Source of the DNA: Pseudarthrobacter sp. NamE5
GTDB lineage: Bacteria > Actinomycetota > Actinomycetes > Actinomycetales > Micrococcaceae
Assembly (NCBI RefSeq): GCF_005796225.1
Contig: NZ_VAHO01000001.1
Coordinates: 248,001-312,000 of the forward strand
Direction of reading: 5' to 3'
DNA: 64,000 bases
Part shown: in pieces, positions 1 to 64,000 of the stretch
Layout: each line of letters opens with the position of its first letter
Numbering within the stretch: position 1 is the first letter of the stretch
Translations under genes and position numbers: made by a program
Notes under the pieces: generated by a model
Seen by the model: the letters and a program-made list of their open reading frames with translations, nothing else
The model's database searches: none
Told to the model about the DNA's origin: nothing

Positions 1-69
1 CGCGACGCGGGCCAGCCCGGGCTGCGCGGTCAAAGCGCCACCAGGGTGGGAAGGATAAGCATGGGGTGC

Positions 70-1223
<1,154 letters not shown>

Positions 1224-1227
<4 letters not shown>

Positions 1228-2915
1228 GCCGGGACCTTTCCAGAGGTTTCAACACTTCGGGCCTGCCGGACCAGGACCAGGACGGGGAGGATGGCCGCTG
1301 CCACGATCACCAGCGCAGGCAGCGACGCCTTCTCCCAGAAGTTCTCGCGTGCCAGCTCATAGACCCACACGGACGCCGTCGTAAACCCGAAGGGCCGCAG
1401 CAGCAGCACGATGGGCAGCTCCTTGACGGCGTCGATCGCCACCAGCATCAGGGCCACCGCGATCCCGGACCTGGCCAGGGGTACGTGCACCCGTGCGAGG
1501 ATCCGGCGGGGCGCGGCGCCCAGGCTCAGGGCGGAGAAGGTTAGGGTCATCGGAATTTTCGCGAAGCTGGAGTCCACTGCCTGGTAGGCCGGCGCCAGGA
1601 ACCGGATGACGTAGGCGTACAGAATGCCGAGCACCGAACCGGTGATGAGCAGTCCGGTGCCGCCGGGAACACCTGCCGCTTCCAAGGCGTCATCCAGGGC
1701 AGCAAAGGAGATCAGCACGCCGATGCCCACCACGGCACCCGGCACGGCGTAACCGAACGTGGTCAGTTGTGCCGCAGAGGACACGAACCTTCCCCCGCTC
1801 AGCCGGACTCCGTGTCCCACCGCCACGGCGATGAGCACGCAGGCAGCGGCGGTGACTGCCGCCACCAGGAGCGTGTTGACGATGTACTCGCCAAAGCGGG
1901 GGTCGGCGAGGAACCCGGGGTTCCTGGCAGCTCCCCCGGCCGCCCATGCCAGCAGCTGGATTACGGGAATAAGGAAGCCCGTGCTGACAGCCGCCGCACA
2001 AAGAGCGGCAGCTCCCCAGCCGCGGCCGCCGTCGAGCCGTTGCGGCTGCAGGCCCTGCCCCCGGCCGCCTTGCCGATGGTAGCGGGCCCGGCCGCGGAGG
2101 GCCCGCTCGCCCGCCAGCACGGCGACGGCGAACAGCAGCACCAGCACGGCCAGCTGGGTTGCGGCATGGAAGTTGAAGGTGCCCTTCCAGACCAGGTAGA
2201 CGCCCACGGAAACGGTCTGGACGTTGAAGTATTGCACCGTGGCGAAGTCGGTCAGAGTTTCCATCATCACCAGGGACATGCCCGCGGCCAGGGACGGCCG
2301 GGCCAGCGGCAGCAGGACGCGGCGCAATGCCCGGCCCCTTCCCGCGCCCAGGGTCCGTGCGGCGTCGTAGGTGCCGGCCGTGTGCTCAATCAGCGCGGTT
2401 CGTGCCAGGAGGTAAACGTAGGGGTAGAGGGACAGCGACATCACCAGGATCGCGCCTGGCAGCGAACGGACTTCGGGCACCCACACATCGGCGCCGAAGG
2501 CCGTGCGCAGGACTGACTGCACCGGCCCGGAGACGTCGAACACGGAGAGGAAAACGAACCCCAGAATATAGGCGGGTACGGCCAGGGGAAGGACCAGCAG
2601 CCAGACGAAGACATTGCGCAGGGGAAAGCGGTAGGCGGTCACCAGCCAGGCCAGGCCGCCCCCCACCAGCAGCGAGCCCGCGGCCACGCCGAGCATCAGC
2701 AGCAGGGTGGTGAGCACCATCCCGGGAAGATCCCGCGGCGGGGCCGTGCTGCCCAGGCTGCCAAGCCCGTCAAGGATCACCGCCAGCACGGGCATGGCAA
2801 CCACCACGGCCACCAGGACAACGAGGGCGGACCAGGCGGGGCGGCCGGCACCGGCCGACCGGCGGGGACGGCGGTCCGGCGTCCCCGCTTCAGCGAGGAC
2901 GGCCGTTTCGGTCAC
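1224..2915 (-). CDS. fbpB: Iron(III) ABC transporter permease (FbpB-like, fused two-domain)
   Basis: Membrane permease for ferric iron. At 563 residues it has the usual FbpB length and holds two tandem permease domains, each with about six hydrophobic segments and an EAA-type cytoplasmic loop: DAARTLGAGRGRALRRVLLP in the first half and a loop ending ILARVHVPLARSGIA in the second. The N-terminus is Arg-rich and cytoplasmic. It overlaps fbpA upstream and fbpC downstream by 4 bp each, which indicates one transcript. Because both domains sit in one chain, the complex would need one copy of this protein plus two ATPases. The assignment to iron rests on the neighbours and on the iron-box upstream of fbpA. 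Confidence 0.92.
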
Positions 2916-3934
2916 TTGTATCCGGCCTCGGCGAGCAGGTCGACGGCCTCGGCGTTGAGGTCACCATAGGCTTCAGCGTTCAGCGGCATCCGTTTGAACT
3001 CACCGAAGCCCGCAATGACCGGCTCGGGTTGTGCGGCCGGGTTGACCGGGAACTCGTGGTTGGCGTCAACGAAGGCGTTCTGCCCCTTGGTGGCCAGCCA
3101 TTCGACGAGCTGCTGCGCTTCCCCGGCGTTGTCCGAGCCTGCCACCACACCGGCGCCGGAGATGTTGACGTGTGTCCCGGCGCCTTCCTGGCTGGCCCAG
3201 TAAAGGTCCACCTTGAAGTCCGGCTTCTCCTCGAGGGTACGGGCCAGGTAGTAGTGGTTGTTGATTCCGACGTCGCAGGTTCCTGCGTCGATGGCTTCGA
3301 GCAGCAGCACATCGTTGCTCATGATCTGCACGTCATTGGCCACCCAGCCCTTGGCGATTTCCAGAGCTTTCTCCCGGCCGTGAAGGTCGATCAGGCTCGC
3401 AACGAGGGACTGGGTGTAGGAAGAGGTGGCGTCGCGCATGCAGAGACGGCCCTTCCACTTGGGGTCGGCCAGGCCGGCATAGGTGTCCGCAGCGTCAAAC
3501 TCGGCGGGGTCAACCTTGTCCGGGTTGTAGGTGATGGTGCGGGCACGCATGGCCAGGCCGTACCAGCGGCCTTCCGCGTCACGCAGGTCCTCCGGTACTG
3601 CTTCCTTGAGGACTGACGAATCGACGGCGGCAAGTTCGTCCTGGCGCGCGGCGTTCCACAGATTGCCGGCGTCCACGGTCATGAAGACATCCGCAGGGGT
3701 GTCCTCTCCCTCCGCCTTGAGCCGTTCGAGGAGCTCGGCGTCATCCCCGCTGATGAACTCCACCGTAATGCCGGTCTCGTCCGTGAACTGGCCGAAGGCG
3801 CCCTCCAGGTCGTAATGGCGTGCTGAATAGATCTGCAGGTCGGCGGGCTGTCCACCGATGATGCCGCAGCCGGTCAGGGCGGCCGTAAGGGCGGTCAGGC
3901 CTGCAGCGGCAGCAATCAAGGGACGAGGGCGCAC
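2912..3934 (-). CDS. fbpA: Iron(III) ABC transporter substrate-binding lipoprotein (FbpA-like)
   Basis: Extracellular lipoprotein that captures Fe3+ for the permease. The GTG start is followed by a 22-residue signal peptide ending in the lipobox LTGC, so Cys23 would be lipidated. The mature part (about 318 residues) is a type II periplasmic-binding fold similar to FbpA/FutA, with LQIYSARHYD near the start and GINNHYYLARTLEE, where FbpA-type proteins place the two adjacent metal-binding tyrosines (YY). It is the first gene of the operon and overlaps the permease by 4 bp. An IdeR/DtxR-like box lies about 50 bp upstream, which suggests repression under iron sufficiency. Confidence 0.93.
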   Translation of the reverse strand: MRPRPLIAAAAGLTALTAALTGCGIIGGQPADLQIYSARHYDLEGAFGQFTDETGITVEFISGDDAELLERLKAEGEDTPADVFMTVDAGNLWNAARQDELAAVDSSVLKEAVPEDLRDAEGRWYGLAMRARTITYNPDKVDPAEFDAADTYAGLADPKWKGRLCMRDATSSYTQSLVASLIDLHGREKALEIAKGWVANDVQIMSNDVLLLEAIDAGTCDVGINNHYYLARTLEEKPDFKVDLYWASQEGAGTHVNISGAGVVAGSDNAGEAQQLVEWLATKGQNAFVDANHEFPVNPAAQPEPVIAGFGEFKRMPLNAEAYGDLNAEAVDLLAEAGYK

Positions 3935-3982
3935 AGGGGGCTCTTCTCACACGGGCGGTACTGCGACCGCATGCTAATTTGG

Positions 3983-4001
3983 CAAGGAAAGCCTAACTTA
4001 A
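3983..4001 (-). promoter_or_regulatory. IdeR/DtxR-type iron box upstream of fbpA
   Basis: On the minus strand these 19 bp read TTAAGTTAGGCTTTCCTTG. They match the classical DtxR/IdeR consensus TTAGGTTAGGCTAACCTAA at 14 of 19 positions, with the left half almost perfect. The site lies 49 bp upstream of the fbpA start codon, where a bound repressor would cover the promoter. The match is direct; binding by an iron-dependent regulator is inferred. Confidence 0.75.
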
Positions 4002-4111
4002 TTACCGGCGACGCCTGAAACTATGAACCGGCGTGACAGCGCCTTCGTGAGCACGCCTACAGATACTGCCGGATAGGCTCGGAAGTGTAACGGCGTTCAG
4101 AGGGGGTCACG

Positions 4112-5710
4112 ATGACCAGCACCACCCGGCCAGGACCGATGCCGGCAACACAACCGCCATGGCCCCTGGCTCCGTCGCATCTTTCCGGCCTGGTGGCCAG
4201 CGCACCCGGACGGCCCCTGCAGGCATCCTTTTCTCCGGTGGACCGCGGCCTCATTGGCGAAGTCCCTGTCTGCACCCCCGAAGATGTCGCCGCCGCCACT
4301 GCCACTGCCCGGGCAGCCCAGCGGCAGTGGGCCGCCGTTCCGCTCCGGCAGCGCCGCGCCGTCGTCGGACGGTTCCACGCACTGCTCCTGCAGCGCGAGG
4401 AGGACATCCTAAACCTGGTGCAGGCCGAGAGCGGCAAGTCGCGGCTCAACGCGTTCGAGGAACTGGCGGACGCCGCCCTGACCGCGGCCTACTACCGGCG
4501 CACCGCCGAACGCTTCCTGCGCCCTGTCCGCCGCACGGGGGCCGCGCCCGGCCTCACCAGGACCACGGAGCACCGGCTCCCCAAGGGCGTGGTGGGAATC
4601 ATCAGCCCGTGGAACTACCCCCTGACCCTTGCCGTCTCGGACGCGATCCCCGCGCTGCTGGCGGGCAACGCCGTGGTCCTGAAACCCGATTCGCAGACGC
4701 CCTTCACCGCGCTGATGGCCCTGGAACTGCTGCGGGAGGCCGGACTGCCGCAGGACGTGTTCCAGATTGTCACCGGGGACGGGCCCGTGCTGGGTCCGGC
4801 GATGGTTGCCGGCGTGGATTTCCTGATGTTCACCGGCTCCTCCGAGACGGGAAAGATCGTGGCGCGGCAGTGCGCCGAGCGGCTGATCGGTTTTTCGGGT
4901 GAGCTTGGCGGCAAGAACGCCACCGTGGTCCTGGCGGACGCGGACCTGGCGAAGGCTGCACGGGGTGCTGCGCAGGGCTGTTTCTCCAACTCCGGGCAGC
5001 TCTGCATCAGCATGGAACGGATCTACGTGCACGGCGACGTCTTCGAGGATTTCCTGGCCGCATTCACCGCACGCGTGAATGCCCTGCGCCTCGGTACCGG
5101 TCCAGGCTGGGAGGTCGACATGGGATCGCTCACGGGCCAAAGGCAGCTGGCACGGGTGTCCGAGCACGTCGAGGACGCGTTGTCGAAGGGGGCAACCCTT
5201 ATTGCAGGCGGCCGCCACCGGCCGGACCTGGGCCCGTACTTCTACGAACCCACCGTCCTCACCGGCGTGACCGAGGAAATGCTCGTGGCCCGGGAGGAAA
5301 CGTTCGGCCCCGTGGTGTCCGTCTACCGGGTGGAGGACGACGAGGAAGCCGTGGAACGTGCCAACGACTCCCGCTACGGACTCAATGCCAGCGTCTGGTC
5401 AGCCCGGCGCGGGGAATCGGTGGCCCGCCGCCTGATGGCCGGGACGGTCAACATCAATGATGGCTACTCCGCTGCCTGGGCATCCCATGATGCCCCGATG
5501 GGCGGAATGAAGGACTCCGGGGTGGGGCGGCGCCACGGCAGGGAGGGCATCCTCAAGTACACCGAAACCCAAACAGTGGCCGTGCAGCGGCTCGTCCCGG
5601 TGGGGCCACCGCCCGGCATGGCCAACGAGAGGTACACCAGGCTGGTCAAGGGAGCGCTCAGGCTGGTCAAGGGAGCGCTCAGGCTGATCGGGCGGCGGAC
5701 CGGTTCCTAG
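4112..5710 (+). CDS. gabD2: Succinate-semialdehyde dehydrogenase-like aldehyde dehydrogenase
   Basis: NAD(P)-dependent oxidation of an aldehyde, most likely succinic semialdehyde to succinate in the GABA shunt. The 532-residue protein has the cofactor motif GVVGIISPWNYPL, the ELGGKN motif with the general-base Glu264, and catalytic Cys298 in NSGQLCIS. The GabD2 (NADP) group is the best fit, but the precise substrate is not proven. The ATG follows a GAGGGGG ribosome-binding site. The last 25 residues are an Arg/Lys/Leu-rich tail created by a 21-bp tandem duplication. The gene is divergent from fbpA, and its stop codon overlaps that of the convergent ribokinase in the palindrome CTAG. Confidence 0.88.
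   Translation: MTSTTRPGPMPATQPPWPLAPSHLSGLVASAPGRPLQASFSPVDRGLIGEVPVCTPEDVAAATATARAAQRQWAAVPLRQRRAVVGRFHALLLQREEDILNLVQAESGKSRLNAFEELADAALTAAYYRRTAERFLRPVRRTGAAPGLTRTTEHRLPKGVVGIISPWNYPLTLAVSDAIPALLAGNAVVLKPDSQTPFTALMALELLREAGLPQDVFQIVTGDGPVLGPAMVAGVDFLMFTGSSETGKIVARQCAERLIGFSGELGGKNATVVLADADLAKAARGAAQGCFSNSGQLCISMERIYVHGDVFEDFLAAFTARVNALRLGTGPGWEVDMGSLTGQRQLARVSEHVEDALSKGATLIAGGRHRPDLGPYFYEPTVLTGVTEEMLVAREETFGPVVSVYRVEDDEEAVERANDSRYGLNASVWSARRGESVARRLMAGTVNINDGYSAAWASHDAPMGGMKDSGVGRRHGREGILKYTETQTVAVQRLVPVGPPPGMANERYTRLVKGALRLVKGALRLIGRRTGS
5639..5680 (+). repeat. Exact 21-bp tandem duplication at the 3' end of gabD2
   Basis: Two perfect adjacent 21-bp copies occupy 5639-5659 and 5660-5680, and a third partial copy starts at 5681. 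They stay in frame and encode the heptapeptide RLVKGAL twice near the C-terminus of the dehydrogenase. An in-frame slippage duplication is the simplest explanation. Confidence 0.9.
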
Positions 5711-6687
5711 GCCCGCAGGCGCCGTTCGACGTCGGCCGCTTCCGGATAGGCGGCCTGGGTGCCCTTCCGGGTAGTGGCCAGTGCCGCCGCCACCGACGCG
5801 AAGGCGGCAGCGTCCGCCAGGGCGTCCCCGGCGGCAAGGCGGACGGCAACGGCTCCGGTGAAGGCGTCACCTGCCCCGGTGGTGTCCACCGCTTTAACCT
5901 GGCTGGGTGCAATCCGGGTGATCCGGGAACCCGCCGGAGCCAGCGAATCCAGCACCACTGAGCCCTGTGACCCCAGCGTCACCAGGACCTGCCGGATCCC
6001 CCGCTCCGCAAACCGCACCCGGACCTGCTCCCACTCCTCGTCAGGCGCACCGGAGACGGGAACGGCCGCCCCTTCACCGAGGAACAGCGCTGCCTCGTGC
6101 GCATTGACCAGCAGGACGTCGGTGAGGACGGTGAGTTCCTCCGGCACCTCCGCATACGGCGAGAGGTTCAGCAGAACTGTGGCGCCGGCGTCGTGCCCTC
6201 CGCGGGCGGCGGCCAGCACGGTCTGCATGCCCACCTCCAGGCAGAGGCACACGACGGCGGCATGCTCCATCACGTCCGACGCCTCCGCCACGTCCGCCGG
6301 GGACAGGGTCCCGTTGGCGCCGGCGGAAATGATGATGTTGTTCTCGCCGTTGGCGTCCACGGCGATGACGGCCACGCCCGTTGGCTCATGCGACTCCCGG
6401 ACGTGCCCCACGTCCACCCCGGCCCGTGCCGCGGAGGAGAGCAGCATGTCGCCGTTGGGGTCGTCGCCCACGGCGCCCACCAGGCTGACCTTCCCGCCGA
6501 GCAGGCTGGCGGCCACGGCCTGGTTGGCGCTCTTGCCGCCGGGGTTCACGGCGAACCCGTTGCCGTGCACCGTCTCACCGGGCAGCGGGAGTCGTTCGCA
6601 GTAGATGGTGAGGTCCGCGTTCAGGGAGCCGACGACGACGATCCGGCCCGGCCGCTCCTGCCCGCCTTGGAGCATGGCGGCATTCAC
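5707..6687 (-). CDS. rbsK: Ribokinase
   Basis: PfkB-family kinase that converts ribose to ribose 5-phosphate. At 326 residues it shows the N-terminal substrate signature (GGKSANQAVAASLLGG) and the C-terminal signature DTTGAGDAFTGA with the catalytic Asp. The start overlaps the MFS gene stop by 4 bp (ATGA). It is the last gene of the operon nucleoside hydrolase - MFS transporter - ribokinase, so it would phosphorylate ribose released from imported nucleosides. Its stop codon overlaps that of gabD2 on the opposite strand. Confidence 0.92.
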   Translation of the reverse strand: MNAAMLQGGQERPGRIVVVGSLNADLTIYCERLPLPGETVHGNGFAVNPGGKSANQAVAASLLGGKVSLVGAVGDDPNGDMLLSSAARAGVDVGHVRESHEPTGVAVIAVDANGENNIIISAGANGTLSPADVAEASDVMEHAAVVCLCLEVGMQTVLAAARGGHDAGATVLLNLSPYAEVPEELTVLTDVLLVNAHEAALFLGEGAAVPVSGAPDEEWEQVRVRFAERGIRQVLVTLGSQGSVVLDSLAPAGSRITRIAPSQVKAVDTTGAGDAFTGAVAVRLAAGDALADAAAFASVAAALATTRKGTQAAYPEAADVERRLRA

Positions 6688-8108
6688 CCGGCCACCTCGG
6701 CTTCGACAGGCTTGGGGATCAGCAGTGAGGCGGCGAACGCTGCCACGGTGAGGGCAAGGCCGACGACCACGACGGTCAGGTAGGAGGCCTTCGCGTCGCC
6801 GAGGGATGCCGTCGCCACCAGCACGGCGGGCAGGACCAGGAAGCTCAGTCCGGCACCCAGGTTGAACGCCCCGGCATTCATGCCGGGCAGGAAGCCGGGG
6901 TTTCCCGCCGGCGAGAGGACAACGCCGAGTCCGTTGAGCATGATGTTGACCGTACCGGCGTACATGATGCCCAGCAAGACCGTGCCGGCAACCATCATGG
7001 GCAGGCTGTCCAGGCCGAAGGCTGCGATGACGGCGAGTGCGGCGACGCTGCCCAGGAGGCCGATCCGCAGCACCTTCGTGTAGCCGAGGACGGGGGCGAG
7101 CCTGCCGCTCAGCGGTCCCACCAGCCAGCCGAGCAGGGCGTACGGGGTGAGGATGATCAACGACATTTCGGTGGGGCCCACGCCGAAGCCGTCGGCTGCC
7201 TGGACATAGGCGGGAACGATGCCGTTGATCACGGCGAAGATGCCGGTCATGGTCAGGGTGGTGGTCAGCAGCGGCGCCCAGGTGGAGCGCTGGCGCAGGT
7301 GCACGATTTCCACCATCGGCTGCGCGGCGCGCTTTTCCGTCCGCCAGAAGGCGGCGAAGGCTACGGCGGACACGGCCACCAGGACGAGGCTCAGCATGAG
7401 GGTCCGGGAGGAGAATCCGCCCACCAGCTTGGCCCCTTCATTGAGCGCGGTCAGGAGGGCTCCGACGGCCACGACAATGAAGAACACGCCGGTCCAGTCC
7501 ATGCGGGTGCCGGCACCCGGCTTGCTCTCGGCGGCCAGGAAGCCAATCAGGGCGGTGGCGACGGCGGCGAAAACCACCATGAGCCAGAAGATGCTGCGGA
7601 AGCCGAAGTGCTCGGCAAGGTAGCCGCCCACGAAGGAATCGACGCCTGCCACCCCGCCGTTGACGGCGGTGATGAGGCCCATCAGCGTGCCGTACTTGCG
7701 CGGGTTGCTGACCGCGGAGCGCAGCATGATCAGGCAGAGCGGAACGGTGGGGCCGCTGACGCCCTGGATGATGCGCCCCACGAAGAGCCAGGTGACGTCC
7801 GGGGCAAGGGCGGCAATCACCGAGCCGGCGCCCATTAGCACCATCATGCCCACGAGGACCTTCTTCCGGCCGATGATGTCGCTTAGGCGGGGCAGGAACA
7901 GGGAGAACAGGGCGGCCGCGGTGAAGAACCAGGTCTGGGACAGTCCGATGACGGCCTGGTCGGTCTTCAGTTCCTCACCCATGGTGACCAGGGCGGGGCT
8001 GAGCATGGAGGCATTGAGCTGGAAGGCCACGCAGGCTGCCAGCAGGGCGGTCATCAGGGCGGTGACATTGCCCCGGCCGGCCTTGGTTTCAGTAGCGGTG
8101 GCAGACAT
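6684..8108 (-). CDS. MFS transporter, probable nucleoside uptake
   Basis: Integral membrane transporter of 474 residues with about 14 hydrophobic segments. Its MFS loop motif after the second helix is RLSDIIGRKKV, and the overall form resembles the DHA2/EmrB branch usually annotated as drug efflux. The position between a nucleoside hydrolase and a ribokinase, with a 1-bp overlap upstream (TAATG) and a 4-bp overlap downstream, suggests instead that it imports nucleosides. The substrate is inferred from context only. Expression should follow the LacI-type control of the operon. Confidence 0.88.
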   Translation of the reverse strand: MSATATETKAGRGNVTALMTALLAACVAFQLNASMLSPALVTMGEELKTDQAVIGLSQTWFFTAAALFSLFLPRLSDIIGRKKVLVGMMVLMGAGSVIAALAPDVTWLFVGRIIQGVSGPTVPLCLIMLRSAVSNPRKYGTLMGLITAVNGGVAGVDSFVGGYLAEHFGFRSIFWLMVVFAAVATALIGFLAAESKPGAGTRMDWTGVFFIVVAVGALLTALNEGAKLVGGFSSRTLMLSLVLVAVSAVAFAAFWRTEKRAAQPMVEIVHLRQRSTWAPLLTTTLTMTGIFAVINGIVPAYVQAADGFGVGPTEMSLIILTPYALLGWLVGPLSGRLAPVLGYTKVLRIGLLGSVAALAVIAAFGLDSLPMMVAGTVLLGIMYAGTVNIMLNGLGVVLSPAGNPGFLPGMNAGAFNLGAGLSFLVLPAVLVATASLGDAKASYLTVVVVGLALTVAAFAASLLIPKPVEAEVAG

Positions 8109-9172
8109 TACTTGACCCCTCCCACGGTGAGGTGGGCACTGTGCCGGCGCTCGACGTCGCCCGCGTTGCCGCTGTTGTTTGTGTCACCGCTGCCCGGCTC
8201 GCCGATCCGGACCAGCGCGTCGGTGACGAGGCTCCAGAACTTCTCGTGGTCAAGGTCCACGGCGACGCTGGTGTGGCAGTCCTCCGGTGCGGGGGCGCGG
8301 AAGTCGGCCACGGTCATGCCCAGGGTCAGTGCGCCCCGCAGTTCGATGTTGACGGGCACTTTTCGGGTGCTGACGATGCTGGGGTCGATCACGTAGGCCA
8401 CGGCGCAGGGATCGTGGACCGGCGGATGGTCAAAGCCCTGGGCGTCCTTGTAGGTGTGGGCGAAGAAGTCCATCAGTTCGGTGACGAACTTCGCCGGACC
8501 GGTGCCGATTGCGGCGATCTTTTCCACCACGTCCGGGGTGGCGAGCGCCTGGTGTGTCAGGTCCAGGCCCACCATGACCACGGGCCACTTTTCGTTGAAG
8601 ACGATGTGGGCGGCCTCGGGGTCGATGATGATGTTGAACTCGGCCACGGCGCTCCAGTTGCCCACGTGGTAGCCGCCGCCCATCAGGACCACTTCCTTGA
8701 CCCGCTCCACAATACGCGGCTCCTTGCGTGCGGCCAGGGCGATGTTGGTGAGGCCGGCGGTGGGAACCAGGGTGACGGTGCCGGGCTCGTGGGCCATCAC
8801 GGTGTCGATGATGAGGTCGACGGCGTGGCGCGGGTCCAGCCCGATGGTGGACGCGGGCAGGGGCGGACCGTCCATGCCGCTGTCGCCATGGATGTCCGGC
8901 GCGGTTTCGATATTGCGGACCAGGGGCCGGGGGCAGCCGGCGGCGAAGGGGACGCCGGTAATGCCGGCAATGGTGCCTACGGCCAGGGCGTTGCGGGTGA
9001 CTTTTTCGAGGGTCTGGTTGCCCACCACGGTTGTAACTGCCAGCAGATCGATAGTGGGGTTGCCGTGTGCGAGCAGCAGCGCCACGGCGTCGTCGTGCCC
9101 GGGGTCGCAGTCCAAAATGATCTTCCTGCGTTCAGCCGGCCGGCTGTTCTTGGGCTGGTGGTTTGGTTCCAC
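8108..9172 (-). CDS. Inosine/uridine-preferring nucleoside hydrolase
   Basis: Hydrolyses the N-glycosidic bond of ribonucleosides to ribose and free base. The N-terminal Ca2+-binding signature DCDPGHDDA is present, and the length of about 354 residues is normal for the IunH/RihA family. An ATG at 9190 is in frame, but the GTG at 9172 has a clear GGAGAA ribosome-binding site six bases upstream and is preferred here. It is the first gene of the nucleoside operon. A -35-like TTGACG lies inside the first LacI-type operator upstream, so the regulator could block the polymerase directly. Confidence 0.9.
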   Translation of the reverse strand: MEPNHQPKNSRPAERRKIILDCDPGHDDAVALLLAHGNPTIDLLAVTTVVGNQTLEKVTRNALAVGTIAGITGVPFAAGCPRPLVRNIETAPDIHGDSGMDGPPLPASTIGLDPRHAVDLIIDTVMAHEPGTVTLVPTAGLTNIALAARKEPRIVERVKEVVLMGGGYHVGNWSAVAEFNIIIDPEAAHIVFNEKWPVVMVGLDLTHQALATPDVVEKIAAIGTGPAKFVTELMDFFAHTYKDAQGFDHPPVHDPCAVAYVIDPSIVSTRKVPVNIELRGALTLGMTVADFRAPAPEDCHTSVAVDLDHEKFWSLVTDALVRIGEPGSGDTNNSGNAGDVERRHSAHLTVGGVK

Positions 9173-9256
9173 GATGGTTCTCCACGTCATTGGGGCCTGC
9201 GCGGGGGCAGGGGCTCAGTATTCCGGAAGTGATCTTGGCAGGGTTTTGTGGCCTAC

Positions 9257-9306
9257 GTCAAACGCTTGACGCCGCCTCGGCAGTCTCCCCACGTCAAACG
9301 CTTGAT
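9257..9306. promoter_or_regulatory. Pair of LacI-type operators between nucleoside operon and its regulator
   Basis: Two copies of GTCAAACGCTTGA occur at 9257-9270 and 9293-9306. Each contains the inverted half-sites TCAA and TTGA around a central ACGC, the usual form of LacI-family operators. They are 36 bp apart in the divergent region between the nucleoside hydrolase and the LacI-type gene. The first overlaps a probable -35 element of the operon. Binding by the neighbouring regulator is inferred. Confidence 0.75.
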
Positions 9307-9351
9307 GCCTTGCCCTCGCTGGCAGCTCGGGGCGGCGGCTAGGATCGAAGT

Positions 9352-10398
9352 ATGGATTCCGGAGAACAGCTGCAGCACCGGGCACGCCCGCGGCGCGTCA
9401 CGGCAGCCATGGTTGCTGACCGCGCCGGCGTTTCGGTGGCAACCGTCTCGCTGGTGGCCAACGGCAAGACGGCCGGCCGCGTCTCCGAGGACAACATCTT
9501 GCGGGTGCGCGAGGCCATCGCCGAGCTGGGCTATGTGGTGGACAGCATCGGCAGTTCGCTGGCCAGGGGCGTGAGCTCGATTGTGGTCATGGTGGCCCCG
9601 GACATCTCCAACCCGTTCTTCGCGAAGGTGATCGCCGGGGTGCGCGAGTCCCTGGGCCCCCAGTACCAGCTCCTGCTGTCAGTGACGGACGCAGGCGAGT
9701 TTCCCCAGGCCGACGACGTCCGGCGGCTGATGTCGCTGCGTCCGGCCGGGCTCCTGGTGGACGCACCCAACGCAGGCTTCCTCGAAGACCTTGCGTCGCC
9801 GTCACCCCTGGTGCTGCTGGATGCGCCCGGGCTGGAAGCGTATGCACCTTCGGTGAACCTGGACGTGGCAAGCGGCGCGCGCCAGCTGGCCGCGCACCTG
9901 GCGGAGGCCGGGCACCGGGAGGCGGCGTACGTGGACAGCGTCACCGGCACCGAAACCTTCGCCCTCCGCCGCCAAGCCTTCCTGGCGGAGGCCGCCGCCC
10001 GGGGCCTCAACGTGGGGGCGGACCGCATCATCAGCACCACGGTCGACGTCGGTTCGGCAGCTTCCGCCTTCGCCGGAACGTGGCCTGGGTGGCAGCGCGA
10101 GGGGGTGACCGCCGTCGTCTGCTGCACCGATACACATGCCTACGGCGTGCTCCAGGAAGCGCGCGTGGCCGGAGTGAAGATCCCGGACGAACTGGCGGTG
10201 GCCGGCTTCGATGACCTCCCCTACTCGGCCACCAGCAACCCCGGCCTCACCAGCGTCCACCTGCCCGCCACCCCGCTTGGCCTGAGGGCCGGTGAACAGC
10301 TGCGCCGCCTGATGGAGGGGAAACCGCTGGACAAGACGGCGGTCACGCTGGAGAGCTCACTGGTGGTGCGTGCCTCAACCGCTGCCGCCGCGGAATGA
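9352..10398 (+). CDS. LacI-family regulator of the nucleoside operon
   Basis: DNA-binding repressor of 348 residues. The N-terminal helix-turn-helix (VADRAGVSVATVSLVANG) is followed by a type I periplasmic-binding-like ligand domain. It faces the nucleoside operon across 180 bp that carry two identical operators, so nucleoside or ribose control is likely. A TAGGAT -10-like hexamer ends only 6 bp before the ATG and no good ribosome-binding site is seen, so the mRNA may be leaderless. Fewer than 50 bp separate it from the downstream alarmone synthetase. Confidence 0.9.
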   Translation: MDSGEQLQHRARPRRVTAAMVADRAGVSVATVSLVANGKTAGRVSEDNILRVREAIAELGYVVDSIGSSLARGVSSIVVMVAPDISNPFFAKVIAGVRESLGPQYQLLLSVTDAGEFPQADDVRRLMSLRPAGLLVDAPNAGFLEDLASPSPLVLLDAPGLEAYAPSVNLDVASGARQLAAHLAEAGHREAAYVDSVTGTETFALRRQAFLAEAAARGLNVGADRIISTTVDVGSAASAFAGTWPGWQREGVTAVVCCTDTHAYGVLQEARVAGVKIPDELAVAGFDDLPYSATSNPGLTSVHLPATPLGLRAGEQLRRLMEGKPLDKTAVTLESSLVVRASTAAAAE

Positions 10399-10447
10399 AG
10401 GCCCCGCCCGCCGTCGTTCTGTCAGTGCCCGGCCGTAAGCTGGGAGC

Positions 10448-11554
10448 ATGCCGAGTAACTGGGACAGCCTGGACGCGAAGCTCCGCGAGTCCGTGGAGCA
10501 CAACGTGGAGATCTACGCGCGCGTCCGCCCTGCCCTGAAGCTGGTCACGCGCGATGTCCTGCTGATCCTGCGGGACATGCTCAAGGACACCGAGGTGACG
10601 CCGCTGTTCGTCACCGGGCGGACCAAAACGGTGGAATCATTCAAGGAAAAGATTTCCCGGACCGAAGAACCGCTGGAACCGGGAGGACCGCGGCTGCTGA
10701 AGTTCCCGGACCCGTTCCGGACCCTGAACGACATGGTGGGCATCCGCGTCATCACCAAGCTGCCGGCCGAAAACGCCGCCGTGGCCAACATCATCAAGCG
10801 CCAGCGCCAGCTCTTCGACTGCCGCGGGGACCGGGAAAAAGACATCGGCTCCATCGAGTCCGGCACGTACGGCTACTCCAGCCGGCACCTGATCCTGCGG
10901 ACCATCCAGAACGAGGCCGTCAAGGAGTACCAGCAGGTCTTCAACCCGGATGCTGTGCCCAACGGCAGCTACTTTTTTGAATGCCAGATCCGCACCATCT
11001 TTGCGCATGCCTGGAGCGAGATCGAGCATGACATCCGGTTCAAGGCCGAGGACCCCCGGGCCTGGACGCCGCATTTCGACCGCCAGTTCACGGCCACCGC
11101 GGCCATGCTGGAAACAGTGGAGACCGCCTTCGCCGGCCTCCACGAACGCTACGAGGAAGTGCGCAGCTTTTGGGACGCCGACGGCGAAGGAGCAGCACCG
11201 CTGACCCCCAACCGTGTGCGGGACGTCTGGCGCACCCTGCTCCCGCATGTAGACCGCAAGGTGGACGATGATTGGGGCTGGGCCGCCGAACTCCTCGCCG
11301 CCCACGGCCTCAAGCAGACCATGCAGCTGGCCGGTCTCCTGAGCGCCAACCGCATCACCGAGGTGCGCAAGGCCCTGGATCACCGCTACTCCCCCGGCCC
11401 GGACCGGCTACTGGATGACCTGCTGCTGTGGCAGTACGGCACCAAGCACATCGACCTCACCGCGGAACCGGCCGACGCCGTCCCGCACCCCCGGCGCGAC
11501 AGCCTGATGCGGCGGCTGAAGCAAATCGAGCGGTACCGGCTGACGAAGAAGTAG
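10448..11554 (+). CDS. RelA/SpoT-domain GTP pyrophosphokinase (small alarmone synthetase type)
   Basis: Likely transfers pyrophosphate from ATP to GTP or GDP to make (p)ppGpp. The 368-residue protein has only the synthetase domain: GRTKTVESFKEKI (substrate-binding), NDMVGIRVIT, GYSSRHLIL and ECQIRTIFAHAWSEIEHDI, which corresponds to the conserved QIRT...WxxxEH block. No HD hydrolase, TGS or ACT domain is present, as in RelP/RelQ/YjbM-like enzymes. About 140 extra C-terminal residues are predicted helical and unassigned. It stands alone, with 18 bp between its stop and that of convergent ilvD. Confidence 0.85.
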   Translation: MPSNWDSLDAKLRESVEHNVEIYARVRPALKLVTRDVLLILRDMLKDTEVTPLFVTGRTKTVESFKEKISRTEEPLEPGGPRLLKFPDPFRTLNDMVGIRVITKLPAENAAVANIIKRQRQLFDCRGDREKDIGSIESGTYGYSSRHLILRTIQNEAVKEYQQVFNPDAVPNGSYFFECQIRTIFAHAWSEIEHDIRFKAEDPRAWTPHFDRQFTATAAMLETVETAFAGLHERYEEVRSFWDADGEGAAPLTPNRVRDVWRTLLPHVDRKVDDDWGWAAELLAAHGLKQTMQLAGLLSANRITEVRKALDHRYSPGPDRLLDDLLLWQYGTKHIDLTAEPADAVPHPRRDSLMRRLKQIERYRLTKK

Positions 11555-11572
11555 GGTGCTGGGCGCGCGGCC

Positions 11573-13438
11573 CTAGACGAGGTTCTCCACCAGCGAGACG
11601 TCCCGCACCGCGCCCTTGTCCGCGGACAGGGCCATGGCAGCGTAGGCACGCAGGGCCGGCGATACCTGGCGGTCCCGGTTCTTGGGCCTGTAGCCGCCGT
11701 TGACCAGGAGTTTCTCACGGCGCTCGGCGAGGATCTCGTCGGAAACCTGCAGCTGGAGGGAGCGCCCCGTGATGTCGATGCTGATGATGTCGCCGTTTTC
11801 CACCAGGGCGATGGTGCCGCCTGAGGCAGCCTCCGGGGAGATGTGCCCGATGGACAGGCCGGAGGTACCGCCGGAGAAGCGGCCGTCCGTGATGAGGGCG
11901 CACTTCTTGCCCAGGCCGCGGCCCTTGAGGAACGACGTCGGGTAAAGCATTTCCTGCATGCCTGGACCGCCCCTGGGGCCTTCGTAGCGAATGACCACCA
12001 CGTCGCCTTCCTTGATGGTCTTGTTCAGGATCTTCTCCACGGCTTCGTCCTGGGACTCGCACACCACGGCCGGGCCTTCGAAGGTCCAGATGGACTCGTC
12101 CACACCGGCGGTCTTCACCACGGCGCCGTCGATGGCCACGTTGCCGCGGAGCACGGCCAGTCCGCCGTCCTTGGAGTAGGCATGCTCTACAGAACGGATG
12201 CAGCCTTCCGCAGCATCGGTGTCCAGGGAGGTCCACTCGTTCGACTGGGAGAACGCGGTGGAGGAGCGGACGCCGCCGGGAGCGGCGTGCCACAGGGCCT
12301 TCGCTTCTTCGGTAGCCTTGCCGCCGCGGATGTCCCAGTCATCCAGCCAGCCGTCAAGGTCGGCGGAGTGCACGGAGTGGACGTCCTTGTGCAGGAGCCC
12401 GCCCCGGTTCAGCTCGCCCAGCAGGGCGGGGATGCCGCCGGCTCGGTGCACATCCTCCATGTAGTAGGTCTTGTCCTTCGCGACGTTCGGGGCCACCTTG
12501 GCCAGGCAGGGCACCTGGCGGGACTTGGCGTCCATCTCGGCCAGGCCGTAGTCCACGCCCGCCTCCTGGGCAGCGGCCAGCAGGTGCAGGATGGTGTTGG
12601 TGGAACCACCCATGGAGATATCCAGGGCCATCGCGTTGTCGAAGGCGTTGGCGGTGGCGATGGAGCGCGGCAGCACGGAGGCGTCGTCGCCGTCGTAATA
12701 GCGCTTTACCAGCTCGACGACGGTGGAGCCGGCCTTCTCGTACAGCGCCTTGCGTGCGGTGTGCGTGGCAAGTACCGAGCCGTTGCCCGGCAGGGACAGG
12801 CCGATGGCCTCGGTGAGGCAGTTCATGGAGTTGGCGGTGAACATGCCGGAGCAGGAACCGCAGGTGGGGCAGGCGTTCTCTTCGATGAGGTTGATGTCTT
12901 CATCGGAGATGGACTCGTCCACGGCGTCGGCAATCGCGTTCACCAGATCCAGGGAGCGCACGGAGCCGTCGGTCAGGGTTACGCGGCCGGCCTCCATGGG
13001 GCCGCCGGAAACGAACACGGTGGGGATGTTCAGGCGCAGCGCGGCCATGAGCATGCCGGGGGTGATCTTGTCGCAGTTGGAGATGCAGACCAGGGCGTCG
13101 GCGCAGTGCGCGTTGACCATGTACTCCACGGAGTCGGCGATCAGGTCCCGGGACGGAAGAGAGTAGAGCATGCCGGCGTGGCCCATCGCGATGCCGTCGT
13201 CCACGGCAATGGTGTTGAACTCGCGCGGCACGGCGCCGGCGGCGAGGATCGCGTCGGAGACAATCCGGCCCACGGGGGCGAGGTGGGTGTGGCCGGGGAC
13301 GAATTCGGTGAAGGAGTTGGCCACGGCGATGATCGGCTTGCCGATGTCCGTGTTGGCGACGCCGGAGGCGCGCAGCAGTGCGCGGGCGCCGGCCATGTTG
13401 CGGCCGTGGGTGACAGTGCGTGAACGAAGAGGAGGCAT
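11573..13438 (-). CDS. ilvD: Dihydroxy-acid dehydratase
   Basis: Dehydrates 2,3-dihydroxy-isovalerate or -3-methylvalerate to the 2-keto acids in valine, isoleucine and leucine synthesis. The protein is 621 residues. It has the Fe-S cysteines in [11 protein letters not shown] and in [18 protein letters not shown], and the metal/substrate motif around SDGRFSGG-like ([11 protein letters not shown]). The longer form with the CDK motif belongs to the [4Fe-4S] E. coli-like group. The ATG follows an AGGATC ribosome-binding site. It is divergent from an MmyB-type regulator, with two TACTAGT elements in the 75-bp gap. Confidence 0.96.
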
Positions 13439-13485
13439 GATACCGATCCTGCCGCCCCTGCCCGGCCAGCGGAAGACAGTGCTGA

Positions 13486-13516
13486 TACTAGTAGTAGCAG
13501 TACCAGAGTACTAGTG
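13486..13516. promoter_or_regulatory. Two TACTAGT elements between ilvD and an MmyB-type regulator
   Basis: TACTAGTA, a perfect 8-bp palindrome, lies at 13486-13493, and TACTAGTG at 13509-13516, 23 bp apart. They are in the short divergent promoter region, and the second overlaps the first possible start codon of the regulator. The arrangement looks like an autoregulatory operator, but no binding consensus known to me fixes it. Confidence 0.5.
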
Positions 13517-14365
13517 TTAGTTGCCGTGAAAGAGGCTGGGGAGAAGCGCAGGGAACTTGGCCTTTTCCTGCGGGCACGCCGCGACCAGGCGCTTCGGTCC
13601 GAGTACGGACTGCCGCCGGTGGCGCGCCGCCGTGAACGCGGACTGCGGCGGGAGGAAGTGGCCTTCCTGTCCGGGGTCAGTGTCACCTGGTACACCTGGC
13701 TTGAGCAGGGACGGGACATCAGGCCTTCCCGGGAAGTGCTCGAGGCTGTGGCCCGGACACTGCACCTTTCAGAGACCGGCCGCTCCTACGTCCTGTCACT
13801 GGGCGGTTATTCGGCGCCTGTGTCGGCCGGTCCGGAGGCTGCCGATGCTCCGGCACATATCCAGCGCCTCCTCGATGCCTTGGGTCCCAACCCGGCCTTC
13901 GCCTTGGCCCCGGACTGGAGCGTTATGGGCTGGAACCGGGCCTACGCCGCTCTGTATCCCAACATCGCCAACGTGGCCGCACCAGAGCGGAACCTGCTGT
14001 GGCTCGTCTTTACCGACCCCTATGTGAAGGAACTGCTGCCCGACTGGGACGTCACCAGCAGGAGGTTCCTGGCCGAGTTCCGGGCAGAAGCCGGGCAGCG
14101 GCTGGGCGATCCGGACTTGTCGTACCAGGTGGAGCGGCTCAAGGAAACGAGCGCAGAGTTCAAGGAAGGCTGGGACCGGTACGACATCCTGGGCTTCGAA
14201 TCCCGGGAACGGTTGTTCCGCCACCCCTCGGTGGGCGTCCTGAGGCTTGAGCACCACCAGGTCTCACCCTCCGACCGCCCCGACCTGCATATCGTGATCT
14301 ACACACCCGTTCAGGACAGTGACGCCGCGCAGCAAATCCAGCTGCTGCTTGCTGCCGGCAGTTAG
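13514..14365 (+). CDS. Helix-turn-helix regulator with MmyB-like ligand domain
   Basis: XRE-type transcription factor of 283 residues. The N-terminal HTH includes RRERGLRREEVAFLSGVSVT and YTWLEQGRDIRPS. From about residue 105 an MmyB-like domain follows, a PAS-like fold that binds fatty acid-like ligands in characterised relatives. The first in-frame start is GTG 13514, but GTG 13526 is also possible and neither has a good ribosome-binding site. In actinobacteria such regulators usually control a divergent short-chain dehydrogenase; here the divergent gene is ilvD. The stop overlaps the convergent dehydratase gene by 4 bp (TTAG). Confidence 0.88.
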   Translation: MLVAVKEAGEKRRELGLFLRARRDQALRSEYGLPPVARRRERGLRREEVAFLSGVSVTWYTWLEQGRDIRPSREVLEAVARTLHLSETGRSYVLSLGGYSAPVSAGPEAADAPAHIQRLLDALGPNPAFALAPDWSVMGWNRAYAALYPNIANVAAPERNLLWLVFTDPYVKELLPDWDVTSRRFLAEFRAEAGQRLGDPDLSYQVERLKETSAEFKEGWDRYDILGFESRERLFRHPSVGVLRLEHHQVSPSDRPDLHIVIYTPVQDSDAAQQIQLLLAAGS

Positions 14366-15546
14366 CCCCGCACGGGCTCGAGGTTGAAGTAGGAGCGGGC
14401 GTCCGGCGGGCGGATGTCGGCGACGGCGTCTGTGAAGATCCGCATGGGATGGGCCGTGAATGGGTGCTCGGCCATCGCGTCAAAATCGAGCTCGATGCCC
14501 AGGCCTGGACCTTGAGGGATGAGCACCTCGCCGTCCTCCGTCAGCTGGAGGCGCTCGTTCGAAATTGCGCTGCGCCACGGCACGTCGGTGGCCATGATTT
14601 CGAGATACCGGAAGTTGGGCAGCGCGGCGCCAAGCTGCAAGGTTGCGGCAGTACTAAGGGGGCCGCTGGGGTTGTGGGGTGCGAACGGAATGTAGTGGGC
14701 GGCTGCCAGCGTGGAGATGAAGGACAGTTCCAGCAGGCCGCCGGCGTGGGTGACGTCCGGCTGGATGTAGTCAACGGCGTTCCTGGCGAGGACGGGGACG
14801 AAAGTGCTCCGCCCGAACCACCGCTCCCCCGCCGCAATCGGCACGGGAGACTTGGAGCGGACCTCGATCAGCGCGTCGATGCCGTCCGGAGGGCACGGCT
14901 CTTCGAAGAACACCGGCTGGAACTGTTCAAGTTCCCGGGCCACACGGATGGCAGTGGGGACGTCGAACCTGCCGTGCCCTTCGATGAACAGCTCCACATC
15001 ATCACCAACAGCGTCCCGGACGGCGGCAACAGGCTCGAGCATTCGACGAAGGTCGCGCGGCCCGAGCGTAAGATCCGCCGCTTCAAAAGGGTCCCACTTG
15101 AGTCCGCGGAAACCTTGGGCAACCGTCTGCACAGCGGCCTCGGCAAAGTCCTCAGGGGATGTGGCCCCTGAGAACCAGCCGTTGGCGTAGGCGCGGACCC
15201 TGTCCCGGACCTGCCCGCCCAGCATGCGGTGGACCGGCACACCGAGGGCTCGTGCGGACACATCCCACATCGCCATTTCAAGGGAGCTGAGCGCTGTCAT
15301 CGTCACAGGCCCACCGCGCCAGTAGGCATCGCGGTTGAGTTCGTAAATGGTCTGGGAAATGCGCGTGGGGTCCTTGCCGCGCACGGCGTCGGCAAGGATC
15401 GCGACGGCGCCGAGGACGGCGTGTTCCTGCCCCTCAAGGGTTGCCTCGGCGACGCCGGTGATGCCGGCATCGGTGTTCAGTCGGACGAAGATGAGGTTTG
15501 TCCGGTAGAAGTCGACGACGACGGTGTCGAGACTGGTGATTTTCAT
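14362..15546 (-). CDS. Enolase-superfamily sugar-acid dehydratase (mandelate racemase/DgoD-like)
   Basis: Probably removes water from an aldonate or related sugar acid. The 394-residue protein has the muconate-lactonising N-domain and the barrel motifs KWDPF, FIEGHGRFD, FFEEP, AAGERWFG and FAPHNPSGP, close to the galactonate/mannonate dehydratase group. Where those enzymes have Asp-x-His at the first metal site, this one has Glu-Gly-His, so the substrate cannot be read from motifs. The ATG at 15546 starts at the conserved MKITSLDTVVVDF and sits 10 bp after the LacI gene; a start further upstream would overlap that gene by 62 bp. Likely cotranscribed with the LacI regulator. Confidence 0.86.
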   Translation of the reverse strand: MKITSLDTVVVDFYRTNLIFVRLNTDAGITGVAEATLEGQEHAVLGAVAILADAVRGKDPTRISQTIYELNRDAYWRGGPVTMTALSSLEMAMWDVSARALGVPVHRMLGGQVRDRVRAYANGWFSGATSPEDFAEAAVQTVAQGFRGLKWDPFEAADLTLGPRDLRRMLEPVAAVRDAVGDDVELFIEGHGRFDVPTAIRVARELEQFQPVFFEEPCPPDGIDALIEVRSKSPVPIAAGERWFGRSTFVPVLARNAVDYIQPDVTHAGGLLELSFISTLAAAHYIPFAPHNPSGPLSTAATLQLGAALPNFRYLEIMATDVPWRSAISNERLQLTEDGEVLIPQGPGLGIELDFDAMAEHPFTAHPMRIFTDAVADIRPPDARSYFNLEPVRG

Positions 15547-15556
15547 CGTTGCGGCT

Positions 15557-16612
15557 TCATTCCTGCTCAGCGGTTGCGGGAGCGGCGGTGGAGTCGCGGA
15601 CGATGAGGTGGGTGGCAAGTTCCACCCGGTGGGAATCGGGGAATTCGCCGTCGGCCTGGCGCAGCACCGATCGCAGCGCCGCCCGCCCCATCTCCTCCAG
15701 CGGCTGGGCTACGGAGCTGAGCGAAGGGATGGATTCGGCGCCCTGCTTGGTGCCGTCAAAGCCGATGAGGCTGATGTCCTCAGGAACCTTGACACCGTGG
15801 CGGCCCGCTTCGCTGAGGACGCCCAGTGCAATGGTGTCGCTGCCTGCAAAAATCGCTGTAGGGAGCTGGTCGAGCTTGAGCAGCTCCTGGAACCCTTCAA
15901 CACCGCTCTCCCGCCTGAACCTGCCGCCCGAAACGATGTACCGCGGATCCACCGTGACACCGCGGGCCATCAGGGCCGCCATGTAGCCATGCAGCCGCGC
16001 CTGGTTGCACTCGGCGTTCTCGATTCCGCCGATGTAGGCGATACGGCGGTGCCCCAGGTCCAGCAGGTGTTCCGTGGCGGCCTTCCCACCGGCCCAGTTG
16101 GTGGCTCCCACGCTGACCACATCAGCCGAGGGCGGGTTGAGCGGATCGATGACGACGACGGGAATCTTGCGGCGCCGGAACGCTTGCAGCTGCGCCTCGC
16201 TGAAAGCGGAAGTAACGACGATCATCCCTGCCCTGCCCTCGTCCAGCATGCGCTGGGCGCGCCGCTCCGGGCTGGGCAGGCTGGGGTTTCCACGGCCGGT
16301 GACGCTGACCAGGATCTCCACGTCGGCGCCCGCTGCAAACTGCAGTATCCCGTTGAGGACCTCAATCATGTAGGCCGAGTCGAGCACGTCGATTACCACT
16401 TCAACAACGGTGCCGGTATCCGCCGTCGGCCGCCGCAGCTGTGGTGACTGGTAGCCGGACTGCTCCAGCGCGGCCAGGATGCGGGCCCGGGTCTCGGGGG
16501 CAACATCGTCCCTGCCGTTCACCACCTTGGAAACTGTGGGCGCCGAGACGCCGGCCTGGCGCGCCACCGAGGCGAGCGTGGGCTTGGTCCGATGTGGCGT
16601 TTTGGTTGTCAT
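15557..16612 (-). CDS. LacI-family regulator of the sugar operon
   Basis: DNA-binding repressor of 351 residues with an N-terminal HTH (LASVARQAGVSAPTVSKVVNG) and a sugar-binding-like effector domain. The ATG at 16612 is preferred over a TTG four codons upstream. It is divergent from the eleven-gene sugar operon. Two related 16-bp inverted repeats with TTCGAA half-sites lie in the gap, one by each gene, so it likely controls both itself and the operon. The dehydratase gene follows 10 bp after its stop, which links that enzyme to the same sugar pathway. Confidence 0.9.
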   Translation of the reverse strand: MTTKTPHRTKPTLASVARQAGVSAPTVSKVVNGRDDVAPETRARILAALEQSGYQSPQLRRPTADTGTVVEVVIDVLDSAYMIEVLNGILQFAAGADVEILVSVTGRGNPSLPSPERRAQRMLDEGRAGMIVVTSAFSEAQLQAFRRRKIPVVVIDPLNPPSADVVSVGATNWAGGKAATEHLLDLGHRRIAYIGGIENAECNQARLHGYMAALMARGVTVDPRYIVSGGRFRRESGVEGFQELLKLDQLPTAIFAGSDTIALGVLSEAGRHGVKVPEDISLIGFDGTKQGAESIPSLSSVAQPLEEMGRAALRSVLRQADGEFPDSHRVELATHLIVRDSTAAPATAEQE

Positions 16613-16627
16613 TGGCGATCGCAATCT

Positions 16628-16796
16628 TTCGAATCTTTCGGAAATCTCATTCTGTACACGCCTGCTTCAAGCGTCAAGAGGGGTCCGTTCGGCCGAAAGG
16701 TTGACCAAAAATTGTGCCAGCTTCCTCTTGACTGGGGCGGATAAAGGGGCTTTAGTTTAGAGAGTGATCTAAACCACAGGTTCGAAACATTTCGAA
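16628..16796. promoter_or_regulatory. Two TTCGAA-type operators in the divergent control region
   Basis: TTCGAATCTTTCGGAA at 16628-16643 and TTCGAAACATTTCGAA at 16781-16796 are related 16-bp inverted repeats. The first lies just upstream of the LacI-type gene and the second downstream of the operon promoter. This is the normal placement for a LacI regulator that represses both directions. Binding is inferred. Confidence 0.7.
16728..16756 (+). promoter_or_regulatory. Probable housekeeping promoter of the sugar operon
   Basis: TTGACT at 16728-16733 matches the -35 consensus at five of six bases. TTTAGT at 16751-16756 matches the -10 at four of six. The spacer is exactly 17 bp. The downstream operator at 16781 would then sit about 20 bp into the transcript, consistent with a road-block or initiation repressor site. 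Confidence 0.55.
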
Positions 16797-16856
16797 AAGT
16801 GGAGCGGAGCCACGGCTCCGATACTTGCAAAGAAGCAAATTCCAGATGGAGAAGCA

Positions 16857-18185
16857 ATGAAGCAGCCCCAGACCTCCCGCCGCTCTTTCCTCGCACTTGC
16901 CGCCCTCACCCCCTTCGCCGTAGCGGCCACCAGTGCCTGCGGGACATCCGGACCGGGTACGGCCAGTGGCGGCGGGGGCGCCAGCATGTGGTACCTCTCC
17001 GGCGAGCCGAACCAGACCACCATGCAGAAGGCCGTGGACACCTTCAATTCGGCAAACCCGGACAACAAGATCGCGGTGACGTACTTCCAGAACGACGCGT
17101 ACAAGACCAAGATCAAGACCGCCATCGGCGCCGGCCAGGCCCCCACCATTATCTACGGCTGGGGCGGCGGCACCTTGAAGACCTACGCCGAGGCAAACCA
17201 GGTGGAGGACCTCACCAGCTGGTTTGAGGAGAACAAGGACCTGAAGGAAAAGTTCTTCCCCTCCTCCTTCGGCGCAGCAACCGTGGACGGGAAGATTTAC
17301 GCACTGCCCAACCAGTACGTCGCCCCCATTGTCCTGTTCTACAACAAGGAACTGTTCGAAAAGGCCGGCGCACAGCCGCCCAAGACCTGGGACGATGTCA
17401 TGTCGCTGGTCAAGACCTTCAACGACATGGGCGTGGCCCCCTTCTCACTCGGCGGCCAGTCACGCTGGACCTCCATGATGTGGCTTGAATACCTGCTGGA
17501 CCGCATCGGCGGCCACGAGGTCTTTAACGCCATCTTCGAAGGCAAGCCGGATGCCTGGCTGGACCCGGCCGTCATCGAGACCGGCACCAAGATCCAGGAA
17601 CTGGTCTCGGCAGAAGGCTTCATCAAGGGCTTTTCCTCGATTGCCGCCGACTCCAACGCGGACCAGGCCCTGCTCTTCACGGGCAAGGCAGCCATGATGC
17701 TTCACGGCTCCTGGACCTACGGCGCCATGAAGAAGGGCGGCCAGAACTTCGTCCAGAGCGGAAAACTGGGCTTCGTCCACTTCCCCACCGTTGCCGGCGG
17801 CAAGGGCGACCCCAAGAACGGGGTAGGAAACCCTGCCCAGTACATGTCGATCTCCTCCAAGGCCACGGACCAGGAGAAGGAGTCTGCGAAGAAGTTCTTC
17901 AAGGACGGGATCCTGACCGAGACGGTCATTGACACCTACATCGCCTCCGGGTCCGTTCCCATCGTCAACGGCATCGAGGACAAGCTGGACACGTCCGAGG
18001 ACAAGGACTTCCTGAACTTCGTCTACGACCTGGCCAAGAACGCACCGAACTTCCAGCAGTCCTGGGACCAGGCGCTGAGCCCCACCGCAGCCGAGGCCCT
18101 GCTGAACAACATCGACCAGCTGTTCCTGAAGTCGATCACGCCGCAGCAGTTCGCCGAGAACATGAATGCCACCCTCGGAAAATGA
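16857..18185 (+). CDS. Sugar ABC transporter substrate-binding lipoprotein, Tat-type signal
   Basis: Extracellular sugar-binding protein of 442 residues, family 1 type. The N-terminus SRRSFLAL is a twin-arginine motif and is followed by a lipobox TSAC, so it is probably exported folded by Tat and then lipidated. The mature protein shows the usual family pattern (ALPNQYVAPIVLFYNKELFEKAG). The ATG has a GGAGAA ribosome-binding site. It is the first gene of the operon and overlaps the first permease by 4 bp. The ligand is unknown; the downstream enzymes suggest a glycoside or an anhydro- or keto-sugar. Confidence 0.92.
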   Translation: MKQPQTSRRSFLALAALTPFAVAATSACGTSGPGTASGGGGASMWYLSGEPNQTTMQKAVDTFNSANPDNKIAVTYFQNDAYKTKIKTAIGAGQAPTIIYGWGGGTLKTYAEANQVEDLTSWFEENKDLKEKFFPSSFGAATVDGKIYALPNQYVAPIVLFYNKELFEKAGAQPPKTWDDVMSLVKTFNDMGVAPFSLGGQSRWTSMMWLEYLLDRIGGHEVFNAIFEGKPDAWLDPAVIETGTKIQELVSAEGFIKGFSSIAADSNADQALLFTGKAAMMLHGSWTYGAMKKGGQNFVQSGKLGFVHFPTVAGGKGDPKNGVGNPAQYMSISSKATDQEKESAKKFFKDGILTETVIDTYIASGSVPIVNGIEDKLDTSEDKDFLNFVYDLAKNAPNFQQSWDQALSPTAAEALLNNIDQLFLKSITPQQFAENMNATLGK

Positions 18186-19117
18186 GTAACACCGTCTCCA
18201 CTTCGCCCCGCACTGCTGTCACCAGGGGCGAATCCCTACAGACTGAAAAGCGCAAGGCCGCGCTTGCGTGGCTGACCGTGCCTGCCTTGTTCTTCTTCCT
18301 GGTCTTCGCCGTGGTGCCGCTGGCAGGGGTATTCATCCTCAGCTTCGCCAACTGGGACGGCATCGGCTCCATCGGGGTGGCAGGAATGGACAACTGGCTC
18401 GCCGTCCTCGCGGACCCGGGGCTGTACAACGCCCTGGGGCTGACCTTCCTGATTATGATCGCCTCCTGGCTCGTCCAGACTCCGATCAGCCTCCTCCTGG
18501 GGGTCTTTACCGCAGGAAGCCAGCGGTACCGGGCCGCCCTGGCGGTGCTGTACTTCCTGCCCCTGCTGCTCTCCTCGGCTGCGGTAGCCATTGCCTTCAA
18601 GGCGCTGCTGGATCCGAACTTCGGCCTTGCCACCGGCCTTGGACTGCCGTTCCTGGCACAGGACTGGCTGGGGGTTCCGCACCTCGCCCTGGGCCTGGTC
18701 ATCTTTGTGATCGCCTGGCAGTTCGTGCCGTTCCATACGCTGATTTACCAAGGCGGCGTGCGGCAAATCCCGAAGTCCCTGTACGAGGCGGCGGAGATCG
18801 ACGGCGCGGGTACCATCAAGCAGTTCTTCCACATCACCCTGCCCCAGTTGAAGTACACCATCATCACCTCGTCCACGCTGATGGTGGTGGGGTCGCTGAC
18901 GTACTTCGACCTGATCTTCGTCCTCACCGGCGGCGGACCGGGCAACTCCACCCGGATCCTGGCCCTGGACATGTACCTGCGGGGCTTCCGGGCCAACCTG
19001 ATGGGCCCGGCGAGCGTCATCGCCGTCATTCTCGTAGTCATCGGCCTTGCCCTTGCCTTGCTCCTCCAGCGCCTTGGAGGCAAGGACAAGCACGGCAGCC
19101 AGTTGGAAGGTCTGTAG
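18182..19117 (+). CDS. Sugar ABC transporter permease (MalF/UgpA-like)
   Basis: Membrane permease of 311 residues with six hydrophobic segments. The EAA loop is SLYEAAEIDGAGTIKQFFHITLPQL, cut here by reading as two blocks: YEAAEIDGAG and FFHITLPQL. It overlaps the binding protein by 4 bp (ATGA) and its stop is 1 bp before the GTG of the second permease. No ATPase gene lies in the operon, so a shared MsiK/MalK-type ATPase encoded elsewhere must energise the complex. Confidence 0.92.
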   Translation: MSNTVSTSPRTAVTRGESLQTEKRKAALAWLTVPALFFFLVFAVVPLAGVFILSFANWDGIGSIGVAGMDNWLAVLADPGLYNALGLTFLIMIASWLVQTPISLLLGVFTAGSQRYRAALAVLYFLPLLLSSAAVAIAFKALLDPNFGLATGLGLPFLAQDWLGVPHLALGLVIFVIAWQFVPFHTLIYQGGVRQIPKSLYEAAEIDGAGTIKQFFHITLPQLKYTIITSSTLMVVGSLTYFDLIFVLTGGGPGNSTRILALDMYLRGFRANLMGPASVIAVILVVIGLALALLLQRLGGKDKHGSQLEGL

Positions 19118-19118
19118 C

Positions 19119-20024
19119 GTGAGTACCGTCTTGAACACCAACACGGAGGAAGCCAGGGCCGGCTCCCCCACCAGCTCAGCAGCCCGCACGCGGGGCTTCG
19201 GGTCCCGGCTGCGGCGGCTCAACATCCCTGCAGGGATGGGCGGCTGGCTCTGGCTGGCCATCATCATCATCCCGGTGTACTACGTGGTGATCACCAGCCT
19301 GAAGACCCAGGAAGGCTATTTCGGCCAGAACCCGCTGGCGCTTCCCACCTCGCCCACGCTGGAGAATTACCAGCTGGTTATTGAGGCGAATTTCGCCAGG
19401 TACTTCATGAACAGTGCCATCGTCACCATCGGTGCTGTCGCCCCGGCAGTGTTGATTTCCTTCATGGCCTCCTTCGCCATCGTCCGGGGCAGCGGCAGGT
19501 TCCTCAAACTGGTCAACGGGATGTTCCTGATGGGCCTGGCGATCCCGCTCCAGGCGACGATCATCCCGATCTATCTGATGATCATCCGGCTAAACCTGTA
19601 CGACAGCCTGCTGGCACTGATCCTGCCGTCCATTGCCTTTGCCATCCCGCTGACGGTGCTGATCCTGTCCAACTTCATCCGCGACGTGCCGAACGAACTG
19701 TTCGAGTCCATGCGGCTGGACGGCTGCAGCGAGTGGCAGATCATGTGGCGGCTGGCCCTCCCGCTGACCCGTCCGGCCATCGTGACGGTCGCCATCTACA
19801 ACGGCCTGCACGTCTGGAACGGGTTCCTGCTTCCGCTGGTCCTCACCCAGAGCCCCGACCTGCGCGTCCTGCCCCTGGCTTTGTGGACCTTCCAGGGCGA
19901 GTACAGCGTCAACATCCCGGCCGTTCTCGCCTCGGTGATGCTGAGCACGCTGCCCATCCTGGTGCTCTACGTCGTCGGCCGCCGCCAGCTGCTCAGCGGC
20001 CTCACCGCCGGCTTCAGCAAATAG
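19119..20024 (+). CDS. Sugar ABC transporter permease (MalG/UgpE-like)
   Basis: Second permease, 301 residues, with six hydrophobic segments and the EAA loop ELFESMRLDGCSEWQ. The GTG at 19119 begins 1 bp after the preceding stop. Longer in-frame starts inside the first permease would give an unnatural Ser/Cys-rich leader. Together with the preceding permease it forms the transmembrane channel of a carbohydrate uptake transporter. Confidence 0.9.
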   Translation: MSTVLNTNTEEARAGSPTSSAARTRGFGSRLRRLNIPAGMGGWLWLAIIIIPVYYVVITSLKTQEGYFGQNPLALPTSPTLENYQLVIEANFARYFMNSAIVTIGAVAPAVLISFMASFAIVRGSGRFLKLVNGMFLMGLAIPLQATIIPIYLMIIRLNLYDSLLALILPSIAFAIPLTVLILSNFIRDVPNELFESMRLDGCSEWQIMWRLALPLTRPAIVTVAIYNGLHVWNGFLLPLVLTQSPDLRVLPLALWTFQGEYSVNIPAVLASVMLSTLPILVLYVVGRRQLLSGLTAGFSK

Positions 20025-20037
20025 AAAGGACAATCAT

Positions 20038-21231
20038 ATGACCACCGCAAAGCCCCTGCGGGTTGGCATGGTGGGCTATGCCTTCATGGGTGCAGCCCAC
20101 TCCCACGCCTGGCGCACGGCGCCCCGGTTCTTCGACCTGCCGCTGCAGCCGGAACTCACCGCCGTCGCTGGCAGGAACGCCGAGGGCGTACGCGCCGCAG
20201 CAGACAAGCTGGGCTGGGAGTCAGTCGAGACGGACTGGCGCCGCCTGATCGAGCGGGACGACATCGACCTCATCGACATCTGCACGCCGGGCGACACCCA
20301 TGCCGAGATCGCCATCGCAGCCCTTGAAGCCGGCAAGCACGTTTTGTGCGAAAAGCCGCTGGCGAACACTGTGGCGGAAGCGGAGAGGATGACACTGGCC
20401 GCGGAGACCGCCGCCAAGCAGGGGATCATGTCAATGTGCGGCTTCAGCTACCGCCGGACCCCTGCCCTGGCATTGGCCAAGCGGTTCGTGGAACAGGGCC
20501 GGCTCGGCGACATCCGCCACGTCCGGGCCCAGTATCTGCAGGACTGGCTGTCGGACGCAGACGCCCCCATGACCTGGCGGCTGGACAAGAGCAAGTCCGG
20601 GTCCGGGTCGCTGGGAGACATCGGAGCGCACAGCATCGATGCGGCTCAGTGGGTTACGGGCCAGAACATCAGCGGCGTGTCCGCGCTGCTTGAAACGTTT
20701 GTTACGGAGCGTCCGCTTGCCGGCGAAATGGTGGGCCTTGGCGGCCACGGTGACATCAGCAGCGACACGCCCCGGGGACCCGTCACCGTTGACGACGCGG
20801 CGATCTTCAGCGCAAAGTTCGACGGCGGCGCTGGCGCCACGGGCACGATAGGCGTCTTTGAAGCAACGCGCTACGCGCTGGGCCGGAAGAACGCGATGCG
20901 CCTGGAGGTCAACGGAACCAAGGGCTCCCTCACCTTCGACTTTGAGGACATGAACGTCCTGAACTTCTACGACGCCGCTGAATCCCCCGACGCCGGCTTC
21001 CGCCGGATCTTCGTCACCGAGCCGGAGCACCCCTACGTGGGGAACTGGTGGCCCACGGGCCACGGACTGGGCTACGAGCATGGCTTCACGCACCAGGTGG
21101 TAGACCTCGTCGGCGCCATCGGTGAAGGCCGGCAGCCTGAACCGTCCTTTGCGGACGCACTGCAGGTCCAGCGGGTCCTCGCCGCGGTGGAGTCCAGTGC
21201 CGCGAACTCCAGCCAGTGGCAGAAGGTCTGA
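20038..21231 (+). CDS. Gfo/Idh/MocA-family sugar dehydrogenase (first copy)
   Basis: NAD(P)-dependent dehydrogenase of a sugar hydroxyl, 397 residues. The Rossmann motif is [16 protein letters not shown], and the family EKP motif with the catalytic Lys is at 105-107. The second domain has [16 protein letters not shown] with the expected active-site Asp and His. Size and motifs resemble levoglucosan dehydrogenase and other enzymes that oxidise C3 of glucosides, but this is a family-level likeness. A GAAAGGA ribosome-binding site precedes the ATG. It is the first catabolic gene after the transporter. Confidence 0.88.
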
Positions 21232-21256
21232 CGTGAGTACAGGAGAAGGAACACCC

Positions 21257-22261
21257 ATGACACGACCCATCACGCTTTTCACCGGCCAGTGGGCCGACCT
21301 GCCCTTCGAGGAAGTGGCCCGGCTCGCCGGCGAGTGGGGCTTCGATGGACTGGAAATCGCCTGCTGGGGTGACCACCTGGACCCGCACCGGGCAGCCGAG
21401 GACGACAACTACCTCCAGGGCAGGCTGGACATCCTCGAGAAAAACAACCTGAAGGTTTACGCGATCGCCAACCACCTCACCGGGCAGGCAGTGTGCGACG
21501 ACCCCATTGACGAACGCCACCAGGGCATCCTGTCCCCGGAAATCTGGGGCGACGGAGACCCCGAAGGAGTACGCCGCCGGGCCGCGGAGTCGATGAAGGA
21601 CACCGCCCGGGCAGCTGCCCGGCTGGGGGTTAAGACGGTGACCGGATTCACCGGCTCCGCCATCTGGAAAGCCGTAGCCATGTTCCCGCCCGCCTCCCAG
21701 GCAATGATCGACGCCGGCTACCAGGACTTCGCGGACCGCTGGAACCCGATTTTGGACGTCTTCGAGGAGGAGGGTGTCCGCTTCGCACTGGAGGTCCACC
21801 CGTCCGAAATCGCGTACGACTACTGGACCGCGAAGCGCACCCTGGAGGCCATCGGCCACCGGAAGAGCTTCGGGCTGAACTTTGACCCGTCCCACTTCAT
21901 CTGGCAGGACCTGGATCCGGTGATGTTCCTGCAGGACTTCGCGGAACACATCCTCCATGTCCACGTGAAGGAATCCGTCCGGCAGCTCGACGGCCGCAAC
22001 GGGCGGCTGGGCTCCCACCTCGCTTGGGCGGATCCGCGCCGCGGCTGGGACTTTGTCACCGCCGGGCACGGCGATGTGCAGTGGAACCGGATCTTCCGGA
22101 CCCTGAACGCCATCGGCTACAGCGGCCCCACCAGCATCGAGTGGGAAGACGCCGGCATGGACCGCCTCATCGGTGCACCGCAGGCACTGGCTATGGTGCA
22201 GGAACTCGCCCGAATCGCCCCGCCTGCAGCTGCCTTTGATGCCGCCTTTGCCAGCCGCTGA
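21257..22261 (+). CDS. Xylose isomerase-like TIM barrel (sugar isomerase/epimerase/lyase, first copy)
   Basis: Metal-dependent TIM-barrel enzyme of 334 residues in the AP-endonuclease-2/IolE-like superfamily. Probable metal ligands lie in [23 protein letters not shown] and SIEWED. The ATG at 21257 has an AGGAGAAGGA ribosome-binding site; a GTG at 21233 is possible but lies upstream of that site. In keto-sugar pathways this fold isomerises, epimerises or eliminates from a 3-keto intermediate, so it probably acts on the product of the preceding dehydrogenase. The exact reaction cannot be told from sequence. Confidence 0.86.
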
Positions 22262-22318
22262 CCCGGACCACCCGCTTCACCGGCACATCTTCGCCGGTCC
22301 TCAAACAAAGGAATCCCC

Positions 22319-23017
22319 ATGACAGAATCCAAGAGCGCCCTGGTGGTGCGCGGCGGCTGGGACGGACACCAGCCAGTCGAAGCCACTGAAGAGTTCATCC
22401 CCTACCTCAAGGAGCAGGGCTACGAGGTCAGGGTGGAGGAATCCCCCAAAATCTACGCCGACGCTGACTACATGGCCGGGGTGGACCTGATCATGCAGTG
22501 CATGACCATGAGCACCATTGAAAAGGACGAGTTCGCCGGGCTGCGGGCTGCCGTGGAAAACGGCACCGGCCTGGCCGGGTGGCACGGCGGCATTGCCGAC
22601 TCCTACCGCAACACCTCCGACTACCTGCACCTGATTGGTGGCCAGTTCGCCTGCCACCCGGGCAAGCACCCGGACGAGTGCACCGGCGAGCAGTCGGACA
22701 ACTACGTGCCCTACACGGTGAACATGCTGCCGGCAGCGGCCGAGCACCCCATCACCAAGGGCATCGAGGACTTTGACCTGGTGACCGAGCAGTACTGGGT
22801 CCTCTCCGACGACTACATCGACGTCCTGGCCACCACCACCCAGAAGGTCCGGGAGTGGGACCCCTGGAACCGCGAGGTCACCTCCCCCGCCATCTGGACC
22901 CGGCAGTGGGGCAAGGGCCGCATCTTCGTGGCCACCCCCGGCCACAGGGTCGAAATCCTCCAGGACCGGAACGTCCGCACCATCATTGAAAGGGGCCTGC
23001 TGTGGGCAAGCCGTTGA
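22319..23017 (+). CDS. ThuA-domain protein
   Basis: Protein of 232 residues in the ThuA (trehalose-utilisation-like) family, a glutamine-amidotransferase-like fold. It has the typical block GWHGGIADSYRNTSDYLHLI and a conserved PITKGIEDF near residue 145. No signal peptide is seen, so it is cytoplasmic. In rhizobia ThuA works with a Gfo/Idh/MocA protein, ThuB, in making 3-keto-disaccharides, and here too it lies between two Gfo/Idh/MocA genes. Its chemistry is not known. An AAAGGA ribosome-binding site precedes the ATG, and its 3' end overlaps the next gene by 16 bp. Confidence 0.88.
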   Translation: MTESKSALVVRGGWDGHQPVEATEEFIPYLKEQGYEVRVEESPKIYADADYMAGVDLIMQCMTMSTIEKDEFAGLRAAVENGTGLAGWHGGIADSYRNTSDYLHLIGGQFACHPGKHPDECTGEQSDNYVPYTVNMLPAAAEHPITKGIEDFDLVTEQYWVLSDDYIDVLATTTQKVREWDPWNREVTSPAIWTRQWGKGRIFVATPGHRVEILQDRNVRTIIERGLLWASR

Positions 23018-24126
23018 AAGTAGGAATCATTGGTTGCGGCGCCATCATCGCGCAGTACCTTGCCAACTTCCGGAAGCTCAATGACGTCGATCTCGTGGCG
23101 GTCGCGGACCTGGATCCGGCACGCGCCCACGCCGTGGCGGAGCAGTACGAGGGCGTCCGTGCCGTGTCCGTGGACGACCTCCTGGCCGCGGACGACGTCG
23201 AACTGGTCCTGAACCTGACCATCCCGGCGGCGCACGCCGAGGTGGCGCTGAAGGCGATCGCGGCGGGCAAGAGCGTGTACGGCGAGAAGCCTCTCGCCGC
23301 CACCACTGAGGAGGCGCGGCAGGTGCTGGACGCAGCGCGGGAGGCGGGCGTCGTCGTCGGCTGCGCTCCTGACACGGTCCTTGGCACCGGCATCCAGACG
23401 GCACGCAAGGCGATCGACGACGGGCTCATCGGCGCACCGGTCTCTGCGAGCGCCACCATGGTGACCCCCGGCCACGAGCGCTGGCACCCGAACCCGGATT
23501 TCTACTACCAGCCCGGCGGCGGACCCTTGCTGGACATGGGCCCGTACTACGTGACCGCCCTGGTGACCCTGCTGGGGCCGGTGGTCTCGGTGGTGGGCGC
23601 CGCGAGCCACACCCGCAATGAGCGGACCATCGGCTCCGGCCCGCGGCAGGGTGAAAAGATCCCCGTGACCATCGATTCCCATGTCACCGGTGTCCTGACC
23701 CATGCCTCCGGCGCGCTGTCCACCCTGTTCATGAGCTTCGACGCCGTAAAGTCCAAGTCGCCGAACATCGAGATCCACGGTGAGCGCGGATCGCTGGTGG
23801 TTCCGGATCCCAACCACTTTGACGGTGAGGTGGAGCTGTTCTCGCTGGGTGCCGATGCGTGGGAGACCCTTCCGGTGTCGGCCGGGTACGTTGATGCGGG
23901 ACGCGGGTTCGGCATTGCGGATCTTGCCGCAACCGCGCCTGGGGCGGAACCCCGCGCCGGCGGTGCCCTCGCCTACCACGCCCTGGAGGTCATGGAGTCG
24001 GTGCTCGAATCAGCGCACAGCGGTGCGGCCGTCCGCATCAACAGCACGGTGGAGCGGCCGGTAAGCGTGGAACTGACCGTCCTAACAGAGGACGTGGACG
24101 CGCTGCAGGCCCAGGAAGCTTCCTAG
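23002..24126 (+). CDS. Gfo/Idh/MocA-family sugar dehydrogenase (second copy)
   Basis: NAD(P)-dependent oxidoreductase of 374 residues. It has the Rossmann motif GIIGCGAIIAQYLANF, the EKPLA motif and GGGPLLDMGPYYVTAL in the catalytic domain. It is distant from the first copy, so the two probably act on different positions or in opposite directions, for example one oxidising and one reducing. The GTG start at 23002 overlaps ThuA by 16 bp, with GAAAGGGG upstream. The stop is 2 bp before the next ATG. Confidence 0.88.
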   Translation: MGKPLKVGIIGCGAIIAQYLANFRKLNDVDLVAVADLDPARAHAVAEQYEGVRAVSVDDLLAADDVELVLNLTIPAAHAEVALKAIAAGKSVYGEKPLAATTEEARQVLDAAREAGVVVGCAPDTVLGTGIQTARKAIDDGLIGAPVSASATMVTPGHERWHPNPDFYYQPGGGPLLDMGPYYVTALVTLLGPVVSVVGAASHTRNERTIGSGPRQGEKIPVTIDSHVTGVLTHASGALSTLFMSFDAVKSKSPNIEIHGERGSLVVPDPNHFDGEVELFSLGADAWETLPVSAGYVDAGRGFGIADLAATAPGAEPRAGGALAYHALEVMESVLESAHSGAAVRINSTVERPVSVELTVLTEDVDALQAQEAS

Positions 24127-24128
24127 TC

Positions 24129-25130
24129 ATGGCCTACACAGCGGACAACTGGCCCATCGCCGCGGCCATGCTGCCGTTCCCTGCTACCGGCACCGGAGGA
24201 GTCAACGCCAATGACGCGGATGCGGGCGTCTGGGCTGAAGCATTCAGGGAGGTGAAGGACGCCGGGTTTGCCAACGCGGACCTGACGGACAGCTGGGTCC
24301 GCCCCGGAGACCTCGGCCGGGAGCGCCTGGCCGAGTTCAAGCAGACAGCGGCGGACGCGGGCGTCGGCCTCCCCGCCATCTCCGCCATCCGGCGCAGCGT
24401 CATCGAGGAAGGCAACTGGGAAGCCAACCTGGCTTACAGCCACCGCACTATCGACGCCGCCGCGGAACTGGGCTGCGAGGTGGTCTCGGTCGGACTCCAC
24501 CAAGCCATCACCCCGGAACAGCAGCAGCAGCTGTGGTTCTGGACGGTGGAAGGCCACAAGGACCCGGCGGGAGACAGGGAAACCTGGGGCAACGCCGTCG
24601 TCCGCCTCCGGGAACTGGGCCGGCACGCGGCCGAGGTGGGTGTCCTGCTCTCGCTCGAGATGTACGAGGACACATACCTCGGCACAGCGGACTCCTCCGT
24701 GCGCCTCGTCCAGGACATCGGGCTGGCGAACGTGGGCCTCAACCCGGACCTGGGCAACCTGGTCCGGCTGCACCGGCCGGTTGAGGACTGGCGGGAGCTG
24801 GTGGCCAAAACGCTGCCCTACGCCAACTACTGGCACATGAAGAACTACTACCGCGACGAGGACGTTGCCCGCGGAACGTACGTGACCATGCCGGCTCCGA
24901 TGGAAAGCGGTCTCATCAACTACCGCGAGGCCTTCAAGGTCGCCCTGTCCGTCGGCTTCCAGGGCATCCTCTGCACCGAACACTACGGCGGGGACGGCCT
25001 GAGCGTGTCAGCCGGCAACCAGGAATACCTGCGCCGGCATGTCCTTCCCAAGCGGGACGGCTATGCACTCGGCGGGAGCCAGGTGTCACAGGGGCGGCAG
25101 CAGCCGACGGCGGACCTCGCCAAGGTGTAG
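24129..25130 (+). CDS. Xylose isomerase-like TIM barrel (second copy)
   Basis: Second TIM-barrel sugar isomerase/epimerase-like protein, 333 residues. Candidate metal ligands occur in LSLEMYEDTYLG, GLNPDLGNL, WHMKNYYRD and CTEHYGGDG. It is clearly different from the copy at 21.3 kb. It starts 2 bp after the preceding stop. A pair of such barrels together with two Gfo/Idh/MocA proteins is the composition of the levoglucosan-type oxidation-elimination-hydration-reduction pathways. No signal peptide, so cytoplasmic. Confidence 0.86.
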   Translation: MAYTADNWPIAAAMLPFPATGTGGVNANDADAGVWAEAFREVKDAGFANADLTDSWVRPGDLGRERLAEFKQTAADAGVGLPAISAIRRSVIEEGNWEANLAYSHRTIDAAAELGCEVVSVGLHQAITPEQQQQLWFWTVEGHKDPAGDRETWGNAVVRLRELGRHAAEVGVLLSLEMYEDTYLGTADSSVRLVQDIGLANVGLNPDLGNLVRLHRPVEDWRELVAKTLPYANYWHMKNYYRDEDVARGTYVTMPAPMESGLINYREAFKVALSVGFQGILCTEHYGGDGLSVSAGNQEYLRRHVLPKRDGYALGGSQVSQGRQQPTADLAKV

Positions 25131-25182
25131 GCCTTACCTGCACGCAGCACCGCCTTTCCAGCAAGGATTCATTGAGGGAACC

Positions 25183-26961
25183 ATGACGCAGATTTACGAC
25201 AACCCCGCCGACTTTGTGGACGAGGCGCTGACCGGTTTCGTCGCCGCCAACCGCGCCTACGTGGCCCGCGTGGACGGAGGCGTGGTCCGCTCCACCGAGA
25301 TGCCCACGGGCCAGGTGGCCGTGGTGGTGGGCGGCGGCTCCGGCCACTACCCCGCCTTCGCCGGACTGGTGGGGCCGGGCCTGGCCGCAGGCGCGGTGTG
25401 CGGGAACATCTTCACCTCGCCGTCGGCAGGCCAGGTATACCGCGTGGCCAAGGCCGCGAACGCCGGCGGCGGTGTGCTGCTGAGTTACGGGAACTACGCC
25501 GGGGACGTGATCCACTTCGGCGAGGCGCAGCAGCGGCTCAATGCGGAGGGCATCGAGACCCGCACCGTCCTGGCCACGGATGACATCGCCAGCGCCCCGA
25601 TCGACCAGATCGACAAACGCCGCGGTATTGCCGGCGACCTGACAGTGTTCAAGGTCGCCGGTGCCGCTGCGGAAGCGGGACTCGACCTGGACGCCGTCGA
25701 GCAGCTCGCCCTCCGCGCCAACCACCGCACCCGTACCCTCGGCGTGGCCTTTGACGGCTGCACCCTGCCGGGGGCTGCAGAACCGCTGTTCCACGTGCCC
25801 GCCGGGCAGATGTCACTGGGGCTCGGCATCCACGGCGAACCCGGGATCTCGGAACACCCCTTCCCCACGGCCTCCGAACTCGCGGAACTGCTCGTCTCCC
25901 GGCTGCTCAAGGACAAGCCCGACGACGCAGGCGACCGGGTGGTGGCCATCCTTAACGGCCTTGGCAGGGTCAAGTACGAGGAGCTGTTCCTGCTCTACGG
26001 CAAGATCGAAAAGCTCCTCACGGCCGCCGGGCTGACCATCGTGGAGCCGGAATGCGGCGAACTGGTAACCAGCCTGGACATGTCCGGGCTGTCCCTCACG
26101 CTGCTCTGGCTGGACGATGATCTGGAGCGCTACTGGTCCGCCCCAGCTGACACCCCCGGATACCGCAAGGGCAGCATGGCTCCGCGGGAGCGACGGGAAC
26201 GGCGGGAAACGGCCGGGCCAGCGCACCCTGCGGCCGTGGAAACGGAAGAGACGACGGTGGCAGCGGCTGAGCTGGGCAGGCTTGCAGCCGCCCTGCTCGC
26301 GCAGGTGCGGGACGCCGTCGCGGACCATGAATCGGAACTGGGCAGGCTTGATGCCATCGCCGGCGACGGCGACCACGGCATCGGCATGCGCCGCGGCGCC
26401 GAGGCGGCGGCCGCTGCGGCCCGGGACGTCTCGGTCGCCGGCGCATCGGTACAGCGGGTCCTCACCGCCGCTGGAGAAGCTTGGAGCGAACGCGCCGGCG
26501 GAACTTCCGGGGCGCTGTGGGGCTCTGCCCTGCAGGCCGCCGGAAGGACCTTCGGCAACAAGGCCTCCTACCGGCGCCAGGACGCGGACGTCGTCGTGAC
26601 CGCCTTCACCGACGCCGTCACCGCCCTGGGCAAGGCCGTCCCCGGGGACAAAACAATGGTGGACGCATTGCTGCCCTTCCGCGGCGCCTTCCAGTCGGCG
26701 TTCAACGGCGGCGCTCCCGTTGCTTCCGCCCTGGCCGCCGGGGCGGCAGCCGCGCGTGCCGCCGCCGACTCCACCGCCTCACTCCGCCCGCGGCTGGGCA
26801 GGGCCCGCCCGCTGGCCGAAAAGAGCCTGGGCCACCCCGACCCCGGCGCGGTGTCCTTCGCCCTCATTGCGGGCAGGGTCGCCGACTGCCTCGGAGCTTT
26901 TGATTCTTCCCTTGATGGTTCCCGGTCGGCCTCGGTGGCCGGAGATGGAGCAAACGCATGA
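25183..26961 (+). CDS. Fused DhaK-DhaL kinase (dihydroxyacetone or tetrulose kinase)
   Basis: ATP-dependent kinase of a short ketose, 592 residues. Residues 1-330 are DhaK, with His217 in GIHGEPG, the histidine that binds the ketose covalently in known DhaK proteins. After a charged linker (about 330-370) comes DhaL with [10 protein letters not shown] and GDKTMVDAL, the Mg-ATP site. The ATG at 25183 has a GAGGGAA ribosome-binding site; the longer in-frame start lies within the previous gene. Next to an RpiB gene, such kinases in mycobacteria act on erythrulose rather than dihydroxyacetone, so a tetrulose kinase is a serious alternative to glycerol-related function. Confidence 0.9.
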
Positions 26962-27452
26962 GTACGGACCAGCAGGCAGCGGCAGGATGGCGCATTGTCA
27001 TCGGCAACGATGAGGCCGGCGTCGAATACAAGGAAGCGTTGAAGGCGCTGCTGGAGTCGGACAGCCGCGTCGCATCCGTTGTGGATGTGGGCGTCGGTGC
27101 TGACGACCCCACGGCCTACCCGCACGTTGCCGTAAATGCCGCCCGCAAAGTTGCTGGCGGCGAAGCGGACCGCGCGCTGCTGATCTGCGGAACAGGACTG
27201 GGCGTGGCCATTGCGGCGAACAAGGTGCCGGGCGTCCGTGCCGTCACCGCCCATGACGCCTACTCCGTTGAGCGCTCGGTGCTGAGCAACAACGCGCAGG
27301 TGCTCACCATGGGCCAGCGCGTCATCGGCCTTGAGCTGGCCAAGAAACTCGTGGGCGACTGGCTCGGCTACCGCTTCGACGAATCCTCCCCCTCCGCCGC
27401 CAAGGTGGACGCCATCTGCTCCTATGAGCCCGAATCCCCGAAGGCAGTCTGA
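26958..27452 (+). CDS. RpiB/LacAB-family sugar-phosphate isomerase
   Basis: Aldose-ketose isomerase of a phosphorylated sugar, 164 residues. It has the RpiB pattern CGTGLGVA with active-site Cys77, [18 protein letters not shown] and the phosphate-binding region. The N-terminal [10 protein letters not shown] replaces the usual GxDHAG: the Asp is followed by Glu, a change seen in the erythrulose-phosphate isomerase branch as far as I know. The ATG overlaps the DhaKL stop by 4 bp, so the kinase and the isomerase are probably consecutive steps, for example erythrulose 4-phosphate to erythrose 4-phosphate. Ribose 5-phosphate isomerase is the alternative. Confidence 0.88.
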
Positions 27453-27454
27453 CC

Positions 27455-28444
27455 ATGACCGAACCAGCCACCAACACCACCACGCCGGGCGGCACCGCCA
27501 GGCGCATTGCCATTGTCGGCTCCGGGTACATGGGCGGCGGAATCGCCCAGGTCCTCGCCCTGGGCGGCGCCCGCGTGGCACTGTCCGATGTGTCCGCCGA
27601 GGTGGCACAGGACAACTACGACAGGCTCCTGCGGGAGTCCGATCAGTTCGTGGCGGACGGCCTCTTTCCTGCCGGCGCCACGGAAACCCTGAAGCAGAAC
27701 CTGTGGGCCGCGAAGGACATCGAGGAGGCAGTGGCGGACGCGGACTTCATCGAGGAAGCCGTCCCCGAAGTCATCGCCATCAAGCACCAGACCCTCGCGC
27801 GGATCAGCGGGGCAGCGCGGCCGGATGCCATCATCGGCTCCAACACGTCCACCATCTCCATCGCGGAGTTGTCCGTGCCGGTCGCGCAGCCGGAACGGTT
27901 CCTCGGAGTGCACTTCTCCAATCCGTCACCCTTCATCCCGGGCGTGGAAATCATCCCGCATGCCGGTACCTCTGCAGCCACCGTGGCCGCTGTCCGGGAG
28001 CTGGTGCATGCGGCCGGCAAGCAAACCGCCGTGGTTAAGGACGTCACCGGTTTCGTGCTGAACCGCCTGCAGTACGCCCTGTTCCACGAGGCAGCGCAGC
28101 TGGTGGAGCAGGGCATTGCTACGGCGGATGACGTCGACACCCTGGTCCGAACCACCTTCGGCTTCCGGCTGCCGTTCTTCGGCCCCTTTGCCATCGCGGA
28201 CATGGCCGGCCTGGACGTGTACAGCTTCTGCTACCAGTCACTGCAACAGGATTTCCCGGACCGGTTCGCCACCCCGAAAATCCTTTCCGACCTGGTGGAC
28301 GCCGGGAAGCTGGGCACCAAGACCGGGGCAGGGTTCCTCAACGTCCCGGCGGAGCGCATCCCTGAACTGATCGCCTACCGGAACAGGGCGTACGTGGCCA
28401 TGCAGAAACTGCTGGAGGACCTCGGGCCTGCCCCGCTTGCCTGA
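27455..28444 (+). CDS. 3-hydroxyacyl-CoA dehydrogenase-type NAD oxidoreductase
   Basis: NAD-dependent oxidoreductase of 329 residues. It has a Rossmann N-domain (IVGSGYMGGGIAQVLALGG), the family block GSNTSTISIAELS with the active-site Ser/Asn, GVHFSNPSP with the catalytic His, and a helical C-domain ending in GTKTGAGF. In this sugar operon it more likely oxidises a beta-hydroxy acid, as L-gulonate 3-dehydrogenase (lambda-crystallin type) does, than an acyl-CoA; no thiolase or acyl-CoA gene is nearby. It starts 2 bp after rpiB and is the last operon gene. Only 9 bp separate it from the convergent ppsR stop. Confidence 0.85.
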   Translation: MTEPATNTTTPGGTARRIAIVGSGYMGGGIAQVLALGGARVALSDVSAEVAQDNYDRLLRESDQFVADGLFPAGATETLKQNLWAAKDIEEAVADADFIEEAVPEVIAIKHQTLARISGAARPDAIIGSNTSTISIAELSVPVAQPERFLGVHFSNPSPFIPGVEIIPHAGTSAATVAAVRELVHAAGKQTAVVKDVTGFVLNRLQYALFHEAAQLVEQGIATADDVDTLVRTTFGFRLPFFGPFAIADMAGLDVYSFCYQSLQQDFPDRFATPKILSDLVDAGKLGTKTGAGFLNVPAERIPELIAYRNRAYVAMQKLLEDLGPAPLA

Positions 28445-28453
28445 CAGCCTCTC

Positions 28454-29302
28454 CTAGTGGTGCAGCTGCATCCGCTGGAGGACGGTGGCTGAAATTTCCT
28501 CAACCGACATCGACGCCGAGTTCACGTAGGGCACATTGTTGGCCCGGTACATGTCCTCGGCGTTGCGCAACTCGAAGCTGCATTGGTTCAGCGATGCGTA
28601 GGCGCTGCCAGGACGGCGTTCCTGGCGGATCTGGCTGAGCCGGACAGGCTGGGACGTAAGCCCGAAGCATTTGTTGGCGAAGGGCAGCAGGGGTTGTGGC
28701 AGGGACAGGCTGGCGAAGTCTTCCTCCACCAGGGGGAAATTCGCGGCGAGGATGCCGTGCTGCAGCGCCAGGTACATGGTGGTGGGGGTTTTGCCGCAGC
28801 GCGACGGGGCGATGAGGATCAGTTCAGCGCGCTCCAGCGCACGCAGCGACTGGCCGTCGTCGTGCTCGATGGCATACTCGACGGCGGCCATCCGCGACTG
28901 GTAGCGGACGGCGTCGCCCACTCCGTGGGCCTGGCCAGGCTGGCCGCTGGCGGAGGAGCCCAAGGCATCTTCCAGCTGGCCGAGGTGGGCGCCGATCAGG
29001 TCGAAAAAGTGGCCTCGACTGCGGGCCAGGACGGAGCGGACGTCCTGGCTGACGGCGGTCGAAAAGACGATCGGCCGAGGCCCGGCCGCGGCGAGCTGGT
29101 TGATGACCGCCACCACCTCCTGGGCCTGCTCCACGGTGGTGATGAACGGGATGGTCCGGCGCTCCAGGGGCTGGCCGGGGAACTGGGTGAGCAACGTGTT
29201 GCCGAGCGTTTCGGCCGTGATGCCGGTGCTGTCCGAGAGAAAGAACACCGTGGGGGCGGACGGGTTTCCCGCCCCCACGGTGTTCTTTTGGCTTTCGGTC
29301 AT
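28454..29302 (-). CDS. ppsR: PEP synthase regulatory protein (kinase/pyrophosphorylase, DUF299)
   Basis: Bifunctional ADP-dependent kinase and Pi-dependent pyrophosphorylase that switches PEP synthase off and on. The 282-residue protein has the N-terminal FFLSDSTGITAETLGN and the P-loop-like APSRCGKTPTTMYLA of the family. The ATG lies immediately after the ppsA stop, so the two form one operon. Residues 5-24 are encoded by a 20-bp perfect hairpin. GTG 29248 (Val19), which gives MFFLSDSTG like other family members, is an alternative start on the far arm of that hairpin. Confidence 0.9.
   Translation of the reverse strand: MTESQKNTVGAGNPSAPTVFFLSDSTGITAETLGNTLLTQFPGQPLERRTIPFITTVEQAQEVVAVINQLAAAGPRPIVFSTAVSQDVRSVLARSRGHFFDLIGAHLGQLEDALGSSASGQPGQAHGVGDAVRYQSRMAAVEYAIEHDDGQSLRALERAELILIAPSRCGKTPTTMYLALQHGILAANFPLVEEDFASLSLPQPLLPFANKCFGLTSQPVRLSQIRQERRPGSAYASLNQCSFELRNAEDMYRANNVPYVNSASMSVEEISATVLQRMQLHH
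29240..29288 (-). promoter_or_regulatory. Very strong hairpin inside the 5' end of ppsR
   Basis: Two perfectly complementary 20-base arms (29240-29259 and 29269-29288) enclose a 9-base loop. The arms are G/C-rich at the loop end and carry AAA/TTT at the base, and more pyrimidines follow on the ppsR strand. It starts 14 bases after the ppsR ATG and 15 bp after the ppsA stop. It has the form of an intrinsic terminator for ppsA, yet it lies in the ppsR reading frame. Attenuation between the two genes is inferred. Confidence 0.8.
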
Positions 29303-31717
<2,415 letters not shown>

Positions 31718-31808
31718 AGGTGGTGCTCCTTCGTTGGGCACGCGCCGACAAGCGCTAAAAATGAGGTGATGCAAGGGTTGTCGGAAGAGCCGCACGGAAG
31801 CAACCGGA

Positions 31809-31824
31809 TGTGATGCGGGACACA
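31809..31824. promoter_or_regulatory. CRP/GlxR-like site upstream of ppsA
   Basis: The 16 bp TGTGATGCGGGACACA match TGTGA-N6-TCACA, the CRP/GlxR consensus, with one mismatch. The site is 92 bp upstream of the ppsA start codon. Control of a gluconeogenic gene by a cAMP-binding regulator is plausible; binding is inferred. Confidence 0.6.
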
Positions 31825-31951
31825 TTTGGTTCGAGTAATGAAAAGTCACTTTGGTGGTGCCCAAGGAGAGCGAGGGGCGCGAAACCCTCCCATTTTGGCG
31901 TAGCGCAGGTACTGTCCGGTTGGGCTTAAAGCCTGTTCCAGAACATCGGGC

Positions 31952-32797
31952 TTATTTGCCGAGATGGGGTGTGCCGCGGGTGTCGAGGTAGTGCAAAATC
32001 GCCCGGGCCGTTTCCTCCGGAGCGCTGACGTGGGGGCAGTGCCCGGTGGCCTGCAACTGCACCAGGGTGCTGTGTTCCAGATTCTGGTGCAGGTAGGCGC
32101 CCACCTCAGGCGGAGCAAGCCGATCGTCGGAGCACTGCAGAATCAGGCACTTGGTGCGCAACTTTTCCAGTTCAGGGCGGGTGTCGGAAAAGAAAGTCAC
32201 CCCAGCGAAGTGCCGTGCGATGGACGGATTTGTCCGGCAGAAGCTAAGACGCAGGTCCTCCGCCAGTTCCGGCTCCTGCGGGTTGCCCATGACCAAGGGC
32301 GCCAGGGCCGCGGCCCAGGCGAAATAGTTACTGTCCAGGGCTGCCAGCAGACCCTCGATGTCTTCCCGCGAAAACCCGCCCACGTAGCCGTCGTACGGGT
32401 CATCGGTATGACGGGGTGAAGGAGCAAGCAGGACAAGGTGGGAGAAACGGTTGGGGTCCTGCACTGCGGCGATCACGGCGATCATTGTGCTGACGCTGTG
32501 GCCAACAAGGATGACGTCCTCAAGTTCAAGGGCTGCGCAAATTTCCAGCAGGTCCGACGCGTACCCATCCAGGGACCCGTATTTCTCCCAGTCATAGGCG
32601 CTGATGTCGGAGTGTCCCGCACCAACATGATCAAAAAGCACCAGCCGGTAATCATCAACAAAATATGGCAGCAGCTTCCGCCACATGGCCTGATCGCAGC
32701 CAAAACCGTGGGCAAACATCATCACAGGCCCACCATCCCGGCCGAGTATGGTGACATTGTTCCGGCGGCCGATCACCGCAGCAACTGCTTTAATCAC
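31952..32797 (-). CDS. Alpha/beta hydrolase, RsbQ-like
   Basis: Cytoplasmic alpha/beta hydrolase of 281 residues (GTG start). The nucleophile Ser101 lies in VGHSVST, the acid is in CSDDRLAP, and the His is in TGHCPHVSAPEE. The motif set and size match RsbQ, which works with the PAS-phosphatase RsbP in energy-stress signalling in Bacillus and is related to karrikin/strigolactone receptors. No rsbP homologue lies next to it here, so the function may be separate. It is a single gene between ppsA and the DGPF/ECF module. Confidence 0.85.
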   Translation of the reverse strand: MIKAVAAVIGRRNNVTILGRDGGPVMMFAHGFGCDQAMWRKLLPYFVDDYRLVLFDHVGAGHSDISAYDWEKYGSLDGYASDLLEICAALELEDVILVGHSVSTMIAVIAAVQDPNRFSHLVLLAPSPRHTDDPYDGYVGGFSREDIEGLLAALDSNYFAWAAALAPLVMGNPQEPELAEDLRLSFCRTNPSIARHFAGVTFFSDTRPELEKLRTKCLILQCSDDRLAPPEVGAYLHQNLEHSTLVQLQATGHCPHVSAPEETARAILHYLDTRGTPHLGK

Positions 32798-33003
32798 GTT
32801 CTCACTGGCCCTCGCGTAGGGTGGCGTCCTCTCCCAGACTATCCACGGGAAATAGAGAATCCTAGGGATCCTCCCACTATGACCTTGAAGGCGACGCCGA
32901 TTCAGCCCATTACATGGGATGGAGCGCCGAAGAACCTTTACATGTCATGGCCCGAAAAGATGGGCTGGGTTTACAACTACCCCAACCCTTCGTTGCCCCT
33001 AGG

Positions 33004-33150
33004 ATGAGCCTCATGAGTTCTGATGATGAGAAGGATCCTCCTGTACCCGCCAATGTGGTCGGTGCTCCAAAGCGCGTCCACCGCGATCGCGTTAGGTACG
33101 AGTACGACCGGTCCGACCACGAGGCCCCTGCAGAGGCGCCCAACGGCTAA
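33004..33150 (+). CDS. Small acidic protein upstream of the ECF42 module (copy 1)
   Basis: Short reading frame of 48 codons (an ATG at 33013 gives 45) rich in Asp, Glu, Pro and Arg, with DPPVPANVVGAPKRVHRDR in the middle. A paralogue of the same length is encoded at 48866, upstream of the second DGPF copy, with the motif DPPVPA-LVGAPKR-HRD kept while other residues differ. Protein-level conservation with nucleotide divergence suggests it is translated. No ribosome-binding site is strong and no known family is recognised. Confidence 0.5.
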   Translation: MSLMSSDDEKDPPVPANVVGAPKRVHRDRVRYEYDRSDHEAPAEAPNG

Positions 33151-33247
33151 GACAGACAAGCCGATCCGCCTTGAGGCCAGCGCTCCAAAAATGGGCGCCG
33201 GAGCTCGCGGCAGTTGTGTCCGAAAATATTTATTTTTTTGTAGTCGT

Positions 33248-33274
33248 TGTCGATCCGGTGCTTGCCCGTTCGAC
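33248..33274 (+). promoter_or_regulatory. Putative ECF42-type promoter (copy 1)
   Basis: TGTCGA at 33248, a 17-bp spacer and CGAC at 33271 lie about 50 bp upstream of the DGPF start. TGTCGA is the -35 reported for ECF42 sigma factors, which usually activate their adjacent DGPF gene. The same elements and spacing are kept in the second copy at 49070. Confidence 0.6.
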
Positions 33275-33323
33275 GCCATAGTAGAAGGACGCATTAGGCG
33301 TTCTCATCAAAAGGAGAAGAACC

Positions 33324-33749
33324 GTGAAGTTCATGCTGATTATGCGCGCTACGGCAGAGGCCAAGAAGGCCTACGAAGCTGCGGACATCGAACAGATCAT
33401 CAATGCCATGGGCGCCTATAACGAATCGCTCATGAAGGCCGGGGTGCTGCTGGCCGGTGAGGGGCTCGCCGATGACATGAGCGACGCGTTCGTTGTCGAC
33501 TTTTCCGCGGAGGAGCCCATCGTTACCGACGGCCCGTACGGGGAAACCCATGAACTGTTCAACGGGTTCTGGATCATCCAGACCGCCAGCAAGGAAGAAG
33601 CGGTCCAGTGGGCAAGCCGCTGCCCCCTGGGCCCGGGAAGCAAACTCGAAGTCCGCCGCGTGACCGATATGAGTGACTTTGAAGACTTCGCCGACAACGA
33701 GTTCCTCCAAAAGGAAGCCGGCTGGCGCGAGGAACTCAACCAGCCCTAG
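33324..33749 (+). CDS. DGPF/YCII-domain protein (copy 1)
   Basis: YCII-related protein of 141 residues with a ferredoxin-like fold in known relatives. It starts MKFMLIMRAT and has the family motif as TDGPYGETHELFNGFWII (DGPY here for DGPF). The GTG start has an AAGGAGAAG ribosome-binding site. It lies 4 bp before the ECF sigma gene, the standard DGPF-ECF42 pairing, and its biochemical role is unknown in the family. A near-identical copy lies at 49147-49572, with only a few amino-acid differences. Confidence 0.9.
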   Translation: MKFMLIMRATAEAKKAYEAADIEQIINAMGAYNESLMKAGVLLAGEGLADDMSDAFVVDFSAEEPIVTDGPYGETHELFNGFWIIQTASKEEAVQWASRCPLGPGSKLEVRRVTDMSDFEDFADNEFLQKEAGWREELNQP

Positions 33750-33753
33750 CGAT

Positions 33754-35004
33754 ATGGTTGACAAGCACCTCGCCGCCGTGCCGGCGATCCAGCGAACCCT
33801 GGACGCCGTGTGGCGGATCGAAAGCGCGCGGATCATCGCAACGCTTGCCAAAGTGACCGGCGACGTGGGTTTGGCGGAAGATCTCGCCCAGGAAGCCCTG
33901 ATCGATGCCCTCACGCAATGGCCCGAGTCAGGCGTCCCGAATAATCCGGGCGCCTGGCTCACGGCCGTGGCGAAACGCAAGGCCATCGACGCCTGGCGCC
34001 GCCGCGAGCGGCTCGACGAACGCTACCGCGCGATGGCCCACGACCTCACGGAAATGACCGAGGACCAGTGGCAGCCGATCCCCGACGACGTGCTTCGGCT
34101 CATCTTCACCGCCTGCCACCCCGTGCTCTCGCGCGAGGGCCAGGTCGCGTTGACGCTGCGAACCGTCGGTGGCCTGACCAGCGAGGAAATCGCACGCATG
34201 CTGCTCGTTCCCGTCGCCACCGTCCAGCAGCGCATCGTCCGGGCAAAGAAGACTCTCTCGGCCGCCCGCGTACCCTTCGAACCCCCCGAACCAAACGAGT
34301 GGAACGGGCGGCTGAACGCGGTACTGGCGGTGCTGTACCTCATCTTCACCGAAGGCTACGCCGCCACAACCGGAGAACGGTGGATCCGCACAGACATCGC
34401 CAACGAAGCCCTGCGCCTGGCCCGGGTGCTCGCCGGCCTGCTCCCCCGGGAGCCCGAAGTCCATGGACTCGTCGCACTCATGGAATTCCAGGCATCCCGG
34501 TTCCCAGCGCGCGTGAACCACGACGGCAGCCCGGTCCTGCTCGCCGACCAGGATAGATCACGCTGGGACAGGACACAAATCGGCCGTGGCCTGACGGCAC
34601 TGGCACGTACCGACGCCCTGGGCCGCGGACGGGGAAACTACACCCTGCAGGCTGCCATCGCCCAATGCCATGCCACCGCCCCCAGTTTCGAAGATACCGA
34701 CTGGCACAAAATTGTCCTGCTCTACGAGGCCCTCGGACGCCTCGCACCCAACCCCATCGTCGAACTCAACCACGCCGTAGCGGTCTCCATGGCCACCGGA
34801 CCCGCCGCCGCCCTGAAAATCGTGGACCGCCTCGTCGCCGGGGGCGCCCTCCGCCGCTCACACCTGCTGCCCAGCATCCGCGGTGAACTGCTCTCCAAGC
34901 TCGGAAGAACCGCCGAAGCTAAGAAAGATCTGCAGCAGGCAGCCGCTCTAACCACCAACGAACAACAAAAAGCCGTCCTCCTCGCCAAAGCAGCCACACT
35001 CTGA
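33754..35004 (+). CDS. ECF sigma factor of the ECF42 type with C-terminal TPR-like extension
   Basis: Alternative sigma factor of 416 residues. Region 2 is at about 20-90 (EDLAQEALIDALTQWPESGVPNNPGAWL, read here in part as EDLAQEAL and NPGAWL). Region 4 (LTLRTVGGLTSEEIA, VATVQQRIVRAKK) ends near 180. A long helical C-terminus follows with TPR-like repeats (YEALGRLAPNPIVELNHAVA). ECF42 factors have no anti-sigma factor, and this extension is needed for activity. The ATG at 33754 is chosen because the earlier in-frame start lies inside the DGPF gene. A truncated copy lies at 49577. Confidence 0.9.
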   Translation: MVDKHLAAVPAIQRTLDAVWRIESARIIATLAKVTGDVGLAEDLAQEALIDALTQWPESGVPNNPGAWLTAVAKRKAIDAWRRRERLDERYRAMAHDLTEMTEDQWQPIPDDVLRLIFTACHPVLSREGQVALTLRTVGGLTSEEIARMLLVPVATVQQRIVRAKKTLSAARVPFEPPEPNEWNGRLNAVLAVLYLIFTEGYAATTGERWIRTDIANEALRLARVLAGLLPREPEVHGLVALMEFQASRFPARVNHDGSPVLLADQDRSRWDRTQIGRGLTALARTDALGRGRGNYTLQAAIAQCHATAPSFEDTDWHKIVLLYEALGRLAPNPIVELNHAVAVSMATGPAAALKIVDRLVAGGALRRSHLLPSIRGELLSKLGRTAEAKKDLQQAAALTTNEQQKAVLLAKAATL

Positions 35005-35226
35005 GACTTTCCGACGGGACGGGAAAAGCCCGCAATCGCTCACGCAGTGTCCCGCCGAACGGTGGAGCGGGCAGGCAGGCGTTGCCAGGGCCGCCACGCG
35101 GCAAAAAAACTTGAGCCCATCTTGAGACTTTGTTCCCTTCGTGGTCTTTAGGATCAGGACAGTGCCGACCGGCGCTGAACGGGCGGCTGCTGGGGCAGCC
35201 TTTGACGATTGCGGGGACCGATCGCC

Positions 35227-36450
35227 GTGTTCAAACTGATGAAGCTCCTTACTGTCACCATGACCGTCGCTCTCGGACTGATATTCGCTGGACTGCAGCC
35301 AGTACTGGCAGCACCGGCCGCGAGTATCTCCCTCAGCCCGGCCAGCGGACCCGCCGGATCTGCAGTGACGGTGAGCGGCACCGGTTTCAAGGCCTCCGTG
35401 TCCGGAACTGTCGCTGCTGGCCCGACGGCCTTCACTTTCCGGACCACGGCGACTGGGGCGTTCAGCACCTCGATCACCATCCCGTCGTCCGCTGCCGGGA
35501 CTGTCACCGTCACGGCCAAAACCTCATCCGTCAAAGCCTCTTCGGTGTTCACCGTGATGCAGGCCGCTCCAGAGCTGCCGCCGGTCAGCACGGCCGCCTT
35601 GCGGTTCGGGGTTGGGGTTCCGGGTGGGCCCTTGGCAGCCGGGGAACTGGACGAGGTCTCACGGCTGGCGGGTGAGAGCCCGTCCAGTGTTTTGTTTTAC
35701 AAGGATTTCCTGCAGGTGCCCCCGATTGCTGAAATGAATGCTGCGCGGGCGCGCGGTGCTGTTCCGCTGGTGACCTGGGAGCCGTGGGCCTGGGGAGGAG
35801 GGGTGGACCAGCCCGTTTATGCGCTGGACCGCATAGCTGCCGGGGACTTCGACGCCCACCTCAGCCGGTGGGGACAGGCGCTGGCTGCCTGGGGTTATCC
35901 GGTCCAGCTGCGGTTCGCGCATGAGATGAACGGCGACTGGTACCCCTGGGCTGAGGGGGTCAACGGCAATGGTGCCGGCGACTACGTGCAGGCGTGGCGG
36001 CACGTGCATGACGTTGTGGCCGCCGCCGGGGCGTCCAACGTGTCGTGGGTGTGGAGCCCGAACGTTCCCTATTGGGGATCCACCGACCTGGCCGGGCTGT
36101 ACCCGGGGGCCGGTTACGTCGATGTTGTGGCGCTTGACGGGTACAACTGGGGCACGTCCGCTTCGTGGAGCGGGTGGATTTCGCCGCAGGATCTCTTCGC
36201 ACCGGGAATCGCCGAACTGCGGTCGTTGGCCCCGGGGCTTCCGATCCTCATCGCCGAAACGTCTTCCAGTGAGCTGGGCGGCTCCAAGGCTGCCTGGAAC
36301 AGCGATCTGGTCTCCTACCTGGCGGCGCAACCGGACGTGGTCGGTTTCGTCTGGTTCCACATTCGAAAGGAAGCAGACTGGCGCATCAACAGCAGTGACG
36401 CCTCGGCGGCCGCCTTCAAATCTGCTTTGGCGGCACGCCGGGCGTCATAG
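35227..36450 (+). CDS. Secreted GH26-like glycoside hydrolase with N-terminal Ig/IPT-like domain
   Basis: Secreted protein of about 407 residues. It has a signal peptide ending LAAPAA, an Ig/IPT-like domain (about 40-115, from LSPASGPAGSAVTVSG) and a GH26 TIM barrel. The acid/base Glu is in RFAHEMNGDWYPW and the nucleophile in ILIAETSSSE. GH26 enzymes cut beta-mannan or related beta-glycans. The GTG at 35227 was chosen for the GGGGA upstream; an ATG at 35239 or a TTG at 35209 are possible. It is convergent with a sorting-signal peptide and a GT2 gene, so it may process the polymer that GT2 makes. Confidence 0.85.
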   Translation: MFKLMKLLTVTMTVALGLIFAGLQPVLAAPAASISLSPASGPAGSAVTVSGTGFKASVSGTVAAGPTAFTFRTTATGAFSTSITIPSSAAGTVTVTAKTSSVKASSVFTVMQAAPELPPVSTAALRFGVGVPGGPLAAGELDEVSRLAGESPSSVLFYKDFLQVPPIAEMNAARARGAVPLVTWEPWAWGGGVDQPVYALDRIAAGDFDAHLSRWGQALAAWGYPVQLRFAHEMNGDWYPWAEGVNGNGAGDYVQAWRHVHDVVAAAGASNVSWVWSPNVPYWGSTDLAGLYPGAGYVDVVALDGYNWGTSASWSGWISPQDLFAPGIAELRSLAPGLPILIAETSSSELGGSKAAWNSDLVSYLAAQPDVVGFVWFHIRKEADWRINSSDASAAAFKSALAARRAS

Positions 36451-36462
36451 ACCGTCAGGCGG

Positions 36463-36618
36463 TTACGGCCGGGCTGCCGGGTTGCGGCGGACCAGGGCGA
36501 TCAGGGCCGCGCCGATCAGCATGATGCCCAGCGCGGTCAATAGCCCTGCACCAACGTTCAGCCCGGTGTAGGCCAGGGCGGCGCCGGAAGCGGGGAGGGT
36601 GGTGTTCATTCCATACAT
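36463..36618 (-). CDS. 51-residue peptide consisting of a LAxTG-type sorting signal
   Basis: Small ORF with an LAYTG pentapeptide at residues 15-19, a roughly 23-residue hydrophobic segment and a positively charged end (VRRNPAARP). This is the full layout of a class E-type cell-wall sorting signal, but there is almost nothing in front of it: 14 residues and no export signal. It starts 2 bp after the GT2 stop on the same strand, so it is cotranscribed. It could be a remnant of a wall protein or a real membrane micropeptide. A sortase-like gene lies at 57.4 kb, but of a different class. Confidence 0.6.
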   Translation of the reverse strand: MYGMNTTLPASGAALAYTGLNVGAGLLTALGIMLIGAALIALVRRNPAARP

Positions 36619-36620
36619 CG

Positions 36621-37808
36621 TTAGTTGATTTCCTCTGCTGTGTATTGGGCTTCCCAGCGGTCGATCCGCCGCCGGGTGATCTTGGTGGTCAGGACTGCGC
36701 ACCAGGAGGCCATGAACCACCCGGAGCGAAGCCACATGAACAGTTCCTGCGGGAAGAAGGAGGCGGCAATGACGATGTCCTTCCAGTCGCGGTGGGGTAT
36801 CCGCAGCGCGCGCTTGATGTCCAGCGCGACGAACAGAATTGGCACCAGCCACCAGAACAGGACGACATGGAACACTCCCAGGGACACGGAGAGGATCATG
36901 ACGCCGATCCACAGCAGCTTCAGGAAGACACCGAGCAGGCCCATCGCCTGCTGGGCCCAGTCCCGGAGTGTCAGCCGGTTCACCCCCAGGTCCAGCAGGT
37001 CCTCCACGGTGCCAACCTGCCATTTCATCCGCTGTCCCCAGAGGGCCTTGAGTGTTTTCATCGAATCGGTGTAGGCACGCACGTCGGGCGAGACCTGGCA
37101 GATGAAGCCGAGTTCCCGGATCCGGTACGTCAGTTCGAAGTCTTCAACCTGGGAGGTGTAAACCCACGGGCCTTCCCTGTCGTCCCGTGCAGCCACTTGG
37201 CGGAGAACGGCGTTGTTGATGGCGCAGCCAGTCCCGGCCAGCACGCTCGTCCTTCCCCGGCGCAGCGCAGTGTCCGTCCAGGTAGCGAACTCAGCTTTTT
37301 GAAGCCGGCTCAGCAGCCCGGGGTCCTGCATGGTGAACTTCGACGACGAGCCCCCCAGAAGCGCGCCCGCTTCGCCACTGAATTCGCTTTCCCATGCTGC
37401 CAGCGCATTGGGCGGCAGCACGGTGTCCGCATCAAGGCATACCACTACGTCCGCGTCATGGGCGTATGCCGCCCATGCACGGTTCAGCGCCTCGGACTTG
37501 CGGTGTTCCAGACGGGGCAGCTCCATCACCGTCACCGGATATGCGCGGGCAACCGCAGCCGTTGAGTCCGTGCAGCCATTGGGAACAACGACGACCAGGT
37601 CCGCGGGCCGGCTCTGGTGCATCAGCCCATCCAGTGTCGCCCCTATCGAGGCGGCCTCGTTATAAGCCGGAACCAGCACCACCACACGCAGGCTCGCGCA
37701 GTCAGGGCCCCCCGCCGGTCCTGCGGCCGAATACGTCAGTTTGCCGCAGTCGGCAGGGGCGCCGTGGCGGACCTTCTCTTCAACCGCCGAGGGCAAAGCA
37801 ACGGACAC
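36621..37808 (-). CDS. Family 2 glycosyltransferase, processive membrane type
   Basis: Membrane glycosyltransferase of 395 residues. The GT-A domain has VLVPAYNEAASIG, the DAD motif in VCLDADTVLPPN, TGCAINNAVLR, the EDFELTYR block and QRMKW, which stands for the QxxRW motif of processive enzymes such as cellulose, hyaluronan and N-acetylglucosamine polymerases. Three to four hydrophobic segments follow the catalytic domain. The GTG start has a perfect AAGGAGG ribosome-binding site directly after a hairpin. With GH26 next to it, synthesis of an extracellular beta-glycan is likely; the sugar is unknown. Confidence 0.88.
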   Translation of the reverse strand: MSVALPSAVEEKVRHGAPADCGKLTYSAAGPAGGPDCASLRVVVLVPAYNEAASIGATLDGLMHQSRPADLVVVVPNGCTDSTAAVARAYPVTVMELPRLEHRKSEALNRAWAAYAHDADVVVCLDADTVLPPNALAAWESEFSGEAGALLGGSSSKFTMQDPGLLSRLQKAEFATWTDTALRRGRTSVLAGTGCAINNAVLRQVAARDDREGPWVYTSQVEDFELTYRIRELGFICQVSPDVRAYTDSMKTLKALWGQRMKWQVGTVEDLLDLGVNRLTLRDWAQQAMGLLGVFLKLLWIGVMILSVSLGVFHVVLFWWLVPILFVALDIKRALRIPHRDWKDIVIAASFFPQELFMWLRSGWFMASWCAVLTTKITRRRIDRWEAQYTAEEIN

Positions 37809-37820
37809 GGGAGCCTCCTT

Positions 37821-37857
37821 CTGGATTTCGAAAGCCCAGCGGGCCTTCGAAATCCAG
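37821..37857 (-). promoter_or_regulatory. Long hairpin next to the GT2 ribosome-binding site
   Basis: Perfect 12-bp arms (37821-37832 and 37846-37857) enclose an inner GCCC/GGGC stem with one mismatch and a 3-base loop. The 3' arm ends immediately before the AAGGAGG of the GT2 gene. It could be an RNA structure controlling translation or a protein-binding palindrome (TTCGAA occurs in each arm). Function is inferred. Confidence 0.6.
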
Positions 37858-37969
37858 CTAATAACCCTTGTCTCAGAATTCGCCCCTTGGCGGCATCAAG
37901 GTTCAGTCAATCACCGCAATTCCTGATCAACGGCCCTTGATCATTTATTGAGCTGAATAAAAAAATCAA

Positions 37970-38452
37970 TCAAACACGCATTGGCGCGTGACGGTTCTCA
38001 CTAATTTGTAGGTTCTCGGCGAATTGGTTCAGGCAGGAAAGCTGCCTTGTTGTTGTGGCGAGAAGGCGCTGACCAGCATCGTTACCTGTCCGGGTGAGGT
38101 TGCCATGGTGTACGTAATCGGCGGGGGCCAAATTCGCATAAGGGCATTTGCCCTCTTTGCCTGCGCCGCCAAAGAGATAGGAACCGTTTATGCCGCCAGC
38201 GGAGTTCAGCCAAATAACGCCACCGGGTTTGCATCCGTCCCGGAGTGTCAGGTGCTGCTCATTTTGAGGAACTCTTGCGGGTATTTGTGGCACTTCTTGA
38301 GTGACGCTCTGCAGTATGTATATCTGCCAGGAAGAGCCGTTGACTAACCCGCTAGTCCAACTCGGTTCTGGCAGCCATTGAATAAACAGGTCCAGGGCAT
38401 CAGCTCGAAACCACCAGTCCGGAAGCTCCCCGTGCTCGCTCAGCGGAAGCAC
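37970..38452 (-). CDS. Possible hypothetical protein
   Basis: A 160-codon frame in a region of lower GC than its surroundings, on the same strand as GT2. The GTG start has AGGTGA a few bases upstream. The composition is protein-like (Trp, Asn, Tyr and Gln well represented) but there is no signal peptide, membrane segment or known motif. A 107-codon frame on the opposite strand overlaps it. I cannot exclude that the region is non-coding. Confidence 0.3.
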   Translation of the reverse strand: MLPLSEHGELPDWWFRADALDLFIQWLPEPSWTSGLVNGSSWQIYILQSVTQEVPQIPARVPQNEQHLTLRDGCKPGGVIWLNSAGGINGSYLFGGAGKEGKCPYANLAPADYVHHGNLTRTGNDAGQRLLATTTRQLSCLNQFAENLQISENRHAPMRV

Positions 38453-38474
38453 CGTTCACCTGCAGGAAAGGTCC

Positions 38475-38945
38475 GTGCTGCCCCTCATGACACCGGGTGC
38501 TCCCAGAGAACGGGAAAAGCCAACAGCTTTGGGAACAATGCCCCTATCCAAGGCAGCCCCAACCACTGTGATCGAGCTTCAAAGCATTAGGGAACTGACC
38601 GATGAAACGGACAGTCCTGACATCGCCCTGCAGTTCCTAATTGAGTATCTGAATATGCTGCCACGCAGGCTTCAGCGAATCCTGCATGGGCTGCGCGGGA
38701 GCGACAGCGAAGCCTCAATGGACGCCCTCAGGAGCCTCAAGATCACTTCCGCCATGGCCGGGACACATGCTATTGAGGCTGAATGCCGCGCCCTTGAAGC
38801 GCTGGTCCGGGCGGGAAACTTCGACGCTGCCAACCACGAGGCAGCAACCCTGAGCGCCAGCGTGCTCGACTTGTTCGAGGGCCGGGACCAGGTGTATGAA
38901 CACGCCCGGCAAGACCTGCTGCAAGTAGAAGACACAGCAAGCTGA
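38475..38945 (+). CDS. Hpt-like protein without the phospho-accepting histidine
   Basis: All-helical protein of 156 residues. The block LRSLKITSAMAGTHAIEAEC resembles the core helix of histidine phosphotransfer (Hpt) domains, H-x-L-K-x-x-S..., but the His position is Arg (R-S-L-K). It could be a degenerate or pseudo-Hpt that binds a response regulator without transfer. GTG 38475 has an AGGAAAGG ribosome-binding site; ATG 38538 is an alternative. It is convergent with an orphan histidine kinase at 39.1 kb, which may be related in function. Family assignment is tentative. Confidence 0.6.
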   Translation: MLPLMTPGAPREREKPTALGTMPLSKAAPTTVIELQSIRELTDETDSPDIALQFLIEYLNMLPRRLQRILHGLRGSDSEASMDALRSLKITSAMAGTHAIEAECRALEALVRAGNFDAANHEAATLSASVLDLFEGRDQVYEHARQDLLQVEDTAS

Positions 38946-39087
38946 CCTCCGTGTGCTGGCAGGCTTCTCGCCCGACATTGCCCTGTGGCCTCGCTAACCG
39001 AAACCGGCACCCCGGTCAGAGACTTCTAACCAGGACGAAAGCTCCATCCTTGCAGCTCACCGCCTACATCATCAGGAAGCTCGGCGG

Positions 39088-40314
39088 TCAGTCCGCGGGG
39101 AAGCTGACCGCGACCGTGGTTCCCCCGCCAGGAGTTTCTGAAAGCGTGAGCTCCCCGCCGTGGGCCTTGGCAATGCTGCTGCATGTGGCAAGGCCCAGGC
39201 CTGTGCCGGCGCCGTCGCCTTCACGGTGAAGCCGAACGAGGGGTTCCAGTACTTTTGCCCGGTCTTCGGCTGCAATACCCTTGCCGTTGTCCGCTACAAA
39301 AACAGAAGCGCCGTGATAGTTGGAGGCTCCGCTGATACGGATTCGAAGGTCGCGGTTAGGGCTGCGGTAGTTCATCGCATTGGACAGCAGATTCTGCAGC
39401 AAGGTCCGCAGCTGGCCCTTGTCCGCGTAAACACGCAGGTCCTGCACCTCCACCATGTTCTCTTCGTTGATGCCCAGGTCCCACATCGCCTCATCGACAG
39501 CAGTCCGGAGAGACACGTACTCCGGCTGGATGCCGCCACCGACACGGGAGTAGCTCAAAACGTCTTCGAGCATCCCGAGCATGCGCCGCCCGCACGCGTC
39601 GATCTTGTCCAGGTCATCGGCGGCACCGGGGACAGCCTGGATGTTGGGGTCGTCCTGCAGCATCTCCAGATAGCCCAGCATTGTGGTCAACGGAGTCCGC
39701 AGGTCATGACTGACTCGGCCGGCGAACCCAGCGAGCCGGGCGTTGCTTTCCGTCAGCTCGGCATAGGCCCGGTCCAGCTGGGCCGTCCGGTGCTGCAGCT
39801 CCAACAGCTCCACTACCTGTTTGGCGAGGACTTCCAACATGTCCACCTGCCCCGGGCTCAGCTCATGGGCAGCTTCCGAGAAGACACACAACGTGCCCGG
39901 CACGAATCCGGATTCCGTCTCCAAGGGAATTGAGGCGTAGAAACGGACTCTGCCGATCTCACCGGTGACAAAAGGACTGTCCGCAAAACGGGGATCGCGG
40001 GAAGCGTCCGGAACTACGGTCTTCTCACGGGACAGGAAGACTTTGGCGCACATCGAATCCTCGCGGGAGCACACTCCGGGGTCCACGCCCCACGCCCCGA
40101 TCTGATGCTGGTGCCCGGCACTGATGATGTTCACCACGCCAAACGGTGCGTCGGACAACTGGGTCGCCAGCCGCACCAGGTTCTGCAGCCCATTCATCAC
40201 TGCCGCGTTGGGCAACAACGGTGAATCCAGGGATGGGTCCAGCCCGTACTCCAGCAACTCAAGGTCGCGATCGATGTCATTGCTGAAAGCCAGCCGTCCA
40301 GCTGCACCTGCCAT
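39088..40314 (-). CDS. GAF-domain sensor histidine kinase
   Basis: Soluble sensor kinase of 408 residues. A GAF domain (about 30-180) has an internal SREDSMCAKVF and is followed by a short coiled coil and HisKA with the phospho-accepting His in RVSHDLRTPLTTMLGYLEML (written as RVSHDLRTPL). HATPase_c motifs are LLSNAMNYRSP (N box), VADNGKGI (G1) and GAGTGLGLA (G2). No membrane segment is present, so it senses a cytoplasmic signal. No response regulator lies next to it, so it is an orphan; the Hpt-like protein is the only two-component-type neighbour. Confidence 0.9.
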   Translation of the reverse strand: MAGAAGRLAFSNDIDRDLELLEYGLDPSLDSPLLPNAAVMNGLQNLVRLATQLSDAPFGVVNIISAGHQHQIGAWGVDPGVCSREDSMCAKVFLSREKTVVPDASRDPRFADSPFVTGEIGRVRFYASIPLETESGFVPGTLCVFSEAAHELSPGQVDMLEVLAKQVVELLELQHRTAQLDRAYAELTESNARLAGFAGRVSHDLRTPLTTMLGYLEMLQDDPNIQAVPGAADDLDKIDACGRRMLGMLEDVLSYSRVGGGIQPEYVSLRTAVDEAMWDLGINEENMVEVQDLRVYADKGQLRTLLQNLLSNAMNYRSPNRDLRIRISGASNYHGASVFVADNGKGIAAEDRAKVLEPLVRLHREGDGAGTGLGLATCSSIAKAHGGELTLSETPGGGTTVAVSFPAD

Positions 40315-40414
40315 TAGAAAACCCCCAGTCCACTATCCGCCCCCCCGCGAAGCATACCCGCCCGCACTTCCAGTACGTAGCGGCCGTGCCGGGCCAGCTC
40401 AGGATCAACCTATT

Positions 40415-40442
40415 CACCACTCACCACTCACCACTCACCACT
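40415..40442. repeat. Four perfect tandem copies of CACCACT
   Basis: Heptamer CACCACT repeated four times without interruption in the 320-bp promoter region upstream of the histidine kinase. It is in non-coding DNA and could vary in copy number by slippage. No protein known to me is tied to it. Confidence 0.9.
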
Positions 40443-40649
40443 GTCAGGCAACCTTCACTGGGACCGGCTCTCCAGTCGTCAGGGCCGCCCGCACAAGTGG
40501 AAAGCGACGCGCGGATAGATATCGGTTGGAGGCATGCACAAGTAGCACCGTCTGACGTAGTCAATCGGTCCATTGAGCCGGATGGCGTCGTGGCGTCTTA
40601 TTGCTTATGACGCCTCCGATGCCGTCGCATAACCGTGGAAGGAAACTCA

Positions 40650-40865
40650 GTGACCTGGAAACCCGAAAATCACAAGCCGGTACTCTGGCACGACGCCGAA
40701 GTGGGTGAAAAGGTTTCCTTGACCCGAGCTGGCCGCACGGAATATACGGGGGTGGTTGATGCTAAAACCGCAGAAGGAGAGGTGGTCTGGGTCCACAATC
40801 CCGTAGGCGGTCGCCGACTCTTCCATATCCGGGACGGCTTTGACCTAAAGCTGAATGCTGACTGA
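40650..40865 (+). CDS. Small hypothetical protein, SH3-like beta-rich
   Basis: A 71-residue protein, GTG start with GGAAGGAAAC upstream. The sequence alternates polar and hydrophobic residues (EKVSLTRAGRTEYTGVVD, GEVVWVHNP, GRRLFHIRDG) as in small beta-barrels. No Cys, signal peptide or membrane helix. I recognise no family. A start five codons upstream (40635) is possible but would destroy the ribosome-binding site spacing. Confidence 0.6.
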   Translation: MTWKPENHKPVLWHDAEVGEKVSLTRAGRTEYTGVVDAKTAEGEVVWVHNPVGGRRLFHIRDGFDLKLNAD

Positions 40866-41797
40866 GGAAGAGGGGTAGCTCCACCGCCTCCCCGGGCGGC
40901 GGAGTTGTGCAACAGACCAGGACCCTAAGTCCCCGTGACGTTGAACAGCGTCTGTAACATGCAGCGGCCTCAGCGCAACGTTTTGCCATGGCACGGGGAG
41001 CTTCAGATACCCAGGTTGGTCATCCTTTCGGTGTGGCATGTAGTAGGTCGAAGGAGACCTGTTCGCCGTCCTTTGTTCCGGGACCACGAGGTCGTCCCGG
41101 AACCTCATCTCATAAAGCTACTTTGCTGCTGGCCATTGCCCCTGGTCATGCCGGGCGCATGCAACTATGGGACATGATCGACGAGAGGCTCCGAGCGAGG
41201 CCCGGAGTTGTGGGACGCTATTCGGAAATTACAGGCTGAAGTGGACTGTGTGCCTGACCCGGGCGGGCCACTCGGTAACAATATTGACGCGCTCAACGCT
41301 TGGGCAGCCACCCATCCAGAGGTAGACCCCAGCGAAATGCGCGCAATAACCTATCCGCCGATTGGGGATCACCGGTAGCGGCCGCCCTATTTCGACCATG
41401 TAGGGCTGGATGATGTCGTGTATGGACGGAGAATAGTGGCGGTTGGACGATCGCGCTCGGCGGGTGCCTCGCCTAATTGACCGCAACCCCTGGATGCGCC
41501 CCAGGAGCCGACTCTCCTGGGGCGCTGCACAAAGCCGAAACCGCAGACCAACGGGCATGGTACCCCTATTCGTCCTTCCAGCCGGGGCCGAGCATCCATC
41601 GGCACGGGAACCTGCCACCGGTCGCCCGTTCCCAGCCACTCCAGGACCAAGGATCAGGACGGAAGCCGATCCGCCGTACCCGAGTGTCTGCACCCTGCCG
41701 GCTCCGACGCCGAGCGGGAGCCGGTCTGTGAAGGTTTGTCCGCGAATCTCCAATCGGATAGAAGCCGCAAAGCCTGAGGCGCGAGTAGGATCTGGAA
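40866..41797. other. 930 bp without a confident gene; possible coding remnant at 41208-41378
   Basis: No intact gene is seen. A 56-codon open frame on the plus strand (TTG 41208 to TAG 41378) reads protein-like (LWDAIRKLQAEVDCV, HPEVDPSEMRAITYPP), but it has no ATG/GTG start or ribosome-binding site and is cut by a stop upstream. It may be the 3' remnant of a lost gene. Confidence 0.35.
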
Positions 41798-41998
41798 ATG
41801 GCAAAAAAATCCAGATCCGCGTTACTACCTTTGCTCGCCCTCGCAGTGCTGGCAGTCCTGGGCGGCCTCGTCTTCCAGAAGGTTAAGGCAGGTCGCGCCG
41901 ATGTGTCGGGCAACGCCGCCCCGCCGCTGGATGACAAGGCCAAGGAATACATCGAAGAGGTCGTCGCAACGCCCCGCCCGCCGGCGACCGAGTTGTAA
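41798..41998 (+). CDS. Small single-pass membrane protein
   Basis: A 66-residue protein with a basic N-terminus (MAKKSRS), one hydrophobic helix (about 8-27) and a charged tail (DDKAKEYIEEVVATPRPP) that would face outside or inside depending on topology; the positive-inside rule puts the tail outside. AGGATCTGGA lies upstream as a ribosome-binding site, or TAGGAT could serve as the -10 of a leaderless mRNA. No known family. Confidence 0.6.
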   Translation: MAKKSRSALLPLLALAVLAVLGGLVFQKVKAGRADVSGNAAPPLDDKAKEYIEEVVATPRPPATEL

Positions 41999-43130
41999 TA
42001 GCACTCCTCTCCAGGGCCTCTCCCCGAGCCTGAACCGAGAGTCGATGTTGACGTTATGTATGGCTAGGGTCTTCGTATCTTCTCATCAGGTGCATCAAGT
42101 GCGGGGCGTAGCCATCAGGAACTACGCCCTGCATCCGCTCAGAGAACGTCCTCCTGCACCGCAGGATCCTTCACCAGGTCAGGGTGCCAAGGAGGATGGC
42201 GACGGGCGGTCACCGGTGCCTGGTCTGGCGCTGAAGCGGGCAGAGTTCTACTCACAAGTAATGAAGCTTCGACGTAGGTTTAGCGAAGGATTCAGTGGGA
42301 TGACCCGCGCTTCCCCGCCCGAGCTTTACCCCCAACCGTCCGGAACGCAGCCCGATGCCGCGCTGCCGTTCAGTCGGCACGCACAGGGCCGTCGCATCAG
42401 CCGTACCCGGAGGAGACCTTAGGGCGGTGACGACGACGACTCGAACTTCCGATTCAGAATTGCCGCTCCGGACGGAACAGTGATGGCAACGTCACGGCCG
42501 TTCCCCGACAAGCAGTCCGCAGTTGCGGCATCGCCGATATCCTTGAATATGCTGGTATGGGCCATATCACCGACCTTTGCCTGACACCGGCGGACATGCC
42601 GCCTCCGCGGCCGACGACGACCCGGCAGCGCTTCACCCCGGTGTCAATCTACAGTGCCCGAGTACCCGGCTGGCGCCCTATCTCTGTTTCATCACACCCC
42701 CACCATCCTCTCGCCCAACTAATGGGCACCACGCCGTGTTCCTGATATCTCGCTGGATCAGTGGCAGTATTACAGCTCCAACGTGGAGCCAGCCGTCCGG
42801 AAGTTGATGAATCTAACTCAGGGTGGTGACTGTGACCCGGCTCCAAGAGCGGGGTTGCTCGGGGACGAGCCCGAGGCGGGGAGCCACTGGCATCCGCTCT
42901 GGAGGGACGGGCCGATCGCTACTCCATGGTTCGCTCCCATGAGGTTGCGGTCCTCTCGTGGATAGCCAGCCGGGTGAGGGCCGCGGCGCCGGCACGTTAA
43001 GCGATCTTCGTCGCTTATCAGGTGGCCTCCTGGGAGTTCTGAACTCTTACGGCATAATTTATGGGCGTGTCCGACACTTTCCCTGGAGCGGTACCACCAG
43101 GCTCCGAAGTCCGGACCTTGAGGAGCTGAC
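41999..43130. other. 1.1 kb with no recognisable gene
   Basis: Short open frames exist on both strands, but none has a ribosome-binding site, protein-like composition and family motif together. Probably eroded coding DNA at the start of the decay zone. A small inverted repeat (GGGCGTAG / CTACGCCC) occurs near 42100-42130. Confidence 0.4.
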
Positions 43131-43511
43131 ATGGAAGATCAAGGCCACAACGGCACGACCGGCACGCTTAAGCTTTCCGGGCAGATCCTGCATTTGAAGT
43201 GGGAACCCGGGTCGGTGGTCAGGGAAAGTGACGCAAGAGCGCTCATGCAGCGTGCCAGGGCTCTCAGTGCAGGGCAAACCCTGCCCCTGCTGGTAGAGAT
43301 GACAGGCATGACATGGATCGACCAAAGGGCGCAGGAGGCCTTCGCCGCACCTTGGCCCCTTCTGCGGGCGGCCATCGTCGGGTCTTCCCCGGTCGATGAA
43401 ACCATCGCCAACTTTTACACGGCACGTCATCAACCGGGGCATCCGACACGGTTCTTCACGAACCTGCACGAGGCGATGGCTTGGTTGGTGAAAGACCCCT
43501 CGCTGCCCTAG
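43131..43511 (+). CDS. STAS/SpoIIAA-like small protein (DUF7793-like)
   Basis: A 126-residue protein with a good ribosome-binding site (GAGGAG) before the ATG. The pattern LPLLVEMTGMTWIDQRAQEAF, then AAIVGSSPVDETIANFY and TRFFTNLHEAMAWL, matches small STAS/SEC14-like proteins common in Arthrobacter. Their function is unknown and often guessed to be regulatory. Intact, with no partner gene beside it. Confidence 0.7.
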   Translation: MEDQGHNGTTGTLKLSGQILHLKWEPGSVVRESDARALMQRARALSAGQTLPLLVEMTGMTWIDQRAQEAFAAPWPLLRAAIVGSSPVDETIANFYTARHQPGHPTRFFTNLHEAMAWLVKDPSLP

Positions 43512-44165
43512 CGCCGTCGTAACAGGTACCCCGCCTGCAGGTCTTCAAGCAGGGCTGATGCGATTTTGCCGTGTGAGTCTTTTATCGAGATGTGTCTTCA
43601 AAAGGGCAAGCTGTCGCGAACCGTGAGGCACAATTGTCGGCAGCAGCCGCCCCCGCCTTTTGACAGCCAGCAGGCAGAACCAAGGCGGGATGTCGGCAGA
43701 AGCTCATCAGGGCAGTCACAGTCAAAAGCGCTACGTCCTGTCAGTGCTGGTTCAGCTCCCGCTGTGCAGAGGCCATGTCCGCGGCAAGCGGTGTAATGGG
43801 TGCGGGCTCCTGATGTACTGACGTCAGGAGCCAGCCCGTCCCGTGGCAGCTACCCCTGAGGGAGAAACGTCGGTCTTCCCGGACAAGGACGAGATGCCCC
43901 TGAGTAATTTTCCGGCATGCCAAAAGCTGGTGCCATGGCCGGGCGAGGAATTCGACGAAAACAGTACGCCCTGCGGCGCACAGCCCCCTTGGCTGGAAAT
44001 GCCACCATAGAGCACCCAAAAGGGGCATTACGAAACGGGTGAAAATCGCTTCCGCCCATGACGCGACGGGGGGTTGGTGAGGGAGCCGATATAGCCGATG
44101 TGGAAGATCCACGATGGGCTGCTGGCCCCGCGATCATGGGTTCCGGCCCGAAGCGAGGTGGATGT
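43512..44165. other. 650 bp without a confident gene
   Basis: A 123-codon minus-strand frame (43741-44112, GTG) exists, but two further long frames overlap it and it shows no motif. I see no RNA gene or mobile element. Likely degraded sequence adjoining the isomerase fragment. Confidence 0.35.
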
Positions 44166-44768
44166 TTACGATGTTGCCATGGGCATGAGGATGGCGCGGA
44201 GGGCTGTAAGTGCCTCTGGGAGTTCGGCGAGATGGGGGTGCCAGGCTTTTTCCCATTTGGGGCAGGCCCAGAACGTTTCATCGCCCTGGTTTTTGCTGAT
44301 CTTTTCAGCCATACCTGCGATAGCGGAGATCGGTATGGCGCCTTGGCCCGGAAGGGTGAGAGTGACGCTGTCTGGGCCGGCCCCAATGATGGCATCTATG
44401 AACTGGCAGTAGGCCAAGGATCCCCGCACTGCGTTTGCAGTGTTCTCGGGCTGTTCCCCGTGCCGCCAGGGATGGAGGACGTCCCAGATGGCCTTTGTGG
44501 TCCCGCTGGGTTCGACGAGGCGCAGGATCCGGGCGATGTCTGTCCCGGTGGGGTGGGAGTCATGGGTTTCGAGCAGCAATTGAACGTTCAGGGATGACGC
44601 AACCTCTGCTGCGGCTGACAGCCGCCGGCCGGCGGTTTCGTCCCAGTCCTTGGCCTTACCATTGCCAGGGTCAGCGCTGGGGAAGTTTCTGACGCCGCCG
44701 ACCCCAAGGGCGGCGGCGAGTTCGAGCCTTTCGTGAAGGTCGCGGATAACGTTCGCGTTTGTGCCCTT
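44166..44768 (-). pseudogene. C-terminal fragment of a xylose isomerase-like TIM barrel
   Basis: About 200 codons are open after a TAG at 44769-44771 and encode the last two thirds of a sugar phosphate isomerase/epimerase: ERLELAAALGVGGVRNFPS, then the metal-site block LLLETHDSHPTG and ISAIAGMAEKI. The N-terminal strands of the barrel are missing and no ATG/GTG start with a ribosome-binding site exists. The fragment abuts a second truncated gene (SpoIIE-like) on the other strand within 36 bp, so a deletion or rearrangement joined two remnants. Confidence 0.7.
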
Positions 44769-44803
44769 CTACCCGACACCCCCAGCCTCTGAGGGGATAC
44801 TAA

Positions 44804-45428
44804 GTCCACGCGTACACGCGACCGGCAGGGGACCTGTCCGGGGACTTTTACGACTGGCAAGTGCATGGCAATGCTTTGCGGATCACCGTGGCCGACGCCA
44901 TGGGCAAAGGGACCGGTCCGGCGCTTCTGGCCGCCGCCGTACACACCCACCTGCGCTGGTCTGGACAAACCCTCCCCGGCGACGCCCTTGCTGCGGTCTC
45001 AACCTACCTGGAAAAGGACCTAGCCCTTGATGACCTATTCGTCACCGCATTTAGCGCAGACCTCCGACACCGGGACCATCCGCTACTCGAACGCCGGATA
45101 CGGACTCGCTCACCACCTCACAGCCGAAGGGAAAATGAATCAGCTCTCCCCCAGCGGCCCGCCCTTGGGAATCGTGTCCGGGCAACACTGGGCAACAGAG
45201 GAGCTGCATCTGGAACCGGGCGATTCCCTGATCACCCCCAGCGATGGTGTCCTCGAAGTCGCCCATGACAACCTGGCCGAACTTCAGACCGAGCTGACGG
45301 CAATCGCCGCCGCAGTTAACCCAATCGCAGCCATCAAGGCGCTCATCAACGGACTATCACAAGCCACTGCCGACCTGACACTCCTCATGGTCCGCCGTTT
45401 TCCCCAGAAAGGGGACCCTCTCGGTTAG
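44804..45428 (+). pseudogene. Truncated, frameshifted SpoIIE/PP2C-type phosphatase
   Basis: Encodes the catalytic part of a SpoIIE-like serine phosphatase: GDLSGDFYDW and VADAMGKGTGPALLAA carry the metal-binding Asp residues. After a frameshift near 45060 it continues as TIRYSNAGYG, GPPLGIV, GDSLITPSDGVLE and ADLTLLMVRR. The sensor N-terminus is missing; a TAA at 44801 closes the frame. Such phosphatases act on anti-anti-sigma factors. Loss of the reading frame and truncation both say it is dead. Confidence 0.75.
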
Positions 45429-45482
45429 CCGCAAACCGAGGGTTGGGGCACAACCAGCCGCCGGGGCTCGTTGGAGGGAGGA

Positions 45483-45956
45483 TTAGGCGATGCCGTCATT
45501 GGGGTTTTGCCAGCCTTCACGCTTCTTCAGCAGCTCAATGTCTTCTTCCTCCAGTTGCCCCGGGTCGATGTCGGCGGTGCAGTACTTGCACTTTATGGCG
45601 TCAATTGCCACGAATTCCTTGCAGTAGGGGCATTCCTGTTGGCCCTGGGCGCGGAAGTTGCCCATGCCAAAGCGCTTGAGGAGCTTAACGATCCCGAACA
45701 GCACCAGGGCCAGCAGCAGGAACCTGATTAGCACGGTGATGAAGCTGCCGTATCTGATCTCGGCGTCGTTGACAGTGAAGCTCATCTGACTGAAGTCCGG
45801 AGCCCCGAAGATCGCCGCAACGAACTGCAGCAGAATGTCGTTGGCCAGGCTGTCAACGAGAGCGGCGAAGGCCGTGCCGATGATGAAGCCGAGGGCGAGA
45901 TCAAACATGTTGCCGCCCATGGCAAAGGCTTTGAATTCTTTCCACATATTCGACAT
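45483..45956 (-). CDS. mscL: Large-conductance mechanosensitive channel with zinc-ribbon tail
   Basis: Pressure-relief channel of 157 residues. N-terminal amphipathic helix (MWKEFKAFAMGGNMFDLALG), two membrane helices (about 17-45 and 70-92) and the cytoplasmic helix region are normal. Unusually, residues 109-126 form C-x2-C-x10-C-x2-C (ECPYC...KCKYC), a zinc-ribbon-like knuckle, followed by an acidic helix. Most MscL proteins end earlier with a simple coiled coil. ATG 45947 is an alternative start. The gene is intact inside a decayed region. Confidence 0.93.
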   Translation of the reverse strand: MSNMWKEFKAFAMGGNMFDLALGFIIGTAFAALVDSLANDILLQFVAAIFGAPDFSQMSFTVNDAEIRYGSFITVLIRFLLLALVLFGIVKLLKRFGMGNFRAQGQQECPYCKEFVAIDAIKCKYCTADIDPGQLEEEDIELLKKREGWQNPNDGIA

Positions 45957-46327
45957 GTCATGATGCTAAACCCGTTGACGCCTAGGTCCGAGTGCGGCCG
46001 CCTCTAACGCGCCGGGCCCGGCCGCAGGCTCCCTGGTAAGCAGAGGAATAGGAGGCGGCCTCCCGTGCGTCCCGGATCTTCAGGGGCGCCCGATGACCTG
46101 ACAAAGCGGCCTTTCTCCCCGTCGAGCGACACCGCTGAACAACTCGCTGCGCTTGCGAACAAGGGCGCGGTGAGCCGCGCGACCCGAGCCGACGCCCTAC
46201 TGCCCCAAGCAGGCCTGCGTCATCAACCGACTCAACACTTTCCGGTATCCAGCGCCTGCGCGGCTGCGTAGATGCTGCATCCGGGACTTCCCCCGCACAT
46301 CGACGTGAGTGGTTCGCCAGTGAATGC
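45957..46327. other. 370 bp without a gene
   Basis: No convincing coding sequence. It contains the mscL upstream region and the 3' flank of the DUF1801 pseudogene. Confidence 0.4.
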
Positions 46328-46762
46328 TCAGTCCGAGCGGTTAGATGCTGTTGACCGAGTTTCGTTAAGCGAGTGTTGAAGGAGCTCGCGCAGCGCGCTG
46401 CGGTCCACGGTGGTCAGCCGGGTGAGGTACAGGCATGCCTTGCTGGCGCGGTGCTTGCCAATTCGGCCCATGAGGTCAGGCCAGCGCTCTGAGAAGTCGT
46501 TGATGAGGTAGATCGTATGCTTCGCTGGCCCGGACGCGAAGGCGAGCAAAGGAGCGCGGCCCCCGTGGCCGCTCTCGTATCGGTATACGTACTCGCCGAA
46601 GCCGATGATGCGGCCGGCCCATACTACAGGCCGTTCACCGCTGACCTCGGCCAGGAGTGCGAGCAGTTCGTCGGCCTCGACACGTCGGGGGCCCTGGAGC
46701 CGGTCGAGTACCTCCTAAACCGGTTGATCGGACGGCGACATTGCCGGCGGCTTCGCTGCCAT
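46328..46762 (-). pseudogene. DUF1801-type gene interrupted by an in-frame TAG
   Basis: From ATG 46762 the frame reads 15 codons (MAAKPPAMSPSDQPV), then TAG at 46717-46715. It then continues without a break to 46328 with the DUF1801 (YdhG-like) pattern: EVLDRLQGPRRVEADELLAL in part, VVWAGRIIGFGEYVYRY, HTIYLINDF and LGRIGKHRASKACLYL-like (MGRIGKHRASKACLYL). A single base change would restore it. Either a recent pseudogene, a sequencing error, or translation restarts at a downstream GTG/TTG. Confidence 0.75.
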
Positions 46763-46887
46763 GGATCTCCTCGCTAAAGGGCTGCACATGGCCACAGTAG
46801 TACGGGCGCAGGCTACGAAACACAGACCTGCCGCTACCCGTGCAGTAACCCTGGACCCATGGTATTCCGCCAGGCAACCGCCGGCCT

Positions 46888-48162
46888 TCAGAGGCGGGGC
46901 TGGCAGGTGTCGGGGCCGTAGCGCAGCCAGTCCGGCAGGGCGGCGGTGAAAGCGTCACGGACATCTGGGGTGTTGGTGACCGTCCAGTCCACTCTCCCTT
47001 TGACTTCCACTTCTTCTTTGTCCCATTCAAACCAATTGATCATTTTCAGCTGCGGGAACCGCGTGGCGGTGGCGGGGTCGAAAAGCTGTTCCCACCAGGC
47101 CTGCTTGATTGGAAGTTCCCCTTCACCGCCGGCTCCGGGGGCGAAGAGCGCTGCTGTTTCCGGTACGGCTACGGGCTTGCCGTGCGCTTCTCCGTAGACC
47201 TGGTAGAAGTCGGGAAGCAGGCTGTCATCACCGTTCGCGCCGACGTAGTTGCCTGTGAGCTGGTCAGCGAATTTGCCCGGCTCCGGAAGCTCGTTTTCTC
47301 CCCACGGGTACTCTAATCCCCAGTGGTAAAGGGACATCCCGACCCAGTCCACCGCGTCATTGCCCGGGTAGTACGGGGCGTAGGCGTCGTCGTTCATGGT
47401 CAACGCACCGTCGGCGTCGGTGTCCAGGGCAGTGAAGTCCCCGGTGCCGGGTTTGGTTTCGTACTGGCCTCCGGCGAACGGGTAGCCGCCGCCGTAGTTC
47501 GGCGCCCACATCATCGCCGAGCCCGGGGCGTGGGTGTGCACCGCCTCGGCTAGGGTCCGGAACGCCATAATGTAGAGGGCAGGCTGCTGGGACCACGGGT
47601 ACCAGGAGCCGTTCATTTCATGGGCGAACCGGACAATCACCGGGACGCCGTCGGCATTGAACTGCGCCAGGTCCCTGGCCAACGCCTCGGCGGAGTCGGG
47701 GGTGACCGCAGCCAGCCCGTTCACGGGTTCGAGGGTCAGCAGCATCATCTGGCCGTCAGCCCGGATCTGCTGCACAGCCCGTTGCAGATCAACCTTTTCC
47801 TGCCCCGTGTACGGGAATCCGGTGAAGGACACGCTCACGGCCGGTTTGCGGCCCAGGTCCGCAGCGTAAGCCGCCAAGGGTTTGGCCTGCCAATCGAGGT
47901 TCACTCCAAACAGCGTCCCGGTCTCCGGGACCATCTCGGCCCGGTCAAGGACCTCGCAGACAGAGGCCGCCGGCGCGGTCCCTAGAGTCTGGGTCTGCTG
48001 CCGTTGCTGCTCATGCGCCCTGGCCGACAGGCTGCCGTAGATCCCGGCAGCACCTACTCCCCCGGCCACCAGCACCACTACCCCGGCCAGCGCCACAACC
48101 TGTCGCGTCTCCGACAAACCCTTCCGCCCGGACCGGTTCTTTTTCTGAGTCCTTCCGGACAT
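46888..48162 (-). CDS. Membrane-anchored GH26-like glycoside hydrolase
   Basis: 424 residues. A basic cytoplasmic N-terminus (KKNRSGRKG) is followed by an uncleaved-looking membrane anchor (about 23-46), then a GH26-type barrel. The acid/base Glu is in RFAHEMNGSWYPW and the nucleophile in VAVPETAALF. A DTDADGALT loop looks like an EF-hand calcium site inserted near the middle. It is related to the GH26 protein at 35.2 kb in the first motif but differs elsewhere. It probably acts on a beta-mannan-like glycan at the cell surface. It is single, with no polymerase beside it. Confidence 0.85.
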   Translation of the reverse strand: MSGRTQKKNRSGRKGLSETRQVVALAGVVVLVAGGVGAAGIYGSLSARAHEQQRQQTQTLGTAPAASVCEVLDRAEMVPETGTLFGVNLDWQAKPLAAYAADLGRKPAVSVSFTGFPYTGQEKVDLQRAVQQIRADGQMMLLTLEPVNGLAAVTPDSAEALARDLAQFNADGVPVIVRFAHEMNGSWYPWSQQPALYIMAFRTLAEAVHTHAPGSAMMWAPNYGGGYPFAGGQYETKPGTGDFTALDTDADGALTMNDDAYAPYYPGNDAVDWVGMSLYHWGLEYPWGENELPEPGKFADQLTGNYVGANGDDSLLPDFYQVYGEAHGKPVAVPETAALFAPGAGGEGELPIKQAWWEQLFDPATATRFPQLKMINWFEWDKEEVEVKGRVDWTVTNTPDVRDAFTAALPDWLRYGPDTCQPRL

Positions 48163-48250
48163 GCCTGTATAACCCCCATTTGACCTGCAATTTCTCCCAT
48201 CCTAGGCACTGACTGGGCTCTGCGGGGCCGGGTAGGGCAGGATGCTGGGC

Positions 48251-48526
48251 ATGACGAATCGTGCAACCGAAACGTCAAGCGCCGGGGACACCCTGCGGGT
48301 GCCATTCTGGATCGTCCGTGCCGGGGTCGTCGTGGGCGCCTTCTGGGCACTGGCCGGTGTAGCCGTTGGCGTATGGGCCCGGCAAAACACCAAGCCTGAC
48401 AGGGCCGGCCCCTGCGACACCACAGCGGTTCCTCACCCCCGTACTGCCGGTAAGCATCCAACAACGACCTCACCCGGGCACGGGCGCCGATGGAGGAAGG
48501 CATGGCTGAGCATTCCATCTCAATAG
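48251..48526 (+). CDS. Small membrane protein, probably truncated
   Basis: From ATG 48251 (AGGA upstream) the frame encodes a polar N-terminus and one strong hydrophobic segment (WIVRAGVVVGAFWALAGVAV), then a Pro/Thr/Arg-rich tail that reads like out-of-frame DNA. The 3' part overlaps the PAS remnant on the other strand, so the original C-terminus was probably replaced. Divergent from the GH26 gene. Confidence 0.4.
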   Translation: MTNRATETSSAGDTLRVPFWIVRAGVVVGAFWALAGVAVGVWARQNTKPDRAGPCDTTAVPHPRTAGKHPTTTSPGHGRRWRKAWLSIPSQ

Positions 48527-48838
48527 CCATGGCGCGGGTCAAGTCGATCATGAACCCGTGAATGGTCACGACCTTGCCCGCCACGTCCCGGTCCGCCTCG
48601 GCCACGGTCAGCACGCGGTGTTCCCGGCCCTTACTGTCGAGGATGCGGTGAAAGTTGGAGCCCTGGCCGCCCTCCGTGGACAGGATTTGAATGAGCTGGC
48701 GTGCCGCTTCCCGGTCATCAGGGTGCTGTGGGCGAGCACGAGCTCAACGGTGGGAACCACCTCGCCCCGGCTGTATCCGTGAATTCGGTACAAGCCCTCG
48801 GACCACTCCAGCATCGGGCTCCCATCGTGGTGTCGCAT
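48498..48838 (-). pseudogene. Frameshifted PAS-domain gene remnant
   Basis: Minus strand from 48838 encodes MLEWSEGLYRIHGYSRGEVV, the start of a PAS fold typical of PAS-ANTAR proteins. After a one-base loss near 48726 the frame shifts and continues as DDREAARQLIQILSTEGG, FHRILDSKGREHRVLTVAE and VVTIHGFMIDLTRAMA. The ANTAR domain expected next is absent. The break next to the duplicated ECF module suggests that rearrangement removed the rest. Confidence 0.7.
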
Positions 48839-48865
48839 CTAACTGAGCCTTTCGTTGCCCCTAGG

Positions 48866-49018
48866 ATGAGCCTCATGACAGCTGATGATGACAAGGATCC
48901 TCCCGTACCCGCCGATCTGGTCGGCGCTCCAAAGCGAATCCATCGGGATCAGGTCGCCGAAAAGTCTGACCGATCCGACCACCATGGCCCGGCTGACGGG
49001 CCGAACGACCAAGACTGA
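48866..49018 (+). CDS. Small acidic protein upstream of the ECF42 module (copy 2)
   Basis: 50-codon paralogue of the small ORF at 33004. Shared features are the MSLM start, DPPVPADLVGAPKRIHRD and DRSDH. The tail differs (GPADGPNDQD). A second ATG at 48875 is possible. It precedes the DGPF copy by about 130 bp, including the putative ECF promoter. Function unknown. Confidence 0.5.
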   Translation: MSLMTADDDKDPPVPADLVGAPKRIHRDQVAEKSDRSDHHGPADGPNDQD

Positions 49019-49069
49019 CAAGCCGATCAGGCTATCGTCGTCAGGCATTTTGAAAATATTTCTAGTCCT

Positions 49070-49096
49070 TGTCGATCCGGCGCTTGCCCGTTCGAC
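49070..49096 (+). promoter_or_regulatory. Putative ECF42-type promoter (copy 2)
   Basis: TGTCGA at 49070, a 17-bp spacer and CGAC at 49093 reproduce the element at 33248 while flanking bases differ. It could still be read by the intact sigma factor at 33.8 kb. Confidence 0.6.
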
Positions 49097-49146
49097 GCGA
49101 TAGTAGAAGGACGCATCAGGCGTTCTCATTATGAAGGAGAAGAACA

Positions 49147-49572
49147 GTGAAGTTCATGCTGATTATGCGCGCTACGGACCAGGCCAAAAAGGCCTACGAA
49201 GCTGCGGACATCGAACAGATCATCAATGCCATGGGCGCCTACAACGAATCCCTTATGAAGGCGGGGGTGCTGCTGGCCGGTGAGGGGCTCGCCGATGACA
49301 TGAGCGACGCGTTCGTTGTCGACTTTTCCGCGGAGGAGCCCATCGTTACCGACGGCCCGTACGGGGAAACCCACGAACTGTTCAACGGATTCTGGATCAT
49401 CCAGACCGCCAGCAAGGAAGAAGCGGTCCAGTGGGCAAGCCGCTGCCCCCTGGGCCCGGGAAGCAAACTCGAAGTCCGTCGCGTGACCGATATGAGTGAC
49501 TTTGAAGACTTCTCAGACAACGAATTCCTCCAAAAGGAAGCCGGCTGGCGCGAAGAACTCAACCAGCCCTAG
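49147..49572 (+). CDS. DGPF/YCII-domain protein (copy 2)
   Basis: 141 residues, almost the same as copy 1: the differences I see are at ATDQAKK versus ATAEAKK and DFSDNEF versus DFADNEF. GTG start with GAAGGAGAAG upstream. The TDGPYGETHEL motif is kept. The adjacent sigma gene is broken, so this copy would depend on the intact ECF42 factor elsewhere. Near identity points to recent duplication or gene conversion. Confidence 0.88.
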   Translation: MKFMLIMRATDQAKKAYEAADIEQIINAMGAYNESLMKAGVLLAGEGLADDMSDAFVVDFSAEEPIVTDGPYGETHELFNGFWIIQTASKEEAVQWASRCPLGPGSKLEVRRVTDMSDFEDFSDNEFLQKEAGWREELNQP

Positions 49573-49576
49573 CGAC

Positions 49577-49735
49577 ATGGCCGACAAACCCCTGGGCACC
49601 TCCACACTAGAGGTCCAGCGCACCCTGGATGCAGTGTGGCGGATCGAAAGCGCCCGGATCATCGCAACACTGGCCAAGGTGACCGGGGACGTCGGCCTGA
49701 CCCTCGGGATAACGCGTACTCTGGCTATGTCGTAA
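49577..49735 (+). pseudogene. 5' fragment of the ECF42 sigma gene
   Basis: Starts MADKPLGTSTLEVQRTLDAV and follows the intact sigma factor through ARIIATLAKVTGDVGL, where the copies part near 49701. Eleven unrelated residues and a stop follow. Only the first helices of region 2 remain, so no sigma activity is possible. Confidence 0.85.
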
Positions 49736-49827
49736 GTCGTTTCAAAAACCCGGCCATAAATTTGTGTACATAGGGGCAGCTGTCGGAACGGTCCAGCAGC
49801 GATAAGCCCGATTTCCAGGGAGGTGTA

Positions 49828-50475
49828 GTGAATCGGACCAGCAACGAAGACATCGCTAAGGCTTTCAACAAAAATGCGCGCCTCTATGACCGGTGGATGA
49901 ACTTTTTTGAGCGCTTCATTGCCAATGGGGCCCGGGCCTGGGCTGTATCGAGGGCCCAGGGGGCGGTAGTCGAGATAGGTGTGGGTTCGGGTCTGAACCT
50001 TCCGCTGTACGGCCCTGAAGTCAAGCATCTGAGAGGGTTTGACCTCTCCGAGAAGATGCTCGCTATCGCCCGCAGACGAGTAACTGAAAATTGTATCGCT
50101 CGAGTCGAGTTACATCACGGGGACGCGCAAACCCTGGACTTACCATCGGGAAGCGCGGATACCTTCATTTCCACCTTCACGTTCTGCGCCATACCAGATC
50201 CCCTCGCCGCCAGCCGTGAGGCGTATCGTGTACTCCGTCCAGGGGGAGTGTTCGTCCTGGCCGAACACGGGCGCTCCACGCGGGCCTTGGCGCGCGCCCT
50301 CATGCGGGCGATCGAACCCCTCATCATCCGTGTGAGCGCCGAGCACATCACCCGCGATCCTGTCCCATACCTGGCAAGCGCGGGCTTCAGCATCACCGAG
50401 GTCCAGCGCAGCGGACCAGGCGGCATCGTCTTTCAAATACTTGCCTACAAGCACGATACCTCCGGAAACAACTGA
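49828..50475 (+). CDS. Class I SAM-dependent methyltransferase
   Basis: Methyltransferase of 215 residues, UbiE/phospholipid-methyltransferase-like. Motif I is VVEIGVGSGLNLPLY, followed by FDLSEKMLAIARRR, GDAQTLDLPSGSADT and LRPGGVFVLAEHG. The GTG has AGGGAGG upstream. The substrate is unknown; this subfamily often methylates small lipids or metabolites. It follows the broken sigma copy but has its own upstream region. Confidence 0.88.
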   Translation: MNRTSNEDIAKAFNKNARLYDRWMNFFERFIANGARAWAVSRAQGAVVEIGVGSGLNLPLYGPEVKHLRGFDLSEKMLAIARRRVTENCIARVELHHGDAQTLDLPSGSADTFISTFTFCAIPDPLAASREAYRVLRPGGVFVLAEHGRSTRALARALMRAIEPLIIRVSAEHITRDPVPYLASAGFSITEVQRSGPGGIVFQILAYKHDTSGNN

Positions 50476-50717
50476 GGACGGTCCTGCGCTGAACTGCCTC
50501 GGTGAGTCCTGGACGCTCTGGCCCCGGCTGCCGCCGATGGTGGACGTGGACGCATCCGATAGCGTGCAGAGCATCGCAACTATTCCGCTTCTCATCTCAG
50601 TTGGATGTCCTCTTGAAACTTACCCTTTGTTCCCGGGCATGCTGCTTCTATAGTCAGCCCTGTGTGGCGGTCGTTCTTTGCCGTTAGCTGTGCAAAACCG
50701 TTGAGAGGACATTTTCG

Positions 50718-51404
50718 ATGACACATCCCACGACCACCCGAGACTTCCCCGAGGGCCGCACTACTTCCCCGCAGCCGGCCGGGAACCGTCAGACACAGGC
50801 ATCTCCAGTCCCTGCTCCTGCCCGGCCGGTAGAGCAACCACCGCGCAGTGTTGCCTTGGACATGCTGCTGGGTGCAGTAGCGGGTGCCGTCGGCGTCTGG
50901 GCGATGGACCGGGTCGGGTGGTTCCTTTACAACCATGAAGCCAAGGACGCGGTGGCCCGCGAACTGCAGGCGCGCCAGGGCGGAGACGACGTCGAGTACA
51001 CCGATGCGGAGCAGGAGGCGCTGGACCGGCAGCCGCAGGCACAATCGGCAGGCAAAGACGTCGCCCACGTCGGAGCTGAGAAAATAGCCGCTATGACCGG
51101 CATCAACGTGCACACCGGCCAACCGAATCCTTCAGGTGTTGCCCTGCATTACGCGCTGGGAATCCTGCCCGGGGCACTGCACGCTGTTATCCGCAGACAG
51201 GTGCCGATGATGCAGGCAGGTGGCGGTGCTCTCTATGGTCTGGGATTGTTCGTGGTTAATGATGAGGTGGTTGCCCCTGCGCTGGGGCTGGCCTCCGGGC
51301 CAACGGAATACCCCTGGCAGGCACACGCACGGGGTGCAGTGGCACACATGGTTCTCGGTGTCGTCACCGAAAGCGTGCTGCAGCTCTTTGACCGTGTCCG
51401 GTGA
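50718..51404 (+). CDS. YagU-like (DUF1440) membrane protein
   Basis: 228 residues. A Pro/Gln-rich cytoplasmic N-terminus (1-45) is followed by a first membrane segment (LDMLLGAVAGAVGVWAMDRV), a charged middle part (about 75-125) and two to three further hydrophobic segments (YALGILPGALHAVI, GGALYGLGLFVVNDEVVAP). This fits the YagU/DUF1440 inner-membrane family, linked to acid tolerance in E. coli. GAGAGGAC lies upstream as the ribosome-binding site. Single gene. Confidence 0.75.
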   Translation: MTHPTTTRDFPEGRTTSPQPAGNRQTQASPVPAPARPVEQPPRSVALDMLLGAVAGAVGVWAMDRVGWFLYNHEAKDAVARELQARQGGDDVEYTDAEQEALDRQPQAQSAGKDVAHVGAEKIAAMTGINVHTGQPNPSGVALHYALGILPGALHAVIRRQVPMMQAGGGALYGLGLFVVNDEVVAPALGLASGPTEYPWQAHARGAVAHMVLGVVTESVLQLFDRVR

Positions 51405-51637
51405 GTGTTGCCGGCTGCTGCGAGGAACACTGCCACGCCAGTTACCAGGAAGGACCGGGACAGGAGCAGGACGCCGCGTGCGGTAGCTATTGTCCCCCTC
51501 TTCTCCTGAATCCATTGGTAACGATAAGTGTCAGCTGACACATCTTCGCCGGGCTTCTGCCCGCCCGCGCTTTACAGTCCAGTGGACGCATTCCGGCATG
51601 GACCGTACCGATGGGCGGGCTTGGATGTCCCGGGGTC

Positions 51638-51896
51638 CTATTTGATGGTGAGGGTGCCTTTCATGTTGCCGTGGAAGATGCAATGGTAGGGGTAGGTGCC
51701 GGGTTCGGTCGGTGCGGTGAAGGTGCCGGTGCCGGGTTTCGGTCGGTGGGGTGAAGGTGCCGGCGCCGGTTTGGATGACGGCGTCGAACGCGCTGCCGGT
51801 GTCGGCGGTGAGGCTGTGCGCTTCAATGTCTTCGTTGGTGACGGTGATTTCTTCTCCGGGGCCAGGTGCCTTCAGGATGGAAGTGATCAGCGTCAA
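51638..51896 (-). pseudogene. Broken cupredoxin gene with an internal duplication
   Basis: The minus strand encodes PGEEITVTNEDIEAHSLTAD and, in another frame, TGTFTAPTEPGTYPYHC and FHGNMKGTLTIK, the copper-site half of a plastocyanin-like protein close to the intact one at 58.8 kb. A roughly 30-bp tandem duplication around 51720-51770 repeats the GTFTxPTE segment and shifts the frame. Signal peptide and first strand are also missing. Confidence 0.75.
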
Positions 51897-52377
51897 ATGT
51901 CATGGTCGGTGACTCTCTTCGAGTGCCGTACCGGCTGACTGCTCAACCACGAGCATGAACAAGTTACTCAAACTGCGTCCCGAAATCACGCTGCCGTTCC
52001 CGGGTTTTTGCCGAGCAGCTGGGCCACTTCCTAATCCGACGGGCTTTCACCCACTCAAACGAATTTTTACTTCCTGACACACGCAAAGCCGGCGCCCGGG
52101 AGCGGCAGTGCAACGCAGGTAGGGCTTGGGTTCCTGCAGGTTCAATCAGAGGCTTCAGGAACATAATCAGATGCGGGATGGGTGACACATTGTCGGAGAG
52201 GAGTAGCCATGACCTTGCTCTGCTGTGCAGGCTCGATGCTGGGCATCAACGGCTGGCAGAACCCGATTCCGAAGGGGGCTTTCGCGGACGCTGTACTAGA
52301 TGCTACGGGTACGACCGCCACATTGTGAAAGGGTCCGGGCAGCGGTCCGCTGGCGACATACCCGGGCAGCCCATGGG
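51897..52377. other. 480 bp without a confident gene
   Basis: Contains a 67-codon plus-strand frame at 52178-52381 of uncertain value and no recognisable motif. Otherwise probable spacer between pseudogenes. Confidence 0.35.
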
Positions 52378-52745
52378 GTGAGGTTCCCTGGGGAACAGGC
52401 ACGTGCTGTACTGACCCTGGTTCTGGTGCTTGCCGGCTGCACATTCGGCACTCCTGATGAAACGGCCACCTCGTCGGTTGCGGAACTTGCCCGCGAGCTG
52501 GAAGCTTTCGCCGAGGACGCACAGGCCAACGGAGCGCCTGCCGTGGTTTTCCATGTCCGGAACGGAGACCAGGAAGAGCTAAAGGCCGCCGGGGTGAATG
52601 AACTGGAGTCCAACAACCAGGCCTCCCCGCGGACAAAACGTGGATCATCGGGGCGGGGACGCCGATGGTGGCCGTGTCCGTGTTGAAGCTGAGCCTTCTG
52701 GGACCATTGGGTAGCTCCTCCCCTGGCAGCAGGAGCGGCGGATAA
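52378..52745 (+). pseudogene. N-terminal fragment of a beta-lactamase-like serine hydrolase lipoprotein
   Basis: From GTG 52378 the frame encodes a lipoprotein signal (VLTLVLVLAGC) and an N-domain as in D-alanyl-D-alanine carboxypeptidase/beta-lactamase-family proteins (LEAFAEDAQANGAPAVVFHV). After a frameshift near 52630 it reads DKTWIIGAGTPMVAVSVLKL, where the S-x-x-K active site is expected but not kept. The rest of the protein is absent. Confidence 0.55.
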
Positions 52746-52987
52746 CCCATAGAAATGGTCCCCGGTTGTGGCAGTGGTGACCAAGCGGTCACCGGCTGCG
52801 GGAACGAATGTGATGCGGCACTGCCCGGGCCGCCGCCGGAAGATGCGGGCAGAGCCTGCCGGGACAGCGGGAAGCGCAGACGGGCCGGACGGCCCCTTGC
52901 GGGAGTGGATTCGGGTGGCTTTGTGTGCTGAGATGAGGTAGAGACGCAACTGGTTCTTAGGGCCGGAAGGCTGGGATTGGAGCGGTC

Positions 52988-53710
52988 ATGGATACTGAAT
53001 TGCCGCTGGCCGATGAGCTGGCCGCAGTCTTTGCGCGGTTTTCCAACGTGCTCCTGACCGAGGAGACTGTCGCCAACGCCCTGACGCTCATCACGGAGGC
53101 GGCGGTCCTGGCCGTCGGCGACGCCGCGGGCGCGGGGGTATCTCTTCTGGACGCTAAGGGCAGCCGCAGTAGTGCAGCGTCCACGAGCAGCATCGTGGCA
53201 CGGGCAGATAGCCTGCAATACGAGCTTGGGCAGGGGCCCTGCCTTAGCGCATGGGCTTCCGGGCATCCGGTTGATATTGCTGATGTACGTACGGACTTGC
53301 GGTGGCCGGAATGGGGAGCAGCGGCAGACGAGCTGGGCTTGCGTTCTTGCGTAAGTGTTCCTCTGCTCTCGGGGAACTTGGCTTTTGGCGCCATCAAGAT
53401 TTACTGGGACAAACCCAAGGCGGCTTCGCACCGGCTGATCCGGCTGCTGGAACTGTTCGCAGCGCAAGCCTCGATCTTCCTGGTGAACGTTCAGGCCCGT
53501 GACAAGGGCCGGATGTTGAGTGAACAGCTGAAGTCGACGCTTGCCCAGCGCGACGTCCTCAGCACCGCCAAGGGAATCGTCATGTCCAATCGTCGCATCG
53601 GGGACCACGATGCGATGCTGCACCTCATGGCCAGGGCTCTGAACGAGGACCGGACGTTGCAGGAAGTGGCAGAAGACGTGATTGGGTCCACGCCGGGACT
53701 TGATACTTGA
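52988..53710 (+). CDS. GAF-ANTAR transcription antiterminator
   Basis: Signal-controlled RNA-binding protein of 240 residues. The GAF domain (about 15-165) has the common block YELGQGPCLSAWASGHPVDI. The ANTAR domain (about 180-235) has LAQRDVLSTAKGIVMSNRRI and an alanine-rich second helix. ANTAR proteins bind paired hairpins to stop termination. The target is unknown. A 98-residue protein that often accompanies such genes in Arthrobacter follows 13 bp downstream. Confidence 0.9.
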   Translation: MDTELPLADELAAVFARFSNVLLTEETVANALTLITEAAVLAVGDAAGAGVSLLDAKGSRSSAASTSSIVARADSLQYELGQGPCLSAWASGHPVDIADVRTDLRWPEWGAAADELGLRSCVSVPLLSGNLAFGAIKIYWDKPKAASHRLIRLLELFAAQASIFLVNVQARDKGRMLSEQLKSTLAQRDVLSTAKGIVMSNRRIGDHDAMLHLMARALNEDRTLQEVAEDVIGSTPGLDT

Positions 53711-53723
53711 CCGGGGGTGAACG

Positions 53724-54020
53724 ATGGCGGTCCCTGGGGGCGAGGACGAACAGCGCCACGATTTCCGGTTAGCGTTCGAGGCTGCACCGCTGGCTCTTGA
53801 GCAGGTGTGGATGAAGTACTTCAGTATAGGAGGAAAAGTCGGGCTGACCGAAGTCCAGGCCTACGTCTATGCTGCCCTCAGCATTCCACCCATGGAACGG
53901 GATATGTTGGCGCATGCGCTGAATGAGTCCCTCAATAGCCTTGGCGTCAATGGAAGGCGTGCCAGCTACAGCCGGGCAATCCACCCACGGGCAGACGAGG
54001 GTCAGGCAGGCGTGAACTAG
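53724..54020 (+). CDS. Hypothetical protein downstream of GAF-ANTAR gene
   Basis: 98 residues with GGGGGTGA before the ATG. A predicted helical segment (VGLTEVQAYVYAALSIPPMERDMLAHALNESLN, read as VGLTEVQAYVYAALS and PMERDMLAHALNE) suggests a small helical bundle. No known domain. Likely cotranscribed with the GAF-ANTAR gene, and followed by a terminator-like hairpin at 54085. Confidence 0.65.
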   Translation: MAVPGGEDEQRHDFRLAFEAAPLALEQVWMKYFSIGGKVGLTEVQAYVYAALSIPPMERDMLAHALNESLNSLGVNGRRASYSRAIHPRADEGQAGVN

Positions 54021-54084
54021 CGCATGCCGCGATGGCGTCACTGGTGTAGCCGCGATTAGTAAAGCCGGAGGGGTTGGGATCGGA

Positions 54085-54116
54085 AAGGGGCAGGAACCAC
54101 ACTGTTCCTGCCCCTT
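54085..54116. terminator. Hairpin terminator between convergent genes
   Basis: Perfect 12-bp arms AAGGGGCAGGAA / TTCCTGCCCCTT around an 8-base loop. It lies between the plus-strand small gene ending at 54020 and the minus-strand regulator ending at 54289, the place for a shared terminator. No long T tract follows, which is common in actinobacteria. Confidence 0.7.
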
Positions 54117-54288
54117 CCCGGCCATACGCGGCCCCAAAATACGAACCGACCGCAGCATCCCCTGTCCCGCCATTACCAGCCCTCTGAGCACTTTGATCAG
54201 AAGGCCCCCAAAAGGGAGGATTGAAAAGTGATGAATTGATCAATTCCTCTTTTAAGAGTGTGGGACGGTCGAAGCACAGGGTCAAGGG

Positions 54289-54882
54289 CTAAGGCCAATC
54301 GGTTTCACCGCTGGCAACGGCGTCACGTGCCACCTCGGCGAGGGGAACGCGACGTTCCACGGACTCAGCCAGAAGTGCGTTTCGAGCTGCGTCAGAGCTT
54401 AGGCCTGTCCGGGAACTGACCGATTCAACAGCTTTAGCAATCAAGGCGCGCGTCTGCAGGGATTCTTCCAGGACGGGAACAAACTCCTCCACCACGGAGG
54501 CCAGGTTCTCATTCACCGGGTCCTGTGCGCTTGGTTCCGAGGCGCCGATGGTGTCCAATCCGTTCAGTTGAGCAGCAGCCCGGGCAGACAAAACGACATC
54601 AGCGGCAGCCAGTACCCGGGCAATCTCAGGAAAAGACAAGCCGTACAGCAGCCTGCCGCCCGAACGGGTCCCGGTCACCAGGTGCTGGGCACGGAGCTGT
54701 GTCAGATGGCCCGCCAAATGAGAAGGCTTCATGCCTGTGGCAGTGCACAACTCGGGCACAGAAGCCAAACCGTTGGCCAGGACTCCAAGCACCCTGGCGC
54801 GGGCGGGATGAGCCAGCGCCTTGAAAAGCTCCGCTTCCGCAACCGCACGGGCATTGACCGCGTTCGCTTGTCCAACCACCAT
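54289..54882 (-). CDS. ArsR-type HTH regulator with ANTAR-like C-terminal domain
   Basis: 197 residues. The N-terminal winged helix (about 15-90; LFKALAHPARARVLGVLANG, LCTATGMKPSHLAGHLTQLR) is ArsR-like and lacks a CxC metal site. After a linker, residues about 143-192 (TRALIAKAVESVSSRTGLSS, DAARNALLAESVERRVPLAEVA) have the helical pattern of an ANTAR RNA-binding domain. A DNA-binding and an RNA-binding-like module in one chain is unusual. Divergent side is open intergenic DNA. Confidence 0.75.
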   Translation of the reverse strand: MVVGQANAVNARAVAEAELFKALAHPARARVLGVLANGLASVPELCTATGMKPSHLAGHLTQLRAQHLVTGTRSGGRLLYGLSFPEIARVLAAADVVLSARAAAQLNGLDTIGASEPSAQDPVNENLASVVEEFVPVLEESLQTRALIAKAVESVSSRTGLSSDAARNALLAESVERRVPLAEVARDAVASGETDWP

Positions 54883-55558
54883 GGCTCCCTACCTGCAGGC
54901 ATAAACGTTCTCCTATCGCTGATTATCCTCTCTCAGGATCACCGGGGTACTGGTTAAGCAAAGGCGCCGGAGCCTGGACGCGGAACCCCCGCAAAGCGTC
55001 ATCGCCGCGGTCCAATGCCAGCAGCCGGACCAACCCCGGTGAGGAAACTGCCCGCTCCTCACAGTTTTCGCAGGGACACGGACTTTATGCAGCGGAGCGA
55101 CCGCTAAAGGCCGTTTTCGTGTTCGTATGCCCTATGCGGGGCGAACGGCGGTGGGCACGAGGGGTGGCCTGCAGGGCCGAGCAGTACGCGCCAGCGTCCA
55201 GGAGCCGGCTGGTGCTTGGCGGGCCTGCCCCGAAGGCCATGGCAGTCTCCGTTGCCGGGTCGAACTCCTCCACAGCGGTGTCGAGATTAAGCTGCTGGTA
55301 CTGGGTCCTTCCGGCCAGGAGGGGCCGACGTATTGCTCAACCCACATCAGGGTAAGTAAGCATGGGACCAGCCTTTGCCAGGGCTACAACGACCCGGTCC
55401 GAAGGCACCAGGAGCCTTCCGCTTAGCGCAAGCCCGCCGGCGTTGAAAGTGCGGGCAGTCCGTCCGGGCAAGGGTGACGAATAGCGGGTGTGGGGTAGTT
55501 TCCTGATGGCCGCGCCAGCCCGGTGTGTGCAGGACTGTATCCCTTGAAGGGGATTGTC
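54883..55558. other. 675 bp without a confident gene
   Basis: Overlapping short frames at 55085-55430 on both strands lack ribosome-binding sites and motifs. The region carries the promoters of the ArsR-type gene and of the cupredoxin operon. Confidence 0.4.
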
Positions 55559-55951
55559 ATGAAAAGAATCAATCGCAGCCTAACCGTAGCCGCAACTGTT
55601 TCACTTGCGGCCGTCACTGGGTGCGCGGTCCAGGGTGGGGATGCCTCGGCCCCACCCGCGGCCAGCTCCACCGCCATACCAGCTGATGGATCGGCCCAGG
55701 CTGGTGAAGCGGTCATTACGATCAGGGACTTTAAGTATGAGGTTCCCGCTTCCGTAAAGCCCGGCGCGATGCTGACGGTAACGAACGCGGACAGCGCTCC
55801 GCACACTGTCACGGCAAGGGACGAGGGCGGGTTCGATATTGAAGTCCCGGGCGGTGGAACAGTAATTTTCCAGGCACCAAAGGCTTTGGGCGAGTACGGG
55901 ATTATCTGCAGCTTTCATCCGCAGATGACCGGGACGCTGGTCGTGAGATGA
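55559..55951 (+). CDS. Cupredoxin lipoprotein
   Basis: 130 residues with a lipoprotein signal (AAVTGC) and a plastocyanin-like domain. Type 1 copper ligands are visible: His in SAPHTVTA, then Cys, His and Met in CSFHPQMTG. It would bind copper on the outer face of the membrane, as an electron carrier or copper chaperone. The ATG at 55559 has GAAGGGG upstream. The stop overlaps the next membrane protein by 4 bp, so both are made together. Confidence 0.85.
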   Translation: MKRINRSLTVAATVSLAAVTGCAVQGGDASAPPAASSTAIPADGSAQAGEAVITIRDFKYEVPASVKPGAMLTVTNADSAPHTVTARDEGGFDIEVPGGGTVIFQAPKALGEYGIICSFHPQMTGTLVVR

Positions 55952-56421
55952 ACCGCGCAGACAGAAACCAGCAGGGAGGCGCTCTTTGGGTGTTGCGGGT
56001 TGGTGTCGCGGCGGCCCTGGTGGGCAGCGGGGTGGTCCATGTCCAGCTGGCCTCGGGATATCAGCAGGCAGCGCCGGGCGGTGTCGGCCAGGGCACCCTG
56101 TTTTCGGTTCAGGCCAGCGCGGCCGTCGTTGCAGCGGCGTTCGTCCTGGTCAAGGGTTCCCGGACGGCTTTCGCTGCCGCTGCGCTGGTGGCGTTGTCGT
56201 CCCTGGCCGCGGTCATCCTTTACCGCTATCTCCAGGTCCCCGCTATCGGGCCGCTGCCGTCGATGTATGAACCGGTCTGGTACACGGCCAAAGTCATCAC
56301 TGCCCTCGCTGAGGCCGCCGCAGGCGCCCTGGCGGTGGCCGGGTACGCCCTGCTGCACAAGCACCAGCCTGAATCAGGGCGGGTTGTCCGGAGACGGCAC
56401 GGCGGCACCTCATCTGCCTGA
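55948..56421 (+). CDS. Four-helix membrane protein coupled to a cupredoxin
   Basis: 157 residues with four hydrophobic segments (about 13-35, 52-70, 74-92 and 112-135) and a basic C-terminal tail (RVVRRRHGG). No family is certain; the size and helices recall small DoxX-like or DUF-type membrane proteins. Translational coupling (ATGA overlap) with the copper lipoprotein suggests that they work together, perhaps in copper or redox handling. Confidence 0.7.
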   Translation: MNRADRNQQGGALWVLRVGVAAALVGSGVVHVQLASGYQQAAPGGVGQGTLFSVQASAAVVAAAFVLVKGSRTAFAAAALVALSSLAAVILYRYLQVPAIGPLPSMYEPVWYTAKVITALAEAAAGALAVAGYALLHKHQPESGRVVRRRHGGTSSA

Positions 56422-56599
56422 CCCCTTCCTCTGGTGACCTCCCGGTACGGCGCCTCTCGGACGGCCGCACGGAGACGGCCTGCAAAAATATGTGAACCCG
56501 GCCAAATCCGTACCCATCCTTTGCTGGAGCGGTTGCGAAGTACTGTTGTCCCCTCCCGGGGATACCAACATCACGCGCGTGTATGAGGAGATTTTTCTG

Positions 56600-57364
56600 A
56601 TGAATAAGACACTCCGCTTTATGGCTGTTCCCACCCTCGCTTTGGGCGCCCTTGCCCTTTCCGGTTCCCCGGCCATGGCCGCCGACCAGTCCTACCAGAC
56701 CACCCTGGGCCAGCTGAACGGCAGCTCAGCGTCCGGCACCGTCACCGTTGACGTCACGGGCAACCAGGCCCATGTTGTTCTGAACGTTTCCGGCCTGGCC
56801 GCGACATTCATGGACGCACCCTACCCGCACGTCCAGCACATCCACGGCGGCGCGAAGGGCATGTGCCCGGACCCCTCAGCCGATACCAACGGCGACCAGG
56901 TCATCAACACCACCGAAGGCGCACCGGCCTACGGCGGCATCGTCACCACCCTGTCCACCAGCGGGGACACTAGCCCCGCAGCAGGCCTTGACCTCAAGGT
57001 CGCCGGCCAGGGCGCCGCATACACCATTGACCGCACCTTCGAGCTGAATGCCGAGACCAAGGCCGCCCTTCAGGCAGGCACCGCAGTGGTGGTTGTCCAC
57101 GGCCTTGACCCGGCCACGCTGAGCCCTGCCGCGCAGGCGGCCAAGAGCGATCTTGTCCCTGAGCTTCCGCTTGCCGCCACCTCCCCCGCCCTGTGCGGGA
57201 CCCTGACGGCCGGACAAATGAAAATGCCCGCAGGCGGGGCAGCAACCGGCGTCCCCACCGAAACCGGCACCGACACCGGAGCCCTCGCCATCGGTTCCGG
57301 CCTGGCACTGATCGCCCTCGCCGGCGGAGCGTACGTCGTCCGCCGCCGCAACGCAGCAGCCTAA
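56600..57364 (+). CDS. Secreted CHRD-domain protein with a C-terminal membrane anchor/sorting tail
   Basis: 254 residues. The signal peptide ends AMAADQ. A CHRD-like beta-rich domain (about 30-195) has VQHIHGGAKG. The tail has VPTETG, a hydrophobic stretch (ALAIGSGLALIALAGGAYVV) and RRRN, the layout of a sortase substrate. The ATG at 56600 has GAGGAG upstream. A sortase gene follows 24 bp later, so this is probably its substrate. DTNGDQVINTTEG looks like a calcium-binding loop. Confidence 0.85.
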   Translation: MNKTLRFMAVPTLALGALALSGSPAMAADQSYQTTLGQLNGSSASGTVTVDVTGNQAHVVLNVSGLAATFMDAPYPHVQHIHGGAKGMCPDPSADTNGDQVINTTEGAPAYGGIVTTLSTSGDTSPAAGLDLKVAGQGAAYTIDRTFELNAETKAALQAGTAVVVVHGLDPATLSPAAQAAKSDLVPELPLAATSPALCGTLTAGQMKMPAGGAATGVPTETGTDTGALAIGSGLALIALAGGAYVVRRRNAAA

Positions 57365-57388
57365 GCACCAGCTGAACGGATCAATACA

Positions 57389-58090
57389 GTGACACCCAGG
57401 AACCCCGGCCACCGCACAGGCCCCCTAGCCTCCACGGCGGCCGGGGTTCTGCTCCTGCTCACCCTCACCGGCTGCGCCGCCGGACCCACCACCCCGGATC
57501 CGGGAACGTCACCTGCAGCCTCGGTCTCAGCCCCTGCTGCGCCCGGCACCCCCAGCGCTCCCCCGCCTGTTTCCGCGCCGACACCCGCCGCCCCTGCTGT
57601 GGCCCCGCCCGCACAGCAGCTCCCGCCGGTCATGGCCGCTTCGGCCCCGGTCACCCTGACCATTCCCTCGATCTCGGTCCGGACGGACCTGATCCACCTG
57701 GGACTGGAAGAGAACGGCTCCCTGAAAGTACCGCAGGACACCGGCAACGGAGCCCCTGCCAGCTGGTACGACGGCTCCCCCACCCCCGGAGAACGCGGAC
57801 CTTCAGTGCTGCTGGGCCACGTCAACGCCCTGGGCGGCAACAAGGGTGTCTTCGCAGACCTGCGCAAGCTCACCCCCGGCGCCGAAATCACCGTTTCCCG
57901 GGCCGATGGCAGCGCCGCCGTCTTCACCGTTGACCGCGGCGCGCTCTACCCCAAAGACAGGTTCCCCACCCTTGAGGTCTACGGGAACACTCCCGGGTCA
58001 GAACTGCGGCTCATCACCTGCGACGGCTACGACCCCGCCACCGGGGAGTTTGACGACAACTACGTCATCTACGCCACCCTCAAAGCCTGA
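57389..58090 (+). CDS. Class F-like sortase, lipoprotein-type signal
   Basis: 233 residues. A lipobox (TLTGC) is followed by a long Pro/Ala/Ser-rich spacer (about 30-80) and a sortase barrel with catalytic His in LLGHVNA and Cys in LITCDGYD. At the position where class F sortases usually have the catalytic Arg I read Glu (ATGEFDDN), so activity is not certain. It presumably attaches the preceding CHRD protein to the cell wall. GTG start with a weak ribosome-binding site, 24 bp after its likely substrate. Confidence 0.82.
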   Translation: MTPRNPGHRTGPLASTAAGVLLLLTLTGCAAGPTTPDPGTSPAASVSAPAAPGTPSAPPPVSAPTPAAPAVAPPAQQLPPVMAASAPVTLTIPSISVRTDLIHLGLEENGSLKVPQDTGNGAPASWYDGSPTPGERGPSVLLGHVNALGGNKGVFADLRKLTPGAEITVSRADGSAAVFTVDRGALYPKDRFPTLEVYGNTPGSELRLITCDGYDPATGEFDDNYVIYATLKA

Positions 58091-58134
58091 CAACGGCCGC
58101 CACCGGCAGACGGTGTGGCCAGGATGGAAAACCG

Positions 58135-58770
58135 ATGAAACAGCACACGCCCTTGCTGGCCTCCCTGGCACTCTCGGCCCTGCTGCTCACCGGCTGTGCA
58201 ACAGCGGCCGGATCCGTCACCGCACCATCGGGCCCCTCGGCACCAGCAGCTTCCACCGAAACCGGGCACTCTGAGGGCCACGGCGGCGGACACCACGGTG
58301 CCGGTTCCTCATCACCGGGTGCCCCCAAGGCCGACGGCCCCAGTGAAGCCGCCCTCATGGTCTGCGGGGACCAGCCAAAGGACCGGCTCACCGCCATCCT
58401 GGACCTCGGGCAGGACCCGCACACCATCAACGACTGGGCCGACAGCACATTTACGTGCACCTACCACCTGGACGAAGGGGACCTGGTCATCTCCGTCAAG
58501 GAAGCCAAGGACAAGGCCGCGGCACTGACCTACTTCGACGCGATGCAGTCCCTCGCAAAAGACGCCACACCCATCGAAGGCCTCGCCAACCTGGGATTTC
58601 CTGCCTACGAAACCGCCGACGGGTCAGCGGTCTTCCAAAAGGACAGCTTCGTCCTCCAAGTAGACGCTTCTGACCTGCCCACCACGTTGGGGCCGGACGA
58701 CATCACCAGGAATGCGCTGGCCTACCAGCTCTCCACCACCATCCTCGCCTGCTGGATCGAACACCCCTGA
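58135..58770 (+). CDS. His-rich lipoprotein (DUF3558-like)
   Basis: 211 residues. Lipobox LLTGC is followed by a low-complexity segment with GHSEGHGGGHHGAG, which could bind copper or zinc, and a folded domain with two cysteines (MVCGDQ and FTCTYH) that may form a disulfide. The domain resembles DUF3558-type actinobacterial lipoproteins. AGGATGG lies upstream of the ATG. Its place between a sortase and a cupredoxin suggests a role at the metal-exposed cell surface. Confidence 0.75.
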   Translation: MKQHTPLLASLALSALLLTGCATAAGSVTAPSGPSAPAASTETGHSEGHGGGHHGAGSSSPGAPKADGPSEAALMVCGDQPKDRLTAILDLGQDPHTINDWADSTFTCTYHLDEGDLVISVKEAKDKAAALTYFDAMQSLAKDATPIEGLANLGFPAYETADGSAVFQKDSFVLQVDASDLPTTLGPDDITRNALAYQLSTTILACWIEHP

Positions 58771-58823
58771 CCAATTTCTGCAGCAACAACACTCATTTGC
58801 GGTTCCTCATGAAAGGTCCAGCC

Positions 58824-59261
58824 ATGAAGACAAGCACCAGAACGAGCAGCGCCCTTGGACTCGCAGCAGCAGTGATGCTGGCCCTGTCCGGCTGCGGGGG
58901 CATGTCAGGGTCCGGCACCACAGCGGCGCCCACCGTGACGGAACAATTCCCCTCAGCTTCTGCCGCCACCACCGAGCCCGCTCCCTCAGCCCCCGGTACG
59001 GGCTCCTCGTCGGCGACCCCCGCGAGCATATTGATTAAGGGATTCCAATACCAGGGAGCCGGCACCGTGAGCCCAGGAGCGGAAATTACGGTCACCAACG
59101 AAGACATCGAAGCGCACACCATAACCGCTGACACCGGCGACGCGTTCGACGTCAACGTCCAGATCGGCACCACCAGCTTTACCGCCCCCACAGAACCAGG
59201 GACCTACCCGTACCACTGCAACTTCCACGGAAACATGAAAGGCACCCTCACGGTGAAATAG
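58824..59261 (+). CDS. Cupredoxin lipoprotein (plastocyanin-like)
   Basis: 145 residues: lipoprotein signal (LALSGC), Thr/Ser/Pro-rich linker and a cupredoxin domain with His in AHTITAD and Cys-x2-His-x3-Met (YHCNFHGNMKG) as copper ligands. The ATG at 58824 has AAAGG upstream; earlier in-frame starts (58797, 58809) lack one. The broken gene at 51.6 kb is a close paralogue. It ends 1 bp before a convergent sigma-factor remnant. Confidence 0.85.
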   Translation: MKTSTRTSSALGLAAAVMLALSGCGGMSGSGTTAAPTVTEQFPSASAATTEPAPSAPGTGSSSATPASILIKGFQYQGAGTVSPGAEITVTNEDIEAHTITADTGDAFDVNVQIGTTSFTAPTEPGTYPYHCNFHGNMKGTLTVK

Positions 59262-59741
59262 TCACTGGGGAAACACCTCACGGCTACTCTTATCTGGCAT
59301 CTGCCGGCCTCTGCGCAGAATCAATTTTTTGACAGTAGCCTGGCCCAGCGCCGTTGTCTCTCGGTCATGCCGGGAATCACGTTCATGACAAGTTTGCTCC
59401 CGCCGGACAACCTCGACGGCGGAGCGGTGGGTCAGCGTGAACAGCCACACCCGGGGCTCACCCCGGGAAGGATCAAACCGGCCCGCCGATAACCACACCT
59501 GAACGAGGACTTCCTGCACAACCTCCTCAGCCAGCTCCGACCTTTTAACTACCTGCACTGCCAGACGCCGTACAGCCGCCGCACCGTGCGGACATACAGG
59601 TCCCTGGAGGCCTCCACGTCGCTTTGGGAAATCCTGCACAGAAGCCCCTGCAGCGAATCCGGGCCCCTCAGGACGCTGCCCTTGTTCCCAGCTACTGACG
59701 CGTTTACCTGCGAGGTTGAGCCTGCGGCCCCACTGGACCAA
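59262..59741 (-). pseudogene. Frameshifted and truncated SigK-like ECF sigma factor
   Basis: Region 2 is readable: SELAEEVVQEVLVQVWLSAG, RFDPSRGEPRVWLFTLTHRS and AVEVVRREQ. The preceding part (DSLQGLLCRISQSDVEASRD, LYVRTVRRLYGV) is in a different frame, with the shift near 59560. Region 4 is missing and no start codon with a ribosome-binding site is seen. In related genomes SigK-like factors often go with surface-protein genes, so it may once have controlled this cluster. Confidence 0.7.
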
Positions 59742-60267
59742 TGAGAAAGGTTACTTCAATTGCCGGGGTATCCACGTTTTCAACTGCGTACTGTTAAAAT
59801 AGGGAAAGCACTCCACATCCTCCTGAATATATCCCGGGAACCCACCGAATTACTAAACTGACAATGAAGTCTTCAGCCGATGACACATAATATGAAAAGT
59901 TGTCACAGTTGAAGCACGAAAAACTGCCTTCTTACCCCGAGGCCAATCGGACAGGTAGGGCGTAGCGTGCGCTCATGCGCAGGAAGGTCAGGGACTGCTG
60001 TTGAGGGAGGTGAACCTTGAGCCAGCGCCCCGAAGCTTGATGGAAAAGGTTTACGAGCTGGGTAGCCTGCATGTCCGATCGGGCCTTGCCAACGCCAGCG
60101 GACGTAGAGAGTGAATTTTCTGTCTATACTTCAGCGGCTCTCACACTGGTGAGGTATCGGCCCAGGGAGGGCTTGGCTGGGGGTCGGCGGTGACTGGGCG
60201 ACCCCTCAATGTCGTCTTTCAAGGTTATCACTGCCCTCAGTGCCACTTGGTAACGTACGTAAAATAA
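59742..60267. other. 525 bp of lower-GC intergenic DNA
   Basis: No gene seen. It contains a TAAAAT -10-like element near 59795 and a weak TGACA/TGTCA inverted repeat around 59882-59906. Confidence 0.4.
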
Positions 60268-60624
60268 CTACTCTTTCGACGGGTCATGCCCCCAATTCAT
60301 GAGCGAATACCGCCACCTAGAATGCTCAATATCTTCTTTTGATGGTCTCTGGGCCTTATGCCGCCTAATATATGCATTAACCTTTTTTATATGCGCGACA
60401 TCATCATCAGTAAGGGCGCTTTCTTTCTTGGACATGATATCCAAGATCTTCCTTCCCGACTCATGTCCGATAGATTCGGCCCCGCCCACGTCAGTCTTCT
60501 TGTCACTCGACGTGCCTTTTGCAATGCCAACGGATTGAGACTCATCTGTTTGTAGCCACTTTTCGAGCTCTTTCGAGGTCATATTCACTAGCGATTTGAA
60601 ATCGCTATACGCCTAATCCGTCAT
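60268..60624 (-). pseudogene. DUF3140-type gene interrupted by TAG at codon 4
   Basis: ATG 60624 has a perfect AGAAGGAG ribosome-binding site, but the fourth codon is TAG (60615-60613). The frame then continues for 115 codons with the DUF3140 pattern: NMTSKELEKWLQTDES, GRKILDIMSKKES, LTDDDVAHIKKV and YSLMNWGHDPSK. Translation could restart at GTG 60588 to give 106 residues that hold the whole conserved core. Base composition is clearly lower in GC than the flanks, suggesting acquisition. Confidence 0.65.
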
Positions 60625-60838
60625 GATCTACTCCTTCTGAGTGCGCAAAATTGTTGTTCAGTCCACCCCGAAGTGGGCCAGGGGCGGGCGATGCGGTAAG
60701 GGCCAGTCGGAGGGCTGGAACCTTATCAATGATGGCGTGCTCCGGGATGTCCGGGAGAAGCGAAGGTGGGTGTTCTGTCTCGGGAGTATCCGTTGCAGGC
60801 AGACAAGCATCAGTCTCTGAATCCTCGATAGTTCCCAT
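60605..60838 (-). CDS. Hypothetical protein
   Basis: 77 codons, ATG with AAGGGGATGT upstream, overlapping the DUF3140 start by 20 bp in another frame. Acidic and Pro-rich (ETEHPPSLLPDIPEH), with no membrane segment or motif. Translation through its stop region could help ribosomes reach the DUF3140 frame. Could also be non-coding. Confidence 0.35.
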   Translation of the reverse strand: MGTIEDSETDACLPATDTPETEHPPSLLPDIPEHAIIDKVPALRLALTASPAPGPLRGGLNNNFAHSEGVDHDGLGV

Positions 60839-60849
60839 ACATCCCCTTA

Positions 60850-61062
60850 CTACCTGCTGAAATTTTTCAGCGTAGGTGGCGGAGGTGTCAATGCTCCCAG
60901 AAGGTTGACCTCTTCAAGGCAGGCTCCTTGCTTATAGAGAAGCTGGACTGGAGCAGACTGCCCCTTGGCCACATAGTGCTGCCAATTTTCACTGTCGGGC
61001 CAGAGGATGGACACCATATGGTATTCGTTGTTCCCCGGACCCGGGCCGCCCGGACTTCCCAC
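60850..61062 (-). CDS. Possible hypothetical protein or C-terminal remnant
   Basis: 70 codons with protein-like content (NNEYHMVSILWPDSENWQHY, AKGQSAPVQLLYKQGACLEE) but a GTG without a ribosome-binding site, ending next to the acetylxylan esterase remnant on the other strand. Probably the tail of a truncated gene. Confidence 0.3.
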   Translation of the reverse strand: MGSPGGPGPGNNEYHMVSILWPDSENWQHYVAKGQSAPVQLLYKQGACLEEVNLLGALTPPPPTLKNFSR

Positions 61063-61067
61063 TGGGT

Positions 61068-61388
61068 CGCCACCGGGAACGCCACGAGGACACCTTGAAG
61101 GTCCTGAATTACTTCGACGGAGTCCATCTCATTCGCAGGGCAACCACGCCGGCGCTGTTTTCCGTCGCACTGCTCGATGACGTGTGCCCGCCATCGACCG
61201 TCTTCGCGTCCTACAACAGCTACGGAATCAAAAGCTCTGGCTCAACACGCCACGCGACGGCCCAGTCGATCGATATCTACCACTTCAACGGTCACGAGGG
61301 AGGCCAGGAACACCACTGGGTCCGTCAACTCAAGTACGTACACAAACGGTTTAGCGATCCCTTTGGGCGCCTGTCCCCTGCTCGCTAA
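61068..61388 (+). pseudogene. C-terminal fragment of an acetylxylan esterase
   Basis: Reads ERHEDTLKVLNYFDGVHLIR, ALLDDVCPPSTVFASYN and IDIYHFNGHEGG: the C-terminal third of an AXE1/cephalosporin-C deacetylase-type esterase, including the catalytic Asp (LLDDVCPPS) and His (GHEGG). The first two thirds with the nucleophile Ser are missing. Confidence 0.75.
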
Positions 61389-61748
61389 GCGCCGATAATA
61401 AATATTCCGTCAATCTAGCTAGGCTCGGCAAGCTCGCTCCCGTGACTAGCTCGCTGAACTCTGGCCTCCTCCAGTTTCCATCCACCCTTGCTCGCTTCCA
61501 ACCATAGGTAGTAGCTAACCAGCTGGATCAGTGCTCATGCGTGCCGGGGCATGCCGTCATGACCAAGCCGTTCCGTCCCCGGGCGCTGATGGCGTAGCAG
61601 AAGCAGCGCTCTGCCTCCACCAACGTGGATTAAGTAACGTCCGCACCTGAAGGGGTTCGTTTACCACGGCTGCGGATCCTCACGCCCTCTTACTGCTTCG
61701 AAACTCAGCAGTTACGAAACATCGAACGACAACACAGGAGTGCAGCCC
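61389..61748. other. 360 bp without a gene
   Basis: No coding sequence, repeat or RNA gene seen. It separates the esterase remnant from the LGFP protein. Confidence 0.4.
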
Positions 61749-64000
61749 TTACAACCAAGAGATGTGGGACCCGTTCGGGCTCCAATGAATGACTCCGCCC
61801 TGATAGTTCTGGGCCATGCTTCCGTCATCACCTGTCGAGTATTCGTCACTTGTGGGGTATCCGAGGCGACCTGATTCATAACCTGTGGAGGCCCAGATCG
61901 TGCGAATACCGCCAACGGAGATGTGGGCACCTGTTGCCGGTGACCAGATGATCGTGCCGCCCTGGTAGTTCTGATACACCCCGCCGTCCCGGAGCCCGGC
62001 CACTTCGTCCGTGACCGGGTATCCCAGCCTGCCATTTTCAAACCCTGTAGCGGCCCACAGGCCACGAATCGCCCCTAGGGAGATGTGGGCACCTGTTGCC
62101 GGTGACCAGATGATCGCGCCGCCCTGGTAGTTCTGATACACCCCGCCGTCCCGGAGCCCGGCCACTTCATCGGTAACCGGGTATCCCAGCCTGCCATTTT
62201 CAAACCCTGTAGCCGCCCACAGGCCACGAATCGCCCCTAGGGAGATGTGGGCACCTGTTGCTGGCGAGTAGAGGATGCATCCGCGTTCGAAACACTGGTA
62301 CCCGCCGTTGTCCTTCAGGCCGTACACCTCTGGAGTGGTGGCTGCGCCAAGAGCACCATTCAGTGAAGTTGCTTTGGCTGCAATGGGAGTCTGCGCGGCC
62401 GGAGGCGGGACCGTGGTGAAGGTCCATGTCTTGTCCGCGGCCAAGGCGTTACCGGCAACATCCTTCACACCGCTGGTACCGCCCTTGATCGTTGCAGTGT
62501 ATTCAGTACCCGCTGCCAGGTCCGCGGCAGGGTCCAACGTTGCAATGTTGCCAGCGGAGTCGTACGCCACAGTGGCCGCCACGGAAGTCGTCCCTGCGGT
62601 CAACGTGAAGGTGTCCGCCGTGACCGTGGACGGGTCCAGGGCCTCCGAGAACGTCCCTGTCACACTGGCAGTCACTGCCACGGCTGTGGTACCGGCATCG
62701 GGAGACACGGCCGTCACGGTCGGAACCGTGGTGTCAGTGCTGCCACCGCTGCTGCTGGGATCATAGTAGTACCAGTACATGCTCGTGGCGTTCGCATCGG
62801 CGAGCAGCAGCAGACCGCTGTTGGTTGTGCCCCGCGTCGTACTGTTGAGGTTCTGCTTGGTTGAGGTCACGTTGTGGACATACTGGTCGGCGTCAACAAT
62901 GCGGGGCGTCTTGGTCGCTGCGCTGAAGTCGATGTTGTCCAGTGGCGTGGACTTTTCGTAGATCGCGCCCCCCGAACTGGTGCAGACACCGGCGTTCGTT
63001 GTGCCACCCGGCTTCGGGTAGGTAGCGAAGGTGCGCAGCATCCGGGTGCTCTCGTCAATCAGGACGATCACGCGGTTTGGACACTCCGCAACAGTCGCGA
63101 TCGTGTGGGCCGACCACGTCGACGTAGTGCTATTGAACCCCAATAGCTGGATCAGCGGCTGGGACGCCGATGTGAACGATGTTTTAACAGCAGCGAAAAC
63201 CTGGTCACCCGAGGAGTCCAGCCACTTCAGGTTCATGTGGTCATCACCGCTGCGCTGTCCCTTCACGGCTGCGACAGGAGTCGTCCAGGCGGTGTCGTCT
63301 GCTCCATCGACGTGGTAGCTCCAGTACATGCCGTCGGTGGCGTCACCGGCCTGCCGGCTCCACATCACACCCATCTTCCCGTCGAACGCGATCAGAGCAG
63401 ACGTGTCGTCCACCGACACGTTGCTCAACGACGAAGGATGCGGGAACGGTGTCCCCCAGGTCTTGCCGTCCGTGCCGGTGACATTGAGATAAATCCGGTT
63501 TGCCTGCTGCCAGGTGGCCCACACCCGGCCAGTCGAGTCTTTATCAATGGTCAGGGCCTCAACGCGGTGGTTGTTGATGTTTGTAGAGCTCAGGAGCGAG
63601 TACTTCTTCGTACCCGTGTCGTAGCTGTAACGGCGCATCGTCGTCGGGTAGTTCGGCTCAGCCGGCAGACCGTCATTGGCGAACCGATAGCTCGCCACAT
63701 GCAACGTCTTACCGTCCCACAGCACGTCATGGTGGGTATTCGCGCGCGTGTCCGTCGCGACGCCTGTGTCGACCCAGGAACTCGTCCCGGTATCGAATTT
63801 GAAGATATGAAAATTCGAACTGGCACTGTCCCAGAGGTTTCCCCACCAGAACCCGTCGTGAAACCACAACCCGCTCGTTGGCCGCTTCGTACCCGTCGGC
63901 GTTCCGGTCCCCGAATGAGACGGACCCTCAACCCCAACGTCATCCGCAGCAGCGGACGCCGAAACCGGCACTACCAGAACGCACAACGCAAGCAGCGACG
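61749..64000 (-). CDS. Large secreted protein with propeller-like, Ig-like and LGFP-repeat domains (5' end outside window)
   Basis: At least 749 residues are visible. The frame stays open to the window edge through a signal-peptide end (SLLALCVLVVPVSASA), so only the first residues are missing. Residues after the signal form a roughly 390-residue region with repeated WDGKTLHVAS-, GRVWATW- and GKMGVMWSR-type strands, as in beta-propellers. A Big_5-type Ig domain follows (TVTAVSPDAGTTAVAV to ADKTWTFTT), then four LGFP repeats (GRLGYPVTDE, GGVYQNYQGG). LGFP repeats are thought to bind the cell wall. The enzymatic role, if any, is unknown. Confidence 0.85.
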   Translation of the reverse strand, partial: SLLALCVLVVPVSASAAADDVGVEGPSHSGTGTPTGTKRPTSGLWFHDGFWWGNLWDSASSNFHIFKFDTGTSSWVDTGVATDTRANTHHDVLWDGKTLHVASYRFANDGLPAEPNYPTTMRRYSYDTGTKKYSLLSSTNINNHRVEALTIDKDSTGRVWATWQQANRIYLNVTGTDGKTWGTPFPHPSSLSNVSVDDTSALIAFDGKMGVMWSRQAGDATDGMYWSYHVDGADDTAWTTPVAAVKGQRSGDDHMNLKWLDSSGDQVFAAVKTSFTSASQPLIQLLGFNSTTSTWSAHTIATVAECPNRVIVLIDESTRMLRTFATYPKPGGTTNAGVCTSSGGAIYEKSTPLDNIDFSAATKTPRIVDADQYVHNVTSTKQNLNSTTRGTTNSGLLLLADANATSMYWYYYDPSSSGGSTDTTVPTVTAVSPDAGTTAVAVTASVTGTFSEALDPSTVTADTFTLTAGTTSVAATVAYDSAGNIATLDPAADLAAGTEYTATIKGGTSGVKDVAGNALAADKTWTFTTVPPPAAQTPIAAKATSLNGALGAATTPEVYGLKDNGGYQCFERGCILYSPATGAHISLGAIRGLWAATGFENGRLGYPVTDEVAGLRDGGVYQNYQGGAIIWSPATGAHISLGAIRGLWAATGFENGRLGYPVTDEVAGLRDGGVYQNYQGGTIIWSPATGAHISVGGIRTIWASTGYESGRLGYPTSDEYSTGDDGSMAQNYQGGVIHWSPNGSHISWL
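61919..62404 (-). repeat. 162-bp tandem repeats coding for LGFP units
   Basis: Three units begin at 61919, 62081 and 62243, with an exact period of 162 bp (54 codons). The two starting at 61919 and 62081 are nearly identical in DNA, differing at a few bases. The third and the C-terminal copy below 61919 are more divergent, so the middle pair looks recently duplicated. Confidence 0.85.

Follow-up and report, generated by a model that had tools for sequence, protein, structure and literature searches.

This Arthrobacter-group soil bacterium carries an ECF42-DGPF module in two copies, both within one 425-kb contig. In the window (the whole 64-kb stretch of DNA that was analysed), a small ORF, a TGTCGA-N17-CGAC element, a DGPF gene and an ECF42-type sigma factor gene are found at 33.0-35.0 kb and a second time at 48.8-49.7 kb; the coordinates of all four parts (Table 1) confirm the preliminary description, which had placed the module near 33 kb and near 49 kb. 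Homologues of the small ORF lie directly 5' of DGPF in strain P2b and in genome G132, and at other places in other genomes. Both DGPF copies clear the PF03795 gathering score (55.4 and 56.3 bits versus a cut-off of 24), and the only sequence match to the DGPF protein in the PDB was the YCII-type protein PA1349 (1s7i; E 7.9e-9, residues 3-115), which is labelled hypothetical in its entry. The GH26 genes found near each copy were ruled out as part of the duplication; this pair is only 26% identical and therefore lies outside it.

Table 1. Features of the two module copies, in window coordinates.
Feature	Coordinates	Strand	Description and basis
Small ORF, copy 1	33004..33150	+	48 aa, begins MSLMSSDDEKDPPVP; ORF list, third-position comparison
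ECF42-type promoter element, copy 1 (predicted)	33248..33274	+	Motif searches
Possible leader hairpin GGACGC-ATTAG-GCGTTC, copy 1	33287..33303	+	Stem swap test; folding
DGPF/YCII gene, copy 1	33324..33749	+	141 aa, GTG start; Pfam PF03795 E 8.5e-15
Intact ECF42-type sigma factor	33754..35004	+	416 aa from likely ATG; regions 2 and 4, DUF6596 extension
Small ORF, copy 2	48866..49018	+	50 aa; ORF list, third-position comparison
ECF42-type promoter element, copy 2 (predicted)	49070..49096	+	Motif searches
Leader hairpin GGACGC-ATCAG-GCGTTC, copy 2	49109..49125	+	Stem swap test; folding
DGPF/YCII gene, copy 2	49147..49572	+	141 aa, GTG start; Pfam PF03795 E 4.5e-15
Remnant sigma ORF, copy 2	49577..49735	+	52 aa: about 41 sigma codons + 11 foreign
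Rearrangement junction	49698..49699	.	Sigma homology left, methyltransferase block right; ISL-72 block match begins 49699

The sigma factor gene of copy 1 is intact and likely starts at the ATG at 33754, not at position 33673 of the mechanical ORF list. Its product contains sigma-70 regions 2 and 4 (PF04542, E 1.6e-11; PF08281, E 3.3e-11) and a C-terminal extension that matched DUF6596 (E 1.3e-38), with no TPR model reported there. The gene directly 5' encodes a PF03795 protein, and the ECF42 group name is based on this architecture and context. Comparison with five relatives gave dN/dS values of 0.11-0.15, and a genome search at E 1e-10 recovered one intact ECF42 gene of this kind, plus the copy 2 remnant. 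A similar arrangement is described for Sven_0747, Sven_4377 and Sven_7131 of Streptomyces venezuelae and ECF-10 of Pseudomonas putida, which have neighbouring DGPF/YCII genes and, like the window protein, join an ECF core and long C-terminal extension to a YCII-domain neighbour (PMC8999054). According to the same study, ECF42 activation is not settled, and the YCII/DGPF neighbour is put forward as no more than a probable component of it (PMC8999054). The genome studied here departs from those systems in having a further DGPF promoter and gene next to a truncated sigma gene, and its DGPF genes appear to have been made alike. RpoE10, an ECF42 factor of Sinorhizobium meliloti, resembles the window in its YCII gene 5' of the sigma gene and its few targets. 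Counting against our reading of the window, expression of the adjacent YCII gene did not rise when this factor was overexpressed, and the responding genes sit in other operons; the authors suggest that the YCII motif overlaps the start site (PMC6180224). Nothing was found in the open-licence literature searched on ECF42 with DGPF, on ECF sigma factors with DGPF, or on YCII together with promoter and leader.

In copy 2, homology to the sigma gene extends for about 41 codons and stops at 49698. The preliminary description had the gene stopping after about 40 codons; this holds for the homology, but the frame itself continues for 11 codons into unrelated DNA to give a 52-aa ORF. The DNA to the right of the junction is a separate methyltransferase block in the relative ISL-72, the match starting at 49699. 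Copy 1 thus represents the complete operon of promoter, DGPF gene and sigma gene, and in copy 2 a rearrangement severed the sigma gene and joined it to the unrelated methyltransferase block, with promoter and DGPF gene retained. We consider it probable that one sigma factor serves both promoters and that the DGPF genes underwent conversion. We infer that the intact sigma factor would raise its own operon, a positive feedback, and, acting in trans, would also raise the second DGPF gene, copy 2 being presumed functional. Conversion would have equalised the DGPF genes and not their flanks, after which copy 2 would have changed mostly at silent sites.

The promoter elements are consistent with the proposal of a single sigma factor. 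Streptomyces ECF42 members reportedly have a TGTCGA...-type promoter. Exact TGTCGA-N17-CGAC occurs twice in the 64-kb window versus 0.17 expected, and 2 of 100 shuffles reached two matches. The extended motif TGTCGATCC-N8-CCCGTTCGAC, built from the two window sites themselves, had no third site within three mismatches in the 4.06-Mb genome (backwards control, 0), and a genome search with the looser TGTCGAT-N13-GTTCGAC returned the same two sites only; because spacing and letters were fixed in these searches, more divergent sites would escape them. The best reading is that one sigma factor may drive two DGPF genes, which fits the sole intact ECF42 gene and the absent third site, and both promoters are most likely targets of the single intact factor. 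A genome in which one sigma factor faces two promoters provides a ready natural test.

A kept motif is no proof of a working sigma factor, as NamB4 retains DGPF and motif and no intact ECF42 gene was found in its genome. Copy 2 might be an unused remnant, or be read by another sigma factor, with its promoter kept by inertia. We regard this as somewhat unlikely. The sigma loss in NamB4 looks recent because the remnant there still has a dN/dS of 0.134 versus the window's sigma gene, and the MAG G216, in which motif and DGPF are likewise kept and no intact ECF42 was found, may be incomplete. Against an unused copy 2, its differences are mostly silent, and the orphan DGPF genes of two Lolliginicoccus species are under purifying selection (dN/dS 0.093). 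Like the window, L. levis and L. lacisalsi have an orphan DGPF gene with the motif and a separate motif-DGPF-ECF42 locus in the same genome; unlike window copy 2, the orphan loci showed no trace of an adjacent sigma gene. Matches to the window protein stand at 72-76% for one of their DGPF types and at about 50% for the other. Both Lolliginicoccus genomes contain, in addition, a further and more distant ECF42-like gene (44-46%), so the parallel is not strictly one of a single sigma factor. The sigma gene is intact beside DGPF at 70 of 80 related loci, and DGPF occurs without an intact adjacent sigma gene at 9 of the 79 assessable loci, 8 of them with the motif; to these is added G132, which has two DGPF genes with the motif and one intact ECF42 gene. 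The persistence of DGPF genes without a linked sigma gene argues that DGPF has some role besides serving its linked sigma factor.

The homologous stretch of the two copies extends over about 32974-33869 and 48836-49698. As the preliminary description had noted, DGPF is nearly identical and the flanks are less alike: identity is 96.5% for the DGPF gene (15 of 423 bases unlike), versus 78% for the small ORF block (198 nt) and 86.9% for the conserved sigma start (84 bases); the element and leader (71 nt) stand at 93%. The 15 DGPF differences, and the position of both copies within one contig, indicate that the copies are no assembly doublet. Third positions differ between the copies at 12/141 sites in DGPF versus 17/56 in the flanks (p 2.4e-4). 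Against P2b there is no such contrast for copy 1 (DGPF 36/141, flanks 11/56) or copy 2 (38/141 and 17/56), with p 0.46 and 0.72. This likeness at silent sites points to gene conversion rather than protein-level selection; the two had been offered side by side in the earlier account, and protein-level selection alone fails to explain the data. The DGPF tree joined both copies with support of 98/96. The longest identical run inside DGPF was not significant as a test of conversion (p 0.12). When the 15 differences were polarised with seven relatives, 10 fell on copy 2, 4 on copy 1 and 1 was unplaced, the call being close at several sites; the copy 2 changes are mostly silent, and E12Q is the only one among them with a clear effect of its own on the protein sequence.

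A simple duplication of fairly recent date, with no conversion and with quicker decay of the copy 2 flanks after the break in its sigma gene, is unlikely. In its favour, a sister relation between the two copies was not formally rejected by the tree of the 84-base sigma piece (p-AU 0.106), and in the flanks copy 2 lies at a slightly greater distance from P2b than copy 1 does (17/56 and 11/56). Faster decay is at odds with the sigma third positions, where the distances of copy 2 and copy 1 to five relatives are about equal (8 vs 6, 7 vs 5, 9 vs 8, 10 vs 9 and 5 vs 11 of 28); nor are third positions in DGPF slow-changing as a rule. It is still less probable that a close relative outside the sample, with a copy-1-like DGPF gene, was the source of copy 2 through transfer or recombination, which would need no conversion within the genome. 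The left neighbour of copy 2 is common to the DGPF locus of NamB4 (94%) and the position of the module varies among relatives, as transfer would predict, but the 7 other close-type genomes, of the 206 genus genomes searched, do not exceed 90.5% DNA identity with copy 1 or copy 2, a ceiling that covers these seven, the remaining proteins of the genus being at most 73% identical or short of E 1e-60. A role for the 52-aa remnant as a functional peptide modulating the sigma factor is hardly credible: the remnant retains its start and about 41 codons, and early-cut sigma genes occur in G132 and two related MAGs (L053, L054) too, but it matched nothing in Pfam or NCBIfam at E 0.001, sigma-70 regions 2 and 4 were not found in it, its tail comes from a different block, and break points are unlike between genomes, NamB4 missing the start of the gene instead.

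We also examined the DGPF leaders, which contain a hairpin with compensating stem changes (alignment-free swap test, z -7.4); a control region went in the opposite direction (z +3.0). The hairpin is common in DGPF loci, not universal, and the lowest-energy fold of the whole copy 1 leader differs from the hairpin listed in Table 1. Rfam gave 0 matches at gathering score across the window, leaders included. We propose tentatively, at rather less than even chances, that a conserved stem-loop in mRNAs from ECF42-type DGPF promoters, at an almost constant position about 15 bases past the -10 and usually with a 5-base loop, takes part in regulation, that DGPF keeps a role of its own after sigma loss, and that here conversion maintains the likeness of two leaders and their DGPF genes, which one sigma factor transcribes. 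The covarying hairpin offers a specific new handle on possible tuning of the ECF42 regulon. A MAFFT alignment of 52 leaders analysed with RNAalifold gave no consensus stem, and alignment-based counts for the named stem were mixed, which we ascribe to gaps that break the register. Pairs changed on both sides and pair types were no higher than in shuffles (335/500 and 315/500 as high), cells changed on both sides numbered 24 versus 16.6 (10/500), and the covariation score was 0.187 versus 0.155 (20/500). On the same alignment the named stem had 70.5% of cells paired versus 67.0% when shuffled (1/500 as high), and 37.5-49.6% when slid along it.

The preliminary description had placed an ECF42-DGPF module near both 33 and 49 kb, and this was borne out by a pair of direct repeats of about 0.87 kb, by two exact matches to the TGTCGA-N17-CGAC element in the window (0.17 expected), and by matches to PF03795 in the DGPF (YCII-type) proteins of both copies. 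The duplication is genuine and its edges are well defined. The copy 1 sigma protein matched sigma regions 2 and 4 and DUF6596; a family search with the copy 2 remnant protein gave no match. The 4.06-Mb genome containing the window has its closest named relatives in Arthrobacter and Pseudarthrobacter. The module family itself is ordinary; what is unusual is to see apparent conversion, a truncated sigma gene and a retained promoter together.

Coordinates of features in and around the two module copies
Feature	Position	Remark
Repeat unit, copy 1	32974-33869	direct orientation
Repeat unit, copy 2	48836-49698	direct orientation
Small ORF, copy 1	33004-33150	upstream of DGPF; 48-50 aa family, DDDKDPPVPADLVGAPKR-like
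Small ORF, copy 2	48866-49018	upstream of DGPF; 48-50 aa family, DDDKDPPVPADLVGAPKR-like
Predicted leader stem-loop, copy 1	33287-33303	
Predicted leader stem-loop, copy 2	49109-49125	
GH26 glycoside hydrolase gene	35209-36450	adjoins copy 1; distant from the other GH26 gene (26% identity)
GH26 glycoside hydrolase gene	46888-48162	adjoins copy 2
Sigma remnant ORF	49577-49735	52 aa
Tandem direct repeat	51701-51768	34-base unit x2, 91%

The early truncation of the copy 2 sigma gene, also claimed from the sequence, was confirmed: homology to copy 1 ends at 49698, and from exactly 49699 rightward the DNA matches, at approximately 82% identity, a methyltransferase block that strain ISL-72 carries on a different contig from its DGPF. 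These abutting edges indicate that the remnant, whose final 11 codons are foreign DNA, is the scar of a rearrangement. The exact edge depends on this single relative, because in the remaining genomes with the block the match begins only further inward. Copy 2 shares its position with the single DGPF locus of strain NamB4, whose left neighbour is 94% identical (46318-46798), with a short stretch (48148-48251) at 79%; the intervening GH26 gene and small ORF stretch are absent at the NamB4 locus, and a search of 6 other genomes did not turn up the left neighbour. The NamB4 sigma gene is also broken, in another way, having lost its first part and acquired downstream frame breaks.

The entire genome contains one intact ECF42 of this kind plus the remnant. 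A motif built from the two sites gave no third site in the whole genome at up to 3 mismatches (the backwards control also gave 0), and the intact sigma gene has a dN/dS of 0.11-0.15 against 5 relatives, indicating purifying selection. Taken together, these data suggest that the intact sigma factor most likely serves the promoters of both copies. Counting against this, one S. meliloti study (PMC6180224) describes a neighbouring YCII gene that was not raised by an ECF42 factor.

Conversion appears to have acted on the DGPF genes of the two copies. Between them dS is 0.137 and dN 0.011, compared with a dS of 0.42-0.62 for each copy against 6 close relatives (P2b, NamB4, Alg241-R88, G195, G132 and RYN_96) and at least 0.88 against 3 more distant ones, and the copies group in the DGPF tree with support of 98/96. 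Third positions differed between copies at 12/141 sites in DGPF and 17/56 in the flanks (28 small ORF codons and 28 sigma start codons; p 2.4e-4). The corresponding counts against P2b were 36/141 and 11/56 for copy 1 (p 0.46), and 38/141 and 17/56 for copy 2 (p 0.72); in their flanks, the two copies thus differ roughly as much as separate species do. Against conversion, a run test within DGPF was not significant, and the sigma piece alone did not reject a sister relation of the copies (p-AU 0.106). Polarised with 7 relatives, the 15 DGPF differences fell 10 on copy 2 and 4 on copy 1, with 1 unassigned and several close calls.

Among 206 genus genomes, 20 had DGPF at E 1e-60 or better and 8 of these, including the window genome, had the close type (at least 89% protein identity); only the window genome had two of that type. 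In the best 80 of 230 loci from named genomes, the sigma gene was intact at 70, broken at 5 (L036 of NamB4, L041 of ISL-72, L046, L059, L077) and not found at 4 (L053, L054, L064, L091), the sequence of L052 stopping too early to tell. The single stop in L046 and apparent single frame break in L077 could be sequence error, and the 9 affected loci represent fewer independent events because L053/L054 and L064/L091 are close-relative pairs. The motif was present at 75/80 loci and at 8/9 with sigma broken or absent. L053/L054 retain approximately 15 sigma codons followed by another gene, which we take to be glyoxalase-like; in G132, a genome outside the 80, sigma homology continues for about 20 codons past DGPF and then stops, and a second DGPF there has an intact ECF42. 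No intact ECF42 was found in the NamB4 genome or in G216, the possibly incomplete MAG of L053. Two Lolliginicoccus species carry an orphan DGPF embedded in about 16 kb of syntenic DNA (88-89%); its dN/dS of 0.093 suggests that selection kept DGPF after sigma loss, if the shared absence reflects one old loss. In both genomes a DGPF-ECF42 locus bearing the motif lies elsewhere, and there is a second ECF42-like gene (44-46%). DGPF outliving its linked sigma gene is a pattern worth following.

The predicted leader hairpin also merits following. Leaders, which run from the element to the start codon, can fold into a stem whose position hardly varies and whose loop mostly has 5 bases; a covarying stem-loop is predicted for many ECF42-type DGPF leaders, among those of the window, L036-L115, L008-L019 and L120-L130. 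From 79 leaders, 60 were of 50-60 bases and 52 remained once near duplicates were dropped; 51 of these folded with at least 5 pairs at the hairpin place, and 30 ranked in the bottom 5% against shuffled versions of the same leader. Own 5' and 3' halves averaged -10.48 kcal/mol versus -8.23 when swapped (z -7.35, 0/20000 permutations; z -7.5 with 41 leaders below 75% identity; control region z +3.0), demonstrating compensation between stem halves. Alignment-based pair counts were mixed, and the lowest-energy fold of the whole copy 1 leader differs from the hairpin. For more distant genus DGPF genes (L008-L019, 54-56% identity), 11/12 lowest-energy folds show a stem at this position, though its sequence differs; 13/13 leaders of the 70-73% type have the stem. 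Pairing that persists while the stem sequence changes favours an RNA structure over a DNA palindrome bound by protein; protecting the 5' end of the mRNA or holding the ribosome site open would be guesses at its role. No Rfam match reached the gathering score within the window.

Scanning 198 genomes from the phylum with the pattern gave 15 motif sites outside the window genome, 8 with DGPF and ECF42 matches downstream (only partial DGPF at L186). A clear stem was present at 4 of these (L177, a previously found genus member; L182; and L188 and L189, which are nearly identical), a weaker one at L178, and none at L184, L186 and L187. The hairpin is thus frequent without being universal. The leader of L179, one of the remaining 7, folds well too. 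Two genomes of the same class, those of L179 and L181, share a motif site that leads into a similar leader. Downstream of it neither DGPF nor ECF42 gave a convincing match, and the site may mark another target of the motif.

The small ORF also lies upstream of DGPF in P2b and G132. Its homologues in G002, G209, G173 and G154 lie apart from close-type DGPF; it is a small protein family with a distribution of its own.
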